Below are positions 1 to 64,000 of a stretch of DNA of 64,000 nucleotides, in pieces. The stretch is taken from the NCBI GenBank assembly GCA_016212095.1, contig JACRHH010000005.1, positions 1 to 64,000 of the forward strand, in the 5' to 3' direction. A program made the position numbers and the translations under genes. The notes under the pieces are model-generated. The model had not been told where the DNA came from. It saw only the letters and a list, made by a program, of their open reading frames with translations, and ran no database searches. Numbering within the stretch: the first letter of the stretch is position 1; every line of letters starts with the position of its first letter. This DNA comes from Nitrospirota bacterium. GTDB taxonomy: Bacteria; Nitrospirota; Thermodesulfovibrionia; SZUA-242.

Positions 1-117
1 CGGCGTTTTATCGAAACACACAACAAGACATCAACCAAGCCGTTCAGGTGGACAAAATCGGCGGACTCGATAATCGCATCGGTCAACAGGGCCAAAAACA
101 GGATGGACAATAGTTAA
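1..117 (+). CDS. IS630-family transposase, C-terminal end (partial)
   Basis: The window opens inside a reading frame that ends at TAA 115-117. Its 38 residues contain FIETHNKTSTKPFRWTKSAD, the typical end of IS630/Tc1-mariner type transposases, where a conserved KPF-W-KSAD tail follows the DDE catalytic core. The core lies outside the window, so I cannot tell whether the element is intact. It sits beside the AT-rich genes at 252-2970, which fits an acquired patch. No inverted repeat or target duplication could be identified with only one end visible. Confidence 0.75.
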   Translation, partial: RRFIETHNKTSTKPFRWTKSADSIIASVNRAKNRMDNS

Positions 118-251
118 CCAATTAACCGCACGGTTCACTAGTTTGACTTACATCCTTTTCATCAAGATCGTGGGCGGGGGAACATGTTATTGAACAATAA
201 TGTCCGCAAGGCTTATAAAACAAAGTAAACATGGAGCCAAAATAGACAACC

Positions 252-914
252 ATGCCGATAAAGTCAATATCAAGCGTAACACGACGCTTTGTCATGCGGT
301 GTATCATGCTCATTATTTATATTTTTCTAGCTTCCTGTGGCCAGAATAAACATATGGATGATGATCTTGCCTCTTGCGCTCCATTGCAGTTAAGCCTCTA
401 TGAAACGGCTTCATATAGATACATTTACAGGGGTAAGCAGGAGCATTTACTCAATGTAGAGGTTATTGCTGAATCAGACCATGATTTTGTAATACGAGAA
501 AGCTATGATTCAGTCACCAAAGACCTTCAAATTAACAAGTACTGCTCCGAAATCGAAACTAGATTTAGCAATGCGTTTCATCCTGAAGCATTGTTAGTGC
601 TTGATCCATCATCTAGTAATTGGGGGCAAGATACACTTTCAATGATTGCTAGGGACAATAAACGGATTCCAGCCAGAACTCTTGTTGATCTCACCTGTAA
701 TGAGCTCCGCATAACAACAGCAGCTGGCACATTTGATGTTGACTGCATTAAGACAGCATATCAAGAAAATAGTATTACGAGAATGATTGTGACAAGATAT
801 TTTTACAGGAATCTCGATTACTCACCATTGAATGGATTGGTTAAGTACAATGTTCAATATGCTGACTCGAATCAAGACTCAAGTATGGAACTTACATATT
901 GGAACGGCAAGTGA
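252..914 (+). CDS. hypothetical lipoprotein
   Basis: Product of 220 residues that I do not recognise. The N-terminus has a basic stretch (TRRFVMR), a hydrophobic core (IMLIIYIFL) and a lipobox LASC followed by GQ, so a lipidated cell-envelope protein is likely. The true start may be the internal ATG at 294, which would give a more usual signal length (MRCIMLIIYIFLASC). The rest is polar and looks like a small globular beta-rich domain. It is AT-richer than the genes after 3000 and lies between the IS630 end and the metalloprotease genes. Confidence 0.55.
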   Translation: MPIKSISSVTRRFVMRCIMLIIYIFLASCGQNKHMDDDLASCAPLQLSLYETASYRYIYRGKQEHLLNVEVIAESDHDFVIRESYDSVTKDLQINKYCSEIETRFSNAFHPEALLVLDPSSSNWGQDTLSMIARDNKRIPARTLVDLTCNELRITTAAGTFDVDCIKTAYQENSITRMIVTRYFYRNLDYSPLNGLVKYNVQYADSNQDSSMELTYWNGK

Positions 915-979
915 AACGCTGACTTTATAATCTTATGGATAGACGGGGTTACGACATGGTAAGATAAGTTATTCAATGG

Positions 980-1762
980 ATGTCAGTCTTGGTATTAATG
1001 AGTATGCCTGTTGGAATAACTCAGTCATTTGGGGCTATCTTGCCCTACCAAAGCTTTGAGGACATAATTGTTAAATCGGATGGGATTGTAATCGGAACTG
1101 TTTATGAAGTCGAGTATCATCGCTTTGATGCTGGTCAAATATATACGTACTTGACACTAACTAATATTGAAGTCCTTGATGGTCGATACGATTCACCTGA
1201 ACTTTCAATCGAGATCGAAGGTGGAGAGGTTGATGGGGAAGTATTAGATATTGAAGGTTCTCCTCACTTTGAAGTAGGAGATCATGTGATATTATTTTTA
1301 TTGGAGAATGGCACACAAATTGTTCCATTTGTTGGCTGGACTCAAGGGGTATTCCGCATACATGACGACATAACAACATTTGCGAACAAAATAGTAACTG
1401 ATTACAATGGAAATAGAATATTCGGTATGGAAAATGGGACTCTTATTAAAGAAAACATACACTTAGACAGGAATGTTTTTGTGTCTAAGCGTAGCACTAC
1501 TAAAAAATCAGTATCAAACGCAGTTCAAGGCAATGTTGGCATGAATGTTCTAGGTAATGTGTCGAGTTATTCTCAGTCACCAGTTACGAATCTCGATATG
1601 GCTTTGAATGGTTTAAACGGAACTCCCAAAACTTCGCTAACGTTGGAGCATTTCAAGGGAATCATTACAGATAGACTAAATGGGGTAAAAAAAACACAGG
1701 CTATCCTTAATAGCATTAGTAAGAATACTAGGACAGATAAAATGCGTCGCAATAAACAGTAA
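980..1762 (+). CDS. secreted protein of unknown function, companion of the matrixin-type protease
   Basis: The 260-residue product starts with a short hydrophobic segment (about 1-20) that could be a signal peptide, though it lacks the usual N-terminal positive charge; an upstream start in this frame is blocked by a TAA. Residues about 25-135 read IVIGTVYEVE, then VGDHVILFL and FVGWTQGVFRI. This resembles a family that I recall as often encoded next to secreted metzincin proteases. The C-terminal third is Asn/Ser/Lys-rich and of low complexity. It lies 92 bp upstream of the protease on the same strand, suggesting co-expression. Its function (inhibitor, chaperone or substrate adaptor) is unknown. 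Confidence 0.55.
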   Translation: MSVLVLMSMPVGITQSFGAILPYQSFEDIIVKSDGIVIGTVYEVEYHRFDAGQIYTYLTLTNIEVLDGRYDSPELSIEIEGGEVDGEVLDIEGSPHFEVGDHVILFLLENGTQIVPFVGWTQGVFRIHDDITTFANKIVTDYNGNRIFGMENGTLIKENIHLDRNVFVSKRSTTKKSVSNAVQGNVGMNVLGNVSSYSQSPVTNLDMALNGLNGTPKTSLTLEHFKGIITDRLNGVKKTQAILNSISKNTRTDKMRRNKQ

Positions 1763-1854
1763 TCCATTATTGTTGCGATGGTTTATACATATGGCGATGC
1801 ACAAGCAGTATTTAATCATATGCGTCAATATATTTTACAAGCAGGAGTGCTACA

Positions 1855-2970
1855 ATGAAAAGAACCAATTCAAAGCTTTCATTATTACCTAGTCAAAGCA
1901 CCCTATACTTATGCATACTATTACTTGGAATTTTGATGCATCCTATCTCCTCCGAAAGTGCTTGGGTACGGTCATGTTACAATGAGTACATTAACTGGCC
2001 AAACAGCAACTCGAACTTTCGTATTGACTCATCCTTCTTTAGTCCTAATAGCAATTGGGAGGCCAGCATAGTTAGAGCTTTAGATAGTTGGAGCAATCAA
2101 GGAGGATCAAGCTTCTACTTTACGCATGAGACTTCAGTTACAAGTAATAGCATTGGTAATGGCTCTAATGAAATTTACATGAATAGTGATGGTGGTGGAA
2201 ATTATCTAGCCGTTACCAGAACTAGATATAACTGCTACCGAGAGTATTATTATTTTGGCCCAGTCAACCATGATATACGTGAAACCGATATCCAAGTGTA
2301 TGATGGAAGCGCACAAGGTTATACTCCTGACCAATATTGGGACACCAGCGATCACACTTTAAGATATAACAACACTTCAGGGGTTCCGTTTAGTTTTGAA
2401 GGAGTTATGCTTCATGAATTGGGACATGCGTTAGGTTTACTTCATGAGGACAGTCGGATAGCTACGATGAATTCTTTTTATCCAAATGGCGGACCATATG
2501 GCGGAGCAAATATGTATGGGACGGAATGGCTTCCACACGCTGATGATTTATCCGGCTTACTACTCCTTTACCCAGGAACCAGTGTAAATCATGATATAGC
2601 CGCAAGCGCATTTAAATGGTCAAGTTCCGGAAATGTTGGCCTTGTTATCTCTCCATCAACAGCAACAAGAGGATCAAGCGTTACAATTGAGTACACTTTT
2701 GGGAATAGGGGAACAAGTAGAGAAGACTTTTGCATTGATTTTATGTTGTCTGAGAATGCTAACATTTCAGACTGGGATATACGTTTGGCTCGCAACACAG
2801 GAGCTTGGGCAGATCCTGGATTCGAGGGTACTTTCCAAAAGACCTTGAGTATTCCAACGAACATCCACACTGGATCGTATTTCCTTGGGTTTATTATCCA
2901 CTGTGATAGCGATACGCAGTATTTTCCTAACGACTTCCAGCAAATGCCTCGTCCCATTTTCATTCAGTGA
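1855..2970 (+). CDS. secreted matrixin-like zinc metalloprotease with C-terminal CARDB-like domain
   Basis: Product of 371 residues with a signal peptide (about 1-35, ending near SSESAW). The zinc site is HELGHALGLLHED at about residue 188, an HExxHxxGxxH metzincin motif with three His ligands and a catalytic Glu, followed by the Met-turn in IATMNS. This places it in the peptidase M10 (matrixin) group. Residues about 245-371 form an Ig-like, CARDB-type beta domain (NRGTSREDF, IPTNIHTGSYFLGF) that usually binds or presents substrates. No pro-peptide cysteine switch is evident. An RBS-like GCAGGAG lies at 1841-1847. A role in digesting extracellular protein is inferred. Confidence 0.85.
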   Translation: MKRTNSKLSLLPSQSTLYLCILLLGILMHPISSESAWVRSCYNEYINWPNSNSNFRIDSSFFSPNSNWEASIVRALDSWSNQGGSSFYFTHETSVTSNSIGNGSNEIYMNSDGGGNYLAVTRTRYNCYREYYYFGPVNHDIRETDIQVYDGSAQGYTPDQYWDTSDHTLRYNNTSGVPFSFEGVMLHELGHALGLLHEDSRIATMNSFYPNGGPYGGANMYGTEWLPHADDLSGLLLLYPGTSVNHDIAASAFKWSSSGNVGLVISPSTATRGSSVTIEYTFGNRGTSREDFCIDFMLSENANISDWDIRLARNTGAWADPGFEGTFQKTLSIPTNIHTGSYFLGFIIHCDSDTQYFPNDFQQMPRPIFIQ

Positions 2971-3001
2971 GATTTATGGGGTGGTGGTCAGTTGAATGTG
3001 C

Positions 3002-4624
3002 TCAGGCTCTTATCGAAAACCCGAACCCCGCTCCGTCCCATTTCGCCGCGCACCTGCATTTTTCCTGTCCCGGATAGGAACCGGAAACCGCGTGATTGGC
3101 AACGATGTCCAGCAGGATAGACTCTATGCCCGGCGCGTCTGCCTCGTCCGCGCCGATTTCCGCCGCCATCTCCGCCGCCGTGCCGCGAAAACCGCCCTTT
3201 GCCACGCGGTCAACAACCGCCTTCGACAGCCGGTTGTGGTTGTCGGCTGACAGTTTTCCGGCCTGAACTCCGGGCTGGTCGAACGGGTTTATTCCCCACA
3301 TGCCGCCCAGAAACGCAACCACGCGCTCCTCAAGCGCAACCAGCATTCCCATGTTGAACTCGTCCTGACGCTCGAAGGCGAGCGAAACAAACTCCCGCCC
3401 GTTGCCAAGCAGCGCCTTCTGCGTGCCCTCCACAAACGCCAAAAGCTGGCGGCCCATGCTCCCGGCCTTGTTGTTGCTGAAATCAGCCGTCCGGCTTCGG
3501 AAGCTTATGAAATGAACAAAACTGTCGCTGATTCCCTCCTGAATCTGCTGCATGAAGGCGTGCTGCTCGCCTGTTCCCACGCCGCCGAATATGGTGAGGC
3601 CGGTCGGCGCTTTCAGCCTGCGCCCGGTTATCGAGAGCCTTTTGCCGAGCGATTCCATGAACAATTGCTGGAAATAATGCGCGGTCTCTTTCAGGGAGTC
3701 GCTGTATCCAAGAACGATCTGGTTTTTGTGGCCCTCGCGCCGGATCTGGTCGTTAATGACAAGCGTGAGAAGCATTGCGGGATTTTCCACGGCATCGGGC
3801 TTGCGCGTGAGCGCGTCCATGTGCGCCTGTCCGCGCAGGAAGGCGGCGAAGTCGATTCCGGCAAACGCAGCCGGAACCATGCCCACCGCGCTTCCAACCG
3901 AGGTTCTGCCGCCGGTTTCCACGTTCATGTGGAAAACATGCATGAAGCCCTTCTCCCGGCTTTCGCGGTCAAACGGCGAGCCGGGCGTGGTCACGGTGAT
4001 GTTGTGCCTGCCCGGCTCAAGCCCGCCTGCCGAAAGCAGCGCGTTGAGCGCCTCCATGTTTCCGGCTGTTTCCGCCGTGCCGCCGGATTTGGAGATGTTC
4101 ACCATGATGGTGGTCGGAAGATCGAGCTTGCGAATGAGCATGTGGAAACCTTCCGGATCGGTGTTGCATGCGAAATGCATCCTGATGGGCAGGCCGCGCC
4201 CGAAGTTGTAGTCTGCGCCGTGCTTCGCAATCAGAAGCATCAGCGGCCCCAGAAACGAGCCGCCGATGCCGTTTACGATAACGTCTGTATAGCGCGCGCC
4301 TGCTTCGTTAACAACGCGGCCTTCCCGTATTTCGCCGATCGCCGCCTTTATCGCTTCCCATTGCGCCAGCGATTTCTTCAGGCCCGCGCCCTTTCGCAGG
4401 TTGAAATGATCCACGCGGCGGCCCTCGGAGGCGTTTACAGGTTCGCCCGCCTCGATTCGGCGCGAGAAGTCGAGCGCTGCGGCGATCAGCTTTTTATCGC
4501 GCCGGACAGCTTTTTCGCGGTCAAAGCCGGAGGCTCCGGCGTAGTTCAGCAGGAACCCGGAAGCGGCGTCGAACAGCCGGTATCCGCCGAAAAAGCGCTT
4601 ATGGTAATCGTCGATAGAGTTCAT
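3002..4624 (-). CDS. pgi: glucose-6-phosphate isomerase
   Basis: Product of 540 residues that interconverts glucose-6-phosphate and fructose-6-phosphate in cytosolic glycolysis and gluconeogenesis. Family landmarks: VIVNGIGGSFLGP, the sugar-phosphate loop NISKSGGTAET, GVGTGEQHAFMQQIQEG and NPFDQPGVQAGK. The length is normal for the long bacterial form. A GGAGG lies just upstream of the ATG on the minus strand. It is divergent from the chemoreceptor gene and convergent with the metalloprotease; GC content rises sharply on entering this gene, marking the right edge of the AT-rich patch. Confidence 0.95.
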   Translation of the reverse strand: MNSIDDYHKRFFGGYRLFDAASGFLLNYAGASGFDREKAVRRDKKLIAAALDFSRRIEAGEPVNASEGRRVDHFNLRKGAGLKKSLAQWEAIKAAIGEIREGRVVNEAGARYTDVIVNGIGGSFLGPLMLLIAKHGADYNFGRGLPIRMHFACNTDPEGFHMLIRKLDLPTTIMVNISKSGGTAETAGNMEALNALLSAGGLEPGRHNITVTTPGSPFDRESREKGFMHVFHMNVETGGRTSVGSAVGMVPAAFAGIDFAAFLRGQAHMDALTRKPDAVENPAMLLTLVINDQIRREGHKNQIVLGYSDSLKETAHYFQQLFMESLGKRLSITGRRLKAPTGLTIFGGVGTGEQHAFMQQIQEGISDSFVHFISFRSRTADFSNNKAGSMGRQLLAFVEGTQKALLGNGREFVSLAFERQDEFNMGMLVALEERVVAFLGGMWGINPFDQPGVQAGKLSADNHNRLSKAVVDRVAKGGFRGTAAEMAAEIGADEADAPGIESILLDIVANHAVSGSYPGQEKCRCAAKWDGAGFGFSIRA

Positions 4625-4701
4625 TCATCCTCCCGTTATATCGGTGAAATTCGCATCGCAGTATGAATTATCCGATGGAACCGGCTGGAGCGCAAGATTA
4701 T

Positions 4702-4728
4702 TCAAGATTTTACCCTCCAAACCGATAA
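4702..4728 (+). promoter_or_regulatory. sigma-28 (FliA)-like promoter of the chemoreceptor gene
   Basis: TCAAGATT (4702-4709), an 11-base spacer, then ACCGATAA (4721-4728). The enterobacterial FliA consensus is TAAAGTTT-N11-GCCGATAA, so 6 of 8 and 7 of 8 positions match with exact spacing. The ATG of the chemoreceptor at 4806 would have a leader of about 70 bases with GGAGGA at 4795-4800. Class-3 flagellar control of a chemoreceptor is the expected arrangement. Confidence 0.7.
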
Positions 4729-4805
4729 ATATTCATAAAGCTATTAGCTCCGATGGAGGGATCGGATCGTGGCCTGTCATTCATTAACCATATCGGAGGA
4801 ACAGC

Positions 4806-6824
4806 ATGATTCCTGGCATGACGATCAAGCGAAAGCTGATACTGTCGATCGCGCTTGTGACGGCGGTCATAATGCTGGCAGGCGCGTTTACATGGTCTTT
4901 GCTCGGAGGCATTACGTCTCAGAAGATGATGCAGGCCGAAATCAAGGCCGCGGCACAGATGCAGTTTCATGTGGCCGCGGTGTGGCAATTCTTCACCGAT
5001 GCGTCATTGACGCTTGACGAAAACGTTATCGCCGAGGCGAAGACGCATTACGATCTGGCGTTGGATGAGATTGCCAAGATAGAACGGATCGACACTGACA
5101 AACGCAAGACAGGTCATCTGGATATAATGCGCCGGATGAAAAGCGACCTCAATCTGCTCTGGAACGCCGGAGAGACGATGTTCAGGGCGTACAAGGCCGA
5201 CAAGCGGCAGGGTGACGCCGCAATGGAAAAATTCGACAAGGCTGCCGAGGCGGTTATCTCTGCCGCGAACAACTATGTTGGCCAGGAGGAAAAGGATGCC
5301 GAGGATGTAACCGATGCCCTGATTAATCGCGTATCAGGCATGGGAATGTCGATAGCCATTTTCGGCGGGCTTGTGATTATCATGCTTGTGTTCATCAGCA
5401 AGTCCATACTAAAGCCCGTGAGATCGATCATCGATGATGTCCGCGAACTGGCGAAGGGCGATCTGACCGTGCGATCGGGTGCCGGATCAAAGCCCAGTGA
5501 CGAGATCGGCAGCCTGGCCGCCGAAATAGACAAGATGGTCGAATCATTCAACGGAATCCTGTCAAAGATTCTCGACACCGCTCATCGCACCATCGACGAG
5601 GTTGATGGCCTGCGGATGCGCGGCATGAGGATAACCAAGGAGGCAGGCAAGCAGGCAGATGATTCAAGCCAGATTGCAACTGCAATAGAGGAAATGAGCC
5701 GGTCTATTACCGACATAGCGCAAAACGCTTCCGCATCGGCGGCAACGGCGGAAGAAGCGATGAGCGTTGCGGCAAGGGGAGCCGAAATTTCTGTTCAGGC
5801 TGCCGGAACCGTCGGCAATGTTCATTCGACAACCCAGGAGCTTGGCACGATGGTGGAAAAGCTCAACGGCAGGGTGGGCGAAATAGGGGACATAGTGACG
5901 GTGATCAAGGACATAGCCGACCAGACCAATCTGCTTGCCCTGAACGCGGCCATAGAGGCGGCGCGAGCCGGAGAGCAGGGACGCGGCTTTGCCGTTGTGG
6001 CCGACGAGGTGCGCAAGCTGGCCGAAAAGACCAAAACGGCAACAGACGAGATTTCACACAAGATTGGGGCGGTTCAGACCGACGCCGAGGCAACCCGCCT
6101 GTCCATGGACACGGCATCCGCCGAGGTCGAAAAATCCACGGAGCAGATCTCGAAGGTTGGAGAAGCGCTTACAGACATTGTCGAGAAGGTGCAGAGCGCA
6201 AGGGATCAGATTACCAGAATAGCCGCCGCGGTCGATCAGCAGTCAGGCACGTCACGCAGCGTTGCTTCCAATGTGGAGCGTCAGCTTGCCGGAACCAATT
6301 CCATTGATGAAATGTCGCAGGATTCGCTCAAGGGCGTAAGCAGCCTCATCGCGATAGCCGAGGATCTTCGCAAGGTCACAACCGAATTCAAGACCGATGG
6401 CGGCCATCTCCAGATGCTGAAGCTGGCCAAGGGCGATCACCGCATCTTCATGGGCAGAATCGCCTCTTGCCTGCTCGGGAACATCAAGATCGATCCGGCA
6501 ACGCTTCCCGATCATCACAACTGCCGCTTCGGCAAGTGGTACGACACAACCGGCCAGTCGGTCTGCGGCTCCAGTTCGAAATTCCGGCAGATAACCCCGC
6601 CGCACGAGAAGATTCACTCGATGGCCAAAGAGGCTGTATCGCTCTACAACAGCGGCCAGAGGGAGCGGGCAATGCAGGTTTTCGACGAGATGGAAAAGGT
6701 TTCCGGCGAAATAGCGCATCTGCTTGAGGGCGTCGCGCACGACTGCGGCAACCATCATGCAATTGCGGCGGCACGTGTTGCGCCCGCCAATAAGGCAGCG
6801 GCGCGGGCGGTGGCGAGACGCTGA
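4806..6824 (+). CDS. methyl-accepting chemotaxis protein with C-terminal CZB zinc-binding domain
   Basis: Product of 672 residues. A TM segment near residues 8-28 and a second near 177-199 frame a periplasmic four-helix-type sensor (about 30-175); a HAMP domain follows (about 200-252). The signalling hairpin tip contains [19 protein letters not shown] and [16 protein letters not shown], the CheW/CheA contact region. The C-terminal part (about 545-650) has H-RIF, C-RFGKWY and HEKIH, matching the chemoreceptor zinc-binding (CZB) pattern of three His and one Cys. No CheR/CheB-tethering pentapeptide is present. CZB domains in other bacteria sense zinc or redox-linked zinc release, so energy or oxidant sensing is a plausible but unproven role. 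Confidence 0.92.
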
Positions 6825-6828
6825 CTAA

Positions 6829-6866
6829 ACTCCCCCGGCCCCTCTCCTGAAGGAGAGGGGGGATGG
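6829..6866. repeat. intergenic palindromic repeat after the chemoreceptor gene
   Basis: CCCCTCTCC-TGAA-GGAGAGGGG forms a perfect 9-bp stem with a 4-base loop at 6839-6860, flanked by C-rich and G-rich sequence. There is no T-tract, so it is not a classic intrinsic terminator, although the hairpin could stabilise the upstream mRNA. Such C/G-rich palindromes often occur as dispersed intergenic repeats; only one copy of this exact sequence was noticed here. Confidence 0.6.
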
Positions 6867-6883
6867 GGAATTGCGTTCGTTTG

Positions 6884-6892
6884 TGATAATTT
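6884..6892 (+). promoter_or_regulatory. extended -10 promoter element of the MgtC gene
   Basis: TG (6884-6885), one base, then TAATTT (6887-6892) fits an extended -10 (TGnTATAAT). Transcription would start around 6899, exactly at the ATG of the next gene, which has no Shine-Dalgarno sequence. No convincing -35 is visible. Confidence 0.45.
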
Positions 6893-6898
6893 AACCCC

Positions 6899-7618
6899 AT
6901 GACAGGAATATGTGACGGCAGTTTCATACAAAGCGATGCGCTGAACATTCTGCTTCATCTTCTGGTGGCGGTTGCCGCCGGCGGCTTTATCGGAATAGAG
7001 CGGCGCTATCATGGCCGCCCCGCCGGTTTTCGCACCCATGCGCTGGTCTGCATGGCTTCAAGCCTGCTGATGCTGGTTTCGATTTTTCAGGCCAAGTGGT
7101 TTCCGGCGATGGCAACCGATACGGTTCGTATCGATCCGACACGCATGGCTCAGGGCGTGATGACCGAAATAGGCTTTCTCGGCGCGGGCGTGATCATGAA
7201 GGAGGGCATCACCGTGCGCGGCCTGACCACCGCCGCCTCGATCTGGATAACCGCGGCCATTGGCATACTGGCGGGAGTGGGCTTTTACGTGCCGGTGGTA
7301 ATTGCGACATGCCTTACCGTCGGCGTGCTGACCGTATTCCGATGGCTGGAACTCCGGATGCCCGCGCTCACATATGCCCACCACCGCCTTCGCTTCAACA
7401 GAGCCTTGATCCCATCCGAGGACGAAATACGCAAGCTTATATCAGACCACGGGTTCACCATCGCCAACATGAGCTACAACCTGACCGGCGACGGCAGGTT
7501 CTTCGAATACAGCATGAGCATCCGCACCGTTGACAAGCGAAACACCCAGCGCCTTGCGGAAACGCTTTCACGGCGCGAGGCCGTAGTGGAGTTCCGTATA
7601 GCGCCGTTTGGCGATTGA
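6899..7618 (+). CDS. MgtC/SapB-family inner-membrane protein
   Basis: Product of 239 residues. Residues about 10-145 hold the MgtC domain: AAGGFIGIERRYHGRPAGFRTH, then MTEIGFLGAGVIMKEG and VRGLTTAASIWITAAIGILAG, with four or five membrane helices. The C-terminal part (about 150-239) is a soluble ACT-like domain. Family members affect growth at low Mg2+ and membrane potential through F1Fo-ATPase or transporters; the biochemical activity is not settled. The start has no ribosome-binding site and a -10 element lies directly upstream, suggesting a leaderless message. Confidence 0.88.
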   Translation: MTGICDGSFIQSDALNILLHLLVAVAAGGFIGIERRYHGRPAGFRTHALVCMASSLLMLVSIFQAKWFPAMATDTVRIDPTRMAQGVMTEIGFLGAGVIMKEGITVRGLTTAASIWITAAIGILAGVGFYVPVVIATCLTVGVLTVFRWLELRMPALTYAHHRLRFNRALIPSEDEIRKLISDHGFTIANMSYNLTGDGRFFEYSMSIRTVDKRNTQRLAETLSRREAVVEFRIAPFGD

Positions 7619-7649
7619 TGGCGCCGGATTCGCCACTGCCGCCGCGCGC

Positions 7650-7679
7650 TTGACAAATTCCTTGCACAATTACTAATAT
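7650..7679 (+). promoter_or_regulatory. sigma-70 promoter of rpsU
   Basis: A perfect -35 TTGACA (7650-7655), an 18-base spacer and -10 TAATAT (7674-7679). Expected start about 7686, giving a leader of roughly 80 bases before the TTG start of rpsU at 7766. Confidence 0.75.
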
Positions 7680-7765
7680 TTCAAGCTTTTCGCGAAACCG
7701 GGCCAATATGTACGCGGCTTCATTGCCGCATGAACACTGCCCGAAGATAGGGGTGAGTTTTTTAG

Positions 7766-7951
7766 TTGGAAATCAAGGTTCACGACAATCAGGTAGATAA
7801 AGCGCTCAAGACGCTGAAGATGAAGATGGCCAAAGACGGCCTCCTCAAGGATTTCAAGCGCCACACCTACTATGAGAAGCCGTCTGTTAAAAAGAAGCGC
7901 AAGCAGGCCGAAGCCAGAAAGAAGAAGGCAAAGGCTATGCGCAAGCGCTAG
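7766..7951 (+). CDS. rpsU: 30S ribosomal protein S21
   Basis: Product of 61 residues, typical for S21, with the N-terminal VHDNQVDKALKTLK and a Lys/Arg-rich tail (KKKRKQAEARKKKAKAMRKR). S21 binds the 30S platform near the 16S 3' end and helps initiation. The start is TTG at 7766, preceded by AGGGGTGAG (7748-7756); there is no ATG upstream in frame. It is monocistronic, framed by a strong promoter and an intrinsic terminator. Confidence 0.95.
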   Translation: MEIKVHDNQVDKALKTLKMKMAKDGLLKDFKRHTYYEKPSVKKKRKQAEARKKKAKAMRKR

Positions 7952-7971
7952 ACCGAACGTTATCAAGCGTG

Positions 7972-8010
7972 AAACGCCCCCTGCCGTCAAGGTCGGGGGC
8001 GTTTTATTTT
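7972..8010 (+). terminator. intrinsic terminator of rpsU
   Basis: AAACGCCCCC (7972-7981) pairs with GGGGGCGTTT (7995-8004) around a 13-base loop, followed by a T-rich tail to 8010. It lies between convergent rpsU and mnmE; the A-rich left flank gives a weak U-tract in the other direction, so it may also end the minus-strand operon. Confidence 0.85.
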
Positions 8011-8023
8011 AGCGCGCTGTGTT

Positions 8024-9400
8024 CTATTTGCCGATGCAGAAGTCGCTGAATATAACGTCCAGAATATCATCCACAGCCGTAACGCCCAGTATCTCGTCCA
8101 TACAGGCAAGCGCGTCACGCAGGTCGAGAGACAGAAGTTCCGGCGGTTCTCCCGCTTCAAGAAGCGCAAGAAACCTGTTTATGGCCAAGACTGCTCCTTC
8201 CAGCGCAGTCTTGTGGCGAAGCCTAGTGATTACGATTCCCTCGGTTGACGCCGGATCGCGCACGGCAAGCGCCGAGATGGCCTCCATGAGCGCCTGAACG
8301 CCTTCGCCGGTGCGCGCGGAAAGGTTGATTACCGCGCGGCCTGAAAGCCCGGCATCCCCGGCCGTCCACGCACCCGGAAGATCGGATTTGTTGATCACCA
8401 GCAGAGACTTGCGCTGCGCGGTTTCTGAGGCAAGCTCCATGTCGGACGCATGAAGCGGCTCTGAGCCGTCGAGAACAAGAATCACGATCTCCGCCTGATC
8501 CATCGCAGCCCTGCTTCGGCGGATTCCCTCGGCCTCGGCCATGTCGCCCGCCTCGCGGATTCCGGCTGTGTCTATCAGGCGAACAGGCAGGCCGTCGATG
8601 CTCAATGTTTCCTCGATGGTGTCGCGCGTGGTTCCGGGAATGTCGGTGACGATGGCGCGCTCCTCGGCCAGAAGCAGGTTCAGAAGCGATGATTTCCCGA
8701 CGTTTGGCCTGCCGGCTATCGCAACGGAAATCCCCTCGCGAAGCGCCCTGCCGCCCTCCCATGTTGCAAGCAGATTTGCCGCCTCATCGGCAATGGCGGA
8801 AGCTCCGGTTCGAAAAACATCCAGATCGAACGCCGGTATGTCATCCTCCGGAAAGTCGATCCACGCCTCAAGATGCGCAAGCAGGCGTATCAGGCGTTCG
8901 CGCATCTCCGTAATCCTGCGGCCCAACCCTCCGCCAAGCTGGCGGGCGGCGCAGAGCAGGCTTCGTTTTGTTTTCGCGCCGATCACGTCCATGACCGCTT
9001 CCGACTGCGTCAGGTCTATCCGCCCGTTCAGAAACGCGCGCAGGGTAAATTCTCCAGGCTCAGCCGGACGCGCGCCCGCATGTACGACCGCCTGAAGAAT
9101 TTCGCGCACAGAGGCTGTGCCGCCGTGGCAGTGAATTTCCACAACATCTTCGCGGGTGTAGGTGCGAGGAGCCTTCATGTAAACGGCAAGCACCTCGTCA
9201 ATGGGGAGGTTGTCGTCAGTTACAATGCGACCGTAACAAAGCAGGTGGGAAGCGAAATCCGTCCTGCTGCCGCCGGACGGATTCCTGAAGATACTGCGGA
9301 GTATTGAAAGCGAGAGGTTTCCGCTTATGCGGACAATTCCGATCGCGCCTTCGCCGGGCGGAGTGGAGATGGCGGCGATTGTGTCGTCATGCAACCTCAA
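8024..9400 (-). CDS. mnmE: tRNA-5-carboxymethylaminomethyluridine(34) synthesis GTPase MnmE
   Basis: Product of 458 residues, full length. With MnmG it modifies U34 of tRNAs reading split codon boxes. N-terminal tetrahydrofolate-binding domain (DDTIAAISTPPGEGAIGIVR, then VVEIHCHGG and PAEPGEFTLRAFLNGRIDL). The G domain has P-loop GRPNVGKSS, switch region DIPGTTRD, DTAG and NKSD. The end FCIGK carries the catalytic C-terminal Cys. The start codon is TTG (minus strand, 9400), a second TTG lying two codons on. It follows yidC by 9 bp and is the last gene of the rpmH block. Confidence 0.95.
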   Translation of the reverse strand: MRLHDDTIAAISTPPGEGAIGIVRISGNLSLSILRSIFRNPSGGSRTDFASHLLCYGRIVTDDNLPIDEVLAVYMKAPRTYTREDVVEIHCHGGTASVREILQAVVHAGARPAEPGEFTLRAFLNGRIDLTQSEAVMDVIGAKTKRSLLCAARQLGGGLGRRITEMRERLIRLLAHLEAWIDFPEDDIPAFDLDVFRTGASAIADEAANLLATWEGGRALREGISVAIAGRPNVGKSSLLNLLLAEERAIVTDIPGTTRDTIEETLSIDGLPVRLIDTAGIREAGDMAEAEGIRRSRAAMDQAEIVILVLDGSEPLHASDMELASETAQRKSLLVINKSDLPGAWTAGDAGLSGRAVINLSARTGEGVQALMEAISALAVRDPASTEGIVITRLRHKTALEGAVLAINRFLALLEAGEPPELLSLDLRDALACMDEILGVTAVDDILDVIFSDFCIGK

Positions 9401-9409
9401 GAATATTTA

Positions 9410-11032
9410 TCAAGCCGCCGCAGCGGGAGACGATGTCTTGCTGTTCGTGTACAACTGCTGGAGAATGCCCATCACATTTCCGATTGTCCAGTAGAGGACA
9501 AGGCCGGATGACAGGTTGAAAAACATGAACGTGAACACAACCGGAAGATACTTCATCATCTTGGCCTGCGCCGGATCGGCGGAAGTGTTCGGCGTAAGCG
9601 TCTGCTGGATGAACATGGTGATGCCCATCAAAAACGGTAGTATGCCGAGCGCCGCGCCGCCAAGAAGCGGAATTGCGTCGGGGAAATGGCCAAACAGCGT
9701 GTCGGGGGCCGACAGATCGGTTATCCAGCCGGCAAAAGGCGCGTGCCGAAGCTCGATCGATACCAGAAGAACCTTGTAGAGCGCGAAGAATACCGGAATC
9801 TGAAGCAGCATCGGCAGACATCCGCTCATTGGGTTCACTCCGGCGTCCTTGTAAAGCTTCATGGTTTCGGCCTGCATCCTCTGCGGGTCTTTCTTGAACT
9901 TCTCGCGAAGCTCCTGCATCTTTGGGTTGAGCTCCTGCATCTTCTTCATGGACGACTGGCTCTTGTTCATGAGCGGAATGAACGGAACGCGCGTGATTAC
10001 CGAAATCAGGATGATCGCCACGCCGTAGTTTCCGACAGCGCCGTTAAGCGCCTTCAGGAACCAGAACAGCGGATGCGCGATAAACGACCAGAAGCCGAAA
10101 TCAACGATGTCCTGAAGGTCTTCCTTCTTTAAAATCTCGTACTGCTTCGGCCCCGCGTAGAGCCGGTATCGCGATTCGGCTGACGAAGACTTGCAGGATA
10201 TTTCGAGATGTTCCCTCGATTTCCAGACGCGCGCCGAGGAAACACCGGCAACCGGCTTGAGGGCGGCGGCGAAGTACTTGTCTTCCTGCGCTATCCAGCG
10301 CAGATTCTGGGATATTTCGACTTCACCTTCCTTCAAGTCCTTGAGAACAAACGACTTGCGCTCGGTGCCGGCAAGCAGCGAGGGCCCGACATGAACAGCA
10401 TCGGCATCGGCGATGCTGTGTATTCCGAACCCGCCGCCCATGGCAAGCTGGTATGAAGGCGCGCCGTTAACAGAAACGGCAAGATCGATTCCGTAGCTGT
10501 CGGCATGGAACGTAAACGCCTTCCGCACCTGAAGCCCGGACGGATCGGCAAAGCTCATCACCAGTGTCTGGCTGCCGGATTTGAGGCTGACCGACTCCCG
10601 GTCGGCTTCATAAACAACGCGGGCCGGAAGGTCTGCTCTCGAATCGTTTAAAACAATCGAAAGCGGCGGAAGCGCGTCGGGTGAAGCATGGACAATGCCC
10701 ACCGGCTGGCCCTTGCCATCCTTGTGTTCAATTAGCGCAAATGAAGTTATTGTAGCGCCCCTTGTGCTGAACACAGCGCGGTACAATGGAGTTTCTATCG
10801 CTATCTCGCGGGCTTGGGCTTCCGGAGTTGCTGCGGCTGTGTTAAGTGATGCCGCGGGAGTTGGAGCGGCGGCAGGCGCGGATGCAGCCGAACTGGCGGC
10901 AGTGTCGGGCTGCGCTGATTGATGCACCGATTTAACAGCCTCCGGCGCAGGCTGCGGAGCCGGAAACATCCATTGCCAGATAATAAGTATTGCGACCGAA
11001 AGTACGACCGCTATGAGAGCGCGTTTTTCCAT
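9410..11032 (-). CDS. yidC: membrane protein insertase YidC
   Basis: Product of 540 residues of the Gram-negative long form. TM1 at about 5-24 ([18 protein letters not shown]), an Ala/Pro-rich linker, and a large periplasmic beta-sandwich (about 75-340). The conserved insertase core holds [17 protein letters not shown] (with the groove Arg), the cytoplasmic coiled hairpin [20 protein letters not shown], and [25 protein letters not shown]. It inserts and folds inner-membrane proteins alone or with SecYEG. It stands between yidD and mnmE with gaps below 10 bp. The usual jag (KhpB) gene between yidC and mnmE is absent. Confidence 0.96.
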
Positions 11033-11037
11033 AAAAT

Positions 11038-11277
11038 TTAATTCTCTTTAATTGCCGGAAGTTCCGGCGGGATAACCGGATCGAATCCGCCCCGGCTGAA
11101 TGGATTGCAGCGGCAAATGCGCCGCGCGGCAAGAAGCCCCCCGCGTGCCGGGCCATAAAGCTCGACAGCCTCGGCTGCGTATTGCGAACACGTCGGATAG
11201 AATCGGCAACTGGATGGCAGAAACGGAGAAACCCATCGGGAATAGAACCTTATGACGGCCAGAATGATCTTCCTCAC
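11038..11277 (-). CDS. yidD: membrane protein insertion efficiency factor YidD
   Basis: Product of 79 residues: [22 protein letters not shown] is the family signature with three conserved Cys positions ([12 protein letters not shown]), followed by GGFDPVIP. It is a small membrane-associated protein that assists YidC-dependent insertion. It starts at GTG (11277) and overlaps the stop of rnpA by a few bases, indicating translational coupling. Confidence 0.93.
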
Positions 11278-11606
11278 GTCCGTTTAATCCGCCCGATGAG
11301 CCTTTCGAGTGAAGCTTTCACTTCCGCCATTCCGGAATCGACCATCGGCTGCCTTGCGAGAAGCACGAAATCGTATCCTTCCGGAAAACGCTCCGCCATT
11401 TCACGCGCCGCTTCACGAAGAAGACGCCTAGCACGGTTTCGCGCCACAGCCTGCCCGATCTTCTTTCCGGCGGCTATGCCCACGCGGATGCCTACCTCGC
11501 CGGTCTTCAGGTAATGCACCGAAACACGGGCATCCGACTGAAACCGGCCTTCACGGAAAACCCGCGTGAAGCGTCCGGCGCTTCTTAGGCGCTCAGGCGC
11601 TTCCGT
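11274..11606 (-). CDS. rnpA: ribonuclease P protein component, start codon uncertain
   Basis: The protein subunit of RNase P, which matures tRNA 5' ends. The frame contains the RNR signature region ([23 protein letters not shown]). The first ordinary start codon is GTG at 11519, which gives only 81 residues. The same frame continues upstream through conserved family sequence ([20 protein letters not shown]) to about 11606, inside the end of rpmH, and is closed by TGA at 11661-11663. No ATG, GTG or TTG exists between that stop and 11519. The end given here marks an in-frame ACG (11604-11606), chosen only because it yields a normal length of 110 residues. Translation could also depend on frameshifting from rpmH, or the sequence may hold an error. 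Confidence 0.85.
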
Positions 11607-11725
11607 CCCTTGCTCCGGCGGCGGGCAAGAACCTTCCTGCCGTTGCTGGTGCTGGAACGCTCAAGAAATCCGTGCTTGTTCTTCCGTTTGCGATTGTGTG
11701 GTTTAAATGTCGTGTAAGTTCCCAT
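11585..11725 (-). CDS. rpmH: 50S ribosomal protein L34
   Basis: A 46-residue gene, [20 protein letters not shown] at the start and [13 protein letters not shown] at the end, which is the L34 pattern. ATG at 11725, TAA at 11585-11587 (minus strand). It heads the rpmH-rnpA-yidD-yidC-mnmE block and its 3' end overlaps the conserved rnpA frame. No Shine-Dalgarno sequence precedes the ATG and the predicted transcription start is only a few bases upstream. Confidence 0.95.
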
Positions 11726-11734
11726 AAGACGGGT

Positions 11735-11764
11735 AATATAGGAAATCGCGGCGGTATAAGTCAA
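11735..11764 (-). promoter_or_regulatory. sigma-70 promoter of the rpmH operon
   Basis: Read on the minus strand: -35 TTGACT (11764-11759), an 18-base spacer, -10 TATATT (11740-11735). The predicted start near 11728 leaves about 3 bases before the rpmH ATG at 11725, implying a leaderless or nearly leaderless operon mRNA. Confidence 0.65.
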
Positions 11765-11823
11765 GCGCCGGGCCGGATATGATATATTTATGAGCTTTAT
11801 TCAAGTGGTAACGGAGAGAGAGC

Positions 11824-13164
11824 ATGGAGAAAGTCGATTACATTATTTCCGCCGATTACGTTCTTCCGATGAACGAAGAACTCTCTGTTGTGCGTGGCGG
11901 CGCGGTGGCTGTGGCCGGTGGCAGAATCGCGGCTGTCGGGCCGGAAGCGGAAATCCTTGGTCGATTTGATGCCGCGCGGCGCATCGACGCGCCGTGTTCG
12001 GTGCTCCTTCCCGGCCTCGTGAACACGCACACACATGTTCCGATGGTATATTTCCGCGGCATGGCCGACGATATTCCGCTTAGAGAATGGCTCGAAAACC
12101 ATATCTGGCCTGCGGAGGGCGCATGGCTTGGCGACGATTTCTGCGGCGACGCGGCGGAGCTGGCCTGCCTTGAGATGCTGAAGGCCGGCGTTACCTGCTA
12201 CAACGACATGTATTTCTTCGGCGACGCGATAGCCCGCGCAACGAAAAAGATCGGAATGCGCGGCGTAGTTGGCGCGGGAATTCTGGATTTTCCGTCGCGT
12301 TCCGGCTCGAACACCGACGATTATCTGGCGAATGCCGAAACCCTGATAAACAACTGGAAGGGCGACGATCTCATTGTTCCGTGCGTTGCGCCGCACGCGC
12401 CCTACACCTGCTGCCCCGACAGCATGACGAAGGCTCGTCTGCTTGCCGAAAGGCACGATGTTCCGCTGCATGTGCATCTTTCGGAAACCGCATGGGAGGT
12501 TGGCGAGATCAGGCAGCGATACGGGAAAACGCCGATTGAACTGTTGGACTCCATCGGATTCCTGTCCGAACGCGTTGTTGCGGCACACTGCGTCCATCCG
12601 ACCGAAGCCGAGATCGACATTCTTGCCAGTCGCCGTGTTGGCGTGGCTCACTGCATCGAATCGAACCTGAAGCTGGCCTCCGGCATAGCGCCGGTTGCAA
12701 AAATGCTGGCCGCCGGGGTGCGCGTGACGTTCGGAACCGACGGCGCGGCAAGCAACAACGACCTCAGCGTTTTCTCGGAGATGTCAACGGCGGCGAAGGT
12801 TCACAAGGCGGTGGCCGGCGATCCGACAGTGCTGAACAGCCGGACTGCGCTCGCAATGGCTACAAGATGGGGAGCCGAGGCGCTTGGGCTTGGGCGTGTC
12901 ACCGGCAGCCTTGAGCCCGGAAAATCTGCGGACATGATAATTGTCGGCCTGAACAGGCCGCATCTTGTTCCTTTATACGATATATATTCCCACCTTGCCT
13001 ATGCTGTCACTGCGGCGGATGTGAACACGGTGATGGTTGCCGGGCGCATTGTTGTGGAAAACCGCGTGCTGCTTACAGCCGACGAGGGAGAGATCATCGA
13101 AAAGGCCGGAATGTGGCGCGAGAAGATACTTGAAGGATCGAACGTCTGTCGTGTTGACAGATGA
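11824..13164 (+). CDS. mtaD: 5-methylthioadenosine/S-adenosylhomocysteine deaminase
   Basis: Product of 446 residues of the amidohydrolase superfamily. Metal ligands: NTHTHVP (HxH), HLSET, AHCVH and the catalytic Asp in FGTDGAASNNDL. The C-terminal GSLEPGKSADMIIV is the usual beta-sandwich strand of this family. Family members deaminate methylthioadenosine or S-adenosylhomocysteine in the SAM by-product salvage route; substrate preference cannot be read from sequence alone. A purine-rich GGAGAGAGAG precedes the ATG. It diverges from the rpmH operon. Confidence 0.9.
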   Translation: MEKVDYIISADYVLPMNEELSVVRGGAVAVAGGRIAAVGPEAEILGRFDAARRIDAPCSVLLPGLVNTHTHVPMVYFRGMADDIPLREWLENHIWPAEGAWLGDDFCGDAAELACLEMLKAGVTCYNDMYFFGDAIARATKKIGMRGVVGAGILDFPSRSGSNTDDYLANAETLINNWKGDDLIVPCVAPHAPYTCCPDSMTKARLLAERHDVPLHVHLSETAWEVGEIRQRYGKTPIELLDSIGFLSERVVAAHCVHPTEAEIDILASRRVGVAHCIESNLKLASGIAPVAKMLAAGVRVTFGTDGAASNNDLSVFSEMSTAAKVHKAVAGDPTVLNSRTALAMATRWGAEALGLGRVTGSLEPGKSADMIIVGLNRPHLVPLYDIYSHLAYAVTAADVNTVMVAGRIVVENRVLLTADEGEIIEKAGMWREKILEGSNVCRVDR

Positions 13165-13288
13165 TCCTGCGAAGTTCAGATGCTTCGCTTCTTGACGCGG
13201 GAACGCCTGTTTTGATAGGTTAACTTGTGAATTTATCAGGAAATATCAAACCCCTTCCTGTTTATGATGTCTTCTTCCGGATGGATGA

Positions 13289-14842
13289 ATGCGTAGCGGT
13301 TTGATTTATATTCGTCTTCTGTTGTCTCTTGCCGTTCTGATCCCTGCGTTATCGATGGCGGCGGATGCGCCAAAATGCGTTGTTTGCCATCCGGACAAGC
13401 TGGAGGCGAAGGTTTTGCATCCGATTGTTCAGGCCGGTTGCGAGAAATGCCATGTCGTTCCGCACAGCCTGGATACGTTCGCATTCCCGCAGTCAGCAAA
13501 GGCGAAAGGCCTGTTCGCCAGCCAGCCGGAGCTTTGCTATAAATGCCACAAGAAGGACAGATTCACAAAGCAGATGATTCATCAGGCGGTTGGCTCCGGA
13601 TGCACCTCATGTCACGGGCCGCATGGCTCCGATTTTCAGAAGATTCTGCTTTCCGACACGCCGGAACTCTGTTACCGGTGCCACGACCGAAAGGCGTTCA
13701 CCAGGGCGAAGGTTCACGAGGCGGTGCGATCAGGATGCAAGACATGTCACGACCCTCACTCATCCGTGTCGCCGAAACTGCTTGAAAAGGATGTGACGGA
13801 AACCTGCCTCGGATGCCATGAGCGCAAGCGTTTCGAGCGCGCCAATGTTCATCCGGCGCTTGCCATGGGCTGCACGGCATGTCACGATCCGCATTCGTCG
13901 GAATCCGACAGGCTGCTTAAATCGCCTCAGCCCGATCTCTGCATGGGCTGTCATGACGGAGCCGATTTCGGTCATGCCGTAAAGCATAAGGCGCTCGGCA
14001 TAGGTTGTACCGCATGTCACGATCCGCATTCTTCCGACAACAAGAAATTGCTCAATGCCGAAGATCCTCAGATCTGCTACGGGTGTCATGCAAAATATTC
14101 CGACGACAAGGCAAACGGCTGGAAAAGCTGGCATCCGGCGATAGGGCTTGGATGCACGGTCTGCCACAGGCCGCATTCCACTGATGGCGAGCATCTGCTG
14201 AAGTCTCCGGTTCCTGATATTTGCCACGACTGCCATCGCCGTTTCGAAAAGAAGGTGCAGCATCCGCCCATAGCGCTCTGCACCAACTGCCACACGCCGC
14301 ACGCCTCCCAATCGGAGAAGCTGCTGCTTGCCGATCCGACTCGCGTATGCTTCCTGTGCCATGACGAAAAACAGTTCAAGTCGCGGTATGTTCACGGGCC
14401 GGTTGCGCTTGGCCTCTGTCTGGCGTGCCATCTGCCGCACGATTCCGACAACAACAAGCTTACCAGGGCGCCGAAACAGGAGCTATGTTTCACATGCCAT
14501 TACGACGATGATTTCAGGCGGAAAAACCTGCATCCGCCCGTGAAGGAGGGCAAGTGTACGGCCTGCCACCATCCGCACACCGCGCGCGGAAGGTTTCAGC
14601 TCGACGGCCCGATAAACTCGGTATGCCTTGGCTGTCATGAAGCCATCGGGAAGGGGCCTCATGTGTTCAGGGGATTCGGCGGCAGGCAGCACCCTCTGAA
14701 AGGCGTTAGCGATCCGAAGAGGCCGGGAAGAAGCCTTGCATGTTCGGGATGTCATAATCCGCACAGCTCGGATTACATAAAGCTTTTCCGCTATCCGGCG
14801 GAGAAGTCGTTTGAGGTGTGCGACAATTGCCACAAGAAGTAG
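13289..14842 (+). CDS. 21-heme c-type cytochrome of the doubled-CXXCH family
   Basis: Product of 517 residues with a signal peptide (about 1-25, ending SMAADA) and 21 CXXCH motifs by my count, spaced in pairs. The unit C-x-x-CH-DPHSS/GPH...L-C-x-x-CH repeats about ten times (PF09699-like doubled motif), each with extra His (DPH, VH) that could serve as distal ligands. It is periplasmic or extracellular, with about one heme per 25 residues. An NHL lipoprotein follows after 79 bp on the same strand. Dense repeats of this kind are seen in periplasmic electron shuttles and in wire-like cytochromes; the specific role here is unknown. Confidence 0.92.
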   Translation: MRSGLIYIRLLLSLAVLIPALSMAADAPKCVVCHPDKLEAKVLHPIVQAGCEKCHVVPHSLDTFAFPQSAKAKGLFASQPELCYKCHKKDRFTKQMIHQAVGSGCTSCHGPHGSDFQKILLSDTPELCYRCHDRKAFTRAKVHEAVRSGCKTCHDPHSSVSPKLLEKDVTETCLGCHERKRFERANVHPALAMGCTACHDPHSSESDRLLKSPQPDLCMGCHDGADFGHAVKHKALGIGCTACHDPHSSDNKKLLNAEDPQICYGCHAKYSDDKANGWKSWHPAIGLGCTVCHRPHSTDGEHLLKSPVPDICHDCHRRFEKKVQHPPIALCTNCHTPHASQSEKLLLADPTRVCFLCHDEKQFKSRYVHGPVALGLCLACHLPHDSDNNKLTRAPKQELCFTCHYDDDFRRKNLHPPVKEGKCTACHHPHTARGRFQLDGPINSVCLGCHEAIGKGPHVFRGFGGRQHPLKGVSDPKRPGRSLACSGCHNPHSSDYIKLFRYPAEKSFEVCDNCHKK

Positions 14843-14921
14843 GGATTTCACGCGCATGGTCAAGCCCATGCGGACAGATAAACCGGATTGATCCGGAAAA
14901 ATACCGGGACGGGGGACGGAC

Positions 14922-16322
14922 GTGATTATGAACGAGAGATTTGGATTTCGACATGCGGTGACTGCCTGCATTGCCATCATCATGGTTTTCATGTTTGCCG
15001 GATGCGCGACAACGCCTTTGGTGAAGGACAAGGCTGAGAAATTTTACCCGCCTCCGCCGGAACAGCCCAGGATCAAATTCGTCGATTATTATTCCGATGT
15101 ATGGCATATCAGCAAGAAAGGGCAGACATGGGCCGAATCCATGTTCGGAAAGACGGAGGAGCGGCTGTTCAGGAAGCCCTACGGAATTGCTGTATCGCCA
15201 GACGGAACCAAGGTTTATGTGACTGATGTCCAGAACATGATGGCGTTTGACCTCGAAAAGGGCGAATTCATTAATTTCGCCGACAGCATGGGTACGGGGC
15301 CGGGTGCATTGACGTATCCGTTCGGCGTGATGATGACAAAAAACAAGAAATTGTACGTCACCGATATCACGCGCAAGCGTGTCATTATCTACGATCAGGA
15401 CGGCAAGTATCAGTCGGTGATAGGCACGGACAATCAGTTGATGAATCCGACAGCGGTAGCGGTGGATGAAGAGCGCAATCTGGTGTATGTGGTTGATTCG
15501 AAAGCGCACAATCTGAAGGTATACAATACCGAAGGCAAGTTGCAAAGGACGATCGGCGGCAAGACGGCCAGTTTTGAAGACGGCCATTTCAATTTTCCAT
15601 CCAACGTAATGGTATCTCCTGAGGGTGAGGTGTATGTCGTTGACAGCGGTAATTTCAGAATCCAGGTTTTTGGCCCGGAAGGCGAGTTTCGCAGGAAGTG
15701 GGGCCGCGTTGGAGACATGCCGGGCGAGTTTGCCAGGCCTCGCGGAATTGCCATGGACTCGGAAGGGCATGTATATGTTGTTGACGCCGCATTTCAGAAC
15801 ATACAGGTTTTCAGCAAGGAGGGACGAACCCTCATGTGGTTTGGATTCGGAGGGCCTGAGCTCGGTAATTTTCGCCTGCCTGCTGGTATTGCGATAGATT
15901 CGTCAGACCGGGTGTTCACGGTTGAGCAGGTTCGTCCGCGTGTCCAGATATTTCAGTTTTTGGGCAGGAAATATTGGGAGGCCAACCAGAAGGAGAAGGC
16001 CGATCTTGAGAGGCGGCTGGGTAAAACCTTTTCGCTTGTTGAGACGGTCGAGCCTCCGCCACCGGCTGCGGATTCCGCAAGTCAACCGGCAGCCGAAGAT
16101 AAAGCTGCCGCCTCGGTTGAGCAACAGCCTGACGGCAAGGCAGTGGAGGAAAAGCCGCTCAATCCCCAGGCAGATCTTCTTGTCAGGATGATCGAAGTCA
16201 AGTATGGCAAGTTGAGCAGCGAGCACAGGGCGCGCATCGAGAAAGCCTATCCGGATATGTTGCTCAAATGGGGCGTTCGCGTGTTTAGCGCCGAAAAGAT
16301 AGAGCAGGTTTTCGGCGAATGA
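14922..16322 (+). CDS. NHL-repeat beta-propeller lipoprotein
   Basis: Product of 466 residues. The signal ends in a lipobox (MFAGC at about 27), so it is a lipoprotein. Residues about 60-340 form some six NHL blades, recognisable as [34 protein letters not shown] and [18 protein letters not shown] Pro/Ala/Glu-rich linker (about 365-415) leads to a C-terminal helical domain. The start is GTG at 14922 behind GGGGGA; an ATG follows two codons later. NHL propellers are protein-binding scaffolds. Its place between the 21-heme cytochrome and the tetraheme genes suggests a role in cytochrome assembly or anchoring (inference). Confidence 0.85.
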
Positions 16323-16374
16323 TCCATTTTGGAAATCCTTTCACTGTGCGGATTCGATTGGAGATACGGACTGC

Positions 16375-17151
16375 ATGATATTCGGCAAAAAGATCATCGT
16401 TGTCATGCCGGCTTACAACGCCGAGAAGACTCTCCGCCGCACGTACGAGGAGATACCCCTGGATTATGTTGACGATGTCATCCTTGTTGACGATAAAAGC
16501 TCCGATAAAACTGCCGAGACTGCCGCTGAGCTTGGAATCACGACAATCGTTCATGCTGAAAATCTGGGGTATGGCGGAAACCAGAAGACTTGCTACACGC
16601 AGGCGTTGCGGCGTGGAGCCGATGTTGTTGTCATGCTGCATCCCGATTATCAGTACACCCCGAAACTTGTCGTTTCAATGGCCTCGCTGGTTGCCGTCGG
16701 ACAGTATGACGTGGTTCTTGGATCCCGGATACTCTCGGAAGGCGCATTAAAAGGCGGAATGCCGGTTTACAAGTATCTGGCGAACCGTATTTTGACCTTG
16801 TTCGAAAACATCATGCTGGGCAAGAAGCTGTCGGAGTATCATACCGGCTACCGCGCGTTTTCACGGCGCGTACTCGAAACCCTGCCTCTCAATGAAAACT
16901 CCGATGATTTCGTGTTCGACAACCAGATGCTGGCGCAATCCGCATATTTCGGTTTCAGCATCGGAGAGGTTTCATGCCCAACGAAGTATTTCGATGACGC
17001 TTCGTCGATCAATTTCCGGCGGAGCGTCACTTACGGGCTGGGTGTCTTGTCCACTTCGCTTGCCTTTCGCCTTGCGCGATGGGGGCTTGCCAGTCCACGG
17101 ATTTTCAGCGCATCAGGCGCACGATTGCAGATCGGTTCAAATTCAGTATAG
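16375..17151 (+). CDS. family 2 glycosyltransferase (dolichol-phosphate-mannose-synthase-like)
   Basis: Product of 258 residues with a GT-A fold: [14 protein letters not shown] at the N-terminus, [12 protein letters not shown] for nucleotide-sugar binding, [15 protein letters not shown], and the metal-binding region HPDYQYTPK in place of the usual DxD. Residues [13 protein letters not shown] match the lipid-phosphate-sugar synthase group. It lacks C-terminal membrane helices. It may charge a polyprenyl-phosphate carrier with a sugar, which a membrane GT-C enzyme such as the convergent neighbour at 17172-19337 could use (inference). Confidence 0.85.
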
Positions 17152-17171
17152 ACAAGTCTGTAATCCCAACC

Positions 17172-19337
17172 TTATTTCGCACTGTCAATCAGGGCAAGAT
17201 TTGCGCGGGTCGTTTCATTGGAGGGGTCGATCTCGACAGCCTTGAGGTATGCCTCGCGCGCCTTTTTGATATCCTTTCTGCTCCAGTAGATATTCCCCAG
17301 ATTGTTGTATGCAGGACTGTACGGCTGAACTTCGGTTTCCCTGATGAAATGTTTCTCGGCAGCCTCCATGTTGCCCTTGAACGCATATATGTTGCCGATC
17401 TGGAAATTTAACTGCGGCATGTCCGGATTCTTCCTCAAAACCATGCCGTAATATTCCAGAGCCTTGTCTGCCTGACCCATTTCGTTATATACAGTGGCGG
17501 CCTGGAACATGGTTTCCGGATTGTCACGCGATATTCTCAGTGCATCGGCTACATCCTGCTGGGCCTGCTGATTGAGCTTGAGAGAGGCGAGGAATCGCGC
17601 GCGCGCAAGATATGAGCTGGATTCGCCCGGATCGAGCGACACCGCCTCGTCGTAATGCTTTCTTGCATTTGACGCATCTCCGAGCGCGGCAAATACGGTT
17701 CCGAGATTTGTGTGCGCCTTGGCGTTCCGTGGATCTATCTGAAGGAGCGCCAATAGCTCCTGACGGGCTTCTTTCCACAGACTGCCCTGCATGAGCACCG
17801 CTGTCAGACTTATACGCGGATCGGGCAGTTCGGGAGCCATGGCCATGGCCTTCCGGTAGTAAAACTCTGCCTTGTCCTTGTTTCCCCTTGTGCGATATAT
17901 GTTGCCAAGATTGTTGTACGCCGCTCCCTTTTCATCCGATTCCATCTCTATTACTTTGAGAAACGCCTTTTCCGCGTTGTCGAAGTCCCCGGCATAGTAC
18001 TGGCTCCAGCCCACATTCATGTGTGTTCTGGCCTTGTTAGGGCTCTGTCTGGCCGATTCCTCGAAAAGACTGACCGGATTTGCCCACACGCTGTTTCTCT
18101 GAAGCGTGGCTGCGGACAGCAGTATTACCAGCAGCGACACGGTTGCAATTGCAGCGCGTCCGGCTGATAACCGGGTTGCGGCACGCTCCAAGCCGTATGC
18201 CGCTGCAAGGAAGAAGCCGAATGATGGCAGATAGGCCCTGTGCTCGAAAATGATTTCGAGCGGAACCACTGACGATTCAATAACAAGATTGCCGAAATAC
18301 CAGACGATGGAAAAGCTGACAACCGGATGTTTTTTCCTTAAATGCCATGCGGCAACGCACAGAGCGGCAAATGCAGCTATTCCGGCAAGTGTGGACGGGG
18401 GGGACAGTATCGAGTGTGAAAGAGTGTAATCATAATCGAGATGAAATCGCGAAGGAAGCGGGAAAACAATGAGCGATAAATAGTGAAAGATTACCCTGAA
18501 CTGTGTCAAAACGCGCTCGCCCATTGTGAAAGAGCGGAATTTGTATCCTTCCACGATTATCGGCCAGAAATAAACGGCTCCGGCAAGCAGCACGGCGCAT
18601 ACCGTGGCAAGCGTTCCGTAAAAGATTTTGGGATTATGCGCGCGTTGTTTGCGAAAATCATCGAAGAAAAGGAAATCCGACAACAGAAGGATTCCTGGAA
18701 GCATGAAAATGTTTTCCTTGCCGAGAAAACCGAGTATCGTCATAACGACGGACACGGATGCGTTGAATCCGCGGCGGCGTTGTTCTGTTCTTGCCTTGAG
18801 GTAGAACAGTGTGGCAAGTAGCGCGAAGAACGCGGCCATGCTTGTCATGCGCTGCACGATGTATGTAACAGCCTGAGTCTGAATCGGGTGTGTCAGGAAG
18901 ATTAGGGCAACTCCAAGAGACATGAAGGCTTTTCTCTGTTCGGAAAGCGCATTGGTAGTGAGCGTGAACAATCTTGCACTGATAAGATAGATGAGGAATG
19001 AGTTGAGCAGATGAAACAGGAAGTTCACCAAATGGTAGCCAAAAACATCGTTTCGCCCGAAGTAGTAATTTAATCCGAACGATATGTATGCAAGCGGACG
19101 ACGGTGAGTTGGGCCGACTGTCGAGCGCTGTATTGCCTCGGTTGACAGGTTAACCATATGCACGTCGGGATTATTGGATATGTTGGGCAGGTCATCGAAC
19201 TGAAATGGAACTCCGAAGGAATTGACATACGCAGCCACCCCAACGATAAACAGAATGAGGAAGCTCCAGGCAGTGGCATGTTGCATGTAGACTTGCCCTG
19301 ATTTTGTTGCGGCAGCGGTTTCTTTTATGTAAGCCAT
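17172..19337 (-). CDS. TMTC/ArnT-like membrane glycosyltransferase with C-terminal TPR repeats
   Basis: Product of about 721 residues. The N-terminal half (to about 440) has 10 or more hydrophobic helices; the first external loop carries FQFDDLPNISNN, an acidic pair in the position typical of GT-C enzymes using lipid-linked sugars. The C-terminal part holds about eight TPRs (AYNNLGNIYRTRGNKDKAEF, AHTNLGTVFAALGDASNARK). This organisation matches TMTC-type O-mannosyltransferases. I chose ATG 19337 because GGGG lies five bases upstream; a longer start at 19373 is less supported. Convergent with the GT2 gene, ends 20 bp apart. O-glycosylation of exported proteins is the likely role (inference). 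Confidence 0.8.
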   Translation of the reverse strand: MAYIKETAAATKSGQVYMQHATAWSFLILFIVGVAAYVNSFGVPFQFDDLPNISNNPDVHMVNLSTEAIQRSTVGPTHRRPLAYISFGLNYYFGRNDVFGYHLVNFLFHLLNSFLIYLISARLFTLTTNALSEQRKAFMSLGVALIFLTHPIQTQAVTYIVQRMTSMAAFFALLATLFYLKARTEQRRRGFNASVSVVMTILGFLGKENIFMLPGILLLSDFLFFDDFRKQRAHNPKIFYGTLATVCAVLLAGAVYFWPIIVEGYKFRSFTMGERVLTQFRVIFHYLSLIVFPLPSRFHLDYDYTLSHSILSPPSTLAGIAAFAALCVAAWHLRKKHPVVSFSIVWYFGNLVIESSVVPLEIIFEHRAYLPSFGFFLAAAYGLERAATRLSAGRAAIATVSLLVILLSAATLQRNSVWANPVSLFEESARQSPNKARTHMNVGWSQYYAGDFDNAEKAFLKVIEMESDEKGAAYNNLGNIYRTRGNKDKAEFYYRKAMAMAPELPDPRISLTAVLMQGSLWKEARQELLALLQIDPRNAKAHTNLGTVFAALGDASNARKHYDEAVSLDPGESSSYLARARFLASLKLNQQAQQDVADALRISRDNPETMFQAATVYNEMGQADKALEYYGMVLRKNPDMPQLNFQIGNIYAFKGNMEAAEKHFIRETEVQPYSPAYNNLGNIYWSRKDIKKAREAYLKAVEIDPSNETTRANLALIDSAK

Positions 19338-19767
19338 GTTTTCCCCAGCCAATCTTCCTGACAGTGCTTGCAATCCTGTCGTTATTTATTTCCAGATGTC
19401 TTGCGGATGCGTGTTTGCAACGTGGCCTGTATTATATAGGATTCCATCCTTTGTGCTCCACGATCAAGCATGTTCGACATTGAATGCGACGATGGCTGCG
19501 CTAAATAACGCATGTTGAGTGTGTCCTTTGCGAATGGCAATGTGGAATATCCCCCATGGTTGGTTGTATAATGTAGTCCATAAATATAGAATCTTGTGTA
19601 ACTCCATGATTAATAAGCAAATTGGGCTGTTGTGCGCTGACGCTGGCATGTGGCATATGTATTGCAAGAATAATCGCAGTCGCATCGTGGGCCCGATGTT
19701 AGACGTAACCCAACGCACTGGGAATAGGCTTCTTTGGAGCCTAAAAAATTATTAGGGAGGCGAACTT
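19338..19767. other. intergenic region between divergent glycosyltransferase and tetraheme cytochrome genes
   Basis: No credible gene is seen in these 430 bases. It is AT-richer than its flanks. It must hold the minus-strand promoter of the TPR glycosyltransferase (not identified) and, on the plus strand, the sigma-54-type promoter at 19651-19666. Confidence 0.6.
19651..19666 (+). promoter_or_regulatory. sigma-54 promoter of the OmcE-like tetraheme cytochrome gene
   Basis: TGGCATATGTATTGCA matches TGGCACG-N4-TTGCW with the invariant GG (-24) and GC (-12) exactly 12 bases apart. The predicted start near 19677 leaves a leader of about 90 bases before the ATG at 19768, which has GGGAGG upstream. 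Sigma-54 needs an enhancer-binding activator; the 270 bases upstream could hold its sites. Confidence 0.7.
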
Positions 19768-20562
19768 ATGAAGAAAGTTCTCATCTCCGCTCTGGTTGCC
19801 GTTTCGATGGTTGCCGTGAGCTCAGTCGCATCAGCCAAGATTTTAAAGTCTCATCATGATCTGTCTGGAAGCAATGGCGGCAGCAACTATAAGGTTGTTG
19901 GCGGCCCTTCTGCTTGCGAGTATTGCCATGCGCCGCACAACATCGGCAGGAACATTACCGGTGGAGTCGATGTCATGAGGGCTCCTCTCTGGAACCGCAT
20001 TATGCCGACCGGCTTCACCACCTACGGCGCCACTGTTTCATCTGACACGGCAGCCGGATCTGGAACCAATGCAACTGTTCTTGGCCAGAACTCCCTCACC
20101 TGTCTTTCGTGCCATGACGGCGCGACCGGTCTTAGCACGCTTGCTTCTTACAACTACTGGGGTGACACCTCTGCTGCAGGATCCGGCAACTGGATGAGCG
20201 GTTCGACGTTGAATATCGACAGCGCATTGTTCACGATGCTCGGCAAGGATCTGAAGGACGATCATCCGGTCGGCTTTGCTTTTGTTGCAGAGCGCGCTGG
20301 CGTTCCTGATTCCGTTTTCACCAAGGCTACGCAAGCTACTGACACCGGCAAGAACACAAGCGCCGGTTCGATCAAGTTTTTCCTTTATGACGGCAAGTTC
20401 GAGTGTGCGTCCTGCCACGATCCGCACGACACCACAACCGGTAACACCGGCAAGAGTGGTACGGGCGGCAATTCGCCGGATGCTTCCAAGCGCGGCGGCT
20501 CGGCATTCTTCCTCAGGGCTCCGATTCAGTCCATCTGTACGGATTGCCACGCCAATAAGTAA
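19768..20562 (+). CDS. OmcE-like tetraheme c-type cytochrome (candidate extracellular filament subunit)
   Basis: Product of 264 residues. Signal peptide about 1-23 (SSVASA-K). Four CXXCH sites: CEYCH-APH, CLSCH-DG, CASCH-DPH and CTDCH at the C-terminus. Further His residues (SHHDLSG before the first heme, APH, DDHPV, DPH) are enough for bis-His ligation of all four hemes. The layout HDLS, CxYCHAPH, APLWN, CLSCHDG, DDHPV, CxSCHDPH, FLRAP, C-terminal CXXCH resembles Geobacter OmcE as I recall it; no alignment was possible. OmcE polymerises into extracellular conductive filaments, where an N-terminal His ligates a heme of the next subunit. It is monocistronic, between a sigma-54 promoter and a strong terminator. 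Confidence 0.82.
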   Translation: MKKVLISALVAVSMVAVSSVASAKILKSHHDLSGSNGGSNYKVVGGPSACEYCHAPHNIGRNITGGVDVMRAPLWNRIMPTGFTTYGATVSSDTAAGSGTNATVLGQNSLTCLSCHDGATGLSTLASYNYWGDTSAAGSGNWMSGSTLNIDSALFTMLGKDLKDDHPVGFAFVAERAGVPDSVFTKATQATDTGKNTSAGSIKFFLYDGKFECASCHDPHDTTTGNTGKSGTGGNSPDASKRGGSAFFLRAPIQSICTDCHANK

Positions 20563-20578
20563 GTTATCTGTATTTGGA

Positions 20579-20612
20579 AAGAGCCGGGGCGCAATGTCCC
20601 GGCTTTTTTTTT
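20579..20612 (+). terminator. strong intrinsic terminator of the tetraheme cytochrome gene
   Basis: AGCCGGG (20582-20588) pairs with CCCGGCT (20598-20604), extended by flanking A/T pairs, followed by nine T (20604-20612). It isolates the OmcE-like gene as its own transcription unit. Confidence 0.9.
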
Positions 20613-20860
20613 GCTCATGTCTCTGTGCTGTGTCAGTTATCGACTCCTTGTCCTGTCTGGCGCCTATGTGATTGAATTGTGGCGACAGTATGCTCTGGGG
20701 TAAAATAGCGGCTGTGCATAATGAAATATTTCCCGGTCAAGATCACTGAAGATGAAATCAATTCATGATGCTTTTGAATTTAGCCCACTGTGTGGAGTTG
20801 CGGCCACAACATTTTATTGTGCGAATATTGCTGTGTTGATTTCATGGCGCGGCGTCATTA

Positions 20861-23050
20861 ATGGTGCCATATCAATTTGCAATGGCGCGTGGAAGCCGGA
20901 ATGAAATCTCGTACAATCAGCCTTCGGGGATGCTATTAGTGAAGATATGCAAGGTGGTTTATTTTATTGCCGTTGCAATTATGTCATTGATGATTCTTCA
21001 GGGGCAGGCTCATGGTGTTCCGTATAACATTATCCCGAACGGTGCCATAGCGATGCAGTACGCAAGAAACTGGAGTGACAGATGGGAGAATGCAAACGAA
21101 TCCTTACAGCAGGGATACAAGCTTGGAGCCGTCGGGTTCGTGCTTGATGAAAGGCTTATGAAATACAGGATCGATACTGCCGCCACTGTGACCGATTCCA
21201 GCTACTCCGGAATGCCGTATTCACTTGATTTAAGAATCAGATTCCTTGAACTTGGAATGAGCGCGCCGTGGAGAATTGCGCGTTTCCCGCATCCGCTCTC
21301 TCTATTTTACTCGCGATATGCTTCATACGGGAACGCTGTAAACTCATATGGGTTAAATCTGGAATGGAATCTGCCGCATTACATACAATTTTTCAAGGAT
21401 GGGAATATCATTGCATTATCAAGAGAAAGGGGGGGCGCAATCTCTGGTGTGTCTGACTCTGAAAGTGGCAGGGATTTAGAGTGGGGCGGTATTGAATCCG
21501 GATATGGTGAACAACCTGGAGTGATAGAGGTTGAGGATGAGGGATGGGGGGAAGATGAACGTGGTGCTGAGGAAGAGTGGCCGGAAGATACGGGTGCTGT
21601 TGGTTGGGGGAATGGCCCAGGCATCTGGGAGCCGAAATCCGGCGCAAAGGATGGCGGAATAAAGCGAGCCCCATCCGGGAGAAAGGCAGCCGTAAAGCTT
21701 GCAGCCGCTCCGCCTCTGTTTTCCATTCCGTTTCCAGCGCTGATGCTGGATGTATGGAGGAACGAATTCCAGGATGCGATCGGTACGACCGTCAACAATT
21801 CGGCCGCATTCAGTCTTGCAATGACCGACAACCGATATTCGTTTGCATCGCAGATGCGATATTCCGACATGACTGACGCCAGCGGATTGAAGGCATCCGG
21901 GAATATGATTGAACTTAATCACAGGTATCGTGGCCCGGAGTTCGTGCTTGGGCCATTATCGAGGGGTTGGGATGTCGTGAACAATTTCTCCTATAACGAG
22001 TCTGAATCTTCAACAGGAAATCCTGTGAAAAACAGTTCCTATCTTGTTACTCATTTATGGCAGCGAAACGATTCAAGAGCTGAAAGCCGGATGGCGGTAA
22101 CGAGCCATTTCTCATATGGCGCGTCATCGGTGTCAAAATTGTACTCCCTGGGATCCTCCGCTTCTTTTCAAAAGAGATTTTCGCGCGGCATTACCAATGC
22201 GTTCGCCTTGTCAGGCTATTACTCTCGCCAGGAGAATGAAAATCAATACGGTTTTGGACGTGAGAACCAGGGTTTAGCTGATGATGGAGCTTTGTCAAGG
22301 GAACGTATAGACTCAAAATCTGCTTCAGTTTCAGATGATTTCCGCTTCGATTTGTTCCGGGCTGCTTCGTGTTCTGTCGGCGGAAGCATTAGAGCGTTCA
22401 CCGCCACGACATCAAAGGCCGGAGGACTTGAAACGAGCGCTTCCACGTCGCTGTACATGAAGTCCAGAACGCCATTGCTTGTGAGCGGATTGATCAACAA
22501 CAAGGAATACGATGACGGCTCAAGCAGCAAAATAACTTCCCTGAATGCTGTAATGAGCGGATTTGAGATGTTGGACACATGGTTTAATGCCTTGCTTGGC
22601 TACAGCCGGAACGAGGTCGATAATGTGGATGCGAGTAGTTACTCTGATGAAGTTGTGCAATATATCATTGGGTTCCGCAAGGGTGTGGCAAGGGGAGTGT
22701 CGTTGTCCGGAACCGGTCGTGTCGAGTCACGCAATGTGTTAAAGGACGGAATAACCATCAGGAATAACAGACGAAGCGGCTCGTTGAATCTGGATATGGC
22801 AGAGAAGCTTCTACTGTTTCGCAATGTTGCCGTTTCACTAAACTATCAGTATACTGACAGTCCTGGCGAGGGAGTAATGGGAGTGCTGAAGATGTCTCCG
22901 CGTTTCCGCCACTTTTTCAAGATGTTTTCAATGGGCGCTGATTATGATTACACTACGATTTTGCAGGGCAGAAACAGCGGACGATCAAATCATGCGTTCC
23001 GGTTCATGTTGAGCCGACCGTTTGGTTACATACCACGACGATGGTTGTGA
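20861..23050 (+). CDS. probable outer-membrane beta-barrel protein
   Basis: Up to 729 residues; an internal ATG at 20930 directly before the signal peptide (KICKVVYFIAVAIMSLMILQ, ending GQAHG) is also possible. After an N-terminal beta domain there is an unusual Gly/Trp/Asp/Glu-rich insert (about residues 195-275, rich in GW, EE and GE). The remaining 450 residues alternate polar and aromatic residues in short amphipathic strands, as in outer-membrane barrels. The end is FGYIPRRWL, lacking the classic terminal Phe but aromatic. No heme motif. It precedes the isomerase and NHL lipoprotein genes, so it could be the porin or secretion channel for the tetraheme proteins (inference). I do not recognise the family. 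Confidence 0.6.
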   Translation: MVPYQFAMARGSRNEISYNQPSGMLLVKICKVVYFIAVAIMSLMILQGQAHGVPYNIIPNGAIAMQYARNWSDRWENANESLQQGYKLGAVGFVLDERLMKYRIDTAATVTDSSYSGMPYSLDLRIRFLELGMSAPWRIARFPHPLSLFYSRYASYGNAVNSYGLNLEWNLPHYIQFFKDGNIIALSRERGGAISGVSDSESGRDLEWGGIESGYGEQPGVIEVEDEGWGEDERGAEEEWPEDTGAVGWGNGPGIWEPKSGAKDGGIKRAPSGRKAAVKLAAAPPLFSIPFPALMLDVWRNEFQDAIGTTVNNSAAFSLAMTDNRYSFASQMRYSDMTDASGLKASGNMIELNHRYRGPEFVLGPLSRGWDVVNNFSYNESESSTGNPVKNSSYLVTHLWQRNDSRAESRMAVTSHFSYGASSVSKLYSLGSSASFQKRFSRGITNAFALSGYYSRQENENQYGFGRENQGLADDGALSRERIDSKSASVSDDFRFDLFRAASCSVGGSIRAFTATTSKAGGLETSASTSLYMKSRTPLLVSGLINNKEYDDGSSSKITSLNAVMSGFEMLDTWFNALLGYSRNEVDNVDASSYSDEVVQYIIGFRKGVARGVSLSGTGRVESRNVLKDGITIRNNRRSGSLNLDMAEKLLLFRNVAVSLNYQYTDSPGEGVMGVLKMSPRFRHFFKMFSMGADYDYTTILQGRNSGRSNHAFRFMLSRPFGYIPRRWL

Positions 23051-23151
23051 TGAGAAATCCCGATTGAGTCGTAAGATGCGGTGTTGGATTATGAATTGAT
23101 GCATGTTTTGAAATATGATGTGATGAATATTGCAATTATACTGGAGAATAT

Positions 23152-24192
23152 ATGAAATATACTTGTGTTGACGGCGGTTTAGCTGTGATGCGTGCTGTTT
23201 TGTCCGGCATGGTCAGTAATGTTGCGTATGCGCTCCTGTTCGTGCTCTTGTGCTTTGCCCATGTTAATGCCGCCGAAAACGATGTAGTTCTTGTCGTCAA
23301 CGGTGAGAAATTCATAAGGGCGGATCTGGAACAGGCATTCAACGTATTTCTTCCGGCAGCAGTTTTCCACGGCGGTGTCAATGACGAAATGCGCAACAAA
23401 TACAGGGAAGATGCCATCAACTTCATGGTTGAACAGCAGTTGCTATACGAGGCTGCATTGAAGAACGGCGTCAAGGTGGACAGGAAGGTTGTAGATGCCC
23501 AGGTTGAAAGCGCTATCAAGAAATACGGTTCGAAAAGAGATTTCAAGAAGGCATTGAAGGAATCCGGGTATTCATACGACAATTATATTTATCGCATAAA
23601 GAAGAAGCTTGTTGTTGACAAGTTCACCGATGAATATATTACGAAAAAGTCGCGATATGATGACGCGGAATTGCGTAGTTATTACGACAAGAACATCGAG
23701 AATTTCAAGCGGCCTGCCGCCAGATATATTTGGCACATTCTTGTCGAGACTGCGGCCAACGCCTCCGCCGGCGAGAGGGAGCAGCGCAGGATATTTGCCG
23801 AAATGGTGGCTCAACGCGCGAAAAGCGGGGATAATTTTGAGATGCTGGCTTCGCAATATTCCGATGATGATTACCGTGTGAAAGGCGGTTTGCTTGGCCT
23901 TGTGCATAAGGGGCAGCTTGTCAGCCAGGTTGAGGAGGTTGCGTTTTCCCTGAAAGACGACGAGGTTGCAGGCCCCATTGAAACGCTTTATGGATTTCAT
24001 GTCGTCAAGGTCGGCAAGCAGGTTGAACAGGGAATTGTGCCGTTTGACAAGGCAGTTATAAAGTTGAGAGCAAGTTTGCAGGAAAACCGGTATGAGGCGA
24101 TAAGGCGGGAGGTTCTTGAGGAACGGCGCAAGAGTGCGGTTATAACTGTAATGGACAGCGAAGCGATAAAGAGCGAAGAATCTAAAAAATGA
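23152..24192 (+). CDS. periplasmic parvulin-type peptidyl-prolyl isomerase (SurA/PrsA-like)
   Basis: Product of 346 residues. Signal segment about 20-41 (ending HVNAAEN), a SurA-like N-terminal helical chaperone part (INFMVEQQLLYEAALKNGV, then DAQVESAIKKYGSKRDFKKA), and a rotamase domain at about 195-290 (RYIWHILVE, FEMLASQYSDDDYRVKGGLLG, VAGPIETLYGFHVVKV). GGAG precedes the ATG. It is followed after 13 bp by an NHL lipoprotein gene and lies between two tetraheme cytochrome genes, suggesting a folding role for exported cytochromes or the nearby barrel (inference). Confidence 0.9.
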   Translation: MKYTCVDGGLAVMRAVLSGMVSNVAYALLFVLLCFAHVNAAENDVVLVVNGEKFIRADLEQAFNVFLPAAVFHGGVNDEMRNKYREDAINFMVEQQLLYEAALKNGVKVDRKVVDAQVESAIKKYGSKRDFKKALKESGYSYDNYIYRIKKKLVVDKFTDEYITKKSRYDDAELRSYYDKNIENFKRPAARYIWHILVETAANASAGEREQRRIFAEMVAQRAKSGDNFEMLASQYSDDDYRVKGGLLGLVHKGQLVSQVEEVAFSLKDDEVAGPIETLYGFHVVKVGKQVEQGIVPFDKAVIKLRASLQENRYEAIRREVLEERRKSAVITVMDSEAIKSEESKK

Positions 24193-24205
24193 GAAAGGTT
24201 TCTGT

Positions 24206-25300
24206 ATGAGAAGCCTCAGGACGCTTTTTGTTCTCACGGCGTTCATGCTTTTGGGGCTGCTTTTGTCCGGCTGCTCGTCAAAAAAAGCGTATATTGACGC
24301 CACGCTTGGTGACCGTATCCAGTGGCCAGGAGAGCCTGAGAAGCCGGTCATCCTGTACCAGTGGAGTCTTCAGAAGGTCGGGATGTATGGCGACTCCGGT
24401 TCATTTCTTGAGTTCTTGCTGGGCGAATCCGACATGCCCGGAAATGATCCAAGGGATTCAAGTATTTTGCTCAGGCCGTTTGGTGTTTTCGTTGATGACG
24501 AAAAAAGGATTTACGTTACCGATACCGGCGCGGCAAGGGTAACTGTTGTCGATATGAAAACCATGGAATCGTTCAGTTTTTTTGAAACGCCCGATGGTGA
24601 TCTGTCGATGCCGATGGCGGTTGTGGCCGATTCAACGGGGCGCATCTTTGTGTCCGATGCGCTTCTTTCGAAGGTTTTTGTATTTGACAAGCGTGGCGAA
24701 TATATTTTCACCTTGCGAGGCGAATTCGAGCGTCCAACCGGCATGGCGATAGATCTGCCCAACGACAGACTATATATTACTGATTCCGCCGCGCATGTCG
24801 TGTATGTTTATCGTACTGACGGCGAGTTCGTCAGCCTGATAGGCGGCAGGGGATCGGAACATGGTAAATTCAATTTCCCCTCTCATCTTTTTGTTGACAG
24901 GCTGGGCAGGTTATATGTTACCGATGCAATGAATTTCCGGGTTCAGATATTTGATTCGGGGGGCAAATATCTGGACTCCTTCGGCACGTTGGGTGAGCTT
25001 TACGGAAATCTGGACAAGCCCAAGGGCATTGCCGTCGATGCTGACGGGCACATATTCGTTGTCGATTCGATAAAGGATATGGTGAAGATATTCGACAGAA
25101 GCGGAAAGCTGCTTCTGTTTTTCGGCGAGAAGGGCAATGAACGTGGTCAGTTTTGGCTGCCGTCAGGCATTTTCGTCGATAAGGAGAACATGGTCTACGT
25201 TGCCGACACATATAACATGCGCGTATCAGCTTTCCGTTTTATTGGGCGGGAGGGCGAGGATGCCGCCGGCGTGGAGTCTAAACCGCATGGTTTTAAATAA
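24206..25300 (+). CDS. NHL-repeat beta-propeller lipoprotein
   Basis: Product of 364 residues with lipobox LSGC at about 23. Six NHL blades fill residues about 90-350: RPFGVFVDDEKRIYVTD, MPMAVVADSTGRIFVSD, FPSHLFVDRLGRLYVTD, KPKGIAVDADGHIFVVD and LPSGIFVDKENMVYVAD. It is a shorter paralogue of the protein at 14922, without its C-terminal linker and helical domain. The gene lies 13 bp after the isomerase and 70 bp before the second tetraheme cytochrome, so these are probably one operon. Confidence 0.86.
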   Translation: MRSLRTLFVLTAFMLLGLLLSGCSSKKAYIDATLGDRIQWPGEPEKPVILYQWSLQKVGMYGDSGSFLEFLLGESDMPGNDPRDSSILLRPFGVFVDDEKRIYVTDTGAARVTVVDMKTMESFSFFETPDGDLSMPMAVVADSTGRIFVSDALLSKVFVFDKRGEYIFTLRGEFERPTGMAIDLPNDRLYITDSAAHVVYVYRTDGEFVSLIGGRGSEHGKFNFPSHLFVDRLGRLYVTDAMNFRVQIFDSGGKYLDSFGTLGELYGNLDKPKGIAVDADGHIFVVDSIKDMVKIFDRSGKLLLFFGEKGNERGQFWLPSGIFVDKENMVYVADTYNMRVSAFRFIGREGEDAAGVESKPHGFK

Positions 25301-25370
25301 ATCCAGCGCATTGGCCGATAAATGGAATCGACTGGTAGTACCGAATATATACGGTTGAATCCGGTAATGA

Positions 25371-26189
25371 TTGGGAAACAGATCGGTGAATCCGACTAGC
25401 AAGACATCTATCATCATGTTGCGGAAGCTCTGCATGGCCATCGTATTATGTTTCATTTTTCCAGGCAGCATTCATGCCGTTGGGATCAAGAATACGAAGC
25501 ATAATCTTTCTGTTAGCGGGACGGGGCCGATCAAGGCGGTTTCCGAAACAAGGATATGTGTTTTTTGTCATACTCCCCATTCCGCGACAGTGTCCTATTT
25601 CATGGAGCCCGGCCTTAATTACCCTTTATGGAACCACAAGCTTCAACTTCCTTCCGTAACATATATTTTGCCAAGCCCTTCGCAGGGCATACCAATTCTG
25701 TCATCCCCACAGAATCCCCCGGATGGAGATTCCAGACTCTGCCTCAGTTGTCATGACGGAACGGTTGCCCTTGGCGCTGTTGTAAATCTTGGCGAGGGCG
25801 GTGCGTTCAGTCCGGATATTGCAATGGCCGGAACCGGACTTACTCCTCAGGGAAAACTTGATCTGACAAATTCCGCTTTTGTTGGGCCTGACCTCGACAT
25901 GAGCGGGCATCACCCTGTGTCGATTGTTGTGAATCAGGATTTTGTAACCGATCTTCAGAGCCGTTGCGAACCATCCTCGTTTACCGTGAGGCTTGAACCT
26001 TTAAGGCCTGTAATATATCGCCCAACACTCGATATCTATCCGGAATCAGGTGGAACAGGCGGAAACGGCGTGCAGTGTACGTCGTGTCATGATCCTCATG
26101 ACGACAGAGGTGGGATGAAATTCCTTCGAGTCGGCAGCCCGGACAACGCTCAGCCTCTGTGCGACAGTTGCCATATGCTATGCCCGTAA
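25371..26189 (+). CDS. second OmcE-like tetraheme c-type cytochrome
   Basis: Up to 272 residues from a TTG start; ATG at 25416 (LRKLCMAIVLCFIFPGSIHA) gives a more normal signal peptide. Four CXXCH motifs: CVFCH-TPH, CLSCH-DG, CTSCH-DPH and CDSCH near the end. It shares the order KHNLS, CxxCHTPH, YPLWN, CLSCHDGT, HHPV, CHDPHD and FLR with the protein at 19768, so the two are paralogues. The region between hemes 2 and 3 is Pro-rich and different. It could be a second filament type, a cap, or an initiator of the first (inference). Confidence 0.8.
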   Translation: MGNRSVNPTSKTSIIMLRKLCMAIVLCFIFPGSIHAVGIKNTKHNLSVSGTGPIKAVSETRICVFCHTPHSATVSYFMEPGLNYPLWNHKLQLPSVTYILPSPSQGIPILSSPQNPPDGDSRLCLSCHDGTVALGAVVNLGEGGAFSPDIAMAGTGLTPQGKLDLTNSAFVGPDLDMSGHHPVSIVVNQDFVTDLQSRCEPSSFTVRLEPLRPVIYRPTLDIYPESGGTGGNGVQCTSCHDPHDDRGGMKFLRVGSPDNAQPLCDSCHMLCP

Positions 26190-26209
26190 GGAATGCCGGT
26201 AAGGAATAA

Positions 26210-27358
26210 TTGCCTGAAATGCTGATATTGCCGATACATCGGATTAAATACAACATGAGCATGCGTGTGGCCGGCATGTTTCTGGTCACGATTTTATTGC
26301 TGTTGCCGGTTGCCGTTTTTGCCGTGCCTGAGGTGCATCTTGATCAGGCCAAACTTCCGAACGGCTGTTCATCGTGTCATAAGGCGCACGGCAGGCGGGG
26401 TACGGCCATGCTTTCGATGGACAAGAACAACCTTTGCTTTAGCTGCCATGGGGCTGTGAAGACCGGGAGGCCGGGTGAGGCTGCAAATGATGTCCAGACC
26501 GTGTTCGACAAGATTTACAGGCATCCGGTTTCAACGACTGCGATGTATCACAGTTACAATGAGACGCTACCCGAACACGATCCAACGAAGGACAGGCATG
26601 TCATTTGTGACGATTGCCATAACGTACACCGCACAACATCTTATGATGCGATGAGGATGGTAAGCGGTTACACCAGCGACCGTGTAAACATCAAACGTGC
26701 TGTTTTTGAGTATGAGGTTTGTTACAAATGCCATTCGGACAGCGCTAACCTCCCTGCAAATTCAAAAAATATGCGGTTGGAGTTCAGTTCCGCTAATCCG
26801 TCATATCACCCTGTGGAGACCATAGGGAGAAGCAGTAATGTTCCAAGCCTTGTTGCGGGATATGGCCCCAATTCAATGATCAAATGCACAGACTGCCACG
26901 GCAACGACGACCCTGTTGGCGCCAAGGGGCCGCATGGCTCCAATAATCCCAATATGCTTGTTGGCTCCTATACATTGAGCGATGGGCCTGAAACGCCGGT
27001 TGCCTATGAGCTGTGCTACCGCTGTCATGACCGAACCAGTATTCTGTCCAATGCCAGCTTTCTAAAGCATAAGGAACATGTCGAGGGTGGAACATATACA
27101 GGTCATACGCCTGTCCCTGCGTCCTGCTTTACATGTCATGGATCCCATGGAAGCACGTTGTATCCGCGTTTAATTGCATTCAATCTATCAGTGGTAATGC
27201 CAAACCAGAGCGGCTTGCTGACATATCTGGCAAATACTCCTGGCAGACCCCGATGCAACTTGACATGCCACGATTATGAGCATTGGGTGGACGTGAATAA
27301 CTTCCAGAACATAAGAAACGTCCAGGACATGACAAACTTCGTAATTACATCATATTAA
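26210..27358 (+). CDS. octaheme c-type cytochrome
   Basis: Up to 382 residues. The TTG start at 26210 has AAGGA five bases upstream; ATG 26255 is an alternative that begins at the signal peptide (MRVAGMFLVTILLLLPVAVF). It has seven CXXCH motifs (CSSCH, CFSCH, CDDCH, CYKCH, CTDCH, CYRCH, CFTCH) plus a CX3CH near the C-terminus (CNLTCH), which could bind an eighth heme. Abundant His (KAH, NVH, KHKEH, GSH) suits bis-His ligation. It lies 20 bp after the second tetraheme gene and probably belongs to that operon. Confidence 0.88.
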   Translation: MPEMLILPIHRIKYNMSMRVAGMFLVTILLLLPVAVFAVPEVHLDQAKLPNGCSSCHKAHGRRGTAMLSMDKNNLCFSCHGAVKTGRPGEAANDVQTVFDKIYRHPVSTTAMYHSYNETLPEHDPTKDRHVICDDCHNVHRTTSYDAMRMVSGYTSDRVNIKRAVFEYEVCYKCHSDSANLPANSKNMRLEFSSANPSYHPVETIGRSSNVPSLVAGYGPNSMIKCTDCHGNDDPVGAKGPHGSNNPNMLVGSYTLSDGPETPVAYELCYRCHDRTSILSNASFLKHKEHVEGGTYTGHTPVPASCFTCHGSHGSTLYPRLIAFNLSVVMPNQSGLLTYLANTPGRPRCNLTCHDYEHWVDVNNFQNIRNVQDMTNFVITSY

Positions 27359-27700
27359 AGCAAAATAATGACTGTTCTTGTTGCCTCTGACGTGTTTTTC
27401 AGCCTGAAATTCCCCCTGAATTAGCTCTCATCCATGATCGGCGTCCCGATTTCGCGCGTTGCGTTGCTGCACGCCCGGATAAGCGGCCTGATATTTGGTA
27501 TGTATATTGCTAAGAAATAGGCAGCCATGAAAGCAATTAACGGAATGGGTGACTATGATTTGTAACAGCGGTTATATGGAGTCGTCACTTATGAATTTTA
27601 AGGGAGGCTATTTACAGTGACTAAAGGCATCCTGGAGGTGGGCGAAATGACACATACTGCGTTAAATGACAAAGGGACTGAAATGTTCGAAGGAGGGGTT
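27359..27700. other. intergenic leader region before the giant cytochrome operon
   Basis: 342 bases without a convincing gene. It contains the sigma-54-type promoter at 27496-27511 and a long (about 180 bases) untranslated leader. A 12-codon ATG frame begins at 27527, a few bases after the predicted transcription start, and may be chance. No terminator for the upstream operon was recognised. Confidence 0.6.
27496..27511 (+). promoter_or_regulatory. sigma-54 promoter of the giant multiheme operon
   Basis: TGGTATGTATATTGCT matches TGGCACG-N4-TTGCW at 14 of the conserved or free positions, with GG at 27497-27498 and GC at 27509-27510 in exact -24/-12 spacing. The predicted start is about 27522. 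It is the second such site in the window; both precede cytochrome transcription units. Confidence 0.7.
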
Positions 27701-30700
27701 ATGCGTCGTTTAGGCGTGCTTGCGTTTGTATTCTTTTTGTGCCTTTTTGTGTTTGACGCGATGGTGTATGTTCTTGAGGCGGCGCCTCCAACTTATACCC
27801 CGTTGTCGTCTGTGTCGATGACCACGGCTGATGGCACAGAGATATGGGGTTCCAGGATTGCCGTAGATAAATTCGGTGACTTGTTCGTCCTGGATCGGTT
27901 TAATGGGAAAATAAGGGTTTTCCATGTCGATACGGACGGTGCCGGGCCTGATGTGCAGAGCGAAATATCGGAGATAGCGTACCCGCGAGACAGTCAGCCT
28001 ACTGCTATAGCTGCTGACGGAAGTGGCAGGCTTATTGTGGCCGAGGGCGATGGTTCCGTGAAAATATATCAGAAGTCTTACAATGCGGATCACTCCTTCA
28101 TTAATGACTGGACTTATGTGGCCTCGCTTAGCCCGTCAGCATCCTTGATGTGCGATGCAGTCTCGGTTCCTGCCAGGGATTTTTGCAAGGTTACCGACAT
28201 TGAGGTTGCCTCGGATGGCAAGATCTATGTAGTTGATTCGCTTGCTGGCAAGATCCTCGCGTTTGGAAGTAATCTTCAGTTCAGCGCTAACTTGACGACC
28301 ACGATCAATAGCGGTCTTGCTCTGCTTTCAAGTAGTGATACTGTTCTTAAGAGTGCGGTTAACAAGCCTGTGTCGGTTGCTGAGTCCGGCGGTATCCTTT
28401 ATGTTGGTGATTGTCCGCTTGAGTATGTGGCCTCAGTGGGTACGTCAACATATACCTCGCGCATTATTAAGCTTAATCTTGGAACGAGTGCGGTATCTGC
28501 TTTCCGGACTACATTTGTTTCATCTGGCAAGTATGTTGATCATAATGAGGGGAACATATCTTTTCCGGCAGGTCTGGTTGTGTATGGCGGATATATTTAT
28601 GTTGCCGATCCTGGGCAGTTTGCAATTCAGGTTTTCGATGCGAATGGGGCTTATCAGGGGTGTACCGATGCAAATGCGGACGGCGTATATGATGGTTGTC
28701 TTTATGTGACCAGTAATCTTATGCGCACGGTTAATGATATTGCTATCGGAGAAGATGATGTTGTGTATGTTAGTTCAATTAATACCCACGATGTGAAGCG
28801 GTTTGCCTTGAGCGGGTCTCTTTTGGTGAATCCGGATGAGATGTTTTTTGAGGCGTTGGGTGCAAGTTCGATACCTGTCAAGAAAGCCGATATCGCAAGG
28901 CCGAGTTCTTCCGGTGTGTTAAGCTGGAGCGCTGTAGGTGATGCAAGCTGGCTTTGTCTTTCGGCTGATCCGAACTGGACGCCTCAGGGGGGGTGTTCTC
29001 AGAGCTTGTCGGGAACGCAGTCCGCAGGTGTCAGTGCGTCCAGTTTTTATGTCGGAATTAATCATGTTGGTCTTTTGAAGGGTGTTGATTATGTTGGCTC
29101 GGTAAGGGTGTGTAATTCGACGACCGCTGCATGTGATACGGTTGCCGTGACAGTCAGGATAAATGCCGGAAGTCTGCTGTGTGGTGACGGTAATGCTCCT
29201 GTGCCGTTTACAGTTGAGGATGGCGCTCCGGCGTATTGCTCATCTTGCACTCTGGGGACGACCGATGGTAGTCCGGTGCCTGCGAGCGTTGCTATTGATT
29301 GTGCATCCGGTTTGTGTCCGTCCTGGCTTACGGTGACTCGCAGAGCTTCATCAAATGTGGTTGACTTCTGTGCTGTAGAGGGGGCGGTTGCTGGGTTCTT
29401 TGATAGTGAGACGGTCGTATTCTCTGATCCCAGTACTGTGTTGTTGCCGGCTCATGTTGATACCAGTCTGAGTATCGTCTCGTCAGGGAATGGCCAGATT
29501 ACGGTCAATACCAATATAGACGCGAATTTCACTATAACTGGGAATTATACTCCGGCTACTGTATTTAATGGCCCAACTGTGGCTGGAACGTGGACAAGTC
29601 CGTCAACGTGGGGTGGATGTTACGATATAGTTTATGGTGTTCAGGCCGGATATTTTACTCCGCCTACCGAGAAGGTGTGTATGCCTGCCGGTGGTTCTAT
29701 CGTGTTCAATGGCACTTACAAGCAGCCGAGGATTGCTGCTGTTATGGGGGCTGGAAGCATGAATACGAGCGAAGTCCGTGTTATGGACATAAATGGAGCG
29801 CAGACGGCATCGTTTACCGCATTTGATGCGGCTAAGGTCAGGTATGGCGCGCGTACTGCAATGGGCGATGTTGACGGTGATGGCGCTGACGAGATAGTCG
29901 TGGCCAAGGGTGAGGGTGGTGTAAATAATAGTGAGATCAAGGTGTTCAAGCTTAATGGGGCTCCGTTGAGCGGTGCCAATTTTATCGCGTTTTCCACTTT
30001 GTACATGAATGGTGCGAGAGTGGCGAGTGCGGATTTCGATGGGGATGGGCAGGATGAGATAGTTGTTGGGACATCAGAGAATCGAGCTCTTGTCCGGGTG
30101 CTTAAATATGATGCTGCCGGTCAGAGAATGGTTGACACTGGAGTGATGTTTAATGCTTTCCCGTCCGCATCGTATGGCGTGAATATCGCAACGGCCATGT
30201 TTGATGTGACATCCGACACTATACCGGATCCTGTAATTGTAACCACAACCGGTAGCGGGAAGCTTTCCGACCCCCAGATGAAGATATGGAAGATTAACGC
30301 GGGTGGCGCTGTTGGTTCATGGACTGTAGCGGATACCGGCATCGCTATTCCTGTGTCTGGATTCTTGCTCGCGGATGCTACCGGATTTGGCGCGTCAACT
30401 GCGGCATACAAGACAATAATTGCAGCCGGTACGGGTGCTAACGGCGGAATCGTTGAAATATATGATACAACCGGATGGAATTCGTGCTCTATAGCGATAA
30501 ACGAATATAACGGTGCGTGTTCATTGCCGTCATTTAGCAGTCGAACACTTTGCATTGCAAACAGTGGAGTCTGGACTGCTGGTTCTGTTGTCAGGCAGAG
30601 TGATGGAATAGAACTGGCGGTAGGCGACATGAATGCGGATGGTTCGATTGAGGTTCTTGTCGGACTGGGCGCGGGAGCGGATACAGATTCTAAACTTATT

Positions 30701-30805
30701 GTTTTTGGTGCCGATACATGTAACTTGAAAGCCCCATATACAATGAATCCATTTCCTGTTGCAAAGTTCGGAGCACGGGCATCAATCGGTCATACGGGGA
30801 ATTAA
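27701..30805 (+). CDS. secreted NHL/FG-GAP double-propeller protein with BACON-like domains
   Basis: Product of 1034 residues from ATG 27701, chosen because GGAGGGG lies just upstream and the signal peptide (RRLGVLAFVFFLCLFVF) follows. Domain order by inspection: NHL-like propeller (about 45-400), two Cys-containing BACON-like beta-sandwiches (about 400-620), a short PEGA-like domain (about 625-690, VNTNIDANFTITGN), then an FG-GAP propeller (about 690-1030) with calcium-type loops DVDGDGADEIVVA, DFDGDGQDEIVVG and DMNADGSIEVLVG. It carries one copy of a C-x10-C-x6-W module (30518-30574) also found four times in the next gene. No heme motif. It is the first gene of the giant cytochrome operon, so a surface adaptor for those cytochromes is likely (inference). 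Confidence 0.8.
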   Translation: MRRLGVLAFVFFLCLFVFDAMVYVLEAAPPTYTPLSSVSMTTADGTEIWGSRIAVDKFGDLFVLDRFNGKIRVFHVDTDGAGPDVQSEISEIAYPRDSQPTAIAADGSGRLIVAEGDGSVKIYQKSYNADHSFINDWTYVASLSPSASLMCDAVSVPARDFCKVTDIEVASDGKIYVVDSLAGKILAFGSNLQFSANLTTTINSGLALLSSSDTVLKSAVNKPVSVAESGGILYVGDCPLEYVASVGTSTYTSRIIKLNLGTSAVSAFRTTFVSSGKYVDHNEGNISFPAGLVVYGGYIYVADPGQFAIQVFDANGAYQGCTDANADGVYDGCLYVTSNLMRTVNDIAIGEDDVVYVSSINTHDVKRFALSGSLLVNPDEMFFEALGASSIPVKKADIARPSSSGVLSWSAVGDASWLCLSADPNWTPQGGCSQSLSGTQSAGVSASSFYVGINHVGLLKGVDYVGSVRVCNSTTAACDTVAVTVRINAGSLLCGDGNAPVPFTVEDGAPAYCSSCTLGTTDGSPVPASVAIDCASGLCPSWLTVTRRASSNVVDFCAVEGAVAGFFDSETVVFSDPSTVLLPAHVDTSLSIVSSGNGQITVNTNIDANFTITGNYTPATVFNGPTVAGTWTSPSTWGGCYDIVYGVQAGYFTPPTEKVCMPAGGSIVFNGTYKQPRIAAVMGAGSMNTSEVRVMDINGAQTASFTAFDAAKVRYGARTAMGDVDGDGADEIVVAKGEGGVNNSEIKVFKLNGAPLSGANFIAFSTLYMNGARVASADFDGDGQDEIVVGTSENRALVRVLKYDAAGQRMVDTGVMFNAFPSASYGVNIATAMFDVTSDTIPDPVIVTTTGSGKLSDPQMKIWKINAGGAVGSWTVADTGIAIPVSGFLLADATGFGASTAAYKTIIAAGTGANGGIVEIYDTTGWNSCSIAINEYNGACSLPSFSSRTLCIANSGVWTAGSVVRQSDGIELAVGDMNADGSIEVLVGLGAGADTDSKLIVFGADTCNLKAPYTMNPFPVAKFGARASIGHTGN

Positions 30806-30818
30806 TCGGGGGTAACAC

Positions 30819-33800
30819 ATGAGACAAAGGTTTCTCGCGGTAAGTATAAAGGCCGCTCTGTTATTGATTCTTGCAGTAGCGCCGGCATTTGCGCTGGATG
30901 CGCCACATGATGGTACAAACCAGATAGCGTGTGGTAAGTGCCATTGGATATTTGGGTACACGACGCCGCCTACGTGGGCATCAACACAGATGGATATCGA
31001 TGATACGGCAATCAATCGAGTCTGCTGGACATGTCATAATGATGTGACGTCGCGCATGAAGAGGACTCATTCCGCGGCCACTCTTGGTTCGAAATATGGC
31101 AGCACTTGGACTTATGACTGTAAAATATGCCATAACAATCATTTGCATAACCAGAAGAATATTGCAGGCTTTGAGCTTGCTACCGGAAATGTCTCTTCCA
31201 GTGAAGCATATAACGCCAATCGTAATACGACCAAGGTTTTACTTAAGACAAGTGGTAACCTGTCGTTCCAGTGGGGTACGGATGACTGGAAGGGGTATGT
31301 TGTATTGGTTAATGCCACAACCGCTTATAATATTGTTGGAAGTGATGCTTCATCAATAACCGTGGAGGGTAATGTTGCATTAACTTCCGGAACGTTTGCT
31401 TTCTTGCGTGGCATGTACATTGACAATGTTGTAAATACGAAGTCAGTCAAGTTTTTTGATAAGGACGGCACTAGGACAAATTATTCCTTTGTAGATAGCG
31501 ATAGTGATACGCAGCATCAAGGTGTCTGCGAGGTCTGTCATACTCAGACACTCTATTTTCGTGCTGATGGCAACGTGTGCGATGATTTGCAGTACAAGAC
31601 GCAGGCAGCTTGCACCGGTGCCGGTAAGACGTGGGGGGCTTGGGGTTGTAGCAACACAACATATAAAACTAAATCTACATGCGAAAGCGGTGGCGGTACA
31701 TGGAGGGCTCCACATGCATATAGTGTGCAGCCGACTGAGACTTGCACTAATTGTCACGTAACATTTGATGGCTTTAGGCCTTCAGCATGTTTTTCATGTC
31801 ATGGTCAAACCGGTCATTCTGGTGCGCCATTGGTTGCAACTGATATCGTCAATGATCCTGTTCGTGGTGCAACCGGTCATACGGCGGCGCAAATTATCGG
31901 ACAGCATCAGCTTCATGCGATAGATAAGAAGTATTCATGCAATATATGTCATGCCCGTAATGGTATGCCATCAAAGGATGGCAAGATAACAATTGGTTTC
32001 AGCGGTATTGCATTGCCGGCAGGTGCGGCTCCGCAGTATGATGGAATCGATTTCTCCAACGCAAATTACAGCTACAATGCTACTAATGGCACAATAATTA
32101 CAACAATTGATCCGACAAAGCAAACGTGTAATAATGTCTACTGCCACAGTTCTGGGCAGAGCGAAGATGGTAACACTGCGGTTCCGTATTACACAGGATC
32201 ACCTAATTGGACAGACCCGCAGAGTGTCGGTTGCGGCGATTGTCATCCGACACTAACCCCGGTATGCTCAAAGTCGCAGTATAAAGATCAGCTTGCCTGT
32301 GAGACTGCGGGTGGCATATGGAAGCCCGGCATATGGAGCGGCAGCCATAACAAGCATTTGTGGGGCGTTTCGATTCAGGTCGGATGCAGCAATTGTCACC
32401 CCGGTGTCGTGGATTCACCTCTTTCAAATAATTCTGCTACGCACATTAACGGTCAGATTAACGTAACTGATGAGTATGACGGTGGCGGACGTCCTGGTAA
32501 TGGTTACGGCGCCTGTAATCAGGCATATTGCCATAGCTCAGGACAGGGGGCAACGCCTGACGATCCGAATCCGTATTATTATGGACGTGTGGTTTGGGGA
32601 CAGGCGAACAGTGTGGGTTGCGGTATCTGTCATCCGACAGCGGAATGTAGCAATACCCTCTACACTACCAGAGCCGACTGTATTAACAATGGTGCAACAT
32701 GGACTCCTGTAATCAGTACAGGTAGTCATGCCAACCATATTACGCAGGGGGTAATATGTGAAAATTGCCATGATGGTGCTGGCGATGCAAGCGACAATAC
32801 CCCGTATGCTACATCGAATCATAGAAACCACCTGATTGAAGTGGGTAATGCAGTGACAGGCCTCACATATTCAGCAGGTGGCGCTGCCGGTAACGGATAC
32901 GGAAATTGCACGAACGCGACATGTCATACCAATGTTCAGAATGAGGGGGGTATAGGCTCGCAATTGAGGCCTACACCTGTCTGGGGTTCGCTTGGTGCCG
33001 GCGGCAATTCATGTGGAATATGTCATCTTGGCGACGGCAAGCATGGACAAGCTACATTAATGCAGAGCGGGAGCCATCAGAAACACGTAAGCTATAACGG
33101 TGGTCAATTATTAATTGACACTCTAAATCCGAATTGCTCTGCATATTGCCACAACACGGCTGGCTATCAGACAGCCAAACACAATAATAGCAATATTGAT
33201 GTCATATTCTCAGCCCCGGTTGGAGGAGCATATAGCCAGGTCTCGAATCCTCCTTCGAACGGGTATGGAACCTGTTCTACCGTATATTGCCACGACCCGG
33301 GTGCCGTAGGAACTGTGACTATGACATGGGGTGGAACACTCTCGGACGCCTTGGAATGCGATTCATGTCATGGCGGAAACCGGCTTGCAACCAATACGGC
33401 AGGATTTGGGATGATGAATACAGGCGCGCATTCGGCGCATATCAATAATGCAGATGCTGAACTTGCAACATTTGGTTGCGGCAAGTGCCATTTCAATACT
33501 GTTACAGATGGGAATGACAGGCTGATTACGGGATCATCACATATTAACTTTGCAAAGGACGTGCCTGTGAATTGCAATTCGTGCCATCAGAACGGTAGTA
33601 GCGTTGCAGTAGGGCCGCCTGTATGGACAAGTGGAAGCATCTTGGACTGCAAGGGTTGTCACGGTTCCGGCGGGACGTCAAGTTTTGGAGAACCTGACAC
33701 CGGGTTGTCGGGAACGACACATGCCAAGCACGTTATTCAGGCAGCCGATTGTGGTCGCTGTCATAATGGAACAACTACCACTGGAACCGATATAACCGGA

Positions 33801-35843
33801 ACGTTGCACCTGAATTCGGTCAAGGATGTTGTTATGTCTGTTACATATGGCGGTACGTATTCAGCAGGAACCGGATGCTCTAATGTCTATTGTCATGATC
33901 CGTCCAACCAGGGCAATCTCAGCCCGGTTTGGGGCGGTAGTCTGCCGGATTCCGCCGAATGTGACTCGTGTCACGGCGGTAATGTCGCATCAACGGCAAC
34001 AAGCGGACGCGGCCCCATGAATAGCGGATCCCATGCGGCACATATCAACAAGAGCGGTGTCTATTGTGGCGATTGCCATTCAGCTACCGTTACCGTTCCG
34101 AATGATAGATCAATTTCTGGTGCAGCGCATGTCAATACTGTAAAGGATGTCAGCATTGCTGCCGCACGTGGTGGCGATGGTTTTGACTATAGTTCTGTGT
34201 CCGGCAAGTGTTCAACAACATCTTGTCATGGTTCGTTATCACCTGCATGGGGTGCGCTTGGAGCAGGGTGTGCAACCTGTCACGGCATGGCTGTAAATCC
34301 TGCTGATGGCCGTGACACCGCCGGTGACACAGGGAACACGGATGCTCAGGTTGGCGCGCACGTTGCGCATCTTTCGGGTGGGCATGGTTATGCGCAGGCT
34401 GTAACATGTGGAACATGTCATAATGTGCCTGTTGATGTTATGGATGCCGGACATATTGACAGCATATTACCTGCCGAGGTTTCAATTTCGGGTTCTCGTG
34501 CCACCGGCCTTGGTGCGCTGACCGGTTTATCCTTTAATCCGGCAACAAGACAGTGTTCCAATACCTGGTGTCATGGTGCCGGTCTTGTTACGGGCGATCA
34601 TGTGCCTACATGGAATGTTCCTGTTCTGACCGGGATTGCGACGAATGACTGCACTCAGTGTCACGGTTATCCACCTGCCGGTATACCTGCTCACACCGGT
34701 AAGGTGCCGACAGATTGCATCACGTGTCATGATTATGGAATTAATGCGGCAGGCACTGGATTCAATATCACAACATACCATATCAACGGTGTGGTTGAAG
34801 GCGGCGGCGATGCATGTATAGATTGTCATAGCGCAGCGGGCGGCTTGCTTGGCGGCTCAGCCCCTGATGCCACACATGCAAAGCATGTCGGGAATTATTA
34901 TGTCAATAGCGCGGTTTCAACGAATGGTTATGGTACAACCAATCCTGAATGGCTGTCTGTAAACATCAATCCTGCAAACGGATCATATGAATTCGGTTGT
35001 GGAAACTGTCATCCCGCCAGTTCAACCAATCATATGAACGGTGTTGTTGATATAAGCCTGAACAGCACTCATGGCGGCGCAATCAAGTCGAAGAATGGAG
35101 TTGCAACCGATACGGACGGTTATGTGCGTACAGGCGATACCGGATTCAACATGGTTGGTGACGAGAGGGTTACTTGTACAGCCGCATACTGCCACTCGGA
35201 CAGCATGGGCGGATATGCAAGTTCGCCTGAATGGTTCACCGGAGCATTCGCGGCGGCAGACTATTGCGCAAATTGTCACGGCAATACACCTGCCGGAACA
35301 TCGCACAATGCACACATGAATACGATTACAATTCATTACAGTAATATTTACAACGGAACCAGCGGATTGCTCACGCCTGCCGAAGTCCATGGTTTGGGCG
35401 AATCCCTGACGATCAACTGCAATCTATGTCATGCAAACACGTTAACGGTTGCGAGAAATGACAAGAACGCGGCTTGTACGACTTGTCACACTACCGGGGT
35501 AAACGCTATCGCCACTGCTGATCTGAGCAGGGATTACCATGTGAACGGTACTGCGGATGTGCAGTTTGCCGCAGTTAATGTGAAATCCAAGGCTCAGCTC
35601 AGGAATTCGAGCAAGCCTGCCGAATGGAATCGATTCGATGTGGATGGCGATGGTGTATTGAGTACTGGTGATTACAAGACTGCCGGAGCTCATGATGTTT
35701 CAGTTCTGCCATTGAGTGCCGGAACATTCAACAAGAACATTCAGACCGGGTCGGTTACCTGTGCCGTTGTCTGTCATAACAATCAGCAGGCAACATGGAA
35801 TGGAACCGTGACGTGCGGAAGCTGCCATGTGGATCTTCAGTAA
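30819..35843 (+). CDS. giant multiheme c-type cytochrome, about 39 potential hemes
   Basis: Product of 1674 residues with signal peptide (about 1-25, PAFALDA). By my count 29 CXXCH, 8 CX4CH (e.g. CNNVYCH, CSNVYCH, CTAAYCH) and 2 CX3CH (CSAYCH, CAVVCH). The CX4CH...CXXCH alternation is the Geobacter-type motif (TIGR01904/PF09698). Four copies of a C-x10-C-x6-W module without His interrupt the N-terminal third (31578-32702). It contains one full copy of a 200-residue hexaheme module (33273-33875) shared with the next gene. It lies 13 bp after the propeller gene and 8 bp before the next cytochrome. Extracellular or periplasmic location expected. Confidence 0.93.
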   Translation: MRQRFLAVSIKAALLLILAVAPAFALDAPHDGTNQIACGKCHWIFGYTTPPTWASTQMDIDDTAINRVCWTCHNDVTSRMKRTHSAATLGSKYGSTWTYDCKICHNNHLHNQKNIAGFELATGNVSSSEAYNANRNTTKVLLKTSGNLSFQWGTDDWKGYVVLVNATTAYNIVGSDASSITVEGNVALTSGTFAFLRGMYIDNVVNTKSVKFFDKDGTRTNYSFVDSDSDTQHQGVCEVCHTQTLYFRADGNVCDDLQYKTQAACTGAGKTWGAWGCSNTTYKTKSTCESGGGTWRAPHAYSVQPTETCTNCHVTFDGFRPSACFSCHGQTGHSGAPLVATDIVNDPVRGATGHTAAQIIGQHQLHAIDKKYSCNICHARNGMPSKDGKITIGFSGIALPAGAAPQYDGIDFSNANYSYNATNGTIITTIDPTKQTCNNVYCHSSGQSEDGNTAVPYYTGSPNWTDPQSVGCGDCHPTLTPVCSKSQYKDQLACETAGGIWKPGIWSGSHNKHLWGVSIQVGCSNCHPGVVDSPLSNNSATHINGQINVTDEYDGGGRPGNGYGACNQAYCHSSGQGATPDDPNPYYYGRVVWGQANSVGCGICHPTAECSNTLYTTRADCINNGATWTPVISTGSHANHITQGVICENCHDGAGDASDNTPYATSNHRNHLIEVGNAVTGLTYSAGGAAGNGYGNCTNATCHTNVQNEGGIGSQLRPTPVWGSLGAGGNSCGICHLGDGKHGQATLMQSGSHQKHVSYNGGQLLIDTLNPNCSAYCHNTAGYQTAKHNNSNIDVIFSAPVGGAYSQVSNPPSNGYGTCSTVYCHDPGAVGTVTMTWGGTLSDALECDSCHGGNRLATNTAGFGMMNTGAHSAHINNADAELATFGCGKCHFNTVTDGNDRLITGSSHINFAKDVPVNCNSCHQNGSSVAVGPPVWTSGSILDCKGCHGSGGTSSFGEPDTGLSGTTHAKHVIQAADCGRCHNGTTTTGTDITGTLHLNSVKDVVMSVTYGGTYSAGTGCSNVYCHDPSNQGNLSPVWGGSLPDSAECDSCHGGNVASTATSGRGPMNSGSHAAHINKSGVYCGDCHSATVTVPNDRSISGAAHVNTVKDVSIAAARGGDGFDYSSVSGKCSTTSCHGSLSPAWGALGAGCATCHGMAVNPADGRDTAGDTGNTDAQVGAHVAHLSGGHGYAQAVTCGTCHNVPVDVMDAGHIDSILPAEVSISGSRATGLGALTGLSFNPATRQCSNTWCHGAGLVTGDHVPTWNVPVLTGIATNDCTQCHGYPPAGIPAHTGKVPTDCITCHDYGINAAGTGFNITTYHINGVVEGGGDACIDCHSAAGGLLGGSAPDATHAKHVGNYYVNSAVSTNGYGTTNPEWLSVNINPANGSYEFGCGNCHPASSTNHMNGVVDISLNSTHGGAIKSKNGVATDTDGYVRTGDTGFNMVGDERVTCTAAYCHSDSMGGYASSPEWFTGAFAAADYCANCHGNTPAGTSHNAHMNTITIHYSNIYNGTSGLLTPAEVHGLGESLTINCNLCHANTLTVARNDKNAACTTCHTTGVNAIATADLSRDYHVNGTADVQFAAVNVKSKAQLRNSSKPAEWNRFDVDGDGVLSTGDYKTAGAHDVSVLPLSAGTFNKNIQTGSVTCAVVCHNNQQATWNGTVTCGSCHVDLQ

Positions 35844-35851
35844 GGCGGTAA

Positions 35852-38800
35852 TTGCGCATGGCAACTGAATCATTTCTTGGAAAATTCGCAAACGTGGAAA
35901 AGGTGAGGGCTCGAATGATGGGAGAGGACATTATAAGACTGTTTGGGGCGCATGCTGGCTTCTTTAACAGGGCTAGCCGCGTTGCGATCCTTGCCTTGAT
36001 GCTGACGGTTTCATATATAGCCGCGATGCCTGTCCAGGCAGAAGCTCTTAACGGGACAACGGCCGGCACGGCGAATGCCGTGTCTGCCGATGGGGGGATC
36101 GATGTAAGCGCTTCATATACCGATGATACAAACGGGAATAACACCCTTTTGATTGAATGGGGCATTGCTGATTTTTCCATGGGGGCGCAGACTGTATTGC
36201 ATTCGGCGAATCCCTACAACTATACGATTACCGGGTTGACAAACGGCACAGCTTATCAGGTACGTATAACATATCAGGATGTTGACGGCATAATTGCAGG
36301 CACTGCGATTAATATAATTGCAAATGTCATACCGTCCAACCAGCTTATTCATAACTCAGCCACAACGCGGTCAGCTAAATGGGGCGGTTTGTGGGGAGTT
36401 GCCGGAGGGAAGTATGGCGAGTTTACATGCTATACCTGCCATGAATCCAATGCGGCCAACATCAAGGCGCTAAGGTCAGTCATTGCATCTCCAAACTCGC
36501 CTCTGGACAGTTTCCCCGGAAGTTCCGTTGTTGCACTGGATGCGAGGGATGGACAATCATCGTATGGCGACGACCTTGGAACGCACGCAACATCGACGAA
36601 GGTGTGTGAGGTTTGTCATAGCCAGACAAGTTATCATCGTTACGACACAGCCGGGCAGACTGTGCTGGATCATAACAACGCACGTGACTGCACGCGTTGT
36701 CATCGTCATAATACCGGTTTCCGCGGCTCAGGATGCGATTCATGTCATGGAAATCCGCCGATCAACATAGCCACGATGGTTGGATTTACCAACCCCAGTT
36801 CAACCGGGTCGATAACCGCGGGAGCGCACAACAAACATGCCAATGACAGGGGCATTACGTGTGAAACCTGCCACAGTGGCAGCGCCGGATCGGGTGTGAC
36901 TCACGATGCCGGAACTGTGACTATCGGATTTTCGATATTCAACGGCAACTATGATGGCGGCACGTATGATGGACAGGCTACTGTTACTTACGACTCGACA
37001 AGTTTCACCTCAATTACCAATACAGACTCCCTGACTTGTTCGGGCGTTTATTGCCATTCCAACGCAATGCCTTTGAGCGGAACAAATGTTTATGCCTCGC
37101 CCGTATGGAACGATGGCTCAGGCCAGACTTGCGGCTCGTGCCACAGCGCTCCGGGTGATGTGAGCCGTACCTGGTCATCCAGTCACAATACCCATGCGGC
37201 AAACTATGCATACACTTGTGATAACTGCCATTCACTTACTGCGGGCAGCAACAGCACAATTGTTGATTATTCAAGGCACGTCAATGACGTAAAAGATGTG
37301 GCAATGGCAGCGACATACGGCGGAACATATGCCGCCGGGCAGTGTTCGAACGTCTACTGTCACAGCAACGGCAACGGCGGAGTTGGCGCTGTTGTTCCAG
37401 AATGGACTGTTACAGTCATGACATGTGATTCATGTCATTTGACGCCTCCCGGAACCGGCAGCCACAATGCTCATACGGTAAGCGCAAACTGCACGACCTG
37501 TCATAACGCTACAACTAGCGATGGCGCCACGATTGCCGACAAGACGAAACATGCCAACAAGGTTAAGGACATTGTGTTTGCAACCGGATACGGCGGCACG
37601 TATACACCGGGTGTTGGTTGTTCCAATGTTTATTGCCACGATTCGTCCTCGCTTGGCGTGCTGAGCCCTGCGTGGGGCGGCAGTCTCCCCGACAAGCCTG
37701 AGTGCGATTCATGTCATGGAGGCAACCGTAATTCCACGAATACAGCAGGAAACGGGCCGATGACAATGGGCGCACATACGGCGCATATGAACAATGCCGA
37801 CATTAACCTTGGCTCGTTCGGATGCGGCAAATGTCATGCGGCCACTGTTACTGACGGCAATGATCGTCTTATCACCGGCCCTTCCAGTCATGTCAACATG
37901 ATGGTTGATGTGCCGACTGCCTGTACTACATGCCATAAGGATGGACACGGTACGGCGGTTTCACCTCCGGCATGGACAAGCGGAACCAATCTGACCTGCA
38001 AGGGATGTCATGGAACATCCAATTCACTGTTTGGCGAACCCGGTTACCTGTCCACCAACAGTCATCCGAAGCACGTAAAGTCGGCAACGGATTGCGGCAA
38101 GTGTCACAACAGCACTTCGACGACAGGGACATCCATAACGGGCGCATTGCATCTTAACGGTGTTAGCAATGTGAATTTCGACGCACAGTATGGCGGCACG
38201 TACACACAGGGTGTCGGATGCTCAAGCGTCTACTGCCACGATCCATCCAGCATCGGGACTGTCAGCCCGGTCTGGGGTGTGGGTACGCTGCCCGATACGG
38301 CAGAGTGTGATTCCTGCCATGGCGGCAACAAGACTTCGACCAATACTGCCGGCAAGGGGCCGATTACAACCGGAGCGCATACTGCCCATATTGCCAATGC
38401 CGACGTCAATCTCGGAACATTCTATTGCAGCAAGTGCCATTACAATACCGTAACAAACGGCAACGATCGCTATATAACCGGAACTGTTCATGTCAACAGA
38501 ACCGTTGATGTTCCTGTAACATGCACAACCGCATGTCATAACGACGGTCATGGAACATCGGCTGCCCCGCCAACATGGACAAGCGGAACGAACCTCGCAT
38601 GCAAGGGATGTCACGGATCAACATCATCGCTATATGGTGAGCCGGATTATGTTGGCTCGAATAGCCACGCGAAGCATGTGTCCGCCGCGTCCGATTGCGC
38701 GAAGTGCCATAACAGCACGACAACAACCGGAACAAGCATTACCGGCACAATCCACCTGAACAGCGTTGTCAACGTCAGCATGTCGTCCACATACGGCGGA

Positions 38801-41800
38801 ACGTACACAGCCGGCACGGGTTGTTCAAATGTCTATTGCCATTCGGTTGTTCAGCTTGATGGCGGAACAGCTGTAACCGGTCTGCCGGGTGAGTATAAGC
38901 AGTCACCTGCCTGGGGTACCGCAATAGTATGCGGAGACTGTCATGCGGCGGTTCCGGCAACCGGTAAGCATGGCCTGCATATCACTGGCGCAAGCGCTGT
39001 TTGCGGCGACTGCCATAACGGCGCTGGAAATGGAACTGTTGCTCCCGCTTCAGGCCATGCCAACATGTCGGTGGAAGTGTCCGGCGGCACAACAAAGATA
39101 ACGTCATATGACTCAGCCGGAGTGGGCAACGGCTATGGCACATGTAGCAACATCGTCTGTCATGACGGCAACAGCGCGGCCTGGATACGCTCTGATGTTG
39201 CCGGAACCGTATCGTGCGGCGATTGCCACACAGATCCGACCGACATAGACGATTACACTTACAAGAACGGAACCGCTGCGAAGATCGGAAGCGACGAATG
39301 GGGCGTGTCCGCACATGGCAGCACAACCAGGGCCGCGCTGGCCTGCACGACTTGTCATACAAGAGCGGTCGCACATAATACTGCCGGCAACTACTTCAGG
39401 CTTACAAGTTCCAATAACAGTCTCTGCATGAACTGCCACAGCGGTTTGAATCCCTCGTATCCGAATGCTCCTGCCGTGGATGACGTTTTACATTATGGCG
39501 TCAAGCACAACGCAACATTCAACGGCGGCACGGTATGTTGGGATTGTCATGATCCGCACGGTGACAGGGGAAGCGCGGAGGCAGGCCCGATAGCATCCAT
39601 ACACAAGCGTCCATGGCTTGCGCATGATGCTGATGGTAAACCGACAAAGATTTCAACTATCGACACCGACTTCACCGGAACTCTCGGCGCGCTTGCATGG
39701 ACGGATTTCGTCAAGCCTGGCCCGAATTTCAACGGTGTATGCCAAACCTGTCACGAGTCATCTGCCACTATTGCAAATTTTTACCGTTACGATACATATC
39801 CGAATGTTGCCGGAAGCTACAACACCGCGCATTATCAGGGCACCGGATGCAAAGACTGCCACAGGCATCCCGCGTTTGAGCCGACCGGCTGTAATGTCTG
39901 CCATCCTTTCCCGGCTACATCAAACGCGCATACGAAGCATATCAACAACATAGTGGCGCAGAAGGGCCTGACCGAGGCTCCCGCAGGGTATGTCGGCAAT
40001 CCGGTGTGTGGTGTATGTCATAACGCCACATCGCTGGTTTGGCACGGCGGATCGAGCAGCTTTAACGGGAACTACAGGAACATATTCTCACCTGCGCCGA
40101 CAACAGTAGCCGACCAGCTTGCGTACCAGTTCGGATCGAGTGTGCCGAGCTATGACAAGGCCGGGACAAAGACTTGCTCGAACGTCAGCTGTCACCTCGG
40201 AACTTCTCCGAGTTGGGGAACCGCAGAGGCAAGCTGCGGCACATGCCATGGCGATGACGCCTCCGGCGTGCCGCTTACAGCCGGCGGATTGGCTAACCCG
40301 CCAACCGGACATGGCCCAGGCAAGCACCAGCAACACGCTGTTACAAATGGCATACCGTGTAATACATGCCATAACAATAATGGAATGCCGACGCCTGACA
40401 ACGTTATTACAGTGAGCTTCACGGCGAATGCTACGGGTGGTCAGTACGACGGCGCAACAGCAACATTGAATGCCGGGTACACATATGCGGGAACGCTTGC
40501 AACGACGCCGACCGCAACCGGACAGACATGCGCGGTTTACTGCCATTCGATTGTTCAGACCGACGGAGGCGGCCCGATTGCCATGGGAACCGCCGATTAC
40601 AGGCAGCCCGACTGGGAGACCGGCACAATTCAGTGCGGCGATTGCCACAACGGTGACGGTGTAAATGGAAATACGGCGTCTGTCATGAATTCAGGCAGCC
40701 ATACCGACCATTTAAGCACCGGCGCTGTCTGTGATAACTGCCATACCGGAAGCACGCATGTCAACGGTGCAATAGAGGTAGCCGCGTCATTGGGTTACAG
40801 CGGCGATACATTGCCCGGAAACGGAACCTACGGCTCATGTTCCTCGGCCTGCCACAACAATGGTGTTGGCCAGGTTACAAGCCCGACATGGGGATCGACC
40901 GTGCCTCAGTGTTCAGAGTGTCATCTTGCGGCTCCGGCAACATATGCGCATTCGGCGCATCTCAACGGCGGCGCTGTTTGTGCAAACTGTCATGCGGGAG
41001 CGGTTCAGGGATCGACTCCTCCAACCGTGAATCATCGTAATGGCGTCTCTAACGTAGACGGCGGCGCGATTGTATGGAACAGCACAACGCATCAGTGCTC
41101 CAATGCTAGTTGTCATAACGACGGGCTTGGAACCTTGGTGCTGACACCCGACTGGAGGGCTGGAGCGGTTAACGACTGTTCCGAGTGTCATGCCACCAGG
41201 CCGACAACGGGGGCGCATTCAGCCCATATGAACAACGGCGCTACGTGCGGCAGCTGTCACGATGCAACTGTAGAGGGCACAACGGCTCCAGCCCGTCACA
41301 GGGACGGAACCAAGGAGGTGTATGACGTCAATCCCGGCGACCTTGGCTTCACCGCCGGAAGTTGCTCTACTTCGCCATGCCATACCACGGTTCAGGGCAG
41401 CAGCGCGGACAACATGTCTGCAACTGCCGGGACGCAGAATACTACACCCGACTGGAGCACCGGACACCTGCCAGTTTGCGGCGGATGTCACGCTGCTGTG
41501 CCGACGACCGGCAAGCATACCAATCATCTGACTAATTACGGTGCAACCTGTACGGATTGCCATGAGGGCGCTCCGGCTGGAACGGCTGCTTCACCGCCGA
41601 CCACCACGCCGACCATGAATCATTACAACGGCACTATTAATCTTAAGGGAACCCTGAACTACTCACTTGGTGGAACAATTGTCCCCGGTGCGCATGCATA
41701 CGGTAACTGCACAGACCCCAACAGCGGATGCCACTCGAGTACTGTATCAAGAAACTGGGGCGGACTTGGCGCCGCATGCGGAAGTTGCCATACATATCCG

Positions 41801-42082
41801 CCTGCGACTGGAGCGCATAACAAGCACACGACGCATCTGAGCACGGTGGAGGCAAAGGCTCTCAACGAGAACAATGTGACTTGGAATGCCGCGTCCCATC
41901 CTGTCTGCGCTGTCTGTCACGATATGGGGTTGTCCGTAAATCACGAGGACACTGCCGATTACATAGTGCCGGATTCGCCGCATAGCTTCAACGGCGGCGT
42001 CCCGTCGTACGACAGCGTGAACCAGAGATGCTCGAACGTGAACTGTCACTTCCAGCCGACTCCCAAGTGGAAGTGTCCATAA
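35852..42082 (+). CDS. giant multiheme c-type cytochrome, about 54 potential hemes
   Basis: Product of 2076 residues. A long N-terminal extension of about 45 residues precedes the hydrophobic signal core (VAILALMLTVSYIAA, ending PVQAEA). An Fn3-like domain follows (about 75-160: YNYTITGLTNGTAYQVRITY). The rest carries 40 CXXCH, 10 CX4CH, 3 CX3CH (CTTACH, CAVYCH, CSSACH) and one CX6CH (CTDPNSGCH, 41708-41734). Two tandem hexaheme units of 200 and 201 residues lie at 37619-38821. The C-terminus ends in PTPKWKCP, almost identical to the next protein. Few natural cytochromes are predicted to carry more hemes. An outer-surface conduit or heme store is inferred. Confidence 0.93.
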   Translation: MRMATESFLGKFANVEKVRARMMGEDIIRLFGAHAGFFNRASRVAILALMLTVSYIAAMPVQAEALNGTTAGTANAVSADGGIDVSASYTDDTNGNNTLLIEWGIADFSMGAQTVLHSANPYNYTITGLTNGTAYQVRITYQDVDGIIAGTAINIIANVIPSNQLIHNSATTRSAKWGGLWGVAGGKYGEFTCYTCHESNAANIKALRSVIASPNSPLDSFPGSSVVALDARDGQSSYGDDLGTHATSTKVCEVCHSQTSYHRYDTAGQTVLDHNNARDCTRCHRHNTGFRGSGCDSCHGNPPINIATMVGFTNPSSTGSITAGAHNKHANDRGITCETCHSGSAGSGVTHDAGTVTIGFSIFNGNYDGGTYDGQATVTYDSTSFTSITNTDSLTCSGVYCHSNAMPLSGTNVYASPVWNDGSGQTCGSCHSAPGDVSRTWSSSHNTHAANYAYTCDNCHSLTAGSNSTIVDYSRHVNDVKDVAMAATYGGTYAAGQCSNVYCHSNGNGGVGAVVPEWTVTVMTCDSCHLTPPGTGSHNAHTVSANCTTCHNATTSDGATIADKTKHANKVKDIVFATGYGGTYTPGVGCSNVYCHDSSSLGVLSPAWGGSLPDKPECDSCHGGNRNSTNTAGNGPMTMGAHTAHMNNADINLGSFGCGKCHAATVTDGNDRLITGPSSHVNMMVDVPTACTTCHKDGHGTAVSPPAWTSGTNLTCKGCHGTSNSLFGEPGYLSTNSHPKHVKSATDCGKCHNSTSTTGTSITGALHLNGVSNVNFDAQYGGTYTQGVGCSSVYCHDPSSIGTVSPVWGVGTLPDTAECDSCHGGNKTSTNTAGKGPITTGAHTAHIANADVNLGTFYCSKCHYNTVTNGNDRYITGTVHVNRTVDVPVTCTTACHNDGHGTSAAPPTWTSGTNLACKGCHGSTSSLYGEPDYVGSNSHAKHVSAASDCAKCHNSTTTTGTSITGTIHLNSVVNVSMSSTYGGTYTAGTGCSNVYCHSVVQLDGGTAVTGLPGEYKQSPAWGTAIVCGDCHAAVPATGKHGLHITGASAVCGDCHNGAGNGTVAPASGHANMSVEVSGGTTKITSYDSAGVGNGYGTCSNIVCHDGNSAAWIRSDVAGTVSCGDCHTDPTDIDDYTYKNGTAAKIGSDEWGVSAHGSTTRAALACTTCHTRAVAHNTAGNYFRLTSSNNSLCMNCHSGLNPSYPNAPAVDDVLHYGVKHNATFNGGTVCWDCHDPHGDRGSAEAGPIASIHKRPWLAHDADGKPTKISTIDTDFTGTLGALAWTDFVKPGPNFNGVCQTCHESSATIANFYRYDTYPNVAGSYNTAHYQGTGCKDCHRHPAFEPTGCNVCHPFPATSNAHTKHINNIVAQKGLTEAPAGYVGNPVCGVCHNATSLVWHGGSSSFNGNYRNIFSPAPTTVADQLAYQFGSSVPSYDKAGTKTCSNVSCHLGTSPSWGTAEASCGTCHGDDASGVPLTAGGLANPPTGHGPGKHQQHAVTNGIPCNTCHNNNGMPTPDNVITVSFTANATGGQYDGATATLNAGYTYAGTLATTPTATGQTCAVYCHSIVQTDGGGPIAMGTADYRQPDWETGTIQCGDCHNGDGVNGNTASVMNSGSHTDHLSTGAVCDNCHTGSTHVNGAIEVAASLGYSGDTLPGNGTYGSCSSACHNNGVGQVTSPTWGSTVPQCSECHLAAPATYAHSAHLNGGAVCANCHAGAVQGSTPPTVNHRNGVSNVDGGAIVWNSTTHQCSNASCHNDGLGTLVLTPDWRAGAVNDCSECHATRPTTGAHSAHMNNGATCGSCHDATVEGTTAPARHRDGTKEVYDVNPGDLGFTAGSCSTSPCHTTVQGSSADNMSATAGTQNTTPDWSTGHLPVCGGCHAAVPTTGKHTNHLTNYGATCTDCHEGAPAGTAASPPTTTPTMNHYNGTINLKGTLNYSLGGTIVPGAHAYGNCTDPNSGCHSSTVSRNWGGLGAACGSCHTYPPATGAHNKHTTHLSTVEAKALNENNVTWNAASHPVCAVCHDMGLSVNHEDTADYIVPDSPHSFNGGVPSYDSVNQRCSNVNCHFQPTPKWKCP
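37619..38821 (+). repeat. two tandem 600/603-bp coding repeats (hexaheme module)
   Basis: The CX4CH sites at 37619, 38219 and 38822 are spaced 600 and 603 bp apart, and the intervening protein is clearly homologous: CDSCHGGN, TNTAG-GP, GAHTAH, TVT-GNDR-ITG, CKGCHG, GTSITG. Each unit has six heme sites. A related unit occurs in the preceding gene (33273-33875, 603 bp). Confidence 0.9.
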
Positions 42083-42094
42083 GGCGGGCGCGGA

Positions 42095-45000
42095 GTGAAA
42101 ACCATGATTAGGATAGCGGAATTATACGGGAGTATCGAGAGGAGCTTGCTTGCAATGGTTAATGCCGCAGATGGAGGGCGCCCGGGTAAAGCCCGCGGCA
42201 TAGGAATGCGCGAAAAGGGCAGAGTCTCTGGAGCTTTAAGCCTTATGGCGGTGGCAATGTGCATGTCTTTGTGTTCTGTCTCAGTGGCAAGCGCATTGGT
42301 CATGGAGCCGATAACGGCATGCATAGCGTGCCATGGTAATGAACCGCCAGCGCCGCCGGTTGAGGGAGCCGCAAGAAATACACCGGTTCACGCAATAATC
42401 GGATCGCACACCACTCACATGTCAACGTATGCCGGCATTGATTGCAGCTTCTGTCATGTGCAGCCGAATGCCGGCCAGTTTGGCCATCGTAACGGGAATA
42501 TTGATATGGCCGCAGCCATCAGGGGCGGCGCATACAGCCGCGGAGCTTCGATTCCGCAGAATAACAATGTGACGCTCGCTGATTTTGGAACATGTTCCAA
42601 TACAGCATGTCATGGCGCCGGGAATTCGCCGCAGTGGGGTTCAAGCCTCGCGGCGGTTTCATTGTGCTATCGCTGTCACGGCAATCCGCTTCTGGCCAAC
42701 AATGCGCCTGAAACGAACGCGCATCAGACGCATCTTCAGTCGAACAACAATTATTCTCAGGATGTCGCATGCAGCGCATGTCATACCGTTCCCGCAAGCA
42801 TCGACATGACGGGAGCGGACGGACACTTGAACAGCGCGACTGCCGATGTGAATGTCGCCGTCGGGTTTAATGGAACCTCCAAGATCTGTTCAACCGCAAC
42901 ATGCCACGGCACAGGACTTCCCGGTGGATCGAATACCGCGCCGAACTGGACGAACATGTCTTATCTTGGCGGCACAAGCGCCGACTGCGGTGTCTGTCAC
43001 GGCAACCCGCCCACAACATCGTTGCTTTATGATCATGCCGTTGTGTCGCCCGGCGTATGCAACAGTTGTCACTATCACGACGGAACCGGCAGCCCGGCCC
43101 AGCACATGAACGGCACGCTCGATGTAAGCGCGAACTGTTCGACATGCCATCAGAACCAGTACAACGCTGCTCACACCGCTCATCTGAACAATACGTCATA
43201 TGTCACTTCTTGTGATCTGTGCCACGGAACCGGCGCGGCAACCGGTACACATGTTGGACACAAGGATCTGAGCCTTACAGCAGCCAACAGGCTGACAAGC
43301 TGGGCTGCCGACACATGCGCGAATACTTGCCATAATGGCGGCACATGGAGCCCGACGACAGGGCTTGGCGCGTTGACATGCACCGATTGCCATGCCGCCA
43401 CCGGAAAGCTGCTCGATCAGGGCGGTTATCCGGCTTCTTCGGCAAAACATACGCTTCATATCGCTAATGCAACATATGTAACCGGTTCATGTGACGATTG
43501 TCATGGAACCGGAGCGACAACCGGAACCCAGACCGGCCACAAGAACGGAACGGTTCAGACAACGGTTGCCTACGTGTCTGGAACTCAGACATGCACCACC
43601 ACCTGTCATATCGCCAATACAACCGGCGACTGGACAGCGGGCGGAAGCCTGGCTTGCGCCGATTGCCACGGCGCTGTCGGCATGTCTCTGAATCGCGGTG
43701 AATATCCGCCCGCAAGCGGCAGGCACGCGCTTCATGTGGCAAACACTGCTTATGTGACCGCAAGCTGCGATACCTGTCATGGTACGGGCGCGCAGACCGG
43801 CGGACAGACCGGCCACAAGAACGGCAGCACGAACTACTCCGCCTCGATAACTTCGTATGCCGGTGGAACGCAGACGTGTATAAACTCCTGCCACCTTGCC
43901 GCTACGACCGGTGCGTGGACAACAACCGGGACTCTTGTATGCGCCGACTGTCATGATGCCGTGGGCAAGAGCATGACTCAGGGCGGTTATCCGCCTGCGT
44001 CTGCCAAGCATGCGGTGCATCTTGCAAGCAATACTTACGTGCAAAACGATTGCGCGGACTGCCATGGGGCCAATGCCACGGCAGGCACGCACAGCGGTCA
44101 CAAGAACGGAAGCGTTGAAAATACGCTTGCATATGCTTCCGCGACCCAGACATGCACCAACTCATGCCATATCGCCAATACAACCGGCGACTGGACTGTT
44201 GGCGGCAGTCTCGACTGTCTCGATTGCCATACGGCAACCTATATTGCGGCGGTCAAGCTCGCGATGCCTACAACAGGTCTGCACGATACAACACCTTCGA
44301 CATCCGGAACAATTCACGACCAGACGCTTAATGCCCAGGGCTGCGCCATCTGTCATACGGCAACACCCTCAACATTGCATCTGGACGGAACATTCCAGAA
44401 CAGCGCTCCGACAATTCAGTTTGCCGTCAGCGTCGGATTCACGGATGGCGCAACGCCATCGTGTGCAACTACCTGCCATGCCGACAGCGCGAAGTGGAGC
44501 CGCGTGTGGCACGAGAATTCGGCGGCCACCGACGGCACGGAGTGCGTCGGCTGTCATGGAACATTCACCGGCGGCTGGGCTTCGGGTGTTGTGCCGAACC
44601 ACAATGCAGACTGGGACGCCGATCTGTCTCCGGAGCTTGCTTCCAACCACACAGGTTGCAAGACCTGCCACGGATTCAATTCGGCCACCGACAAGGCGAC
44701 CGCATACAACGTGAGCATGCATCGTAACGGCAGCATCGAAATGAACAGCGATGCGGCTTATAACCAGACCAACTTCGGCTGCGACACGGCAGGCTGCCAC
44801 GGCGGCGCTTCGGTCAACCACAGGCTGGCCGATTCCGGCTGGACAATCGCATTTGCCGCGTTCGGCGCGGGCGGTCAGTGCAACTCCTGCCATGGCTACC
44901 CTCCGGCAACCGGAGCGCATACAAAGCATACAACCAACATATCGGCAGAGGCCGGAATGGTTATGGACTTCCTGCTGCCCACATGGGACGCGGCAACGCA

Positions 45001-45196
45001 TCCTGTATGCGCCACGTGTCATGACATGAGCACAACCAATAACCATTCGATGGGTAACACCGATCCGACGAAGTCGATTGCGCCATCAGCCGCAAGAACA
45101 TTCGACGGGGGAGTGCCCGCATGGAGCAGCGTGGGCAGAACATGCTCGAATATAAGCTGTCACTTCCAGGGTACGCCGAAGTGGAATTGTCCGTAG
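42095..45196 (+). CDS. large multiheme c-type cytochrome, about 29 potential hemes, with triheme tandem repeats
   Basis: Up to 1033 residues. The signal core (LSLMAVAMCMSLCSVSVASA) sits after about 45 residues, so either an extended signal peptide or an internal start such as ATG 42206 is used. Counts: 20 CXXCH, 4 CX4CH and 5 CX3CH. Four tandem units of about 93 residues with three hemes each lie at 43211-44290 (CDxCHGTGA, GTQTC-x3-CHIANTTGDW, CADCH). The C-terminal ending GTPKWNCP copies that of the preceding protein. A GHRNGNIDMAAAIRGGAYS segment near residue 130 recurs in the following protein. It starts 12 bp after the preceding stop. Confidence 0.92.
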   Translation: MKTMIRIAELYGSIERSLLAMVNAADGGRPGKARGIGMREKGRVSGALSLMAVAMCMSLCSVSVASALVMEPITACIACHGNEPPAPPVEGAARNTPVHAIIGSHTTHMSTYAGIDCSFCHVQPNAGQFGHRNGNIDMAAAIRGGAYSRGASIPQNNNVTLADFGTCSNTACHGAGNSPQWGSSLAAVSLCYRCHGNPLLANNAPETNAHQTHLQSNNNYSQDVACSACHTVPASIDMTGADGHLNSATADVNVAVGFNGTSKICSTATCHGTGLPGGSNTAPNWTNMSYLGGTSADCGVCHGNPPTTSLLYDHAVVSPGVCNSCHYHDGTGSPAQHMNGTLDVSANCSTCHQNQYNAAHTAHLNNTSYVTSCDLCHGTGAATGTHVGHKDLSLTAANRLTSWAADTCANTCHNGGTWSPTTGLGALTCTDCHAATGKLLDQGGYPASSAKHTLHIANATYVTGSCDDCHGTGATTGTQTGHKNGTVQTTVAYVSGTQTCTTTCHIANTTGDWTAGGSLACADCHGAVGMSLNRGEYPPASGRHALHVANTAYVTASCDTCHGTGAQTGGQTGHKNGSTNYSASITSYAGGTQTCINSCHLAATTGAWTTTGTLVCADCHDAVGKSMTQGGYPPASAKHAVHLASNTYVQNDCADCHGANATAGTHSGHKNGSVENTLAYASATQTCTNSCHIANTTGDWTVGGSLDCLDCHTATYIAAVKLAMPTTGLHDTTPSTSGTIHDQTLNAQGCAICHTATPSTLHLDGTFQNSAPTIQFAVSVGFTDGATPSCATTCHADSAKWSRVWHENSAATDGTECVGCHGTFTGGWASGVVPNHNADWDADLSPELASNHTGCKTCHGFNSATDKATAYNVSMHRNGSIEMNSDAAYNQTNFGCDTAGCHGGASVNHRLADSGWTIAFAAFGAGGQCNSCHGYPPATGAHTKHTTNISAEAGMVMDFLLPTWDAATHPVCATCHDMSTTNNHSMGNTDPTKSIAPSAARTFDGGVPAWSSVGRTCSNISCHFQGTPKWNCP
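43211..44290 (+). repeat. four tandem ~280-bp coding repeats (triheme module)
   Basis: Heme codons of equivalent sites begin at 43211, 43490, 43766 and 44051, giving periods of 279, 276 and 285 bp. Units share GTGA-TGT/G-TGHKNG, GTQTC-CH, TTGDWT-GGSL, CADCH, GGYPPAS-KHA-H and TYVT. Codons differ between copies, so the duplication is not very recent. Confidence 0.88.
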
Positions 45197-45207
45197 GAGG
45201 GTGCGCA

Positions 45208-48200
45208 ATGATTGCAAAGAATATTTACATGGATAACAAGAGGCATGAGGTGACGATAATGGCCAAAGGCATTGAAATCATGAACGGAAACGAGGTGAGG
45301 TCGGAAATGATGGGACTTGGATGGATGGGGTTATTTTCGGGAAGGAGTTTCGCCCGGTCGGTGTTCATGACCGTCCTCGCATTGGTCATGATGTTTTCGC
45401 TGGCGTATGTGGACAATGCTTTCGCCGCGACAAATTCATATTATGTAACCTCACAGGCTTCAAGCTGGGGCGTTGGAGCCGACGGCGCGATAACCTGGAC
45501 AGCTCTTGCCGATACGACAGCTACCGGAACCAATGTGAACAGGATGGGTACGACAACGACCGCGCCCACCGGCACTACCCGCTATCGTTGCAGCCAATCC
45601 GCATCAGGCACATACACAAATGTGGAACTGATGAGATATTACACTCCGGCATACACGTCGGCCCAGACACTGTCGGCCAACATCACATTCCATGTAGACG
45701 CATACATGAGAACCACCGGAACCAGCGCATCGTTTGCCGTAAGTCTGTATGACTACAACCCTGCCGGCGCTTCAGGAAACGGCGTGCAGATCGGCACGAC
45801 GCAGACCGTGACAATGTCGGCATCCAGCACGGCGCTTCAGTCATTTAACGGCAACTTTGCCAATACGTCATACAGCATCGTTTCCGGACATCGTCTTGAG
45901 GTGAGGATGCTGATGTCGAGCAATGCCAGCCGTCCAGCCCTTCTGCTTGGTCAGGCGGCTAGCGCAACGCCTTCCGGTAACGTTTACATAACAGTTACCG
46001 AAACCGCTGGCGGCAATACGACGACCGTGGGCAACGGAACCGAGCCGGGTAATGCGTCTGTCGCTCCCGGCGGCGCGGCAACGATGCTCGACGCCTTCAC
46101 GCTTCAGACATCCACCGGCACGGATTCCGTGACCGCGGCCACAGTTACGCTTGCTGCCGGCACGAACGCCGCCTTGAGCCTGGTTGAAATAACCAACGAC
46201 GCAGGAAGCACGGTTTACGGCTCCGCCGCCAATCCGGCGTCGACCACCGTGGCCATAACGCTTTCCACGCCGATAACGGCAACCGCGACATCAACGCAAT
46301 ACAAGGTGCGTGTAACGCCGAAGGCCCACGCTAGCATGCCTGCCGTTCCGGGCAGTTCATACAGTGTGACCGGAACCGTGACCGCCCTTACAAGCACTAA
46401 TACGAAGACTTATAGCGATGCTGGAAGTTCGACGGTTACGGTTGACAACCTGTCGCCGTCAAATCCGACAGGTCTGAGCGGCACCGCCGGCGACACTCAG
46501 GTTGCGCTGACATGGACAAACCCTGCTGACGCCGATTTCAGCGAGGTTGTGGTTCTCCGTAAATCCGTGTCTGCCATCACCGACACGCCTGTTGAGGGAA
46601 CGGCATATGTTGCGCCTGCCGCATTGGGCGCAAGCACGATTGTTTACTCCGGAGCCCTTCAGTCATTCACCGATACCGGCCTCACGAACGGCACGGCCTA
46701 CTATTACAAAATATTCGCCAAGGATTCAAACGGAAACTACTCTTCCGCCGGTCTTGCGGCAGGCCCCTATTCGCCTGTTGCGCCGCCCTGCACAATTACG
46801 ACATGCACGGGTTGCCATGCCAATCCTCCGGCTGACGGAACCAGAAACGCCACAACCGGCGCTGTTGTCGGTTCACACTCCAAGCATGTGACAACGCTTG
46901 GTCTCACCTGTAACGACTGTCACATTGACAGCTCCTTGTATACAACCGGTCACAGGAACACCAACGTTGAAATGGCTGCGGCTATCAGAAGCGGCACATA
47001 CAGCAAGGGCGCCAGCTTCGCTCAGGTGTCGAACCCGACGACCGGCACATGCAACAATACGGTTTGCCACTATTCCGCCAGCCCCTCATGGGGAAGCGCC
47101 GGGCCTCTGGCGTGTAATTCGTGCCACGGTTATCCGCCGGTTGGCGCGGGAGTTGTAAATCATGGTTTTGCCGACAACGGCGCAACCCTTATTGCCAACC
47201 ATGACGGCTGCATGTGGTGTCATCTTACAAAGGACAGCGGAACCGGCACGCATCAGTCCCACGCAAATTACAGCGCGACCACGATGCATACGGACGGCAA
47301 TATCCAGATGAACTCCGCCGTCAGTTACGATACAGTTACCCGTGGATGCAACGGAGCCTGTCATGCCAACGACGCGGCACATCGCCTGCCCACAGCTTCC
47401 GGTAAAACGGTTGTGGCTGTTGCTGGCGACGCGCCCACGGCATGTAATTCGTGCCATGGCTATCCTCCAACCAACCTGACTTCACACGCTTCCGGAGCCA
47501 CGGCTGTCAACCATGCCAACTTTGCGGACGGCGGCGCGGCAATAACATCGCAGCACGATCAGTGCGTTACCTGCCACGGAACAAAGGACAGCGGCACAAG
47601 CACGCACGCGCCGTATGCCACATATAACCCGACCACGATGCATCGTGACGGCAATATCCAGATGAACTCGACCACCGTCTATAACTCGACCAACTTCGGC
47701 TGCGACAGCGCGTGTCATGCAAACGATGCAACCCATCGCCTGACCGATTCGGCCCTGCCGGTTGCGGCGTTCGCAGGATCATCCGGAAGCTGCGAGGCCT
47801 GCCACGATTCAACCACTCCGGCAACTGGCGCGCCGGGCGTCTATCCGGCGCAGTTCAACCCCACAACCATGACCGGCGGCGTACACCGCGTTGCCGGAGC
47901 CGGAACGGTTACGCCGAAGTCTACAAAGATTACCGCAGGCACGATTCTTTTCGTGACCAACCCGTGGATGGGCGCGGTTACGAAAGACAGCGTCATGACC
48001 TGCTCCGACTGTCATGACACGAACGGGCCGGACGGCCTCGGCGTTCATAAGTCAGGCAGAAGCATTACGGATACATACTATCTGCTCAGGTATGTCAATA
48101 ACACGATCAACACAACCCAGAGTGGTACGGCCATGGGAGCTCCAAACAACACCCTTGCCAATATCGCAACCACGGCTTCAACCAAGGAGAATCTTTGCAT

Positions 48201-48597
48201 AAACTGCCACCGCGCGGACGTCTATGGCACTGGATCAGGTGTGACAGGGTTTAACACCGTGCCTGCAAACCGTTCGCTCAGCGCGATTCAGCATTACAGC
48301 GCATTCCCGATTTCCGGCGACCCGTGCGGACGTTCATCGCTGGAAGGACAGGGCAACACGCAGCGTGTCGGTTGCTATAACTGCCACGGCGGCATGCGCG
48401 TGACAGGCGGTCTGCATGGAACCAACAGGGCAGTATCGGCGGTCTCCGGTTCGCCGATAACCGGCTGGACGGGCGCTTCCACAGGCTTCGTGAACGGTGA
48501 CGCATGGTCTCAGCAGCCCACGAACACAGGCTGTTACGCAAGCAACACCGGCGCAACCACATGGAGCACCTGTAACAAGGGCACGCATAACAACTAG
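45208..48597 (+). CDS. multiheme c-type cytochrome (about 13 potential hemes) with N-terminal beta domains and Fn3
   Basis: Product of 1129 residues. ATG 45208 is preceded by a perfect AGGAGG (45195-45200), which decides the start; the frame opens further upstream inside the previous gene. The signal core (VFMTVLALVMMFSLAYV) follows about 50 extra residues. Residues about 75-440 form beta-sandwich domains without heme sites; a fibronectin type III domain follows (about 440-530, TNGTAYYYKIFAKDSNGNYS). The C-terminal half holds 10 CXXCH, one CX4CH (CNNTVCH) and two CX3CH (CNGACH, CDSACH), with a repeated DGNIQMNS...CHAND-A-HRL unit. As the last gene of the operon with adhesive-type domains, it could dock the system to surfaces or other cytochromes (inference). 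Confidence 0.9.
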   Translation: MIAKNIYMDNKRHEVTIMAKGIEIMNGNEVRSEMMGLGWMGLFSGRSFARSVFMTVLALVMMFSLAYVDNAFAATNSYYVTSQASSWGVGADGAITWTALADTTATGTNVNRMGTTTTAPTGTTRYRCSQSASGTYTNVELMRYYTPAYTSAQTLSANITFHVDAYMRTTGTSASFAVSLYDYNPAGASGNGVQIGTTQTVTMSASSTALQSFNGNFANTSYSIVSGHRLEVRMLMSSNASRPALLLGQAASATPSGNVYITVTETAGGNTTTVGNGTEPGNASVAPGGAATMLDAFTLQTSTGTDSVTAATVTLAAGTNAALSLVEITNDAGSTVYGSAANPASTTVAITLSTPITATATSTQYKVRVTPKAHASMPAVPGSSYSVTGTVTALTSTNTKTYSDAGSSTVTVDNLSPSNPTGLSGTAGDTQVALTWTNPADADFSEVVVLRKSVSAITDTPVEGTAYVAPAALGASTIVYSGALQSFTDTGLTNGTAYYYKIFAKDSNGNYSSAGLAAGPYSPVAPPCTITTCTGCHANPPADGTRNATTGAVVGSHSKHVTTLGLTCNDCHIDSSLYTTGHRNTNVEMAAAIRSGTYSKGASFAQVSNPTTGTCNNTVCHYSASPSWGSAGPLACNSCHGYPPVGAGVVNHGFADNGATLIANHDGCMWCHLTKDSGTGTHQSHANYSATTMHTDGNIQMNSAVSYDTVTRGCNGACHANDAAHRLPTASGKTVVAVAGDAPTACNSCHGYPPTNLTSHASGATAVNHANFADGGAAITSQHDQCVTCHGTKDSGTSTHAPYATYNPTTMHRDGNIQMNSTTVYNSTNFGCDSACHANDATHRLTDSALPVAAFAGSSGSCEACHDSTTPATGAPGVYPAQFNPTTMTGGVHRVAGAGTVTPKSTKITAGTILFVTNPWMGAVTKDSVMTCSDCHDTNGPDGLGVHKSGRSITDTYYLLRYVNNTINTTQSGTAMGAPNNTLANIATTASTKENLCINCHRADVYGTGSGVTGFNTVPANRSLSAIQHYSAFPISGDPCGRSSLEGQGNTQRVGCYNCHGGMRVTGGLHGTNRAVSAVSGSPITGWTGASTGFVNGDAWSQQPTNTGCYASNTGATTWSTCNKGTHNN

Positions 48598-48618
48598 GCG
48601 TTGAAGCGCACAAAACAG

Positions 48619-48648
48619 AAGGGCGGCCCGCAATGGCCGCCCTTTTGC
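48619..48648 (+). terminator. intrinsic terminator of the giant cytochrome operon
   Basis: AAGGGCGGCC (48619-48628) and GGCCGCCCTT (48635-48644) form a perfect 10-bp stem with a 6-base loop, followed by TT beyond the stem. It lies 22 bp after the last cytochrome stop. Confidence 0.85.
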
Positions 48649-48679
48649 GTGAAGGCTACCAAGACAATGCGCTTTTGAC

Positions 48680-48685
48680 TATAAT
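48680..48685 (+). promoter_or_regulatory. -10 element before the DUF2442 cassette
   Basis: A perfect TATAAT at 48680-48685 predicts transcription from about 48692, at the ATG of the next gene (48691). No good -35 is visible and there is no ribosome-binding site, so a leaderless message is possible. Confidence 0.45.
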
Positions 48686-48690
48686 TAGCA

Positions 48691-48993
48691 ATGAGCCAAG
48701 TAGAAGACGCGGAAAAGGTTGAGATTACACATGTTTTGGCAAATGTAACTTGCAAGGATAGCCAAATCATCATCAAAATGGGCAGCGGCATGGAAATAAG
48801 GTTTCCTGTAGCCAATAACATACGGCTTGCGCGAGGCACAAGCGAGCAACTGAACAATATTGAAATCTCACCATATGGTCTTCACTGGCCTGATCTGGAT
48901 GAAGATTTATCCTTTCGCGGTCTCCTTGAGGGCGACTATGGTCAGTTTGCCGGAGGCCGAACCTGCCCGCGCAGTCTGGAACGGTTCGGGTGA
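48691..48993 (+). CDS. DUF2442 domain protein
   Basis: Product of 100 residues with the DUF2442 pattern: a beta-rich N-terminus and ISPYGLHWPDLDEDLSFRGL near residue 60, followed by a short tail (GGRTCPRSLERFG). DUF2442 proteins are commonly paired with DUF4160 proteins, an arrangement resembling a toxin-antitoxin module, but activity is not established. It lies 3 bp before the DUF4160 gene. Confidence 0.75.
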   Translation: MSQVEDAEKVEITHVLANVTCKDSQIIIKMGSGMEIRFPVANNIRLARGTSEQLNNIEISPYGLHWPDLDEDLSFRGLLEGDYGQFAGGRTCPRSLERFG

Positions 48994-48996
48994 ACT

Positions 48997-49233
48997 ATGC
49001 CGACGGTGCTTGAGAGTGGCCCATATAGCTTTGTATTTTTCGGTTCCGACAAGGGCGAGCCACCTCACATTCATGTGAAACGAGAGCGACGAATCGCCAA
49101 GTTTTGGCTCGACCCGGTTGCGCTGGCAAAAAATCGTGGCTTTCCGGGACATGAACTGAACCGTATTGCTAGTCTTGTTGCGCAGCACGAGTCCGTTTTC
49201 TTGGAGGCATGGCATGAGTACTTTGGTGCTTGA
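48997..49233 (+). CDS. DUF4160 domain protein
   Basis: Product of 78 residues: MPTVLESGPYSFVFFGSDKGEPPHIHVKRE is typical of DUF4160 (F-S-D-EPPHIHV core), with a helical C-terminus (HELNRIASLVAQHESVFLEAW). It is sandwiched between two DUF2442 genes, overlapping the second by 20 bp, so the three are translationally linked. A toxin-like role is suspected from context only. Confidence 0.8.
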   Translation: MPTVLESGPYSFVFFGSDKGEPPHIHVKRERRIAKFWLDPVALAKNRGFPGHELNRIASLVAQHESVFLEAWHEYFGA

Positions 49234-49519
49234 AACAGAACCTATCGCGGTGGGAGTTACAGTAACGGACGATGACCTGTCCATTGATCTTTCCGATGGT
49301 CGCCGTATTGTTGTGCCATTGGCTTGGTATCCCCGTTTGCTGCATGCTTCCGGCACGGAGCGGCGGCACTGGCAATTATTGGGAGATGGCTATGCGATCG
49401 AGTGGCCCGACCTTGATGAGCATATTGGCATGGAGGGATTACTGGCCGGACGGCCCAGCGGCGAGAGTCCGCAGTCGCTCAATAGCTGGCTGGCTTCGCG
49501 TCGTCTGCATTCCGGATAA
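49214..49519 (+). CDS. DUF2442 domain protein (second copy)
   Basis: Product of 101 residues from ATG 49214, chosen because GGAGG (49203-49207) lies just upstream within the DUF4160 gene. The core SDGRRIVVPLAWYPRLLHAS and AIEWPDLDEHIGMEGLLAG is typical. It differs considerably from the copy at 48691, so the cassette is not a simple recent duplication. Confidence 0.8.
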   Translation: MSTLVLETEPIAVGVTVTDDDLSIDLSDGRRIVVPLAWYPRLLHASGTERRHWQLLGDGYAIEWPDLDEHIGMEGLLAGRPSGESPQSLNSWLASRRLHSG

Positions 49520-49534
49520 AACATCAGGTCGGCA

Positions 49535-50299
49535 ATGCAGCAAATAATTCACGTTGTCCGCAAGGAACTCCGCCAGTATGTCTATTCCCCCATAGCCTAC
49601 ATTACGGCTGGAGTTTTTCACGCGATACTCGGCTTTTTCTTCTATAACTCGCTTGTCACGTACTCACGCAACGTTGTGGCAATGTCGGGAAAAGGGCTGC
49701 CGACCGAGGCGTTCACGCCCACAACCATCATCATGCAGTCGATGTGGTTCAGCATGGGAACCATATTTTTGCTTCTCACGCCGCTGATCACCATGCGCCT
49801 CGTTGCCGAGGAGAAGCGGGCCGGAACAATGGAGCTTCTGCTGACCTCGCCGCTTTCGCTTGCCGACATCCTGCTTGGCAAGTACATCGCCGCAATGGTT
49901 GTGTACGCAACGATTATCCTCATGACGCTATACATGCCGGTTGCGCTTGGAATATTCTCGCAGGTGAACTGGGCGCATGTGGCAGCCGGATACGCCGGTC
50001 TGCTTCTTCTGGGCGGCGCGATGGTTGCGGTTGGGCTTTTTGCCTCAACCGTGACCGAAAAGCAGGTTGTGGCGGCTGTGATCTCGATAGGCATTCTGGT
50101 GATGCTCTGGTTCATCGGCGGCGGCATCGGCGCTGCTAATCTGCGCGTGACCTCATTCCTGCGTGACATCTCGCTGTATGCGCCGTTTGAGAACATGACG
50201 CGCGGCCTGCTCGACATGCGCGACATCGTTGTGCTGGTCAGCTACCCGGTGTTCATGCTGTTTCTGTCTCATCGGGCGCTGGAATCGGGCAGGTGGTAG
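49535..50299 (+). CDS. ABC-2 type permease, GldF-like
   Basis: Product of 254 residues with about six membrane helices. VVRKELRQYVYSPIAYI starts the protein, RLVAEEKRAGTMELLLTSPLS is the characteristic coupling region of this ABC-2 permease group, and it ends ALESGRW. It should work with a GldG-like partner (next gene) and a GldA-like ATPase, here encoded at 55422. In non-gliding bacteria the exported substrate is unknown. Confidence 0.85.
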   Translation: MQQIIHVVRKELRQYVYSPIAYITAGVFHAILGFFFYNSLVTYSRNVVAMSGKGLPTEAFTPTTIIMQSMWFSMGTIFLLLTPLITMRLVAEEKRAGTMELLLTSPLSLADILLGKYIAAMVVYATIILMTLYMPVALGIFSQVNWAHVAAGYAGLLLLGGAMVAVGLFASTVTEKQVVAAVISIGILVMLWFIGGGIGAANLRVTSFLRDISLYAPFENMTRGLLDMRDIVVLVSYPVFMLFLSHRALESGRW

Positions 50300-50303
50300 C
50301 GGT

Positions 50304-51641
50304 ATGAAACCGCTGGAAGGAATAACCCGGATAGTCGCCATGCGCTCGGCGCATCAGAGAATCAACACGGCTGTCATGATAGCACTTGTCGCTTTCATCC
50401 TGGTGCTGGCGAACCTTATTGCCCGGCAGTTCTATTTTCGTATCGACGCTTCGGCCACCGGACGTTATTCGCTCTCGAAACATGGCGAGGCGGCTGCAAG
50501 AGCGGTCAAGTCTGAAACGACGCTCTATTTCTTCGGAAGCGAAAATTCGCCTGAATTTGGCAGGGCGCGCGATCTGCTTGAGAGCAGCCGCTACGCAAAC
50601 CGCAATATATCATACGAAATGCACGATCTTGACCGTTCTCCTGTTCTTGCGGGCGAGCTGGGCGTTACCGGCTACAATACTCTGGTTGCAGTATCGGATG
50701 GGCGCCGCTTTTCGATGTCGGGATCGAGCGAGGACGCCGTGACAATGCTGCTTGTGCGCGCATCGAGGCGCAAGATGCCGGCTGTTGGCTTTCTGGCCGG
50801 ACACGGCGAGCGCGCCATGGATGGCCGGGAACGCTCCGGTTACGGTTTCGCGGCGGAAAGGCTTCGCTCGGTCGGTTACGAACTGAAGGCTGTCGATCTT
50901 TCCGCTTCAGGCAATATCCCGCCCGATGTCGATCTTGTCGTTATGGCCGGGCCGGTTTCGGCTCTGTTCGATCAGGAGCTTGCGGCAATCGAGCGATATG
51001 CGGCATCCGGCGGCAGGCTGCTTGTGATGGCGGAAGCGCCTGAGCCTTCAAGGAAAGTCCTTTCGATGTTTGGCGTGTTAATCAGCGAGCAGACGGTGAA
51101 TGACAGCGTGTTCGCGCCGGGGGCCGGGCCGTCGTCGCCGATGATAACCGCTTATGCTGAAAACCCGGTCACAGCCGGAATCGGATCCGGGGCGATATTC
51201 CCAAGCGTTCACGCGCTTGCCGGAGAACCGGGCGATGAACGCTTCAGGGCTGTGATTGCAACATCCGGTGAAAGCTGGCTCGACATGGATGGAAATGCTT
51301 CGCGCGAAGATGGCGAAAAAGCCGCTTCATACGCCATCGCCGCCGCAGTCGTTGGCGACGGCGGCAAGCCGAAGGCGGTTCTGTTTGGCGACGCCGATTT
51401 CGCGTCGAACGCTTACATTGTGAACGAGGCGAACGCCGGAATGTTCCTGAACGCCGTCGAGTGGCTCAGTTACGGCGAGGCGAGCGCGTTGGCGTCTCCG
51501 TCATCGCAGGGCAGGGCGTTCGTCCCGATGTTCGTGACCGACGATCAGGCGCGGATAGTGCGGACATTTGGCGCGATTGGAATTCCGGCGGTTATTGCCT
51601 TGGCCGGATTCGCCGTATGGTTTCGGAGGCGCGGGCTGTGA
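50304..51641 (+). CDS. GldG-like ABC transporter accessory protein
   Basis: Product of 445 residues from ATG 50304 (AGGTGG upstream), 4 bp after the permease stop. One N-terminal helix (TAVMIALVAFILVLANLIA), a large periplasmic domain with YSLSKHGEAAARAVKSETTLYF and GFLAGHGERAMDG, and a C-terminal helix (IPAVIALAGFAVWF). This is the architecture of GldG/IFT52-like partners of GldF. It overlaps the next start (GTGA). Confidence 0.85.
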   Translation: MKPLEGITRIVAMRSAHQRINTAVMIALVAFILVLANLIARQFYFRIDASATGRYSLSKHGEAAARAVKSETTLYFFGSENSPEFGRARDLLESSRYANRNISYEMHDLDRSPVLAGELGVTGYNTLVAVSDGRRFSMSGSSEDAVTMLLVRASRRKMPAVGFLAGHGERAMDGRERSGYGFAAERLRSVGYELKAVDLSASGNIPPDVDLVVMAGPVSALFDQELAAIERYAASGGRLLVMAEAPEPSRKVLSMFGVLISEQTVNDSVFAPGAGPSSPMITAYAENPVTAGIGSGAIFPSVHALAGEPGDERFRAVIATSGESWLDMDGNASREDGEKAASYAIAAAVVGDGGKPKAVLFGDADFASNAYIVNEANAGMFLNAVEWLSYGEASALASPSSQGRAFVPMFVTDDQARIVRTFGAIGIPAVIALAGFAVWFRRRGL

Positions 51642-52999
51642 GATACAGGACAACATTGGCGCTTTTTGTTGTGGCGGCGCTTGTGGGCGGTTTTTATTTC
51701 CTGCATCTGAAACCCTCAATGCTCGAAAAACGAGCGCTTGAGGATTTTGAAAAACGTTTCTTTCGGGTAAATCAGGATGACGTCAGGCTTATCCGCATCG
51801 GATTCGACGGCGGAAACACGGATGTTGCCCGCAGCGAAAAGGACGTCTGGATTGTCGGCGGACGTTATATGGCGGATATGGCGTCCATCCAGCGTTTCTT
51901 CGAGGCGCTGTCAACCGGGCGCGCGCTCAAGGTTGTGGGCGGTCAGGCAGACAAGGACAAGTTCGGTTTCGGAAAGCCGTTGGCGACGGTGACGCTCGGA
52001 TCGAAGACGAAATCCGACAGACTCGAAATCGGCGGCGAAAACCCCGCAAAAACAGGCAATTACGCCTATGCCGAAAGCATCGGCAAAATCTTTCTGGTCA
52101 ACAGCTCCCTGGCGAAGGAGCTTCGGCTTGGCCTGTTTGAACTGCGCGAAAAGCGGTTTTTCCTGCACGATCCGAAATCCATAGGGCGGGTTGTGATCAG
52201 GCGCGAAGGCGGTCTTGTCGATATTTCGAGGGATGGCGACGGCTGGATCATGGCATCGCCGTTGAAGGCGCGCGCGGGCGATGCCGAGGTGGAAAACCTT
52301 CTGGATACGCTCACATCGCAGCGGGCCGAGGGTTTTGTCGAATGGAGCCGCGAGTATGAATCGCTGCCCCGCCGCATGGTTGTGGAGCTTTACGACCGCA
52401 ACATGGGCAGGCTCGATCTGGCCGACATGTTTTTCTGGGGTTCCGAATGGTACAAGGGCATACTGGTTCACCGGGGCGGATCGTCGGAGGCCGCGCGTAT
52501 GCGGCGCGAGTTCTGGAACATGCTTGAGGCCGACGCGTCATCGTACATGCGCCGAAGCCTGTTTATCGCCGAATCCGATGAAATTACCCGTATAAAGATT
52601 GTCAGGATCGACGGCAAGACGAATATTCTTGAAAAAGCATCATCCGGCTGGCGGCTTGACGGCGCTGCCGTTAAAGACCGGAAAGCGGTTGAGCTGGTGG
52701 AAATGCTGGCTTCATGGCAGGCAAAAAAACTGATAAACGACAACAGGCTGCCCGGCAAGGCTCAGTTCTCGGTCGAGATAACTACAGCCCGTGGCGCAAG
52801 CAGGGTGGATATAACGAATTTCAACATGGATCATGAGGTATCATCTGGTGGACTGGGCCTTCCGTCCGGAGAAAAAGGCGAGGGCCGGAAAGTGGATTTC
52901 TTTCTGGCAGTCGGGAGCGACCTGCGGCAGGGCGCGGTTGTAAGCTCTCTGGACATGGAGACAATTGCGAAACTGCTGGAAGGACTTAAGGGTGAATAA
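51638..52999 (+). CDS. DUF4340 membrane-anchored protein
   Basis: Product of 453 residues from GTG 51638, overlapping the stop of the GldG-like gene by four bases, with GGAGG at 51624-51628. A single N-terminal helix (LALFVVAALVGGFYFLHL) is followed by two DUF4340-type repeats (KDVWIVGGRYMADMASIQRF, then SSGWRLDGAAVKDRKAVELV). DUF4340 proteins regularly follow gldFG; their function is unknown. It overlaps the next gene start by 8 bases. Confidence 0.82.
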   Translation: MRYRTTLALFVVAALVGGFYFLHLKPSMLEKRALEDFEKRFFRVNQDDVRLIRIGFDGGNTDVARSEKDVWIVGGRYMADMASIQRFFEALSTGRALKVVGGQADKDKFGFGKPLATVTLGSKTKSDRLEIGGENPAKTGNYAYAESIGKIFLVNSSLAKELRLGLFELREKRFFLHDPKSIGRVVIRREGGLVDISRDGDGWIMASPLKARAGDAEVENLLDTLTSQRAEGFVEWSREYESLPRRMVVELYDRNMGRLDLADMFFWGSEWYKGILVHRGGSSEAARMRREFWNMLEADASSYMRRSLFIAESDEITRIKIVRIDGKTNILEKASSGWRLDGAAVKDRKAVELVEMLASWQAKKLINDNRLPGKAQFSVEITTARGASRVDITNFNMDHEVSSGGLGLPSGEKGEGRKVDFFLAVGSDLRQGAVVSSLDMETIAKLLEGLKGE

Positions 53000-54398
53000 C
53001 GGAAAGAGAATTTCCACGGTCATCTGGGATTTTGTAACATCGCGAAATGTGGCGATAGTGCTTCTTGCCGTGGTTACAATCATGCTTGCGGTTGGTGCAG
53101 TTCTGCCCAACCCGGAGCTTTTGTCGCCAGCTGACAGGGAGGCAATGCGTGTTGCAAAGCCGTTCCTGTTCATGCTCGGCGAGCGCTACAACAGCCAGAA
53201 GATGGCCACCGGCTACGTTTTCGGTCTCACCGGCATTTTTCTCATAATATCCACCAGTCTTTGCAGTATCGACAGGCTTGTCACGCGCTATCGCGCGCGC
53301 GGCAAAAAGCGGTTTGCGCTTCCGCGGGATGCGTCGCCAGAGGGGCTGATAACATTTGTTGCGGCAAGCCCGGACGCCGGATCAGTGAAACTGAATATCA
53401 TGAACTGGCTGCGGCTGCGGCGGTGGCGCGTGGCCGAATTGCCGGAAGCTTCTCGCGCCGGACTTGTGGGCTTGCGCGGCGAGGCCGGTTTCTGGGGATC
53501 GATATTCTTTCATTTCGTGCTGATAACAGCGCTCTTCGGGCTGGTGGTTTTCTATTTCGGGGCGTACCGTGGCACGCTCACCTTCACCGAGGGGCAATCG
53601 TACAAGCTGGCTGAGGAGAACTTCGCGTCGCTTGCCAGAAAGCCGGTTTGGGGGCTGAATCTGCCGGACGTCACGCTTGGCCTGATAAGGCAGTATTCGA
53701 TCTATCCGCCCGGCGATCCGTGGAACGCCGTTGATCATGTCGCCAAATTCCGCGTAACGCAGGGCGGAGCGGGTGAAACATCCGAAATCGACGTAAAGAT
53801 AAACGAGCCGCTCATGATCGACGGGAAAAAGATACTGCTTCAAACCGGCGGATTCGCGCCGAGGTTTGTTATTTCGGCTGGAGCCGATGTTTTGCGTGAT
53901 TCGTTTGTCAATCTTCAGAACATGCCGGATGACCGCATGGACGGTTTCAAAGTGGGGGGAACCGCTCTCACGGTTGAGGCGAAGGTTTATCCCGACTACT
54001 ACGAAAAGGAGAGCGGACGCCCGGCAACGCGTGGCCGTGAGGTTGTAAACCCGTTCGTGGCCATGAGGGTTTCCGACGCGGGGCGCGTGATCTTCGAGGG
54101 CGTAATTCCGGTTGGCGGCTCGGCGATAATCGGCGGATACTCGGTTGTCGTGCCGGAGATGCGGCGCTGGGTGCTGATGGAGATGGTGGGCGAGCCGGGC
54201 ATTGGGTTTTTCTTCGTTGTTTCGTTCATCGGCCTGATCGGGGTGCTGGTGCGCGTGATCGATCCGGAGGAGCGCCTCTACGTCTTCATAGACGAAGCCG
54301 AAGGCGTGGCGAGGGTGGAAATCGTGCCGTATTCGCGCCATTTTTCGGGGCTTATCAACGAAAGGGCGAAGGAGCTTGCTGAGCATGTCAAGGCGTAG
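52992..54398 (+). CDS. resB: ResB-like cytochrome c biogenesis protein (System II)
   Basis: Product of 468 residues from GTG 52992 inside the end of the DUF4340 gene. Four helices: AIVLLAVVTIMLAVGAVLP, GYVFGLTGIFLIISTSLCSI, FFHFVLITALFGLVVFYFG and GFFFVVSFIGLIGVLV, with a large periplasmic domain between the last two (KINEPLMIDGKKILLQTGG is a ResB hallmark). Together with CcsA it delivers heme and attaches it to apocytochromes on the outer face of the inner membrane. The CcsA partner is at 56936, separated by four accessory genes and the ABC ATPase. High demand is evident from the roughly 189 heme sites nearby. Confidence 0.85.
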   Translation: MNNGKRISTVIWDFVTSRNVAIVLLAVVTIMLAVGAVLPNPELLSPADREAMRVAKPFLFMLGERYNSQKMATGYVFGLTGIFLIISTSLCSIDRLVTRYRARGKKRFALPRDASPEGLITFVAASPDAGSVKLNIMNWLRLRRWRVAELPEASRAGLVGLRGEAGFWGSIFFHFVLITALFGLVVFYFGAYRGTLTFTEGQSYKLAEENFASLARKPVWGLNLPDVTLGLIRQYSIYPPGDPWNAVDHVAKFRVTQGGAGETSEIDVKINEPLMIDGKKILLQTGGFAPRFVISAGADVLRDSFVNLQNMPDDRMDGFKVGGTALTVEAKVYPDYYEKESGRPATRGREVVNPFVAMRVSDAGRVIFEGVIPVGGSAIIGGYSVVVPEMRRWVLMEMVGEPGIGFFFVVSFIGLIGVLVRVIDPEERLYVFIDEAEGVARVEIVPYSRHFSGLINERAKELAEHVKA

Positions 54399-54420
54399 GC
54401 GGGCGTTGAGGGAGGGGTAA

Positions 54421-54939
54421 ATGAAAGCACTAATGCCGGTTGAGATGATTGAGATGAAGATTTTGCTGATTCGAGGCGAGAAGGTGATGCTGGATGCTGA
54501 CATGGCGGCGCTATATGGGGTTACGACGAAAGTGCTGAACCAGGCCGTAAAGCGTAATGTGGAACGGTTTCCACGCGATTTCATGTTTCAACTGACAAAA
54601 GAAGAAAAACATGAGGTGGTCACAAACTGTGACCACCTCAGGAGATTGAAATTTTCGCCAAATCAGCCGTTTGCATTCACAGAGCACGGGGCTATAATGG
54701 CTGCTACTATTTTAAACAGTCCTGTTGCTATCCAGACAAGCGTTCATGTTGTCAGAACCTTCATTCGCCTTAGGCAGATGCTGTCCTCTAATGCGGAACT
54801 CACCCGCAAACTTGCCGACATGGAAAAAAAATACGACAGTCAGTTCAAAGTTGTCTTCGATGCGATCAGGCAACTTATGTCGCCGCCCGAAGTGAAGAAA
54901 AAGCCGATCGGTTTCAGGCCGCATGGAAAAGAAGAGTGA
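54421..54939 (+). CDS. ORF6N domain protein (phage antirepressor-like)
   Basis: Product of 172 residues. Residues about 10-100 form an ORF6N domain: ILLIRGEKVMLDADMAALYG, then LNQAVKRNVERFPRDFMFQL and AFTEHGAIMAA. A coiled-coil-like C-terminus (LTRKLADMEKKYDSQF) follows. Such proteins are usually phage- or element-derived DNA-binding regulators. It sits between resB and a lipoprotein gene in an otherwise membrane-protein operon, so it looks like an inserted accessory gene. Confidence 0.88.
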   Translation: MKALMPVEMIEMKILLIRGEKVMLDADMAALYGVTTKVLNQAVKRNVERFPRDFMFQLTKEEKHEVVTNCDHLRRLKFSPNQPFAFTEHGAIMAATILNSPVAIQTSVHVVRTFIRLRQMLSSNAELTRKLADMEKKYDSQFKVVFDAIRQLMSPPEVKKKPIGFRPHGKEE

Positions 54940-54951
54940 GTAGGCGGGAGC

Positions 54952-55425
54952 ATGTTAAATCGTAGAAGTTCAGCGTTATTCACCATGCTGTTAACAATGT
55001 CGGCGCTTATGTTCACCGCCTGCGCCGACGATGCCGTCGAACTGAAAAACACCGTGACGGCGTATAACAAGTTGTCGGTTGAGGCGCTCTCCAGACCCGA
55101 CGCCATGGTTATGGAGTTCTTTGCCACGCCCGCCGAGATAACCCGCATGGGCTCGTACATCATTTTCATTCAGAAGGATCGCAGGCTGCTGATCGGTGAA
55201 CTGGTTGACATGAAGTTTACGTTCACCGAGGTTGCATCCGACAGAAAGACCGCTTCGGTTGGCGCGAAGGAGCAATGGAAGTTCCATTTCGTTGACGAGC
55301 GCACAAGAAAACAGATCAGCCCGCTTCGCGAGGTGGCGTACGAAAGCCGGTACGATCTTGTCAGAACATCAGGGAGATGGCTTGTGGACAGGCGAAGCGC
55401 GAAGGAGATTTTGGTAAGCGAATGA
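54952..55425 (+). CDS. hypothetical lipoprotein
   Basis: Product of 157 residues, lipobox FTAC at about 24. The rest (WKFHFVDERTRKQISPLREV, YESRYDLVRTSGRWLVD) looks like a small alpha+beta NTF2- or IMS-like fold, which often ends with a strand containing GRWLVD. Its stop overlaps the ATG of the ABC ATPase gene by four bases, so it may serve the Gld-type system. Function unknown. Confidence 0.65.
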   Translation: MLNRRSSALFTMLLTMSALMFTACADDAVELKNTVTAYNKLSVEALSRPDAMVMEFFATPAEITRMGSYIIFIQKDRRLLIGELVDMKFTFTEVASDRKTASVGAKEQWKFHFVDERTRKQISPLREVAYESRYDLVRTSGRWLVDRRSAKEILVSE

Positions 55426-56348
55426 TCGAGGTATCCGATCTTGCAAAGCGGTTCGGCAATTTCGACGCCGTGCGCGGCGTCAGCTTCACTGTGCGCGAGG
55501 GCGAATCCCTGGGGTTGCTTGGCCCAAACGGCGCGGGCAAGACAACGATCATGCGCATGATAACCGGCAGCCTTCCGCCAACCGGCGGCGCGGTGAAGAT
55601 TGACGGGCTCGACATGTACGATCATCCGGCGGCTATAAAGAAGATCATCGGCTATCTGCCGGAACGCCCGCCTCTCTATCCGGACATGACGGTTCGCGAG
55701 TATCTTGGCTTCGCGGCGTCGATCCGGGGCGTGGCTTCCGATGCGATCGATGAAGCCATCAGGCGCACGGCGTCGATATGTGGCGTCACCGACAGGCTGA
55801 ACAAGCTCATCCGGAGCCTGTCGAAGGGCTATCAGCAGAGGGTGGGGCTGGCACAGGCGCTTGTGCATGAGCCGCGCGTGCTGATTCTGGACGAGCCGAC
55901 GAGCGGGCTCGATCCGCGCCAGATAATCGAGATTCGCGATCTGATACGCGACCTCGGCGAAAGCCGCACCGTTATATTTTCGAGTCATATCCTGAGCGAG
56001 GTTACTGCCGTATGCTCGAAGGTGGCGATAATCGGCAATGGCCGCCTGCTTCTGGAAGAGAGCATGAGCGGCGTTTCCGGCAGGGTTGGCGAAGGCCGCC
56101 GCATTCATCTCTCGGTTGCGCGTCCGCATATGGTGGATGAGGCAAGGTTGATGGCTCTCGATGGCGTTATATCGCTGAAGGGCGCTTCGACAGGCAACTG
56201 GATCATCGGAACCCGCGCCGGCATTGACGTGCGCGAGGCTGTGGCCGGGGCGGTTTTTGAAATGGGGGCCGGGCTTGTTGAGATGAAAAGCGAGACGATC
56301 AGCCTTGAGGATGTGTTCATGCGGGTGGTTGCCGGAGGGCAGGCGTGA
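55422..56348 (+). CDS. ABC transporter ATP-binding protein, GldA-like
   Basis: Product of 308 residues from ATG 55422. Walker A GPNGAGKTT, Q-loop region GYLPERPPLYPDM, signature LSKGYQQRVGLAQAL, Walker B VLILDEPTSGLDP and switch His in IFSSHIL. The YLPERPPLYPDMTVREYL stretch is typical of GldA-type ATPases that pair with GldF permeases. Its likely partners lie at 49535-52999, about 2.4 kb upstream beyond resB, the ORF6N gene and a lipoprotein gene. Confidence 0.9.
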   Translation: MIEVSDLAKRFGNFDAVRGVSFTVREGESLGLLGPNGAGKTTIMRMITGSLPPTGGAVKIDGLDMYDHPAAIKKIIGYLPERPPLYPDMTVREYLGFAASIRGVASDAIDEAIRRTASICGVTDRLNKLIRSLSKGYQQRVGLAQALVHEPRVLILDEPTSGLDPRQIIEIRDLIRDLGESRTVIFSSHILSEVTAVCSKVAIIGNGRLLLEESMSGVSGRVGEGRRIHLSVARPHMVDEARLMALDGVISLKGASTGNWIIGTRAGIDVREAVAGAVFEMGAGLVEMKSETISLEDVFMRVVAGGQA

Positions 56349-56382
56349 TACTGTTTCATTCATCAATTATCCGGAAATGAAG

Positions 56383-56388
56383 TAAAAT
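56383..56388 (+). promoter_or_regulatory. -10 element of the toxin-antitoxin pair
   Basis: TAAAAT at 56383-56388; a transcript would begin near 56395, the A of the antitoxin ATG. No Shine-Dalgarno sequence precedes that ATG. The -35 is unclear (TCATCA at 17 bases). An own promoter is usual for toxin-antitoxin pairs. Confidence 0.4.
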
Positions 56389-56394
56389 ACTTCC

Positions 56395-56613
56395 ATGGGA
56401 ATTTATCTGGAAGAAATAATGTCTCTCAGCGTGCCTGAAAGGGTGCAGTTGGTTGAAGACATTTGGGATAGCATCGTAGCGTATCCGGACGAAATTGTTC
56501 TTACCGACTCTCAGCGCGGTGAGCTTGACCGCCGCCTGGAAGCTCACAGACGCAACCCTCACGAGGCCATACCATTGGAGGAAGCGCTTTTACGGCTGCG
56601 TGAAGGGCTGTGA
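56395..56613 (+). CDS. addiction-module antitoxin (TIGR02574-like)
   Basis: Product of 72 residues: EEIMSLSVPERVQLVEDIWDSI near the start and LDRRLEAHRRNPHEAIPLEEAL toward the end are characteristic of this small antitoxin family paired with ParE/RelE toxins. It overlaps the toxin start (GTGA), giving translational coupling. Confidence 0.85.
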   Translation: MGIYLEEIMSLSVPERVQLVEDIWDSIVAYPDEIVLTDSQRGELDRRLEAHRRNPHEAIPLEEALLRLREGL

Positions 56614-56906
56614 ATGCAAGGTTGGGTTTTCGTCCGGAGGCTCTCGATGAGCTTGCGGAGGCCCGAAACTGGTATAACGGAAGAGTTAAAGGGCTTGGCA
56701 GCGAATTTGTCCGGGCGGTCGAGGCGCGTATCGCTTCGATACGGCGAATGCCGGACGCGTATCCGGTTATCCACGGAAATGTAAGACGAGCATTGCTTCG
56801 CCGTTTCCCCTATGCAATCCTGTACTGTCTGAACGGTGAAGAAGTGCTGATTATTGCCTGTTTTCATGCAAGCAGGAATCCGGACGAATGGCTTGAGCGC
56901 GTCTGA
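56610..56906 (+). CDS. RelE/ParE-family toxin
   Basis: Product of 98 residues from GTG 56610. LGFRPEALDELAEARNWYNGRVKGLG, FVRAVEARIASIRRMPDAYP, and the strand pair RRALLRRFPYAILYCLNG with HASRNPDEWLERV fit the ParE/RelE fold. Whether it targets gyrase or the ribosome cannot be told. The pair interrupts the gene run between the ABC ATPase and ccsA. Confidence 0.87.
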   Translation: MNARLGFRPEALDELAEARNWYNGRVKGLGSEFVRAVEARIASIRRMPDAYPVIHGNVRRALLRRFPYAILYCLNGEEVLIIACFHASRNPDEWLERV

Positions 56907-56935
56907 TAGTGCCTGAATATTTGCAGAGGTAACAT

Positions 56936-57763
56936 ATGTCACGAATTGAAGGTTTTCTACTCTGGCCGGGAATGTTCGGCTATGCCGCCGTATTCATCAT
57001 GTATCTGATGTCGGCCATCTTTAACAAAAATCACCTTGAGAAGCGGGCCTGGCTGCTCTTTCTTGCAAGCTTCGCCATGCAGAGCGCCTCGATTCTGTGG
57101 CGATGGCACGAAAGCGGCCGCATTCCGGTGATGGTGAGCTACGAGCATTACCAGCTTGGGTCGTGGTTCATCGGGCTTGCCATGGTGATCGGCGGGCTGG
57201 CGTGGCGGCAGATGCGCATCACTTCGCTTGGCTCCATACCGGTGATGCTGATAATGCTGGGCGTCGGCATGAACACATATTCGGCCATGGATCCGATGCG
57301 TCCGCCATTTCGCTCGAACTGGCTCTTTATCCACATCGGGTTTGCGTGGTTTGCGTGGGGTTGTTTCGTGGTTGCGGCGGTGCTTGCTGGCGCGTATTTG
57401 ATGAAAAAGCCGGGCCGCACGGAGGGGAAACTGCTGGCGCGGTTCCCGTCGCGCGAGATCATGGACGAACTCATGGTTAAGCAGATACTCTTTGGCTTCA
57501 TCTGTCAGGGCTTGATGATCGCGGCCGGGGCTATCTGGGCGCATCAGCTCTGGGGCCGCTACTGGGGCTGGGATCCGATCGAGACGTGGTCGCTGGTATG
57601 CTGGCTTGCATACGGGCTGGTGCTTCATTTCCGCCTGATGATGAACTGGCGCGGCAACAAGATGGCTATTATGGTGCTTCTTGCGCTTGCCACCGCGATA
57701 ATGTACTTCTGGGGCATCGGCTTCATGCCCGAAAGCCACACAACGCTCATGATGATGGAGTAG
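56936..57763 (+). CDS. ccsA: CcsA-like cytochrome c assembly protein (System II)
   Basis: Product of 275 residues with about eight membrane helices. The heme-handling WWD signature is IWAHQLWGRYWGWDPIETWS, and conserved His residues occur in SYEHYQLGSW, LFIHIGFAWF and LVLHFRLM. With ResB it exports heme and ligates it to CXXCH motifs. It is 538 residues-worth of accessory sequence away from resB (52992), the unusual separation being caused by the inserted genes and the ATPase gene. Confidence 0.9.
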   Translation: MSRIEGFLLWPGMFGYAAVFIMYLMSAIFNKNHLEKRAWLLFLASFAMQSASILWRWHESGRIPVMVSYEHYQLGSWFIGLAMVIGGLAWRQMRITSLGSIPVMLIMLGVGMNTYSAMDPMRPPFRSNWLFIHIGFAWFAWGCFVVAAVLAGAYLMKKPGRTEGKLLARFPSREIMDELMVKQILFGFICQGLMIAAGAIWAHQLWGRYWGWDPIETWSLVCWLAYGLVLHFRLMMNWRGNKMAIMVLLALATAIMYFWGIGFMPESHTTLMMME

Positions 57764-57770
57764 GGCGGGT

Positions 57771-58127
57771 ATGAATCGTTTTCTTGTAACAGTCATCCTG
57801 CTTGGTTGCAGCAATGTGTTCATGACGTTCGCATGGTACGGACATCTAAAAAACATGTCGCACAGGCCGTGGTTTTTCGCCGCAATCGCAAGCTGGGGCA
57901 TAGCGCTTTTTGAATACATGCTTCAGGTTCCGGCCAATCGCATAGGGTACAACGTGATGAGCGTCGGACAGTTGAAAATTTTGCAGGAGGCGATAACGCT
58001 TTCGGTATTCGTTCCGTTTTCGCTTTGGTATCTTGGCGAGAAGCCATCGCTCGATTATCTCTGGGCCGGGCTTTGCCTTCTTGGCGCCGTGTTCTTTATT
58101 TTTCGCGCGAAGCTTGTTGGGGTGTAG
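57771..58127 (+). CDS. DMT-superfamily small membrane protein (DUF486)
   Basis: Product of 118 residues with four predicted helices. TFAWYGHLKN, ASWGIALFEYMLQVPANRIG and LKILQEAITLSVFVPFS match the DUF486 family of small DMT-like proteins of unknown transport role. It begins 7 bp after ccsA and is probably co-transcribed. Confidence 0.88.
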   Translation: MNRFLVTVILLGCSNVFMTFAWYGHLKNMSHRPWFFAAIASWGIALFEYMLQVPANRIGYNVMSVGQLKILQEAITLSVFVPFSLWYLGEKPSLDYLWAGLCLLGAVFFIFRAKLVGV

Positions 58128-58173
58128 AATAATCTTAATGTGTTGATCCGGTATCAATGGGAGGTTGCAGGGT

Positions 58174-58779
58174 ATGGGCAAGGCTTGTGTTGTGAAATAT
58201 GCGGTTTTGATTGTCGCATGCTGCTTTATGGTGAACGCTGTTCCTGTCTTCGCTGCCGAAAAGGGAATGGACAAGAAGGCGGTTCAGAAGATACTGAAGT
58301 CAGGGAAGGATTTAAGCGGCAGGGACTTGAGCGGTCTCGACCTTTCGGGAATGGATTTCAGCGAGGCAATACTCGATAACGCCAAGCTTGTCAACGCAAG
58401 GCTGCGCAAGGCGAAACTGTACCGCACTCAGCTTGCCGGAGCCGATCTGACTGGAGCAGACCTGATCGGCGCGAACCTCATGAACGCAAACTTTCGCGGC
58501 GCGAAGCTGGTGAATGCGAAGGCGATCAAGGCGTACGTCCACTGTTCCGGCATGGATGGAGCCGATCTGTCGGGAGCCGATTTCAGCGAAGCGCATATGG
58601 AAATATCAGATTTTCCGGGCGCGAAACTCAAAGGAACTATTTTCAGGAACGCCAACATGAAGGGCGTGGAATTATCCGGTGCGGACGTTGCCGGCGCGGA
58701 TTTCACGGGCGCTAATTTGACGGATGCCAAGAACATCGACAAGGCTTTGAATGCCGACAAGGCAAAAGGGCTGAAGTAG
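58174..58779 (+). CDS. exported pentapeptide-repeat protein
   Basis: Product of 201 residues from ATG 58174, with GGGAGG (58159-58164) upstream. A signal peptide (VLIVACCFMVNAVPVFA) precedes about 25 pentapeptide repeats (A-[DN]-L/F-x-x), e.g. ADLTGADLIGANLMNANFRG. These fold into a right-handed quadrilateral beta-helix. The exported form differs from cytosolic gyrase-protecting relatives; its role is unknown. Confidence 0.85.
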   Translation: MGKACVVKYAVLIVACCFMVNAVPVFAAEKGMDKKAVQKILKSGKDLSGRDLSGLDLSGMDFSEAILDNAKLVNARLRKAKLYRTQLAGADLTGADLIGANLMNANFRGAKLVNAKAIKAYVHCSGMDGADLSGADFSEAHMEISDFPGAKLKGTIFRNANMKGVELSGADVAGADFTGANLTDAKNIDKALNADKAKGLK

Positions 58780-58805
58780 TCTGTTTGCCGCGCCGTTTTG
58801 TGTAA

Positions 58806-58825
58806 GGGCGGTTCGCGAACCGCCC
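58806..58825. repeat. perfect 20-bp palindrome between convergent genes
   Basis: GGGCGGTTCGCGAACCGCCC is a perfect inverted repeat lying between the pentapeptide-repeat gene and the convergent monoheme cytochrome gene. It can form a GC-rich hairpin on both transcripts. There is no T-tract. It has the look of a dispersed intergenic palindrome. Confidence 0.75.
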
Positions 58826-58846
58826 CTGCACAAGACATTTTGATAA

Positions 58847-59260
58847 TCAGCAGCCCTCGGCCGCCTTCTTCTTTTTCTTCGGTTTTTCCGCTGCTTTCGC
58901 CGGAGCCGCGCTCTTTCCTCCGAAAGACTTGATGTAGGCCACGATGTCCTTCATTTCGTCGGACTTCACGTCGATGGCCTTGCCCTTGAGCGCCATCTCG
59001 ATGCAGACGTTCACGGCGTCTTCCAGCGTGCCCAGCTTTTTGCCCATCAGGTTGAACTCTGTTTTCGCGCCCGCATGTTCAAGGCCCTTGCCGCCGGCGT
59101 GGCATGAATTGCAAGACTTGGCTGCCTTGCCGCCGCCCAGTCGGGTGCTGTTGAAAGCAGCCTTGCCGCGATCTTCCGGCGTGTGATGCGCCGCCAAAGC
59201 GCCGGAAGCAAGAATTCCGATGGATGCCGCCGCCAGGATAACAGTTTTGAGACGTCTCAT
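58847..59260 (-). CDS. monoheme class I c-type cytochrome
   Basis: Product of 137 residues from ATG 59260, preceded on the minus strand by AAGGAGG, which decides the start. Signal peptide about 1-23 (ending GALAAHH). One heme site, AKSCNSCHAGGKG, and Met residues downstream (FNLMGKKLG, IEMALKGKAI) that could be the sixth ligand; IVAYIKSFGG is the usual C-terminal helix. The tail is Lys-rich (KPKKKKKAAEGC) and ends in Cys, which is unusual. A small soluble periplasmic electron carrier is likely. Confidence 0.88.
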   Translation of the reverse strand: MRRLKTVILAAASIGILASGALAAHHTPEDRGKAAFNSTRLGGGKAAKSCNSCHAGGKGLEHAGAKTEFNLMGKKLGTLEDAVNVCIEMALKGKAIDVKSDEMKDIVAYIKSFGGKSAAPAKAAEKPKKKKKAAEGC

Positions 59261-59371
59261 ACGATCCTCCTTGCGTTTCACTTGGTGCAGCCTTCAATGT
59301 CGGGCTGAATACCAGATTCTACAATGAATTCCGTTAATCGGCATCTGAAATACTCATGCTGCATTGCAATC

Positions 59372-61522
59372 CTAAGGCCATGTCCGGTTCACATGACACG
59401 ATACCGTCGAGCACGTCTTAGTCGGCTTGTCATAACTTCCGCCCTGCCTGAACGAAACATCAACCGATATGTTGATATGCATGGATGGTGTTGTGATGGT
59501 GACTCCGTCTGTTGTCGTGGCGTTATGGCACTCGGAACAGTTCAGGCTTAGTGCCGCGTGCTGCGGGTGCGCTCCGGATGACGGCGGCATGTCGTGGCAG
59601 CTAATGCATCCGGAAAGAGATGATCCCCATGCGGCATTCCTGAAATGACCGGCTCCGTCGCTGTGGCAATAGACCCCGGCACAGTCTCCGTATGCGTCAC
59701 CGGGTTGCGGCGAGCCGGAATAGGCGCCGCCGTATTTTGTAGCAACCGCAACATTGATAACGCCGTTTGCATGAATGGACGGGTGGCACATGTAGCATGT
59801 CGTCCATGGATCATCGGGATCCCAGTCCGGATACGCCGCATGACAGTGCGTGCAGTTGTATCCAAATGCGGCATGTTTGGGATGGCTTCCCGTGGTGTTG
59901 CCGTCTATCGGCACATCGAAGTGGACGGACGGGCCGCCGTGGCATAAGTTACATGCCTGATCGCCAAAGCCGACTCCCCAGTTCGGATTTGCATAGGTGA
60001 GCGGCCCTCCTGGCGGACTGGTCTGCACGTTGCTGTGGCAATAGACCTGTGTGCATGTGCCGTATGCGTCCAGCACTGAGGGTGTTCCGCTGTACTGCCC
60101 GCCGGCAACCTTCGGATCATTCGAAAAAATGATCTCCGACTTGTTGTTCACATGAAGCGATGCGTCAAGCGACGGATTCTTGTGACAGTACTCGCAAGGA
60201 TAATTATAGCCGTACCATGAATCGCTATGACGCTGATGCTGCCCCCTCGTTGGCGCGATGTCGGCGGTTGCGCCATGGCATGTGCCGCAGGCTGCCGTGG
60301 CCGGATTATCCCAGGCTGGAGTGATGTTGGAGCCGCCGTTTGGCGTCATTGAGGAACCGTGGCAATATATTATGTTGCATGTCTTTTCGCCGGTATTGGT
60401 TGCAACGGTGTTCGGCTCGCTTGTGTTGTAGTTCACGGTTGTCTGGCCCTTGTATGTGCCGCCTGAATACGCCCCGTCGAAAAGCGAAAAGCCTATCGTT
60501 ACGATCTTGCCGGAATTGTGCGTAGGCCCGCTTCCCGAACTTCCGTTGTGACAGATTTCACATGCGATGCCTTTTGCTATATGAGCGGAGTGAGCCCCGG
60601 CAGTCTGCGAGCCGGTTTCGCCCGGATAGATGAATCCGGCCAGAGTGGTGTTGTCGGACGGCGGAAAGCCGTGGCATGAATTGCATGTTGGAATCCTGTA
60701 TCCGTCGCCGTGCTTGTGGCAGCCCGCGCAGTCCTGCCTGTTGTTGTGGTCAAGCGTTGTCTGTCCGGTGGTGTTGTAGCGGTGGAACGATGTGAGGCTG
60801 TGGCACGATTCGCATATCCTGTCCGATGTCAGATGTCCGCCGTTGTCGTCGCCATATGTTCCGGGCGTGTCGCGGGTGGTCAGAAACGAAATCCCACAGC
60901 CGCGGGATGTGTCAGTTTCGCACGGGAAAATATCCGTGGGATAGCTTGTTGACGTGATTGTTGCGCGGATGCTCTTGATGTTCCCCGTGGCATCCCTGGT
61001 GTGGCACGTATCGCAAGTGAACGCACCGTATTTCCCGCCGGGAACACCCCATCCGTTCGGCCACTTCGTTGATCCGGTTGTTGCTGATGCGTGAATAAGC
61101 GAACTCATTGTGACGATGTTCCTGAATTCCTGCACCGCGTTGCCTGTCACGCCGTCGGCATCGGAGAAGGTTACGCGGACGCGGTATGCCAGACCTTCGG
61201 TCAGTCCGGTAATCGATGCGCGATACGGCGAAACCGCATGTGCAAGGGATTGAGTCCAGCCCGAAGAATAATTACCGGTATCAATATCCCATTCAACCGT
61301 AAGGCTGTTGCCCGCGTTTAAATCGTTGTTGTAAGGTGCAAGAACCTGTATCTGCGTATTCGACGCCGTGACTGTTGCGACAAGGGCTTCCGTGGTATCG
61401 ATTGCGTGGGCCATGCCAGGAAGCAAACATGCAAAACAGATAAAGAAAAAAACAAAAACAGACGGAAAAAGATTTGTGACACGTCCGGACATGGCTGGTG
61501 TTTTCATTCCAACAGGCTTCAT
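59372..61522 (-). CDS. multiheme c-type cytochrome, about 16 potential hemes
   Basis: Product of 716 residues with a long signal region (core SVFVFFFICFACLLPGMAHA). An Fn3-like domain (about 45-145, ITGLTEGLAYRVRVTFSDAD) precedes 12 CXXCH and 4 CX4CH sites (CNIIYCH, CTQVYCH, CAGVYCH, CSTVSCH). It is collinear with the N-terminal part of the protein at 35852 (KWPNGWGVPGGKYGAFTC versus KWGGLWGVAGGKYGEFTC), so it is a paralogue. A disulfide-like pair (CETDTSRGC) is inserted after the first heme. GGGAGGG precedes the ATG. It diverges from the TPR lipoprotein gene. Confidence 0.92.
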   Translation of the reverse strand: MKPVGMKTPAMSGRVTNLFPSVFVFFFICFACLLPGMAHAIDTTEALVATVTASNTQIQVLAPYNNDLNAGNSLTVEWDIDTGNYSSGWTQSLAHAVSPYRASITGLTEGLAYRVRVTFSDADGVTGNAVQEFRNIVTMSSLIHASATTGSTKWPNGWGVPGGKYGAFTCDTCHTRDATGNIKSIRATITSTSYPTDIFPCETDTSRGCGISFLTTRDTPGTYGDDNGGHLTSDRICESCHSLTSFHRYNTTGQTTLDHNNRQDCAGCHKHGDGYRIPTCNSCHGFPPSDNTTLAGFIYPGETGSQTAGAHSAHIAKGIACEICHNGSSGSGPTHNSGKIVTIGFSLFDGAYSGGTYKGQTTVNYNTSEPNTVATNTGEKTCNIIYCHGSSMTPNGGSNITPAWDNPATAACGTCHGATADIAPTRGQHQRHSDSWYGYNYPCEYCHKNPSLDASLHVNNKSEIIFSNDPKVAGGQYSGTPSVLDAYGTCTQVYCHSNVQTSPPGGPLTYANPNWGVGFGDQACNLCHGGPSVHFDVPIDGNTTGSHPKHAAFGYNCTHCHAAYPDWDPDDPWTTCYMCHPSIHANGVINVAVATKYGGAYSGSPQPGDAYGDCAGVYCHSDGAGHFRNAAWGSSLSGCISCHDMPPSSGAHPQHAALSLNCSECHNATTTDGVTITTPSMHINISVDVSFRQGGSYDKPTKTCSTVSCHVNRTWP

Positions 61523-61648
61523 GATCCCTCCCTATACCGCTTTTTTGAAACACGGGAAGCGTTTGCTGAAATCCCGGCCTGGCCGGGTATCGATATTATA
61601 TCCCATTGATGCCATGCATGTGTCTGTATTTCTCCGACAAGTTTTCAT

Positions 61649-61678
61649 TTGACAAGACCATGCGGTGTGAGATACCTT
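61649..61678 (+). promoter_or_regulatory. sigma-70 promoter of the TPR lipoprotein gene
   Basis: -35 TTGACA (61649-61654), an 18-base spacer and -10 TACCTT (61673-61678). The predicted start about 61685 leaves almost no leader before the ATG at 61687, which lacks a ribosome-binding site. Confidence 0.55.
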
Positions 61679-61686
61679 TTCAAATC

Positions 61687-62448
61687 ATGAAAAAGCTATT
61701 TGCAATAATACTTGCAACAACATTGAGCGCCTGTGCCGGCATGGAAAAGTCAAAGAAAACGGAGCCGGAGCCTCCTCAGGCGCAACAGCCGGCAACCGGA
61801 GATATAACCCCTGCGGAAGAGCAGACAAGGGCGGCCATGAAGATTTTCGGCGAGATGTATGAGGTTGTAAAATCGCGTCCACGTGCGGAGATACTGCCGG
61901 AAATCGAGAAGGGATACTCCCGCATCATGAACGAATATCCGCTTGCCGGGCTTGCTCAGGAGGCGCACTGGAAACTTGTCGATCTATATCTGCGGGATTT
62001 CAAGCCGCCGCGCGTCAGCGAGGCTGAAAAGGTGTATAAAAGCCTTATTGAAAAATATCCGAATTCCCCGATTATAAACGCGGCACAATCAACCTTCGCA
62101 AAGTTCTACTATGAAGGCGGCAACTGGGAGCAGTTGCTTGCCTTTACCGAACCGGTGGTGAAATCCTACGGCGAAAGACCGCCCGGTTATCTGCTTTTTA
62201 CTTGCGCGGAGGCGAACAAGCAGCTTGGGCGAAAGCTGGAAGCCATATCGTTATACAGACAGATGATCGGCATATTGCCGTCCGGAAATTTTCTTGCCAA
62301 GGTTTCCGCGGAGCGTTTGAAGGAAATGGGTGAAGCTGTTCCGCCTTCCGGTGAAGATGTTGGCGGTGAAAGCGAAAAACCTGTCAAATCTGTCAGTCCG
62401 GCAACGCCTCATTCCCGTCCGCACGGGGCCGCGTTTCCTTCACACTGA
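61687..62448 (+). CDS. TPR-containing lipoprotein
   Basis: Product of 253 residues from ATG 61687, which starts a standard lipoprotein signal (MKKLFAIILATTLSAC). Residues about 55-215 form helical TPR-like repeats (AGLAQEAHWKLVDLYLRDF, EAEKVYKSLIEKYPNSP, LEAISLYRQMIGILPSG) as in YfiO/BamD-like or cytochrome-associated TPR proteins. The C-terminal end is low-complexity and overlaps the convergent ResB-like gene by 56 bp. The partner is unknown; the cytochrome context suggests an assembly role (inference). Confidence 0.75.
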   Translation: MKKLFAIILATTLSACAGMEKSKKTEPEPPQAQQPATGDITPAEEQTRAAMKIFGEMYEVVKSRPRAEILPEIEKGYSRIMNEYPLAGLAQEAHWKLVDLYLRDFKPPRVSEAEKVYKSLIEKYPNSPIINAAQSTFAKFYYEGGNWEQLLAFTEPVVKSYGERPPGYLLFTCAEANKQLGRKLEAISLYRQMIGILPSGNFLAKVSAERLKEMGEAVPPSGEDVGGESEKPVKSVSPATPHSRPHGAAFPSH

Positions 62449-63175
62449 GATTGAACCTGGCGGTGAGAAATCCGATTCCGCCTGCCGCAAGAAGTGTTGC
62501 GCCAAGAAGCGCCCATGCCGCGCCGGGGTCTTTCGATACCCGGAAAACGGCGGACGGCGCTCCATCGGCTTCTGACGGCGTATCGACAGACCTGAAATAG
62601 AACCCAAGCCCGCCGTAATAGACCGGCGATGAAGGCGCGATGTTTTTCGACGCGCCAGCACTTCCAGCGCCCGAAAGTGAAATCATCGCCGACCAGTCGG
62701 AGGCAAATCCAAGCTCATCGAGCTTCAGCGTCATCTTTTCAAGCTTTATTTCAACACCATTGCCGACTGCGGCGGTTTTACCCTCGGATACTGTAACATC
62801 GGTCTTAAAACCGTATGAGCCGGTGAGCAGATGCCCAAGCATGATGAACAGCGCGCCTGTATGCATCACCTGCGGTGAGAGTTTCAGAAGCAGCCGCGAG
62901 CGCGTGAGGCGGTTCAGCAGATAATCGATGGTGCACAGCACCGTGCTTGCGCCAAGCAGCGCTATGGCTCCAATAATGGCCCATATCCACCACGTTTTTG
63001 TGATGTTCGCATTTGCATTAAGCCAGCCGAAAAGCGGTTCGTCGTCTATGCCGGAAAAGAACGCCAGTTCTGCGGGCAGGGCGAACGATCCGATCAACAT
63101 GAACAGAAGCGTTGCGGCAAACAGCCAGAAGACGGTTTTCAGTGAAATCAGAATATCGTAGGCTTTTCGTATCAT
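62393..63175 (-). CDS. resB: short ResB-like cytochrome c biogenesis protein (second set)
   Basis: Product of 260 residues. Helices: TVFWLFAATLLFMLIGSFAL, WWIWAIIGAIALLGASTVLC, MHTGALFIMLGHLLTGSYG (two His) and AWALLGATLLAAGGIGFLTA. The periplasmic part is much smaller than in the protein at 52992, as in compact ResB forms. It lies 6 bp after the CcsA-like gene. Its C-terminal codons overlap the end of the convergent lipoprotein gene. Confidence 0.8.
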   Translation of the reverse strand: MIRKAYDILISLKTVFWLFAATLLFMLIGSFALPAELAFFSGIDDEPLFGWLNANANITKTWWIWAIIGAIALLGASTVLCTIDYLLNRLTRSRLLLKLSPQVMHTGALFIMLGHLLTGSYGFKTDVTVSEGKTAAVGNGVEIKLEKMTLKLDELGFASDWSAMISLSGAGSAGASKNIAPSSPVYYGGLGFYFRSVDTPSEADGAPSAVFRVSKDPGAAWALLGATLLAAGGIGFLTARFNLSVKETRPRADGNEALPD

Positions 63176-63181
63176 TGCTTG

Positions 63182-63934
63182 TCAGAAAAGAGTCGGCGGG
63201 CTTGGAATGATCGTGCCCACGCCGAAGTATGTGAAGACGGCGAACGCGAAGCCCGCGATTCCCATGATGGCGGCGGGTCTGCCGCGCCAGCCTTTCATCA
63301 GGCGGGCGTGCAGGTACATGCCCAGATAAAACCATGTTAGCGTTGACCAGAGCTCTTTCGATGTCCAGAGCCAGTATGTTCCGTAGGCTATGAAAAACCA
63401 GATGCTTCCAAGCACCAGCGATATGGTGAAGACTATCCATCCGTGAACCATCACGCGATACTGAACCGCTTCCAGCTTTTCATCGCCGCCGGTCAGGTAC
63501 ATTATTCCAAGATATGAACCCGCCGCCAGGAATCCGAAGCTCAGGAAGTAGGTGAGAATATGCAGAAAGAACCACGGCGTCCGGAGAAACGGCGAGATGC
63601 CGTCGATCCGGTTCGTGAGAAAAGAGACGAAAACGAAGACAACGGCAAGCGGCGCGCCGTACAGAAGCACTCGGTCATTCTTCTCGGCGCGAACCAGATA
63701 AAGCGTCACAAGCGCTATGGAAAGCGCCAGCAGCGATATGGTGTCGTGTTTTTCGGCAAGCGGAATCCAGCCAAGGTCGTAACCGCGCTTTATGAAGTTG
63801 ACGACATGAACGCCTATGCCGAGCTGGAAATACAACCTCGCGCGCGTGTTCTCGCCGATTGCCAGAATGTAGAAAACCGCCGCCGCAAGCAGCAGCCACG
63901 ATGAGAGTTCGCCAAGTTCGTTCAGTGATTCCAT
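63182..63934 (-). CDS. ccsA: CcsA-like cytochrome c assembly protein (second set)
   Basis: Product of about 250 residues from ATG 63934; longer starts at 63970 and 63994 are possible. Eight helices, with conserved His in AEKHDTISLLALS, FFLHILTYFLSF and MYLHARLMKG. The WWD-type region GTYWLWTSKELWSTLTW is a variant: WTSKE replaces the common WDPKE. Paired with the adjacent ResB-like gene as a second heme-attachment machine. Confidence 0.88.
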   Translation of the reverse strand: MESLNELGELSSWLLLAAAVFYILAIGENTRARLYFQLGIGVHVVNFIKRGYDLGWIPLAEKHDTISLLALSIALVTLYLVRAEKNDRVLLYGAPLAVVFVFVSFLTNRIDGISPFLRTPWFFLHILTYFLSFGFLAAGSYLGIMYLTGGDEKLEAVQYRVMVHGWIVFTISLVLGSIWFFIAYGTYWLWTSKELWSTLTWFYLGMYLHARLMKGWRGRPAAIMGIAGFAFAVFTYFGVGTIIPSPPTLF

Positions 63935-64000
63935 TGTTTGGTGTGCCGGATGGATTTTACAATTTTTCATTAGGATTGCGCGAATTCGGATCATGTCAAT

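Follow-up and report, generated by a model that had tools for sequence, protein, structure and literature searches.

Gene content of the locus

The analyzed window (64,000 nucleotides from a deep-branching member of Nitrospirota, class Thermodesulfovibrionia) contains a predicted electron-export gene cluster of about 35 kb that ends with four genes for giant cytochromes (Table 1). Upstream of these, the cluster encodes two OmcE-like tetraheme cytochromes, a predicted MtrB-like barrel, an MtrA-like 21-heme cytochrome, a peptidyl-prolyl isomerase (PPIase), NHL proteins and a conserved octaheme cytochrome.

Table 1. Genes and other features of the locus
Coordinates	Strand	Description	Basis
13289..14842	+	MtrA/DmsE-like cytochrome with 21 hemes in paired CXXCH motifs; may form the periplasmic half of the conduit	21 CXXCH
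14922..16322	+	NHL-repeat six-bladed propeller protein	Pfam NHL 4.4e-28
19768..20562	+	tetraheme cytochrome cyt4A, OmcE-like filament-subunit homolog	phmmer to OmcE filament 7tfs, 8e-19
20861..23050	+	large outer-membrane beta-barrel, MtrB-like (predicted)	structure model
23152..24192	+	PpiC/SurA-type PPIase, candidate folding helper	Pfam Rotamase_3 1.9e-20, SurA_N_3
24206..25300	+	NHL propeller, lipobox-like LSGC at N-terminus	Pfam NHL 9.9e-28
25371..26189	+	cyt4B, second OmcE-like tetraheme cytochrome; likely start 25416	phmmer to 7tfs, 5.8e-18
26210..27358	+	octaheme cytochrome, 7 CXXCH + 1 CX3CH; most conserved marker of the locus	alignment
27617..30805	+	lead protein lacking heme motifs, with an NHL propeller, a pair of Ig-like domains and an FG-GAP propeller; 27701 is the best start	Pfam FG-GAP, FG-GAP_3, NHL
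30819..35843	+	1674-aa giant cytochrome with 39 motifs and a Sec-type signal peptide	motif count, TIGR01904
35852..42082	+	2076-aa giant cytochrome with 53 motifs, an fn3-like N-terminal stretch and tandem ~200-aa repeats	motif count, TIGR01904
42095..45196	+	1033-aa large cytochrome with 29 motifs	motif count, TIGR01904
45121..48597	+	terminal cytochrome, ~560 aa Ig/fn3-like, then 13 motifs; likely start ~45208	TIGR01904
48619..48644	+	terminator-like hairpin	predicted fold

The 21-heme protein scores 212 bits against TIGR03508 (cut-off 192), and its best solved match is 6r2q_A, an entry of the Mtr complex (1.5e-19). Given that a TPR gene on the opposite strand lies between this gene and the remaining ones, its membership in the locus, at a distance of 6 kb from the barrel gene, is assigned by proximity. 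The structure model of the barrel protein (pLDDT 77.5) comprises a signal helix followed by about 28 long strands, and among solved structures this predicted structure best matches MtrB (6r2q_B, Mtr complex; 3.3e-11); a search of solved-structure sequences with the barrel profile yielded no match to MtrB, the single weak match being an unrelated entry. Together, the modeled MtrB-like barrel and the MtrA-like multiheme partner make up a predicted MtrAB-type pair.

Among the other upstream genes, cyt4B scores 1.5e-26 with the family profile, and the NHL propeller encoded next to the PPIase is 46-51% identical to the copies in relatives. The octaheme cytochrome, which may correspond to GSU0616 from Geobacter sulfurreducens, shows 43-48% identity across nine aligned sequences, with all 8 motifs invariant, and its homologs are spread over Nitrospirota, Desulfuromonadales and a small number of additional phyla. 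Judged by sequence, this is an OmcE-type locus, with OmcE-homologous tetraheme proteins and PPIase and NHL propeller neighbors; that such neighbors are a feature of OmcE loci was derived across phyla from the present data.

The lead protein and the giant cytochromes

The lead gene and the four cytochrome genes that follow it form five intact open frames arranged head-to-tail, with gaps of 13, 8 and 12 bp. The third and fourth cytochrome frames overlap unless the fourth begins at the in-frame ATG near 45208, which gives a gap of about 11 bp; the initial annotation had gaps of at most 13 bp. The proposed start of the lead gene at 27701 is supported by an AGGAGG-like site upstream of the ATG, which makes it a better choice than 27617. 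This gene is preceded by a gap of 258-342 bp in which a separate transcript might begin. The strong terminator noted at the end of the run corresponds to a hairpin with a folding z of -3.7, followed by only four T.

As annotated initially, the lead protein is a double propeller without a single heme motif. Its structure model is all-beta, and the N-terminal NHL propeller matches solved NHL domains; with a modest pTM of 0.45 for the model, conclusions here are limited to the NHL part.

An exact count of heme-attachment motifs (CX2CH + CX3CH + CX4CH) gives 29+2+8 = 39, 40+3+10 = 53, 20+5+4 = 29 and 10+2+1 = 13 for the four cytochromes in gene order, 134 in total; the initial counts differed only for the second protein (54, hence about 135). 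Composition-preserving shuffles contain 0.1-0.9 motifs per protein, with a maximum of 5, far below the observed numbers, so that the motifs cannot be attributed to chance. The TIGR01904 scores are 191.8, 297.9, 116.4 and 41.1 bits, respectively (cut-off 27), and the 39- and 53-motif proteins also exceed the cut-off of PF09698; by these profile cut-offs, all four proteins are CxxxxCH/CxxCH domain cytochromes. The MtrC/MtrF domain PF22113 is above cut-off in two giants, whereas no protein passes the cut-off of the OmcA/MtrC-family profiles, and the fn3 match in the terminal cytochrome is weak, below its cut-off. In every giant, non-motif histidines outnumber the heme motifs and would suffice for bis-His hemes.

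The giants of the window show neither a lipobox nor another anchor, and a Pfam scan detected no S-layer domain; assignment to the ANME S-layer cytochromes (types A and B), which contain such domains, was rejected on this ground. A search of solved-structure sequences with the 53-motif protein gave no match. This protein has a paralog elsewhere in the same genome, which harbors four more giant-cytochrome loci distant from the present one.

Conservation of the gene neighborhood

Among the Thermodesulfovibrionia genomes sampled, 17 from 8 families have adjoining octaheme and propeller genes on the same strand, within about 5 kb; in this survey, the two sister genera had no full-length copy at a similar score. 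In the Thermodesulfovibrionia loci that were read, the gene after the propeller encodes a multiheme cytochrome, in most cases of giant size. Loci collected with the propeller protein or the PF09698 motif as seed contained 20 propeller genes; a multiheme gene follows directly in 18 of these and a tetraheme gene precedes directly in 9. The barrel-PPIase-NHL-tetraheme-octaheme core is a recurring arrangement in Nitrospirota and is largely preserved in Desulfuromonadales too. A search of 14 named genomes revealed similar propeller and giant-cytochrome operons in Geobacterota, including one (L157) in the cultivated Pelotalea chapellei, and in four of the loci (L157, L161, L162 and L163) an OmcE-like tetraheme gene sits between the propeller and the giants. 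In several relatives from one family (L023, L025 and L030), the propeller-giant pair has no tetraheme or barrel genes close by, so a nanowire core need not accompany the pair. A genome-contig scan with the 39-motif protein as a single sequence found nothing; the conserved octaheme alignment did work.

Among the giants of the relatives, counts of 55-61 heme motifs occur, the highest being 60-61. These giants also contain LamG, beta-helix, TSP3 and Calx-beta domains, which are typical of exported surface proteins.

Comparison with known systems

The initial annotation could not match the run to a described system. The OmcE-like, MtrB-like, MtrA-like, PPIase and NHL neighbors and the recurrence of the gene order in the class and in Geobacterota indicate, however, that the run closes a locus of an already described kind, the OmcE-nanowire type, and is not a system of its own. 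The parts are already known, although a literature search found no published operon with exactly this gene order; the useful observation is that giant cytochromes are repeatedly linked to nanowire-type genes.

The tetraheme proteins of the window are homologs of the OmcE filament protein of G. sulfurreducens, as the matches to 7tfs indicate. In that bacterium, a predicted gsu0615-gsu0616-gsu0617 unit adjoins omcE (GSU0618) (PMC1829397). Compared with the described G. sulfurreducens locus, the window adds the heme-free double-propeller gene and the four giant cytochromes.

Another nanowire cluster of G. sulfurreducens, osc (omcS-companion), is similar in the kinds of parts (PPIase, propeller, large cytochromes), OscH reportedly being, in the primary osc paper, a PPIase and OscD a propeller-like protein. 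It differs in having hexahemes of the OmcS type as OscC and as the filament, whereas no six-motif cytochrome is present among the multiheme genes of the window. The cluster includes OscD, OscH, OscEFG, proposed for secretion, and the large cytochromes OscI (GSU2495, 26 hemes) and OscJ (PMC13194489, PMC12977616).

Partner bacteria of ANME encode a six-bladed propeller, a PPIase and 16-heme and 26-heme cytochromes in one operon (PMC5539420) and, in OetABI, a porin-cytochrome conduit with nanowire cytochromes (PMC10553843). The propeller, PPIase and large cytochromes are shared with the window; the heme numbers (16 and 26 against 39, 53, 29 and 13) and the phylum differ, and no FG-GAP double propeller is described there. 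MtrCAB is resembled by the barrel model and the MtrA-like protein, but the latter has 21 hemes compared to 10, and an MtrC-type decaheme lipoprotein was not found in the window.

Dozens of heme motifs on single polypeptides are known also from the high-molecular-weight cytochromes of Desulfuromonas acetexigens, a set expressed during extracellular electron transfer, and from ANME MHC proteins, with up to 86 motifs each (PMC12133095, PMC9012536). The proposal that the 2076-residue protein is among the most heme-rich known is thus unsupported, and a record was rejected: it has 53 motifs and is exceeded also by its relatives.

Functional prediction

From the observed gene content, motif counts, homologies and conserved order, we infer that the five genes probably form the distal part of an OmcE-nanowire type of locus for extracellular electron transfer, in which the giants would be cytochromes exported to the surface and working together with an OmcE-type filament and a porin conduit resembling MtrAB. 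Periplasmic electrons would pass to the MtrA-like multiheme cytochrome and cross the outer membrane via the MtrB-like barrel, to be received outside by the OmcE-like tetraheme cytochromes, which may polymerize. An OmcE-like sequence alone is no proof of polymerization, and the cytochrome-filament role is itself disputed. The PPIase could aid folding of the exported cytochromes, and the NHL/FG-GAP propellers could steer assembly or attachment. The giants, after Sec export and heme loading, would serve as long surface wires or adapters that connect the barrel and the filament with each other and with minerals or partner cells outside. The initial suggestion of a surface conduit or electron store agrees with this prediction as far as electron-transfer giants with a propeller, plausibly at the cell surface, are concerned; conduit and store are not distinguishable by sequence.

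The giants might instead remain in the periplasm as a capacitor or a bridge between the inner membrane and the conduit, a reading that we consider unlikely. Their signal peptides lack a lipobox, the number of hemes per chain is very high, and similar readings have been given to the 16/26-heme pair of the ANME-partner operon, interpreted as periplasmic by Skennerton et al. (PMC5539420), and to OscI and OscJ, which are listed as periplasmic (PMC13194489, PMC12977616). However, chains of more than 2000 residues are large for the periplasm, and both the Fn3/Ig-like stretches in the window and the additional domains of the relatives' giants are more usual outside the cell.

The propeller-giant pairs that lack nanowire genes nearby and the four additional giant loci of this genome would fit a free-standing surface system, an OmcN/OmcO-like outer cytochrome set, that neighbors the nanowire locus by happenstance. 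The adjacency to the octaheme gene across 8 families and the tetraheme gene inserted between propeller and giants in the four Geobacterota loci make this rather improbable. An assembly or gene-calling artefact, with repeats producing fused or split genes, is suggested by the internal repeats of the 53-motif protein (44-68% identical at the protein level) but is highly improbable: all frames are intact, the run contains no near-identical DNA repeats (every match is below 80%), and equally large intact homologs exist in many independent genomes.

We put forward, with considerable doubt, a more general possibility: the giants and the NHL-type lead protein may be the general missing adapter that plugs OmcE-type filaments into MtrB-like conduits, a module common to Thermodesulfovibrionia and Geobacterota.

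Implications

With this locus, the lineages that have a gene set of the nanowire type come to include Nitrospirota (Thermodesulfovibrionia), on whose multiheme clusters a literature search found little. The way in which cytochrome filaments are attached to the cell and supplied with electrons is unsettled, and giant cytochromes are without a known job. The recurrent linkage of giant cytochromes, propeller, OmcE-like subunit and MtrB-like barrel provides a concrete hypothesis and a parts list, by which the role of the giants becomes testable.

The giant cytochrome run

The five open frames of the run are intact, lie on the plus strand and are separated by 8–13 bp, within the 13 bp limit of the initial annotation; as that annotation also had it, the lead protein is a heme-free double propeller (NHL and FG-GAP repeats by Pfam). 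Where the annotation placed a strong terminator, the run is closed by a stable hairpin that has a short T tract behind it. The predicted structure of the lead protein (pLDDT 70, pTM 0.45) is all-beta, and its N-terminal propeller matches solved NHL domains. DNA repeats inside the run are all less than 80% identical, so that repeat collapse is unlikely.

Features of the locus and its surroundings
Feature	Coordinates	Strand	Remarks
21-heme protein	13289-14842		6r2q chain A, 1.5e-19; over the DmsE/MtrA-family cut-off
Tetraheme cytochrome	19768-20562	+	OmcE filament structure 7tfs, 8e-19
729-aa barrel protein	20861-23050	+	no Pfam match
Two NHL proteins		+	upstream of run
PpiC/SurA-type isomerase		+	upstream of run
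Tetraheme cytochrome	25371-26189	+	7tfs, 6e-18
Octaheme cytochrome	26210-27358	+	upstream of run
Lead propeller protein	27617-30805	+	best start ATG at 27701
39-motif cytochrome	30819-35843	+
53-motif cytochrome	35852-42082	+
29-motif cytochrome	42095-45196	+
13-motif cytochrome	45121-48597	+
Hairpin, T tract	48619-48644		3' of run
ResB-like gene	52965-54398	+
ORF6N-domain protein	54421-54939		shortly 3' of run
CxxxxCH/CxxCH cytochrome	59372-61522	-	716 aa, 16 motifs (12+4); 11 kb 3' of run
ResB-like gene	62393-63175	-

The four cytochromes contain 39, 53, 29 and 13 heme motifs (CX2CH, CX3CH and CX4CH, each tallied by its histidine), compared with means of 0.1–0.9 and a maximum of 5 in shuffled sequences of the same proteins. 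Three of the initial counts are thus exact, and the 54 motifs assigned to the 2076-residue protein were one too many, giving a total of 134 rather than about 135. That this protein ranks among the most heme-rich known, as had been proposed, is not supported: its count falls far short of published values of up to 86 (PMC12133095, PMC9012536), and relatives found here include giants with 60 and 61 motifs. Nearly all cysteines belong to motifs (3–8 per protein do not), and non-motif histidines outnumber the motifs in each protein, enough for a second axial ligand per heme. In the 39-motif protein, a short cysteine motif (C, Tyr, Thr/Lys, C, Gly-Gly/Ala, Trp) recurs between heme motifs, around residues 250–300, 480–500 and 608–627, and explains some of its eight other cysteines. 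Tandem repeats of about 200 aa in the 53-motif protein (about residues 516–1061, 44–68% identical) point to growth through internal duplication.

The same genome has at least four further giant-cytochrome loci (39, 26, 36 and 47 motifs). Among these, the giant encoded on contig C15 is paralogous to the 53-motif protein (46% over 2054 columns), and the two share an fn3-like N-terminus. In two giant-cytochrome loci elsewhere in this genome (L041:1-6893, L043:1127-9394), the gene that comes next specifies a heme-free product, 2297 or 2755 aa long. In the window, two genes resembling ResB, a cytochrome c maturation component, lie near the giants. The ORF6N domain is usually tied to phage or mobile elements.

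A probable filament and conduit locus

The run is the distal end of a larger same-strand locus. The 729-aa protein is predicted to form a large outer-membrane barrel (pLDDT 77.5), and among solved structures it matches MtrB best (3e-11; chain B of the Mtr complex entry 6r2q), with TonB-type receptors ranking lower. We take chain A of this entry, matched by the 21-heme protein, to be MtrA from the entry title, against its molecule field, 'Cystathionine beta-synthase'. The barrel protein carries a long acidic disordered insertion (model residues ~164–254), where the alignment consensus of its relatives has Asn/Gly-rich repeats. The tetraheme family profile matches 7tfs at 1.5e-26.

These matches are best compatible with a locus that probably encodes an OmcE-type filament plus an MtrAB-like conduit, in which the giants would serve as extracellular wires or adapters at the cell surface. 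Surface exposure is indirectly suggested by fn3/Ig-like stretches in the window's own proteins and by LamG, beta-helix, TSP3 or Calx-beta domains fused to propeller-adjacent giants of relatives (L046, L047, L022). Speaking against exposure, the authors who described the similar 16/26-heme operon of ANME partners interpreted it as periplasmic (PMC5539420). A periplasmic place for the giants is the less likely reading.

Conservation and relation to described systems

The barrel-PPIase-NHL-tetraheme-octaheme core recurs in many Nitrospirota, and its PPIase, NHL, tetraheme and octaheme components in Desulfuromonadales; octaheme variants are scattered in Verrucomicrobia, Phycisphaera and Neomarinimicrobiota. 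Of 230 class genomes, 17 from 8 families carry the octaheme and propeller genes in the same orientation and no more than about 5 kb apart. The distribution is patchy: in the two sister genera, no copy of full length reached a similar score. Of 200 genomes of the class (Nitrospirota/Thermodesulfovibrionia), 58 contain PF09698, against none of 14 control genomes. Of 20 propeller genes in loci seeded independently of the octaheme, 18 have a multiheme gene directly behind them and nine a tetraheme gene before them. The order seen most often runs PPIase, NHL, tetraheme, octaheme, tetraheme, propeller, a single giant (about 2000 aa, 44–56 motifs) and a terminal cytochrome (8–13 motifs), whereas the window has three giants and an extra tetraheme 5' of the barrel.

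The window is not alone in having giants lined up after a propeller gene: in Geobacterota genomes, reached via named loci, a propeller protein of ~900 aa precedes one to three giants. An OmcE-like tetraheme often separates the two, as in the Pelotalea chapellei genome (L157; 27, 21 and 34 motifs), L161 (27, 35, 10), L162 (51) and L163 (35); in L159 the giants (22, 16, 26) come straight after the propeller.

The closest described systems include the OmcE filament with its neighbours, OetABI (PMC10553843), the propeller/PPIase/16/26-heme operon of ANME partners and the osc cluster, which comprises OscH (folding), OscD (morphology), OscEFG (secretion) and the cytochromes OscI and OscJ (PMC13194489, PMC12977616). 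The window has no OmcS-type hexaheme and is therefore not an osc member. ANME S-layer cytochrome types were ruled out, as the window proteins contain no S-layer domain. The open-licence papers searched yielded no description of this gene combination in Thermodesulfovibrionia. The locus would represent a variant of an already described kind of system.
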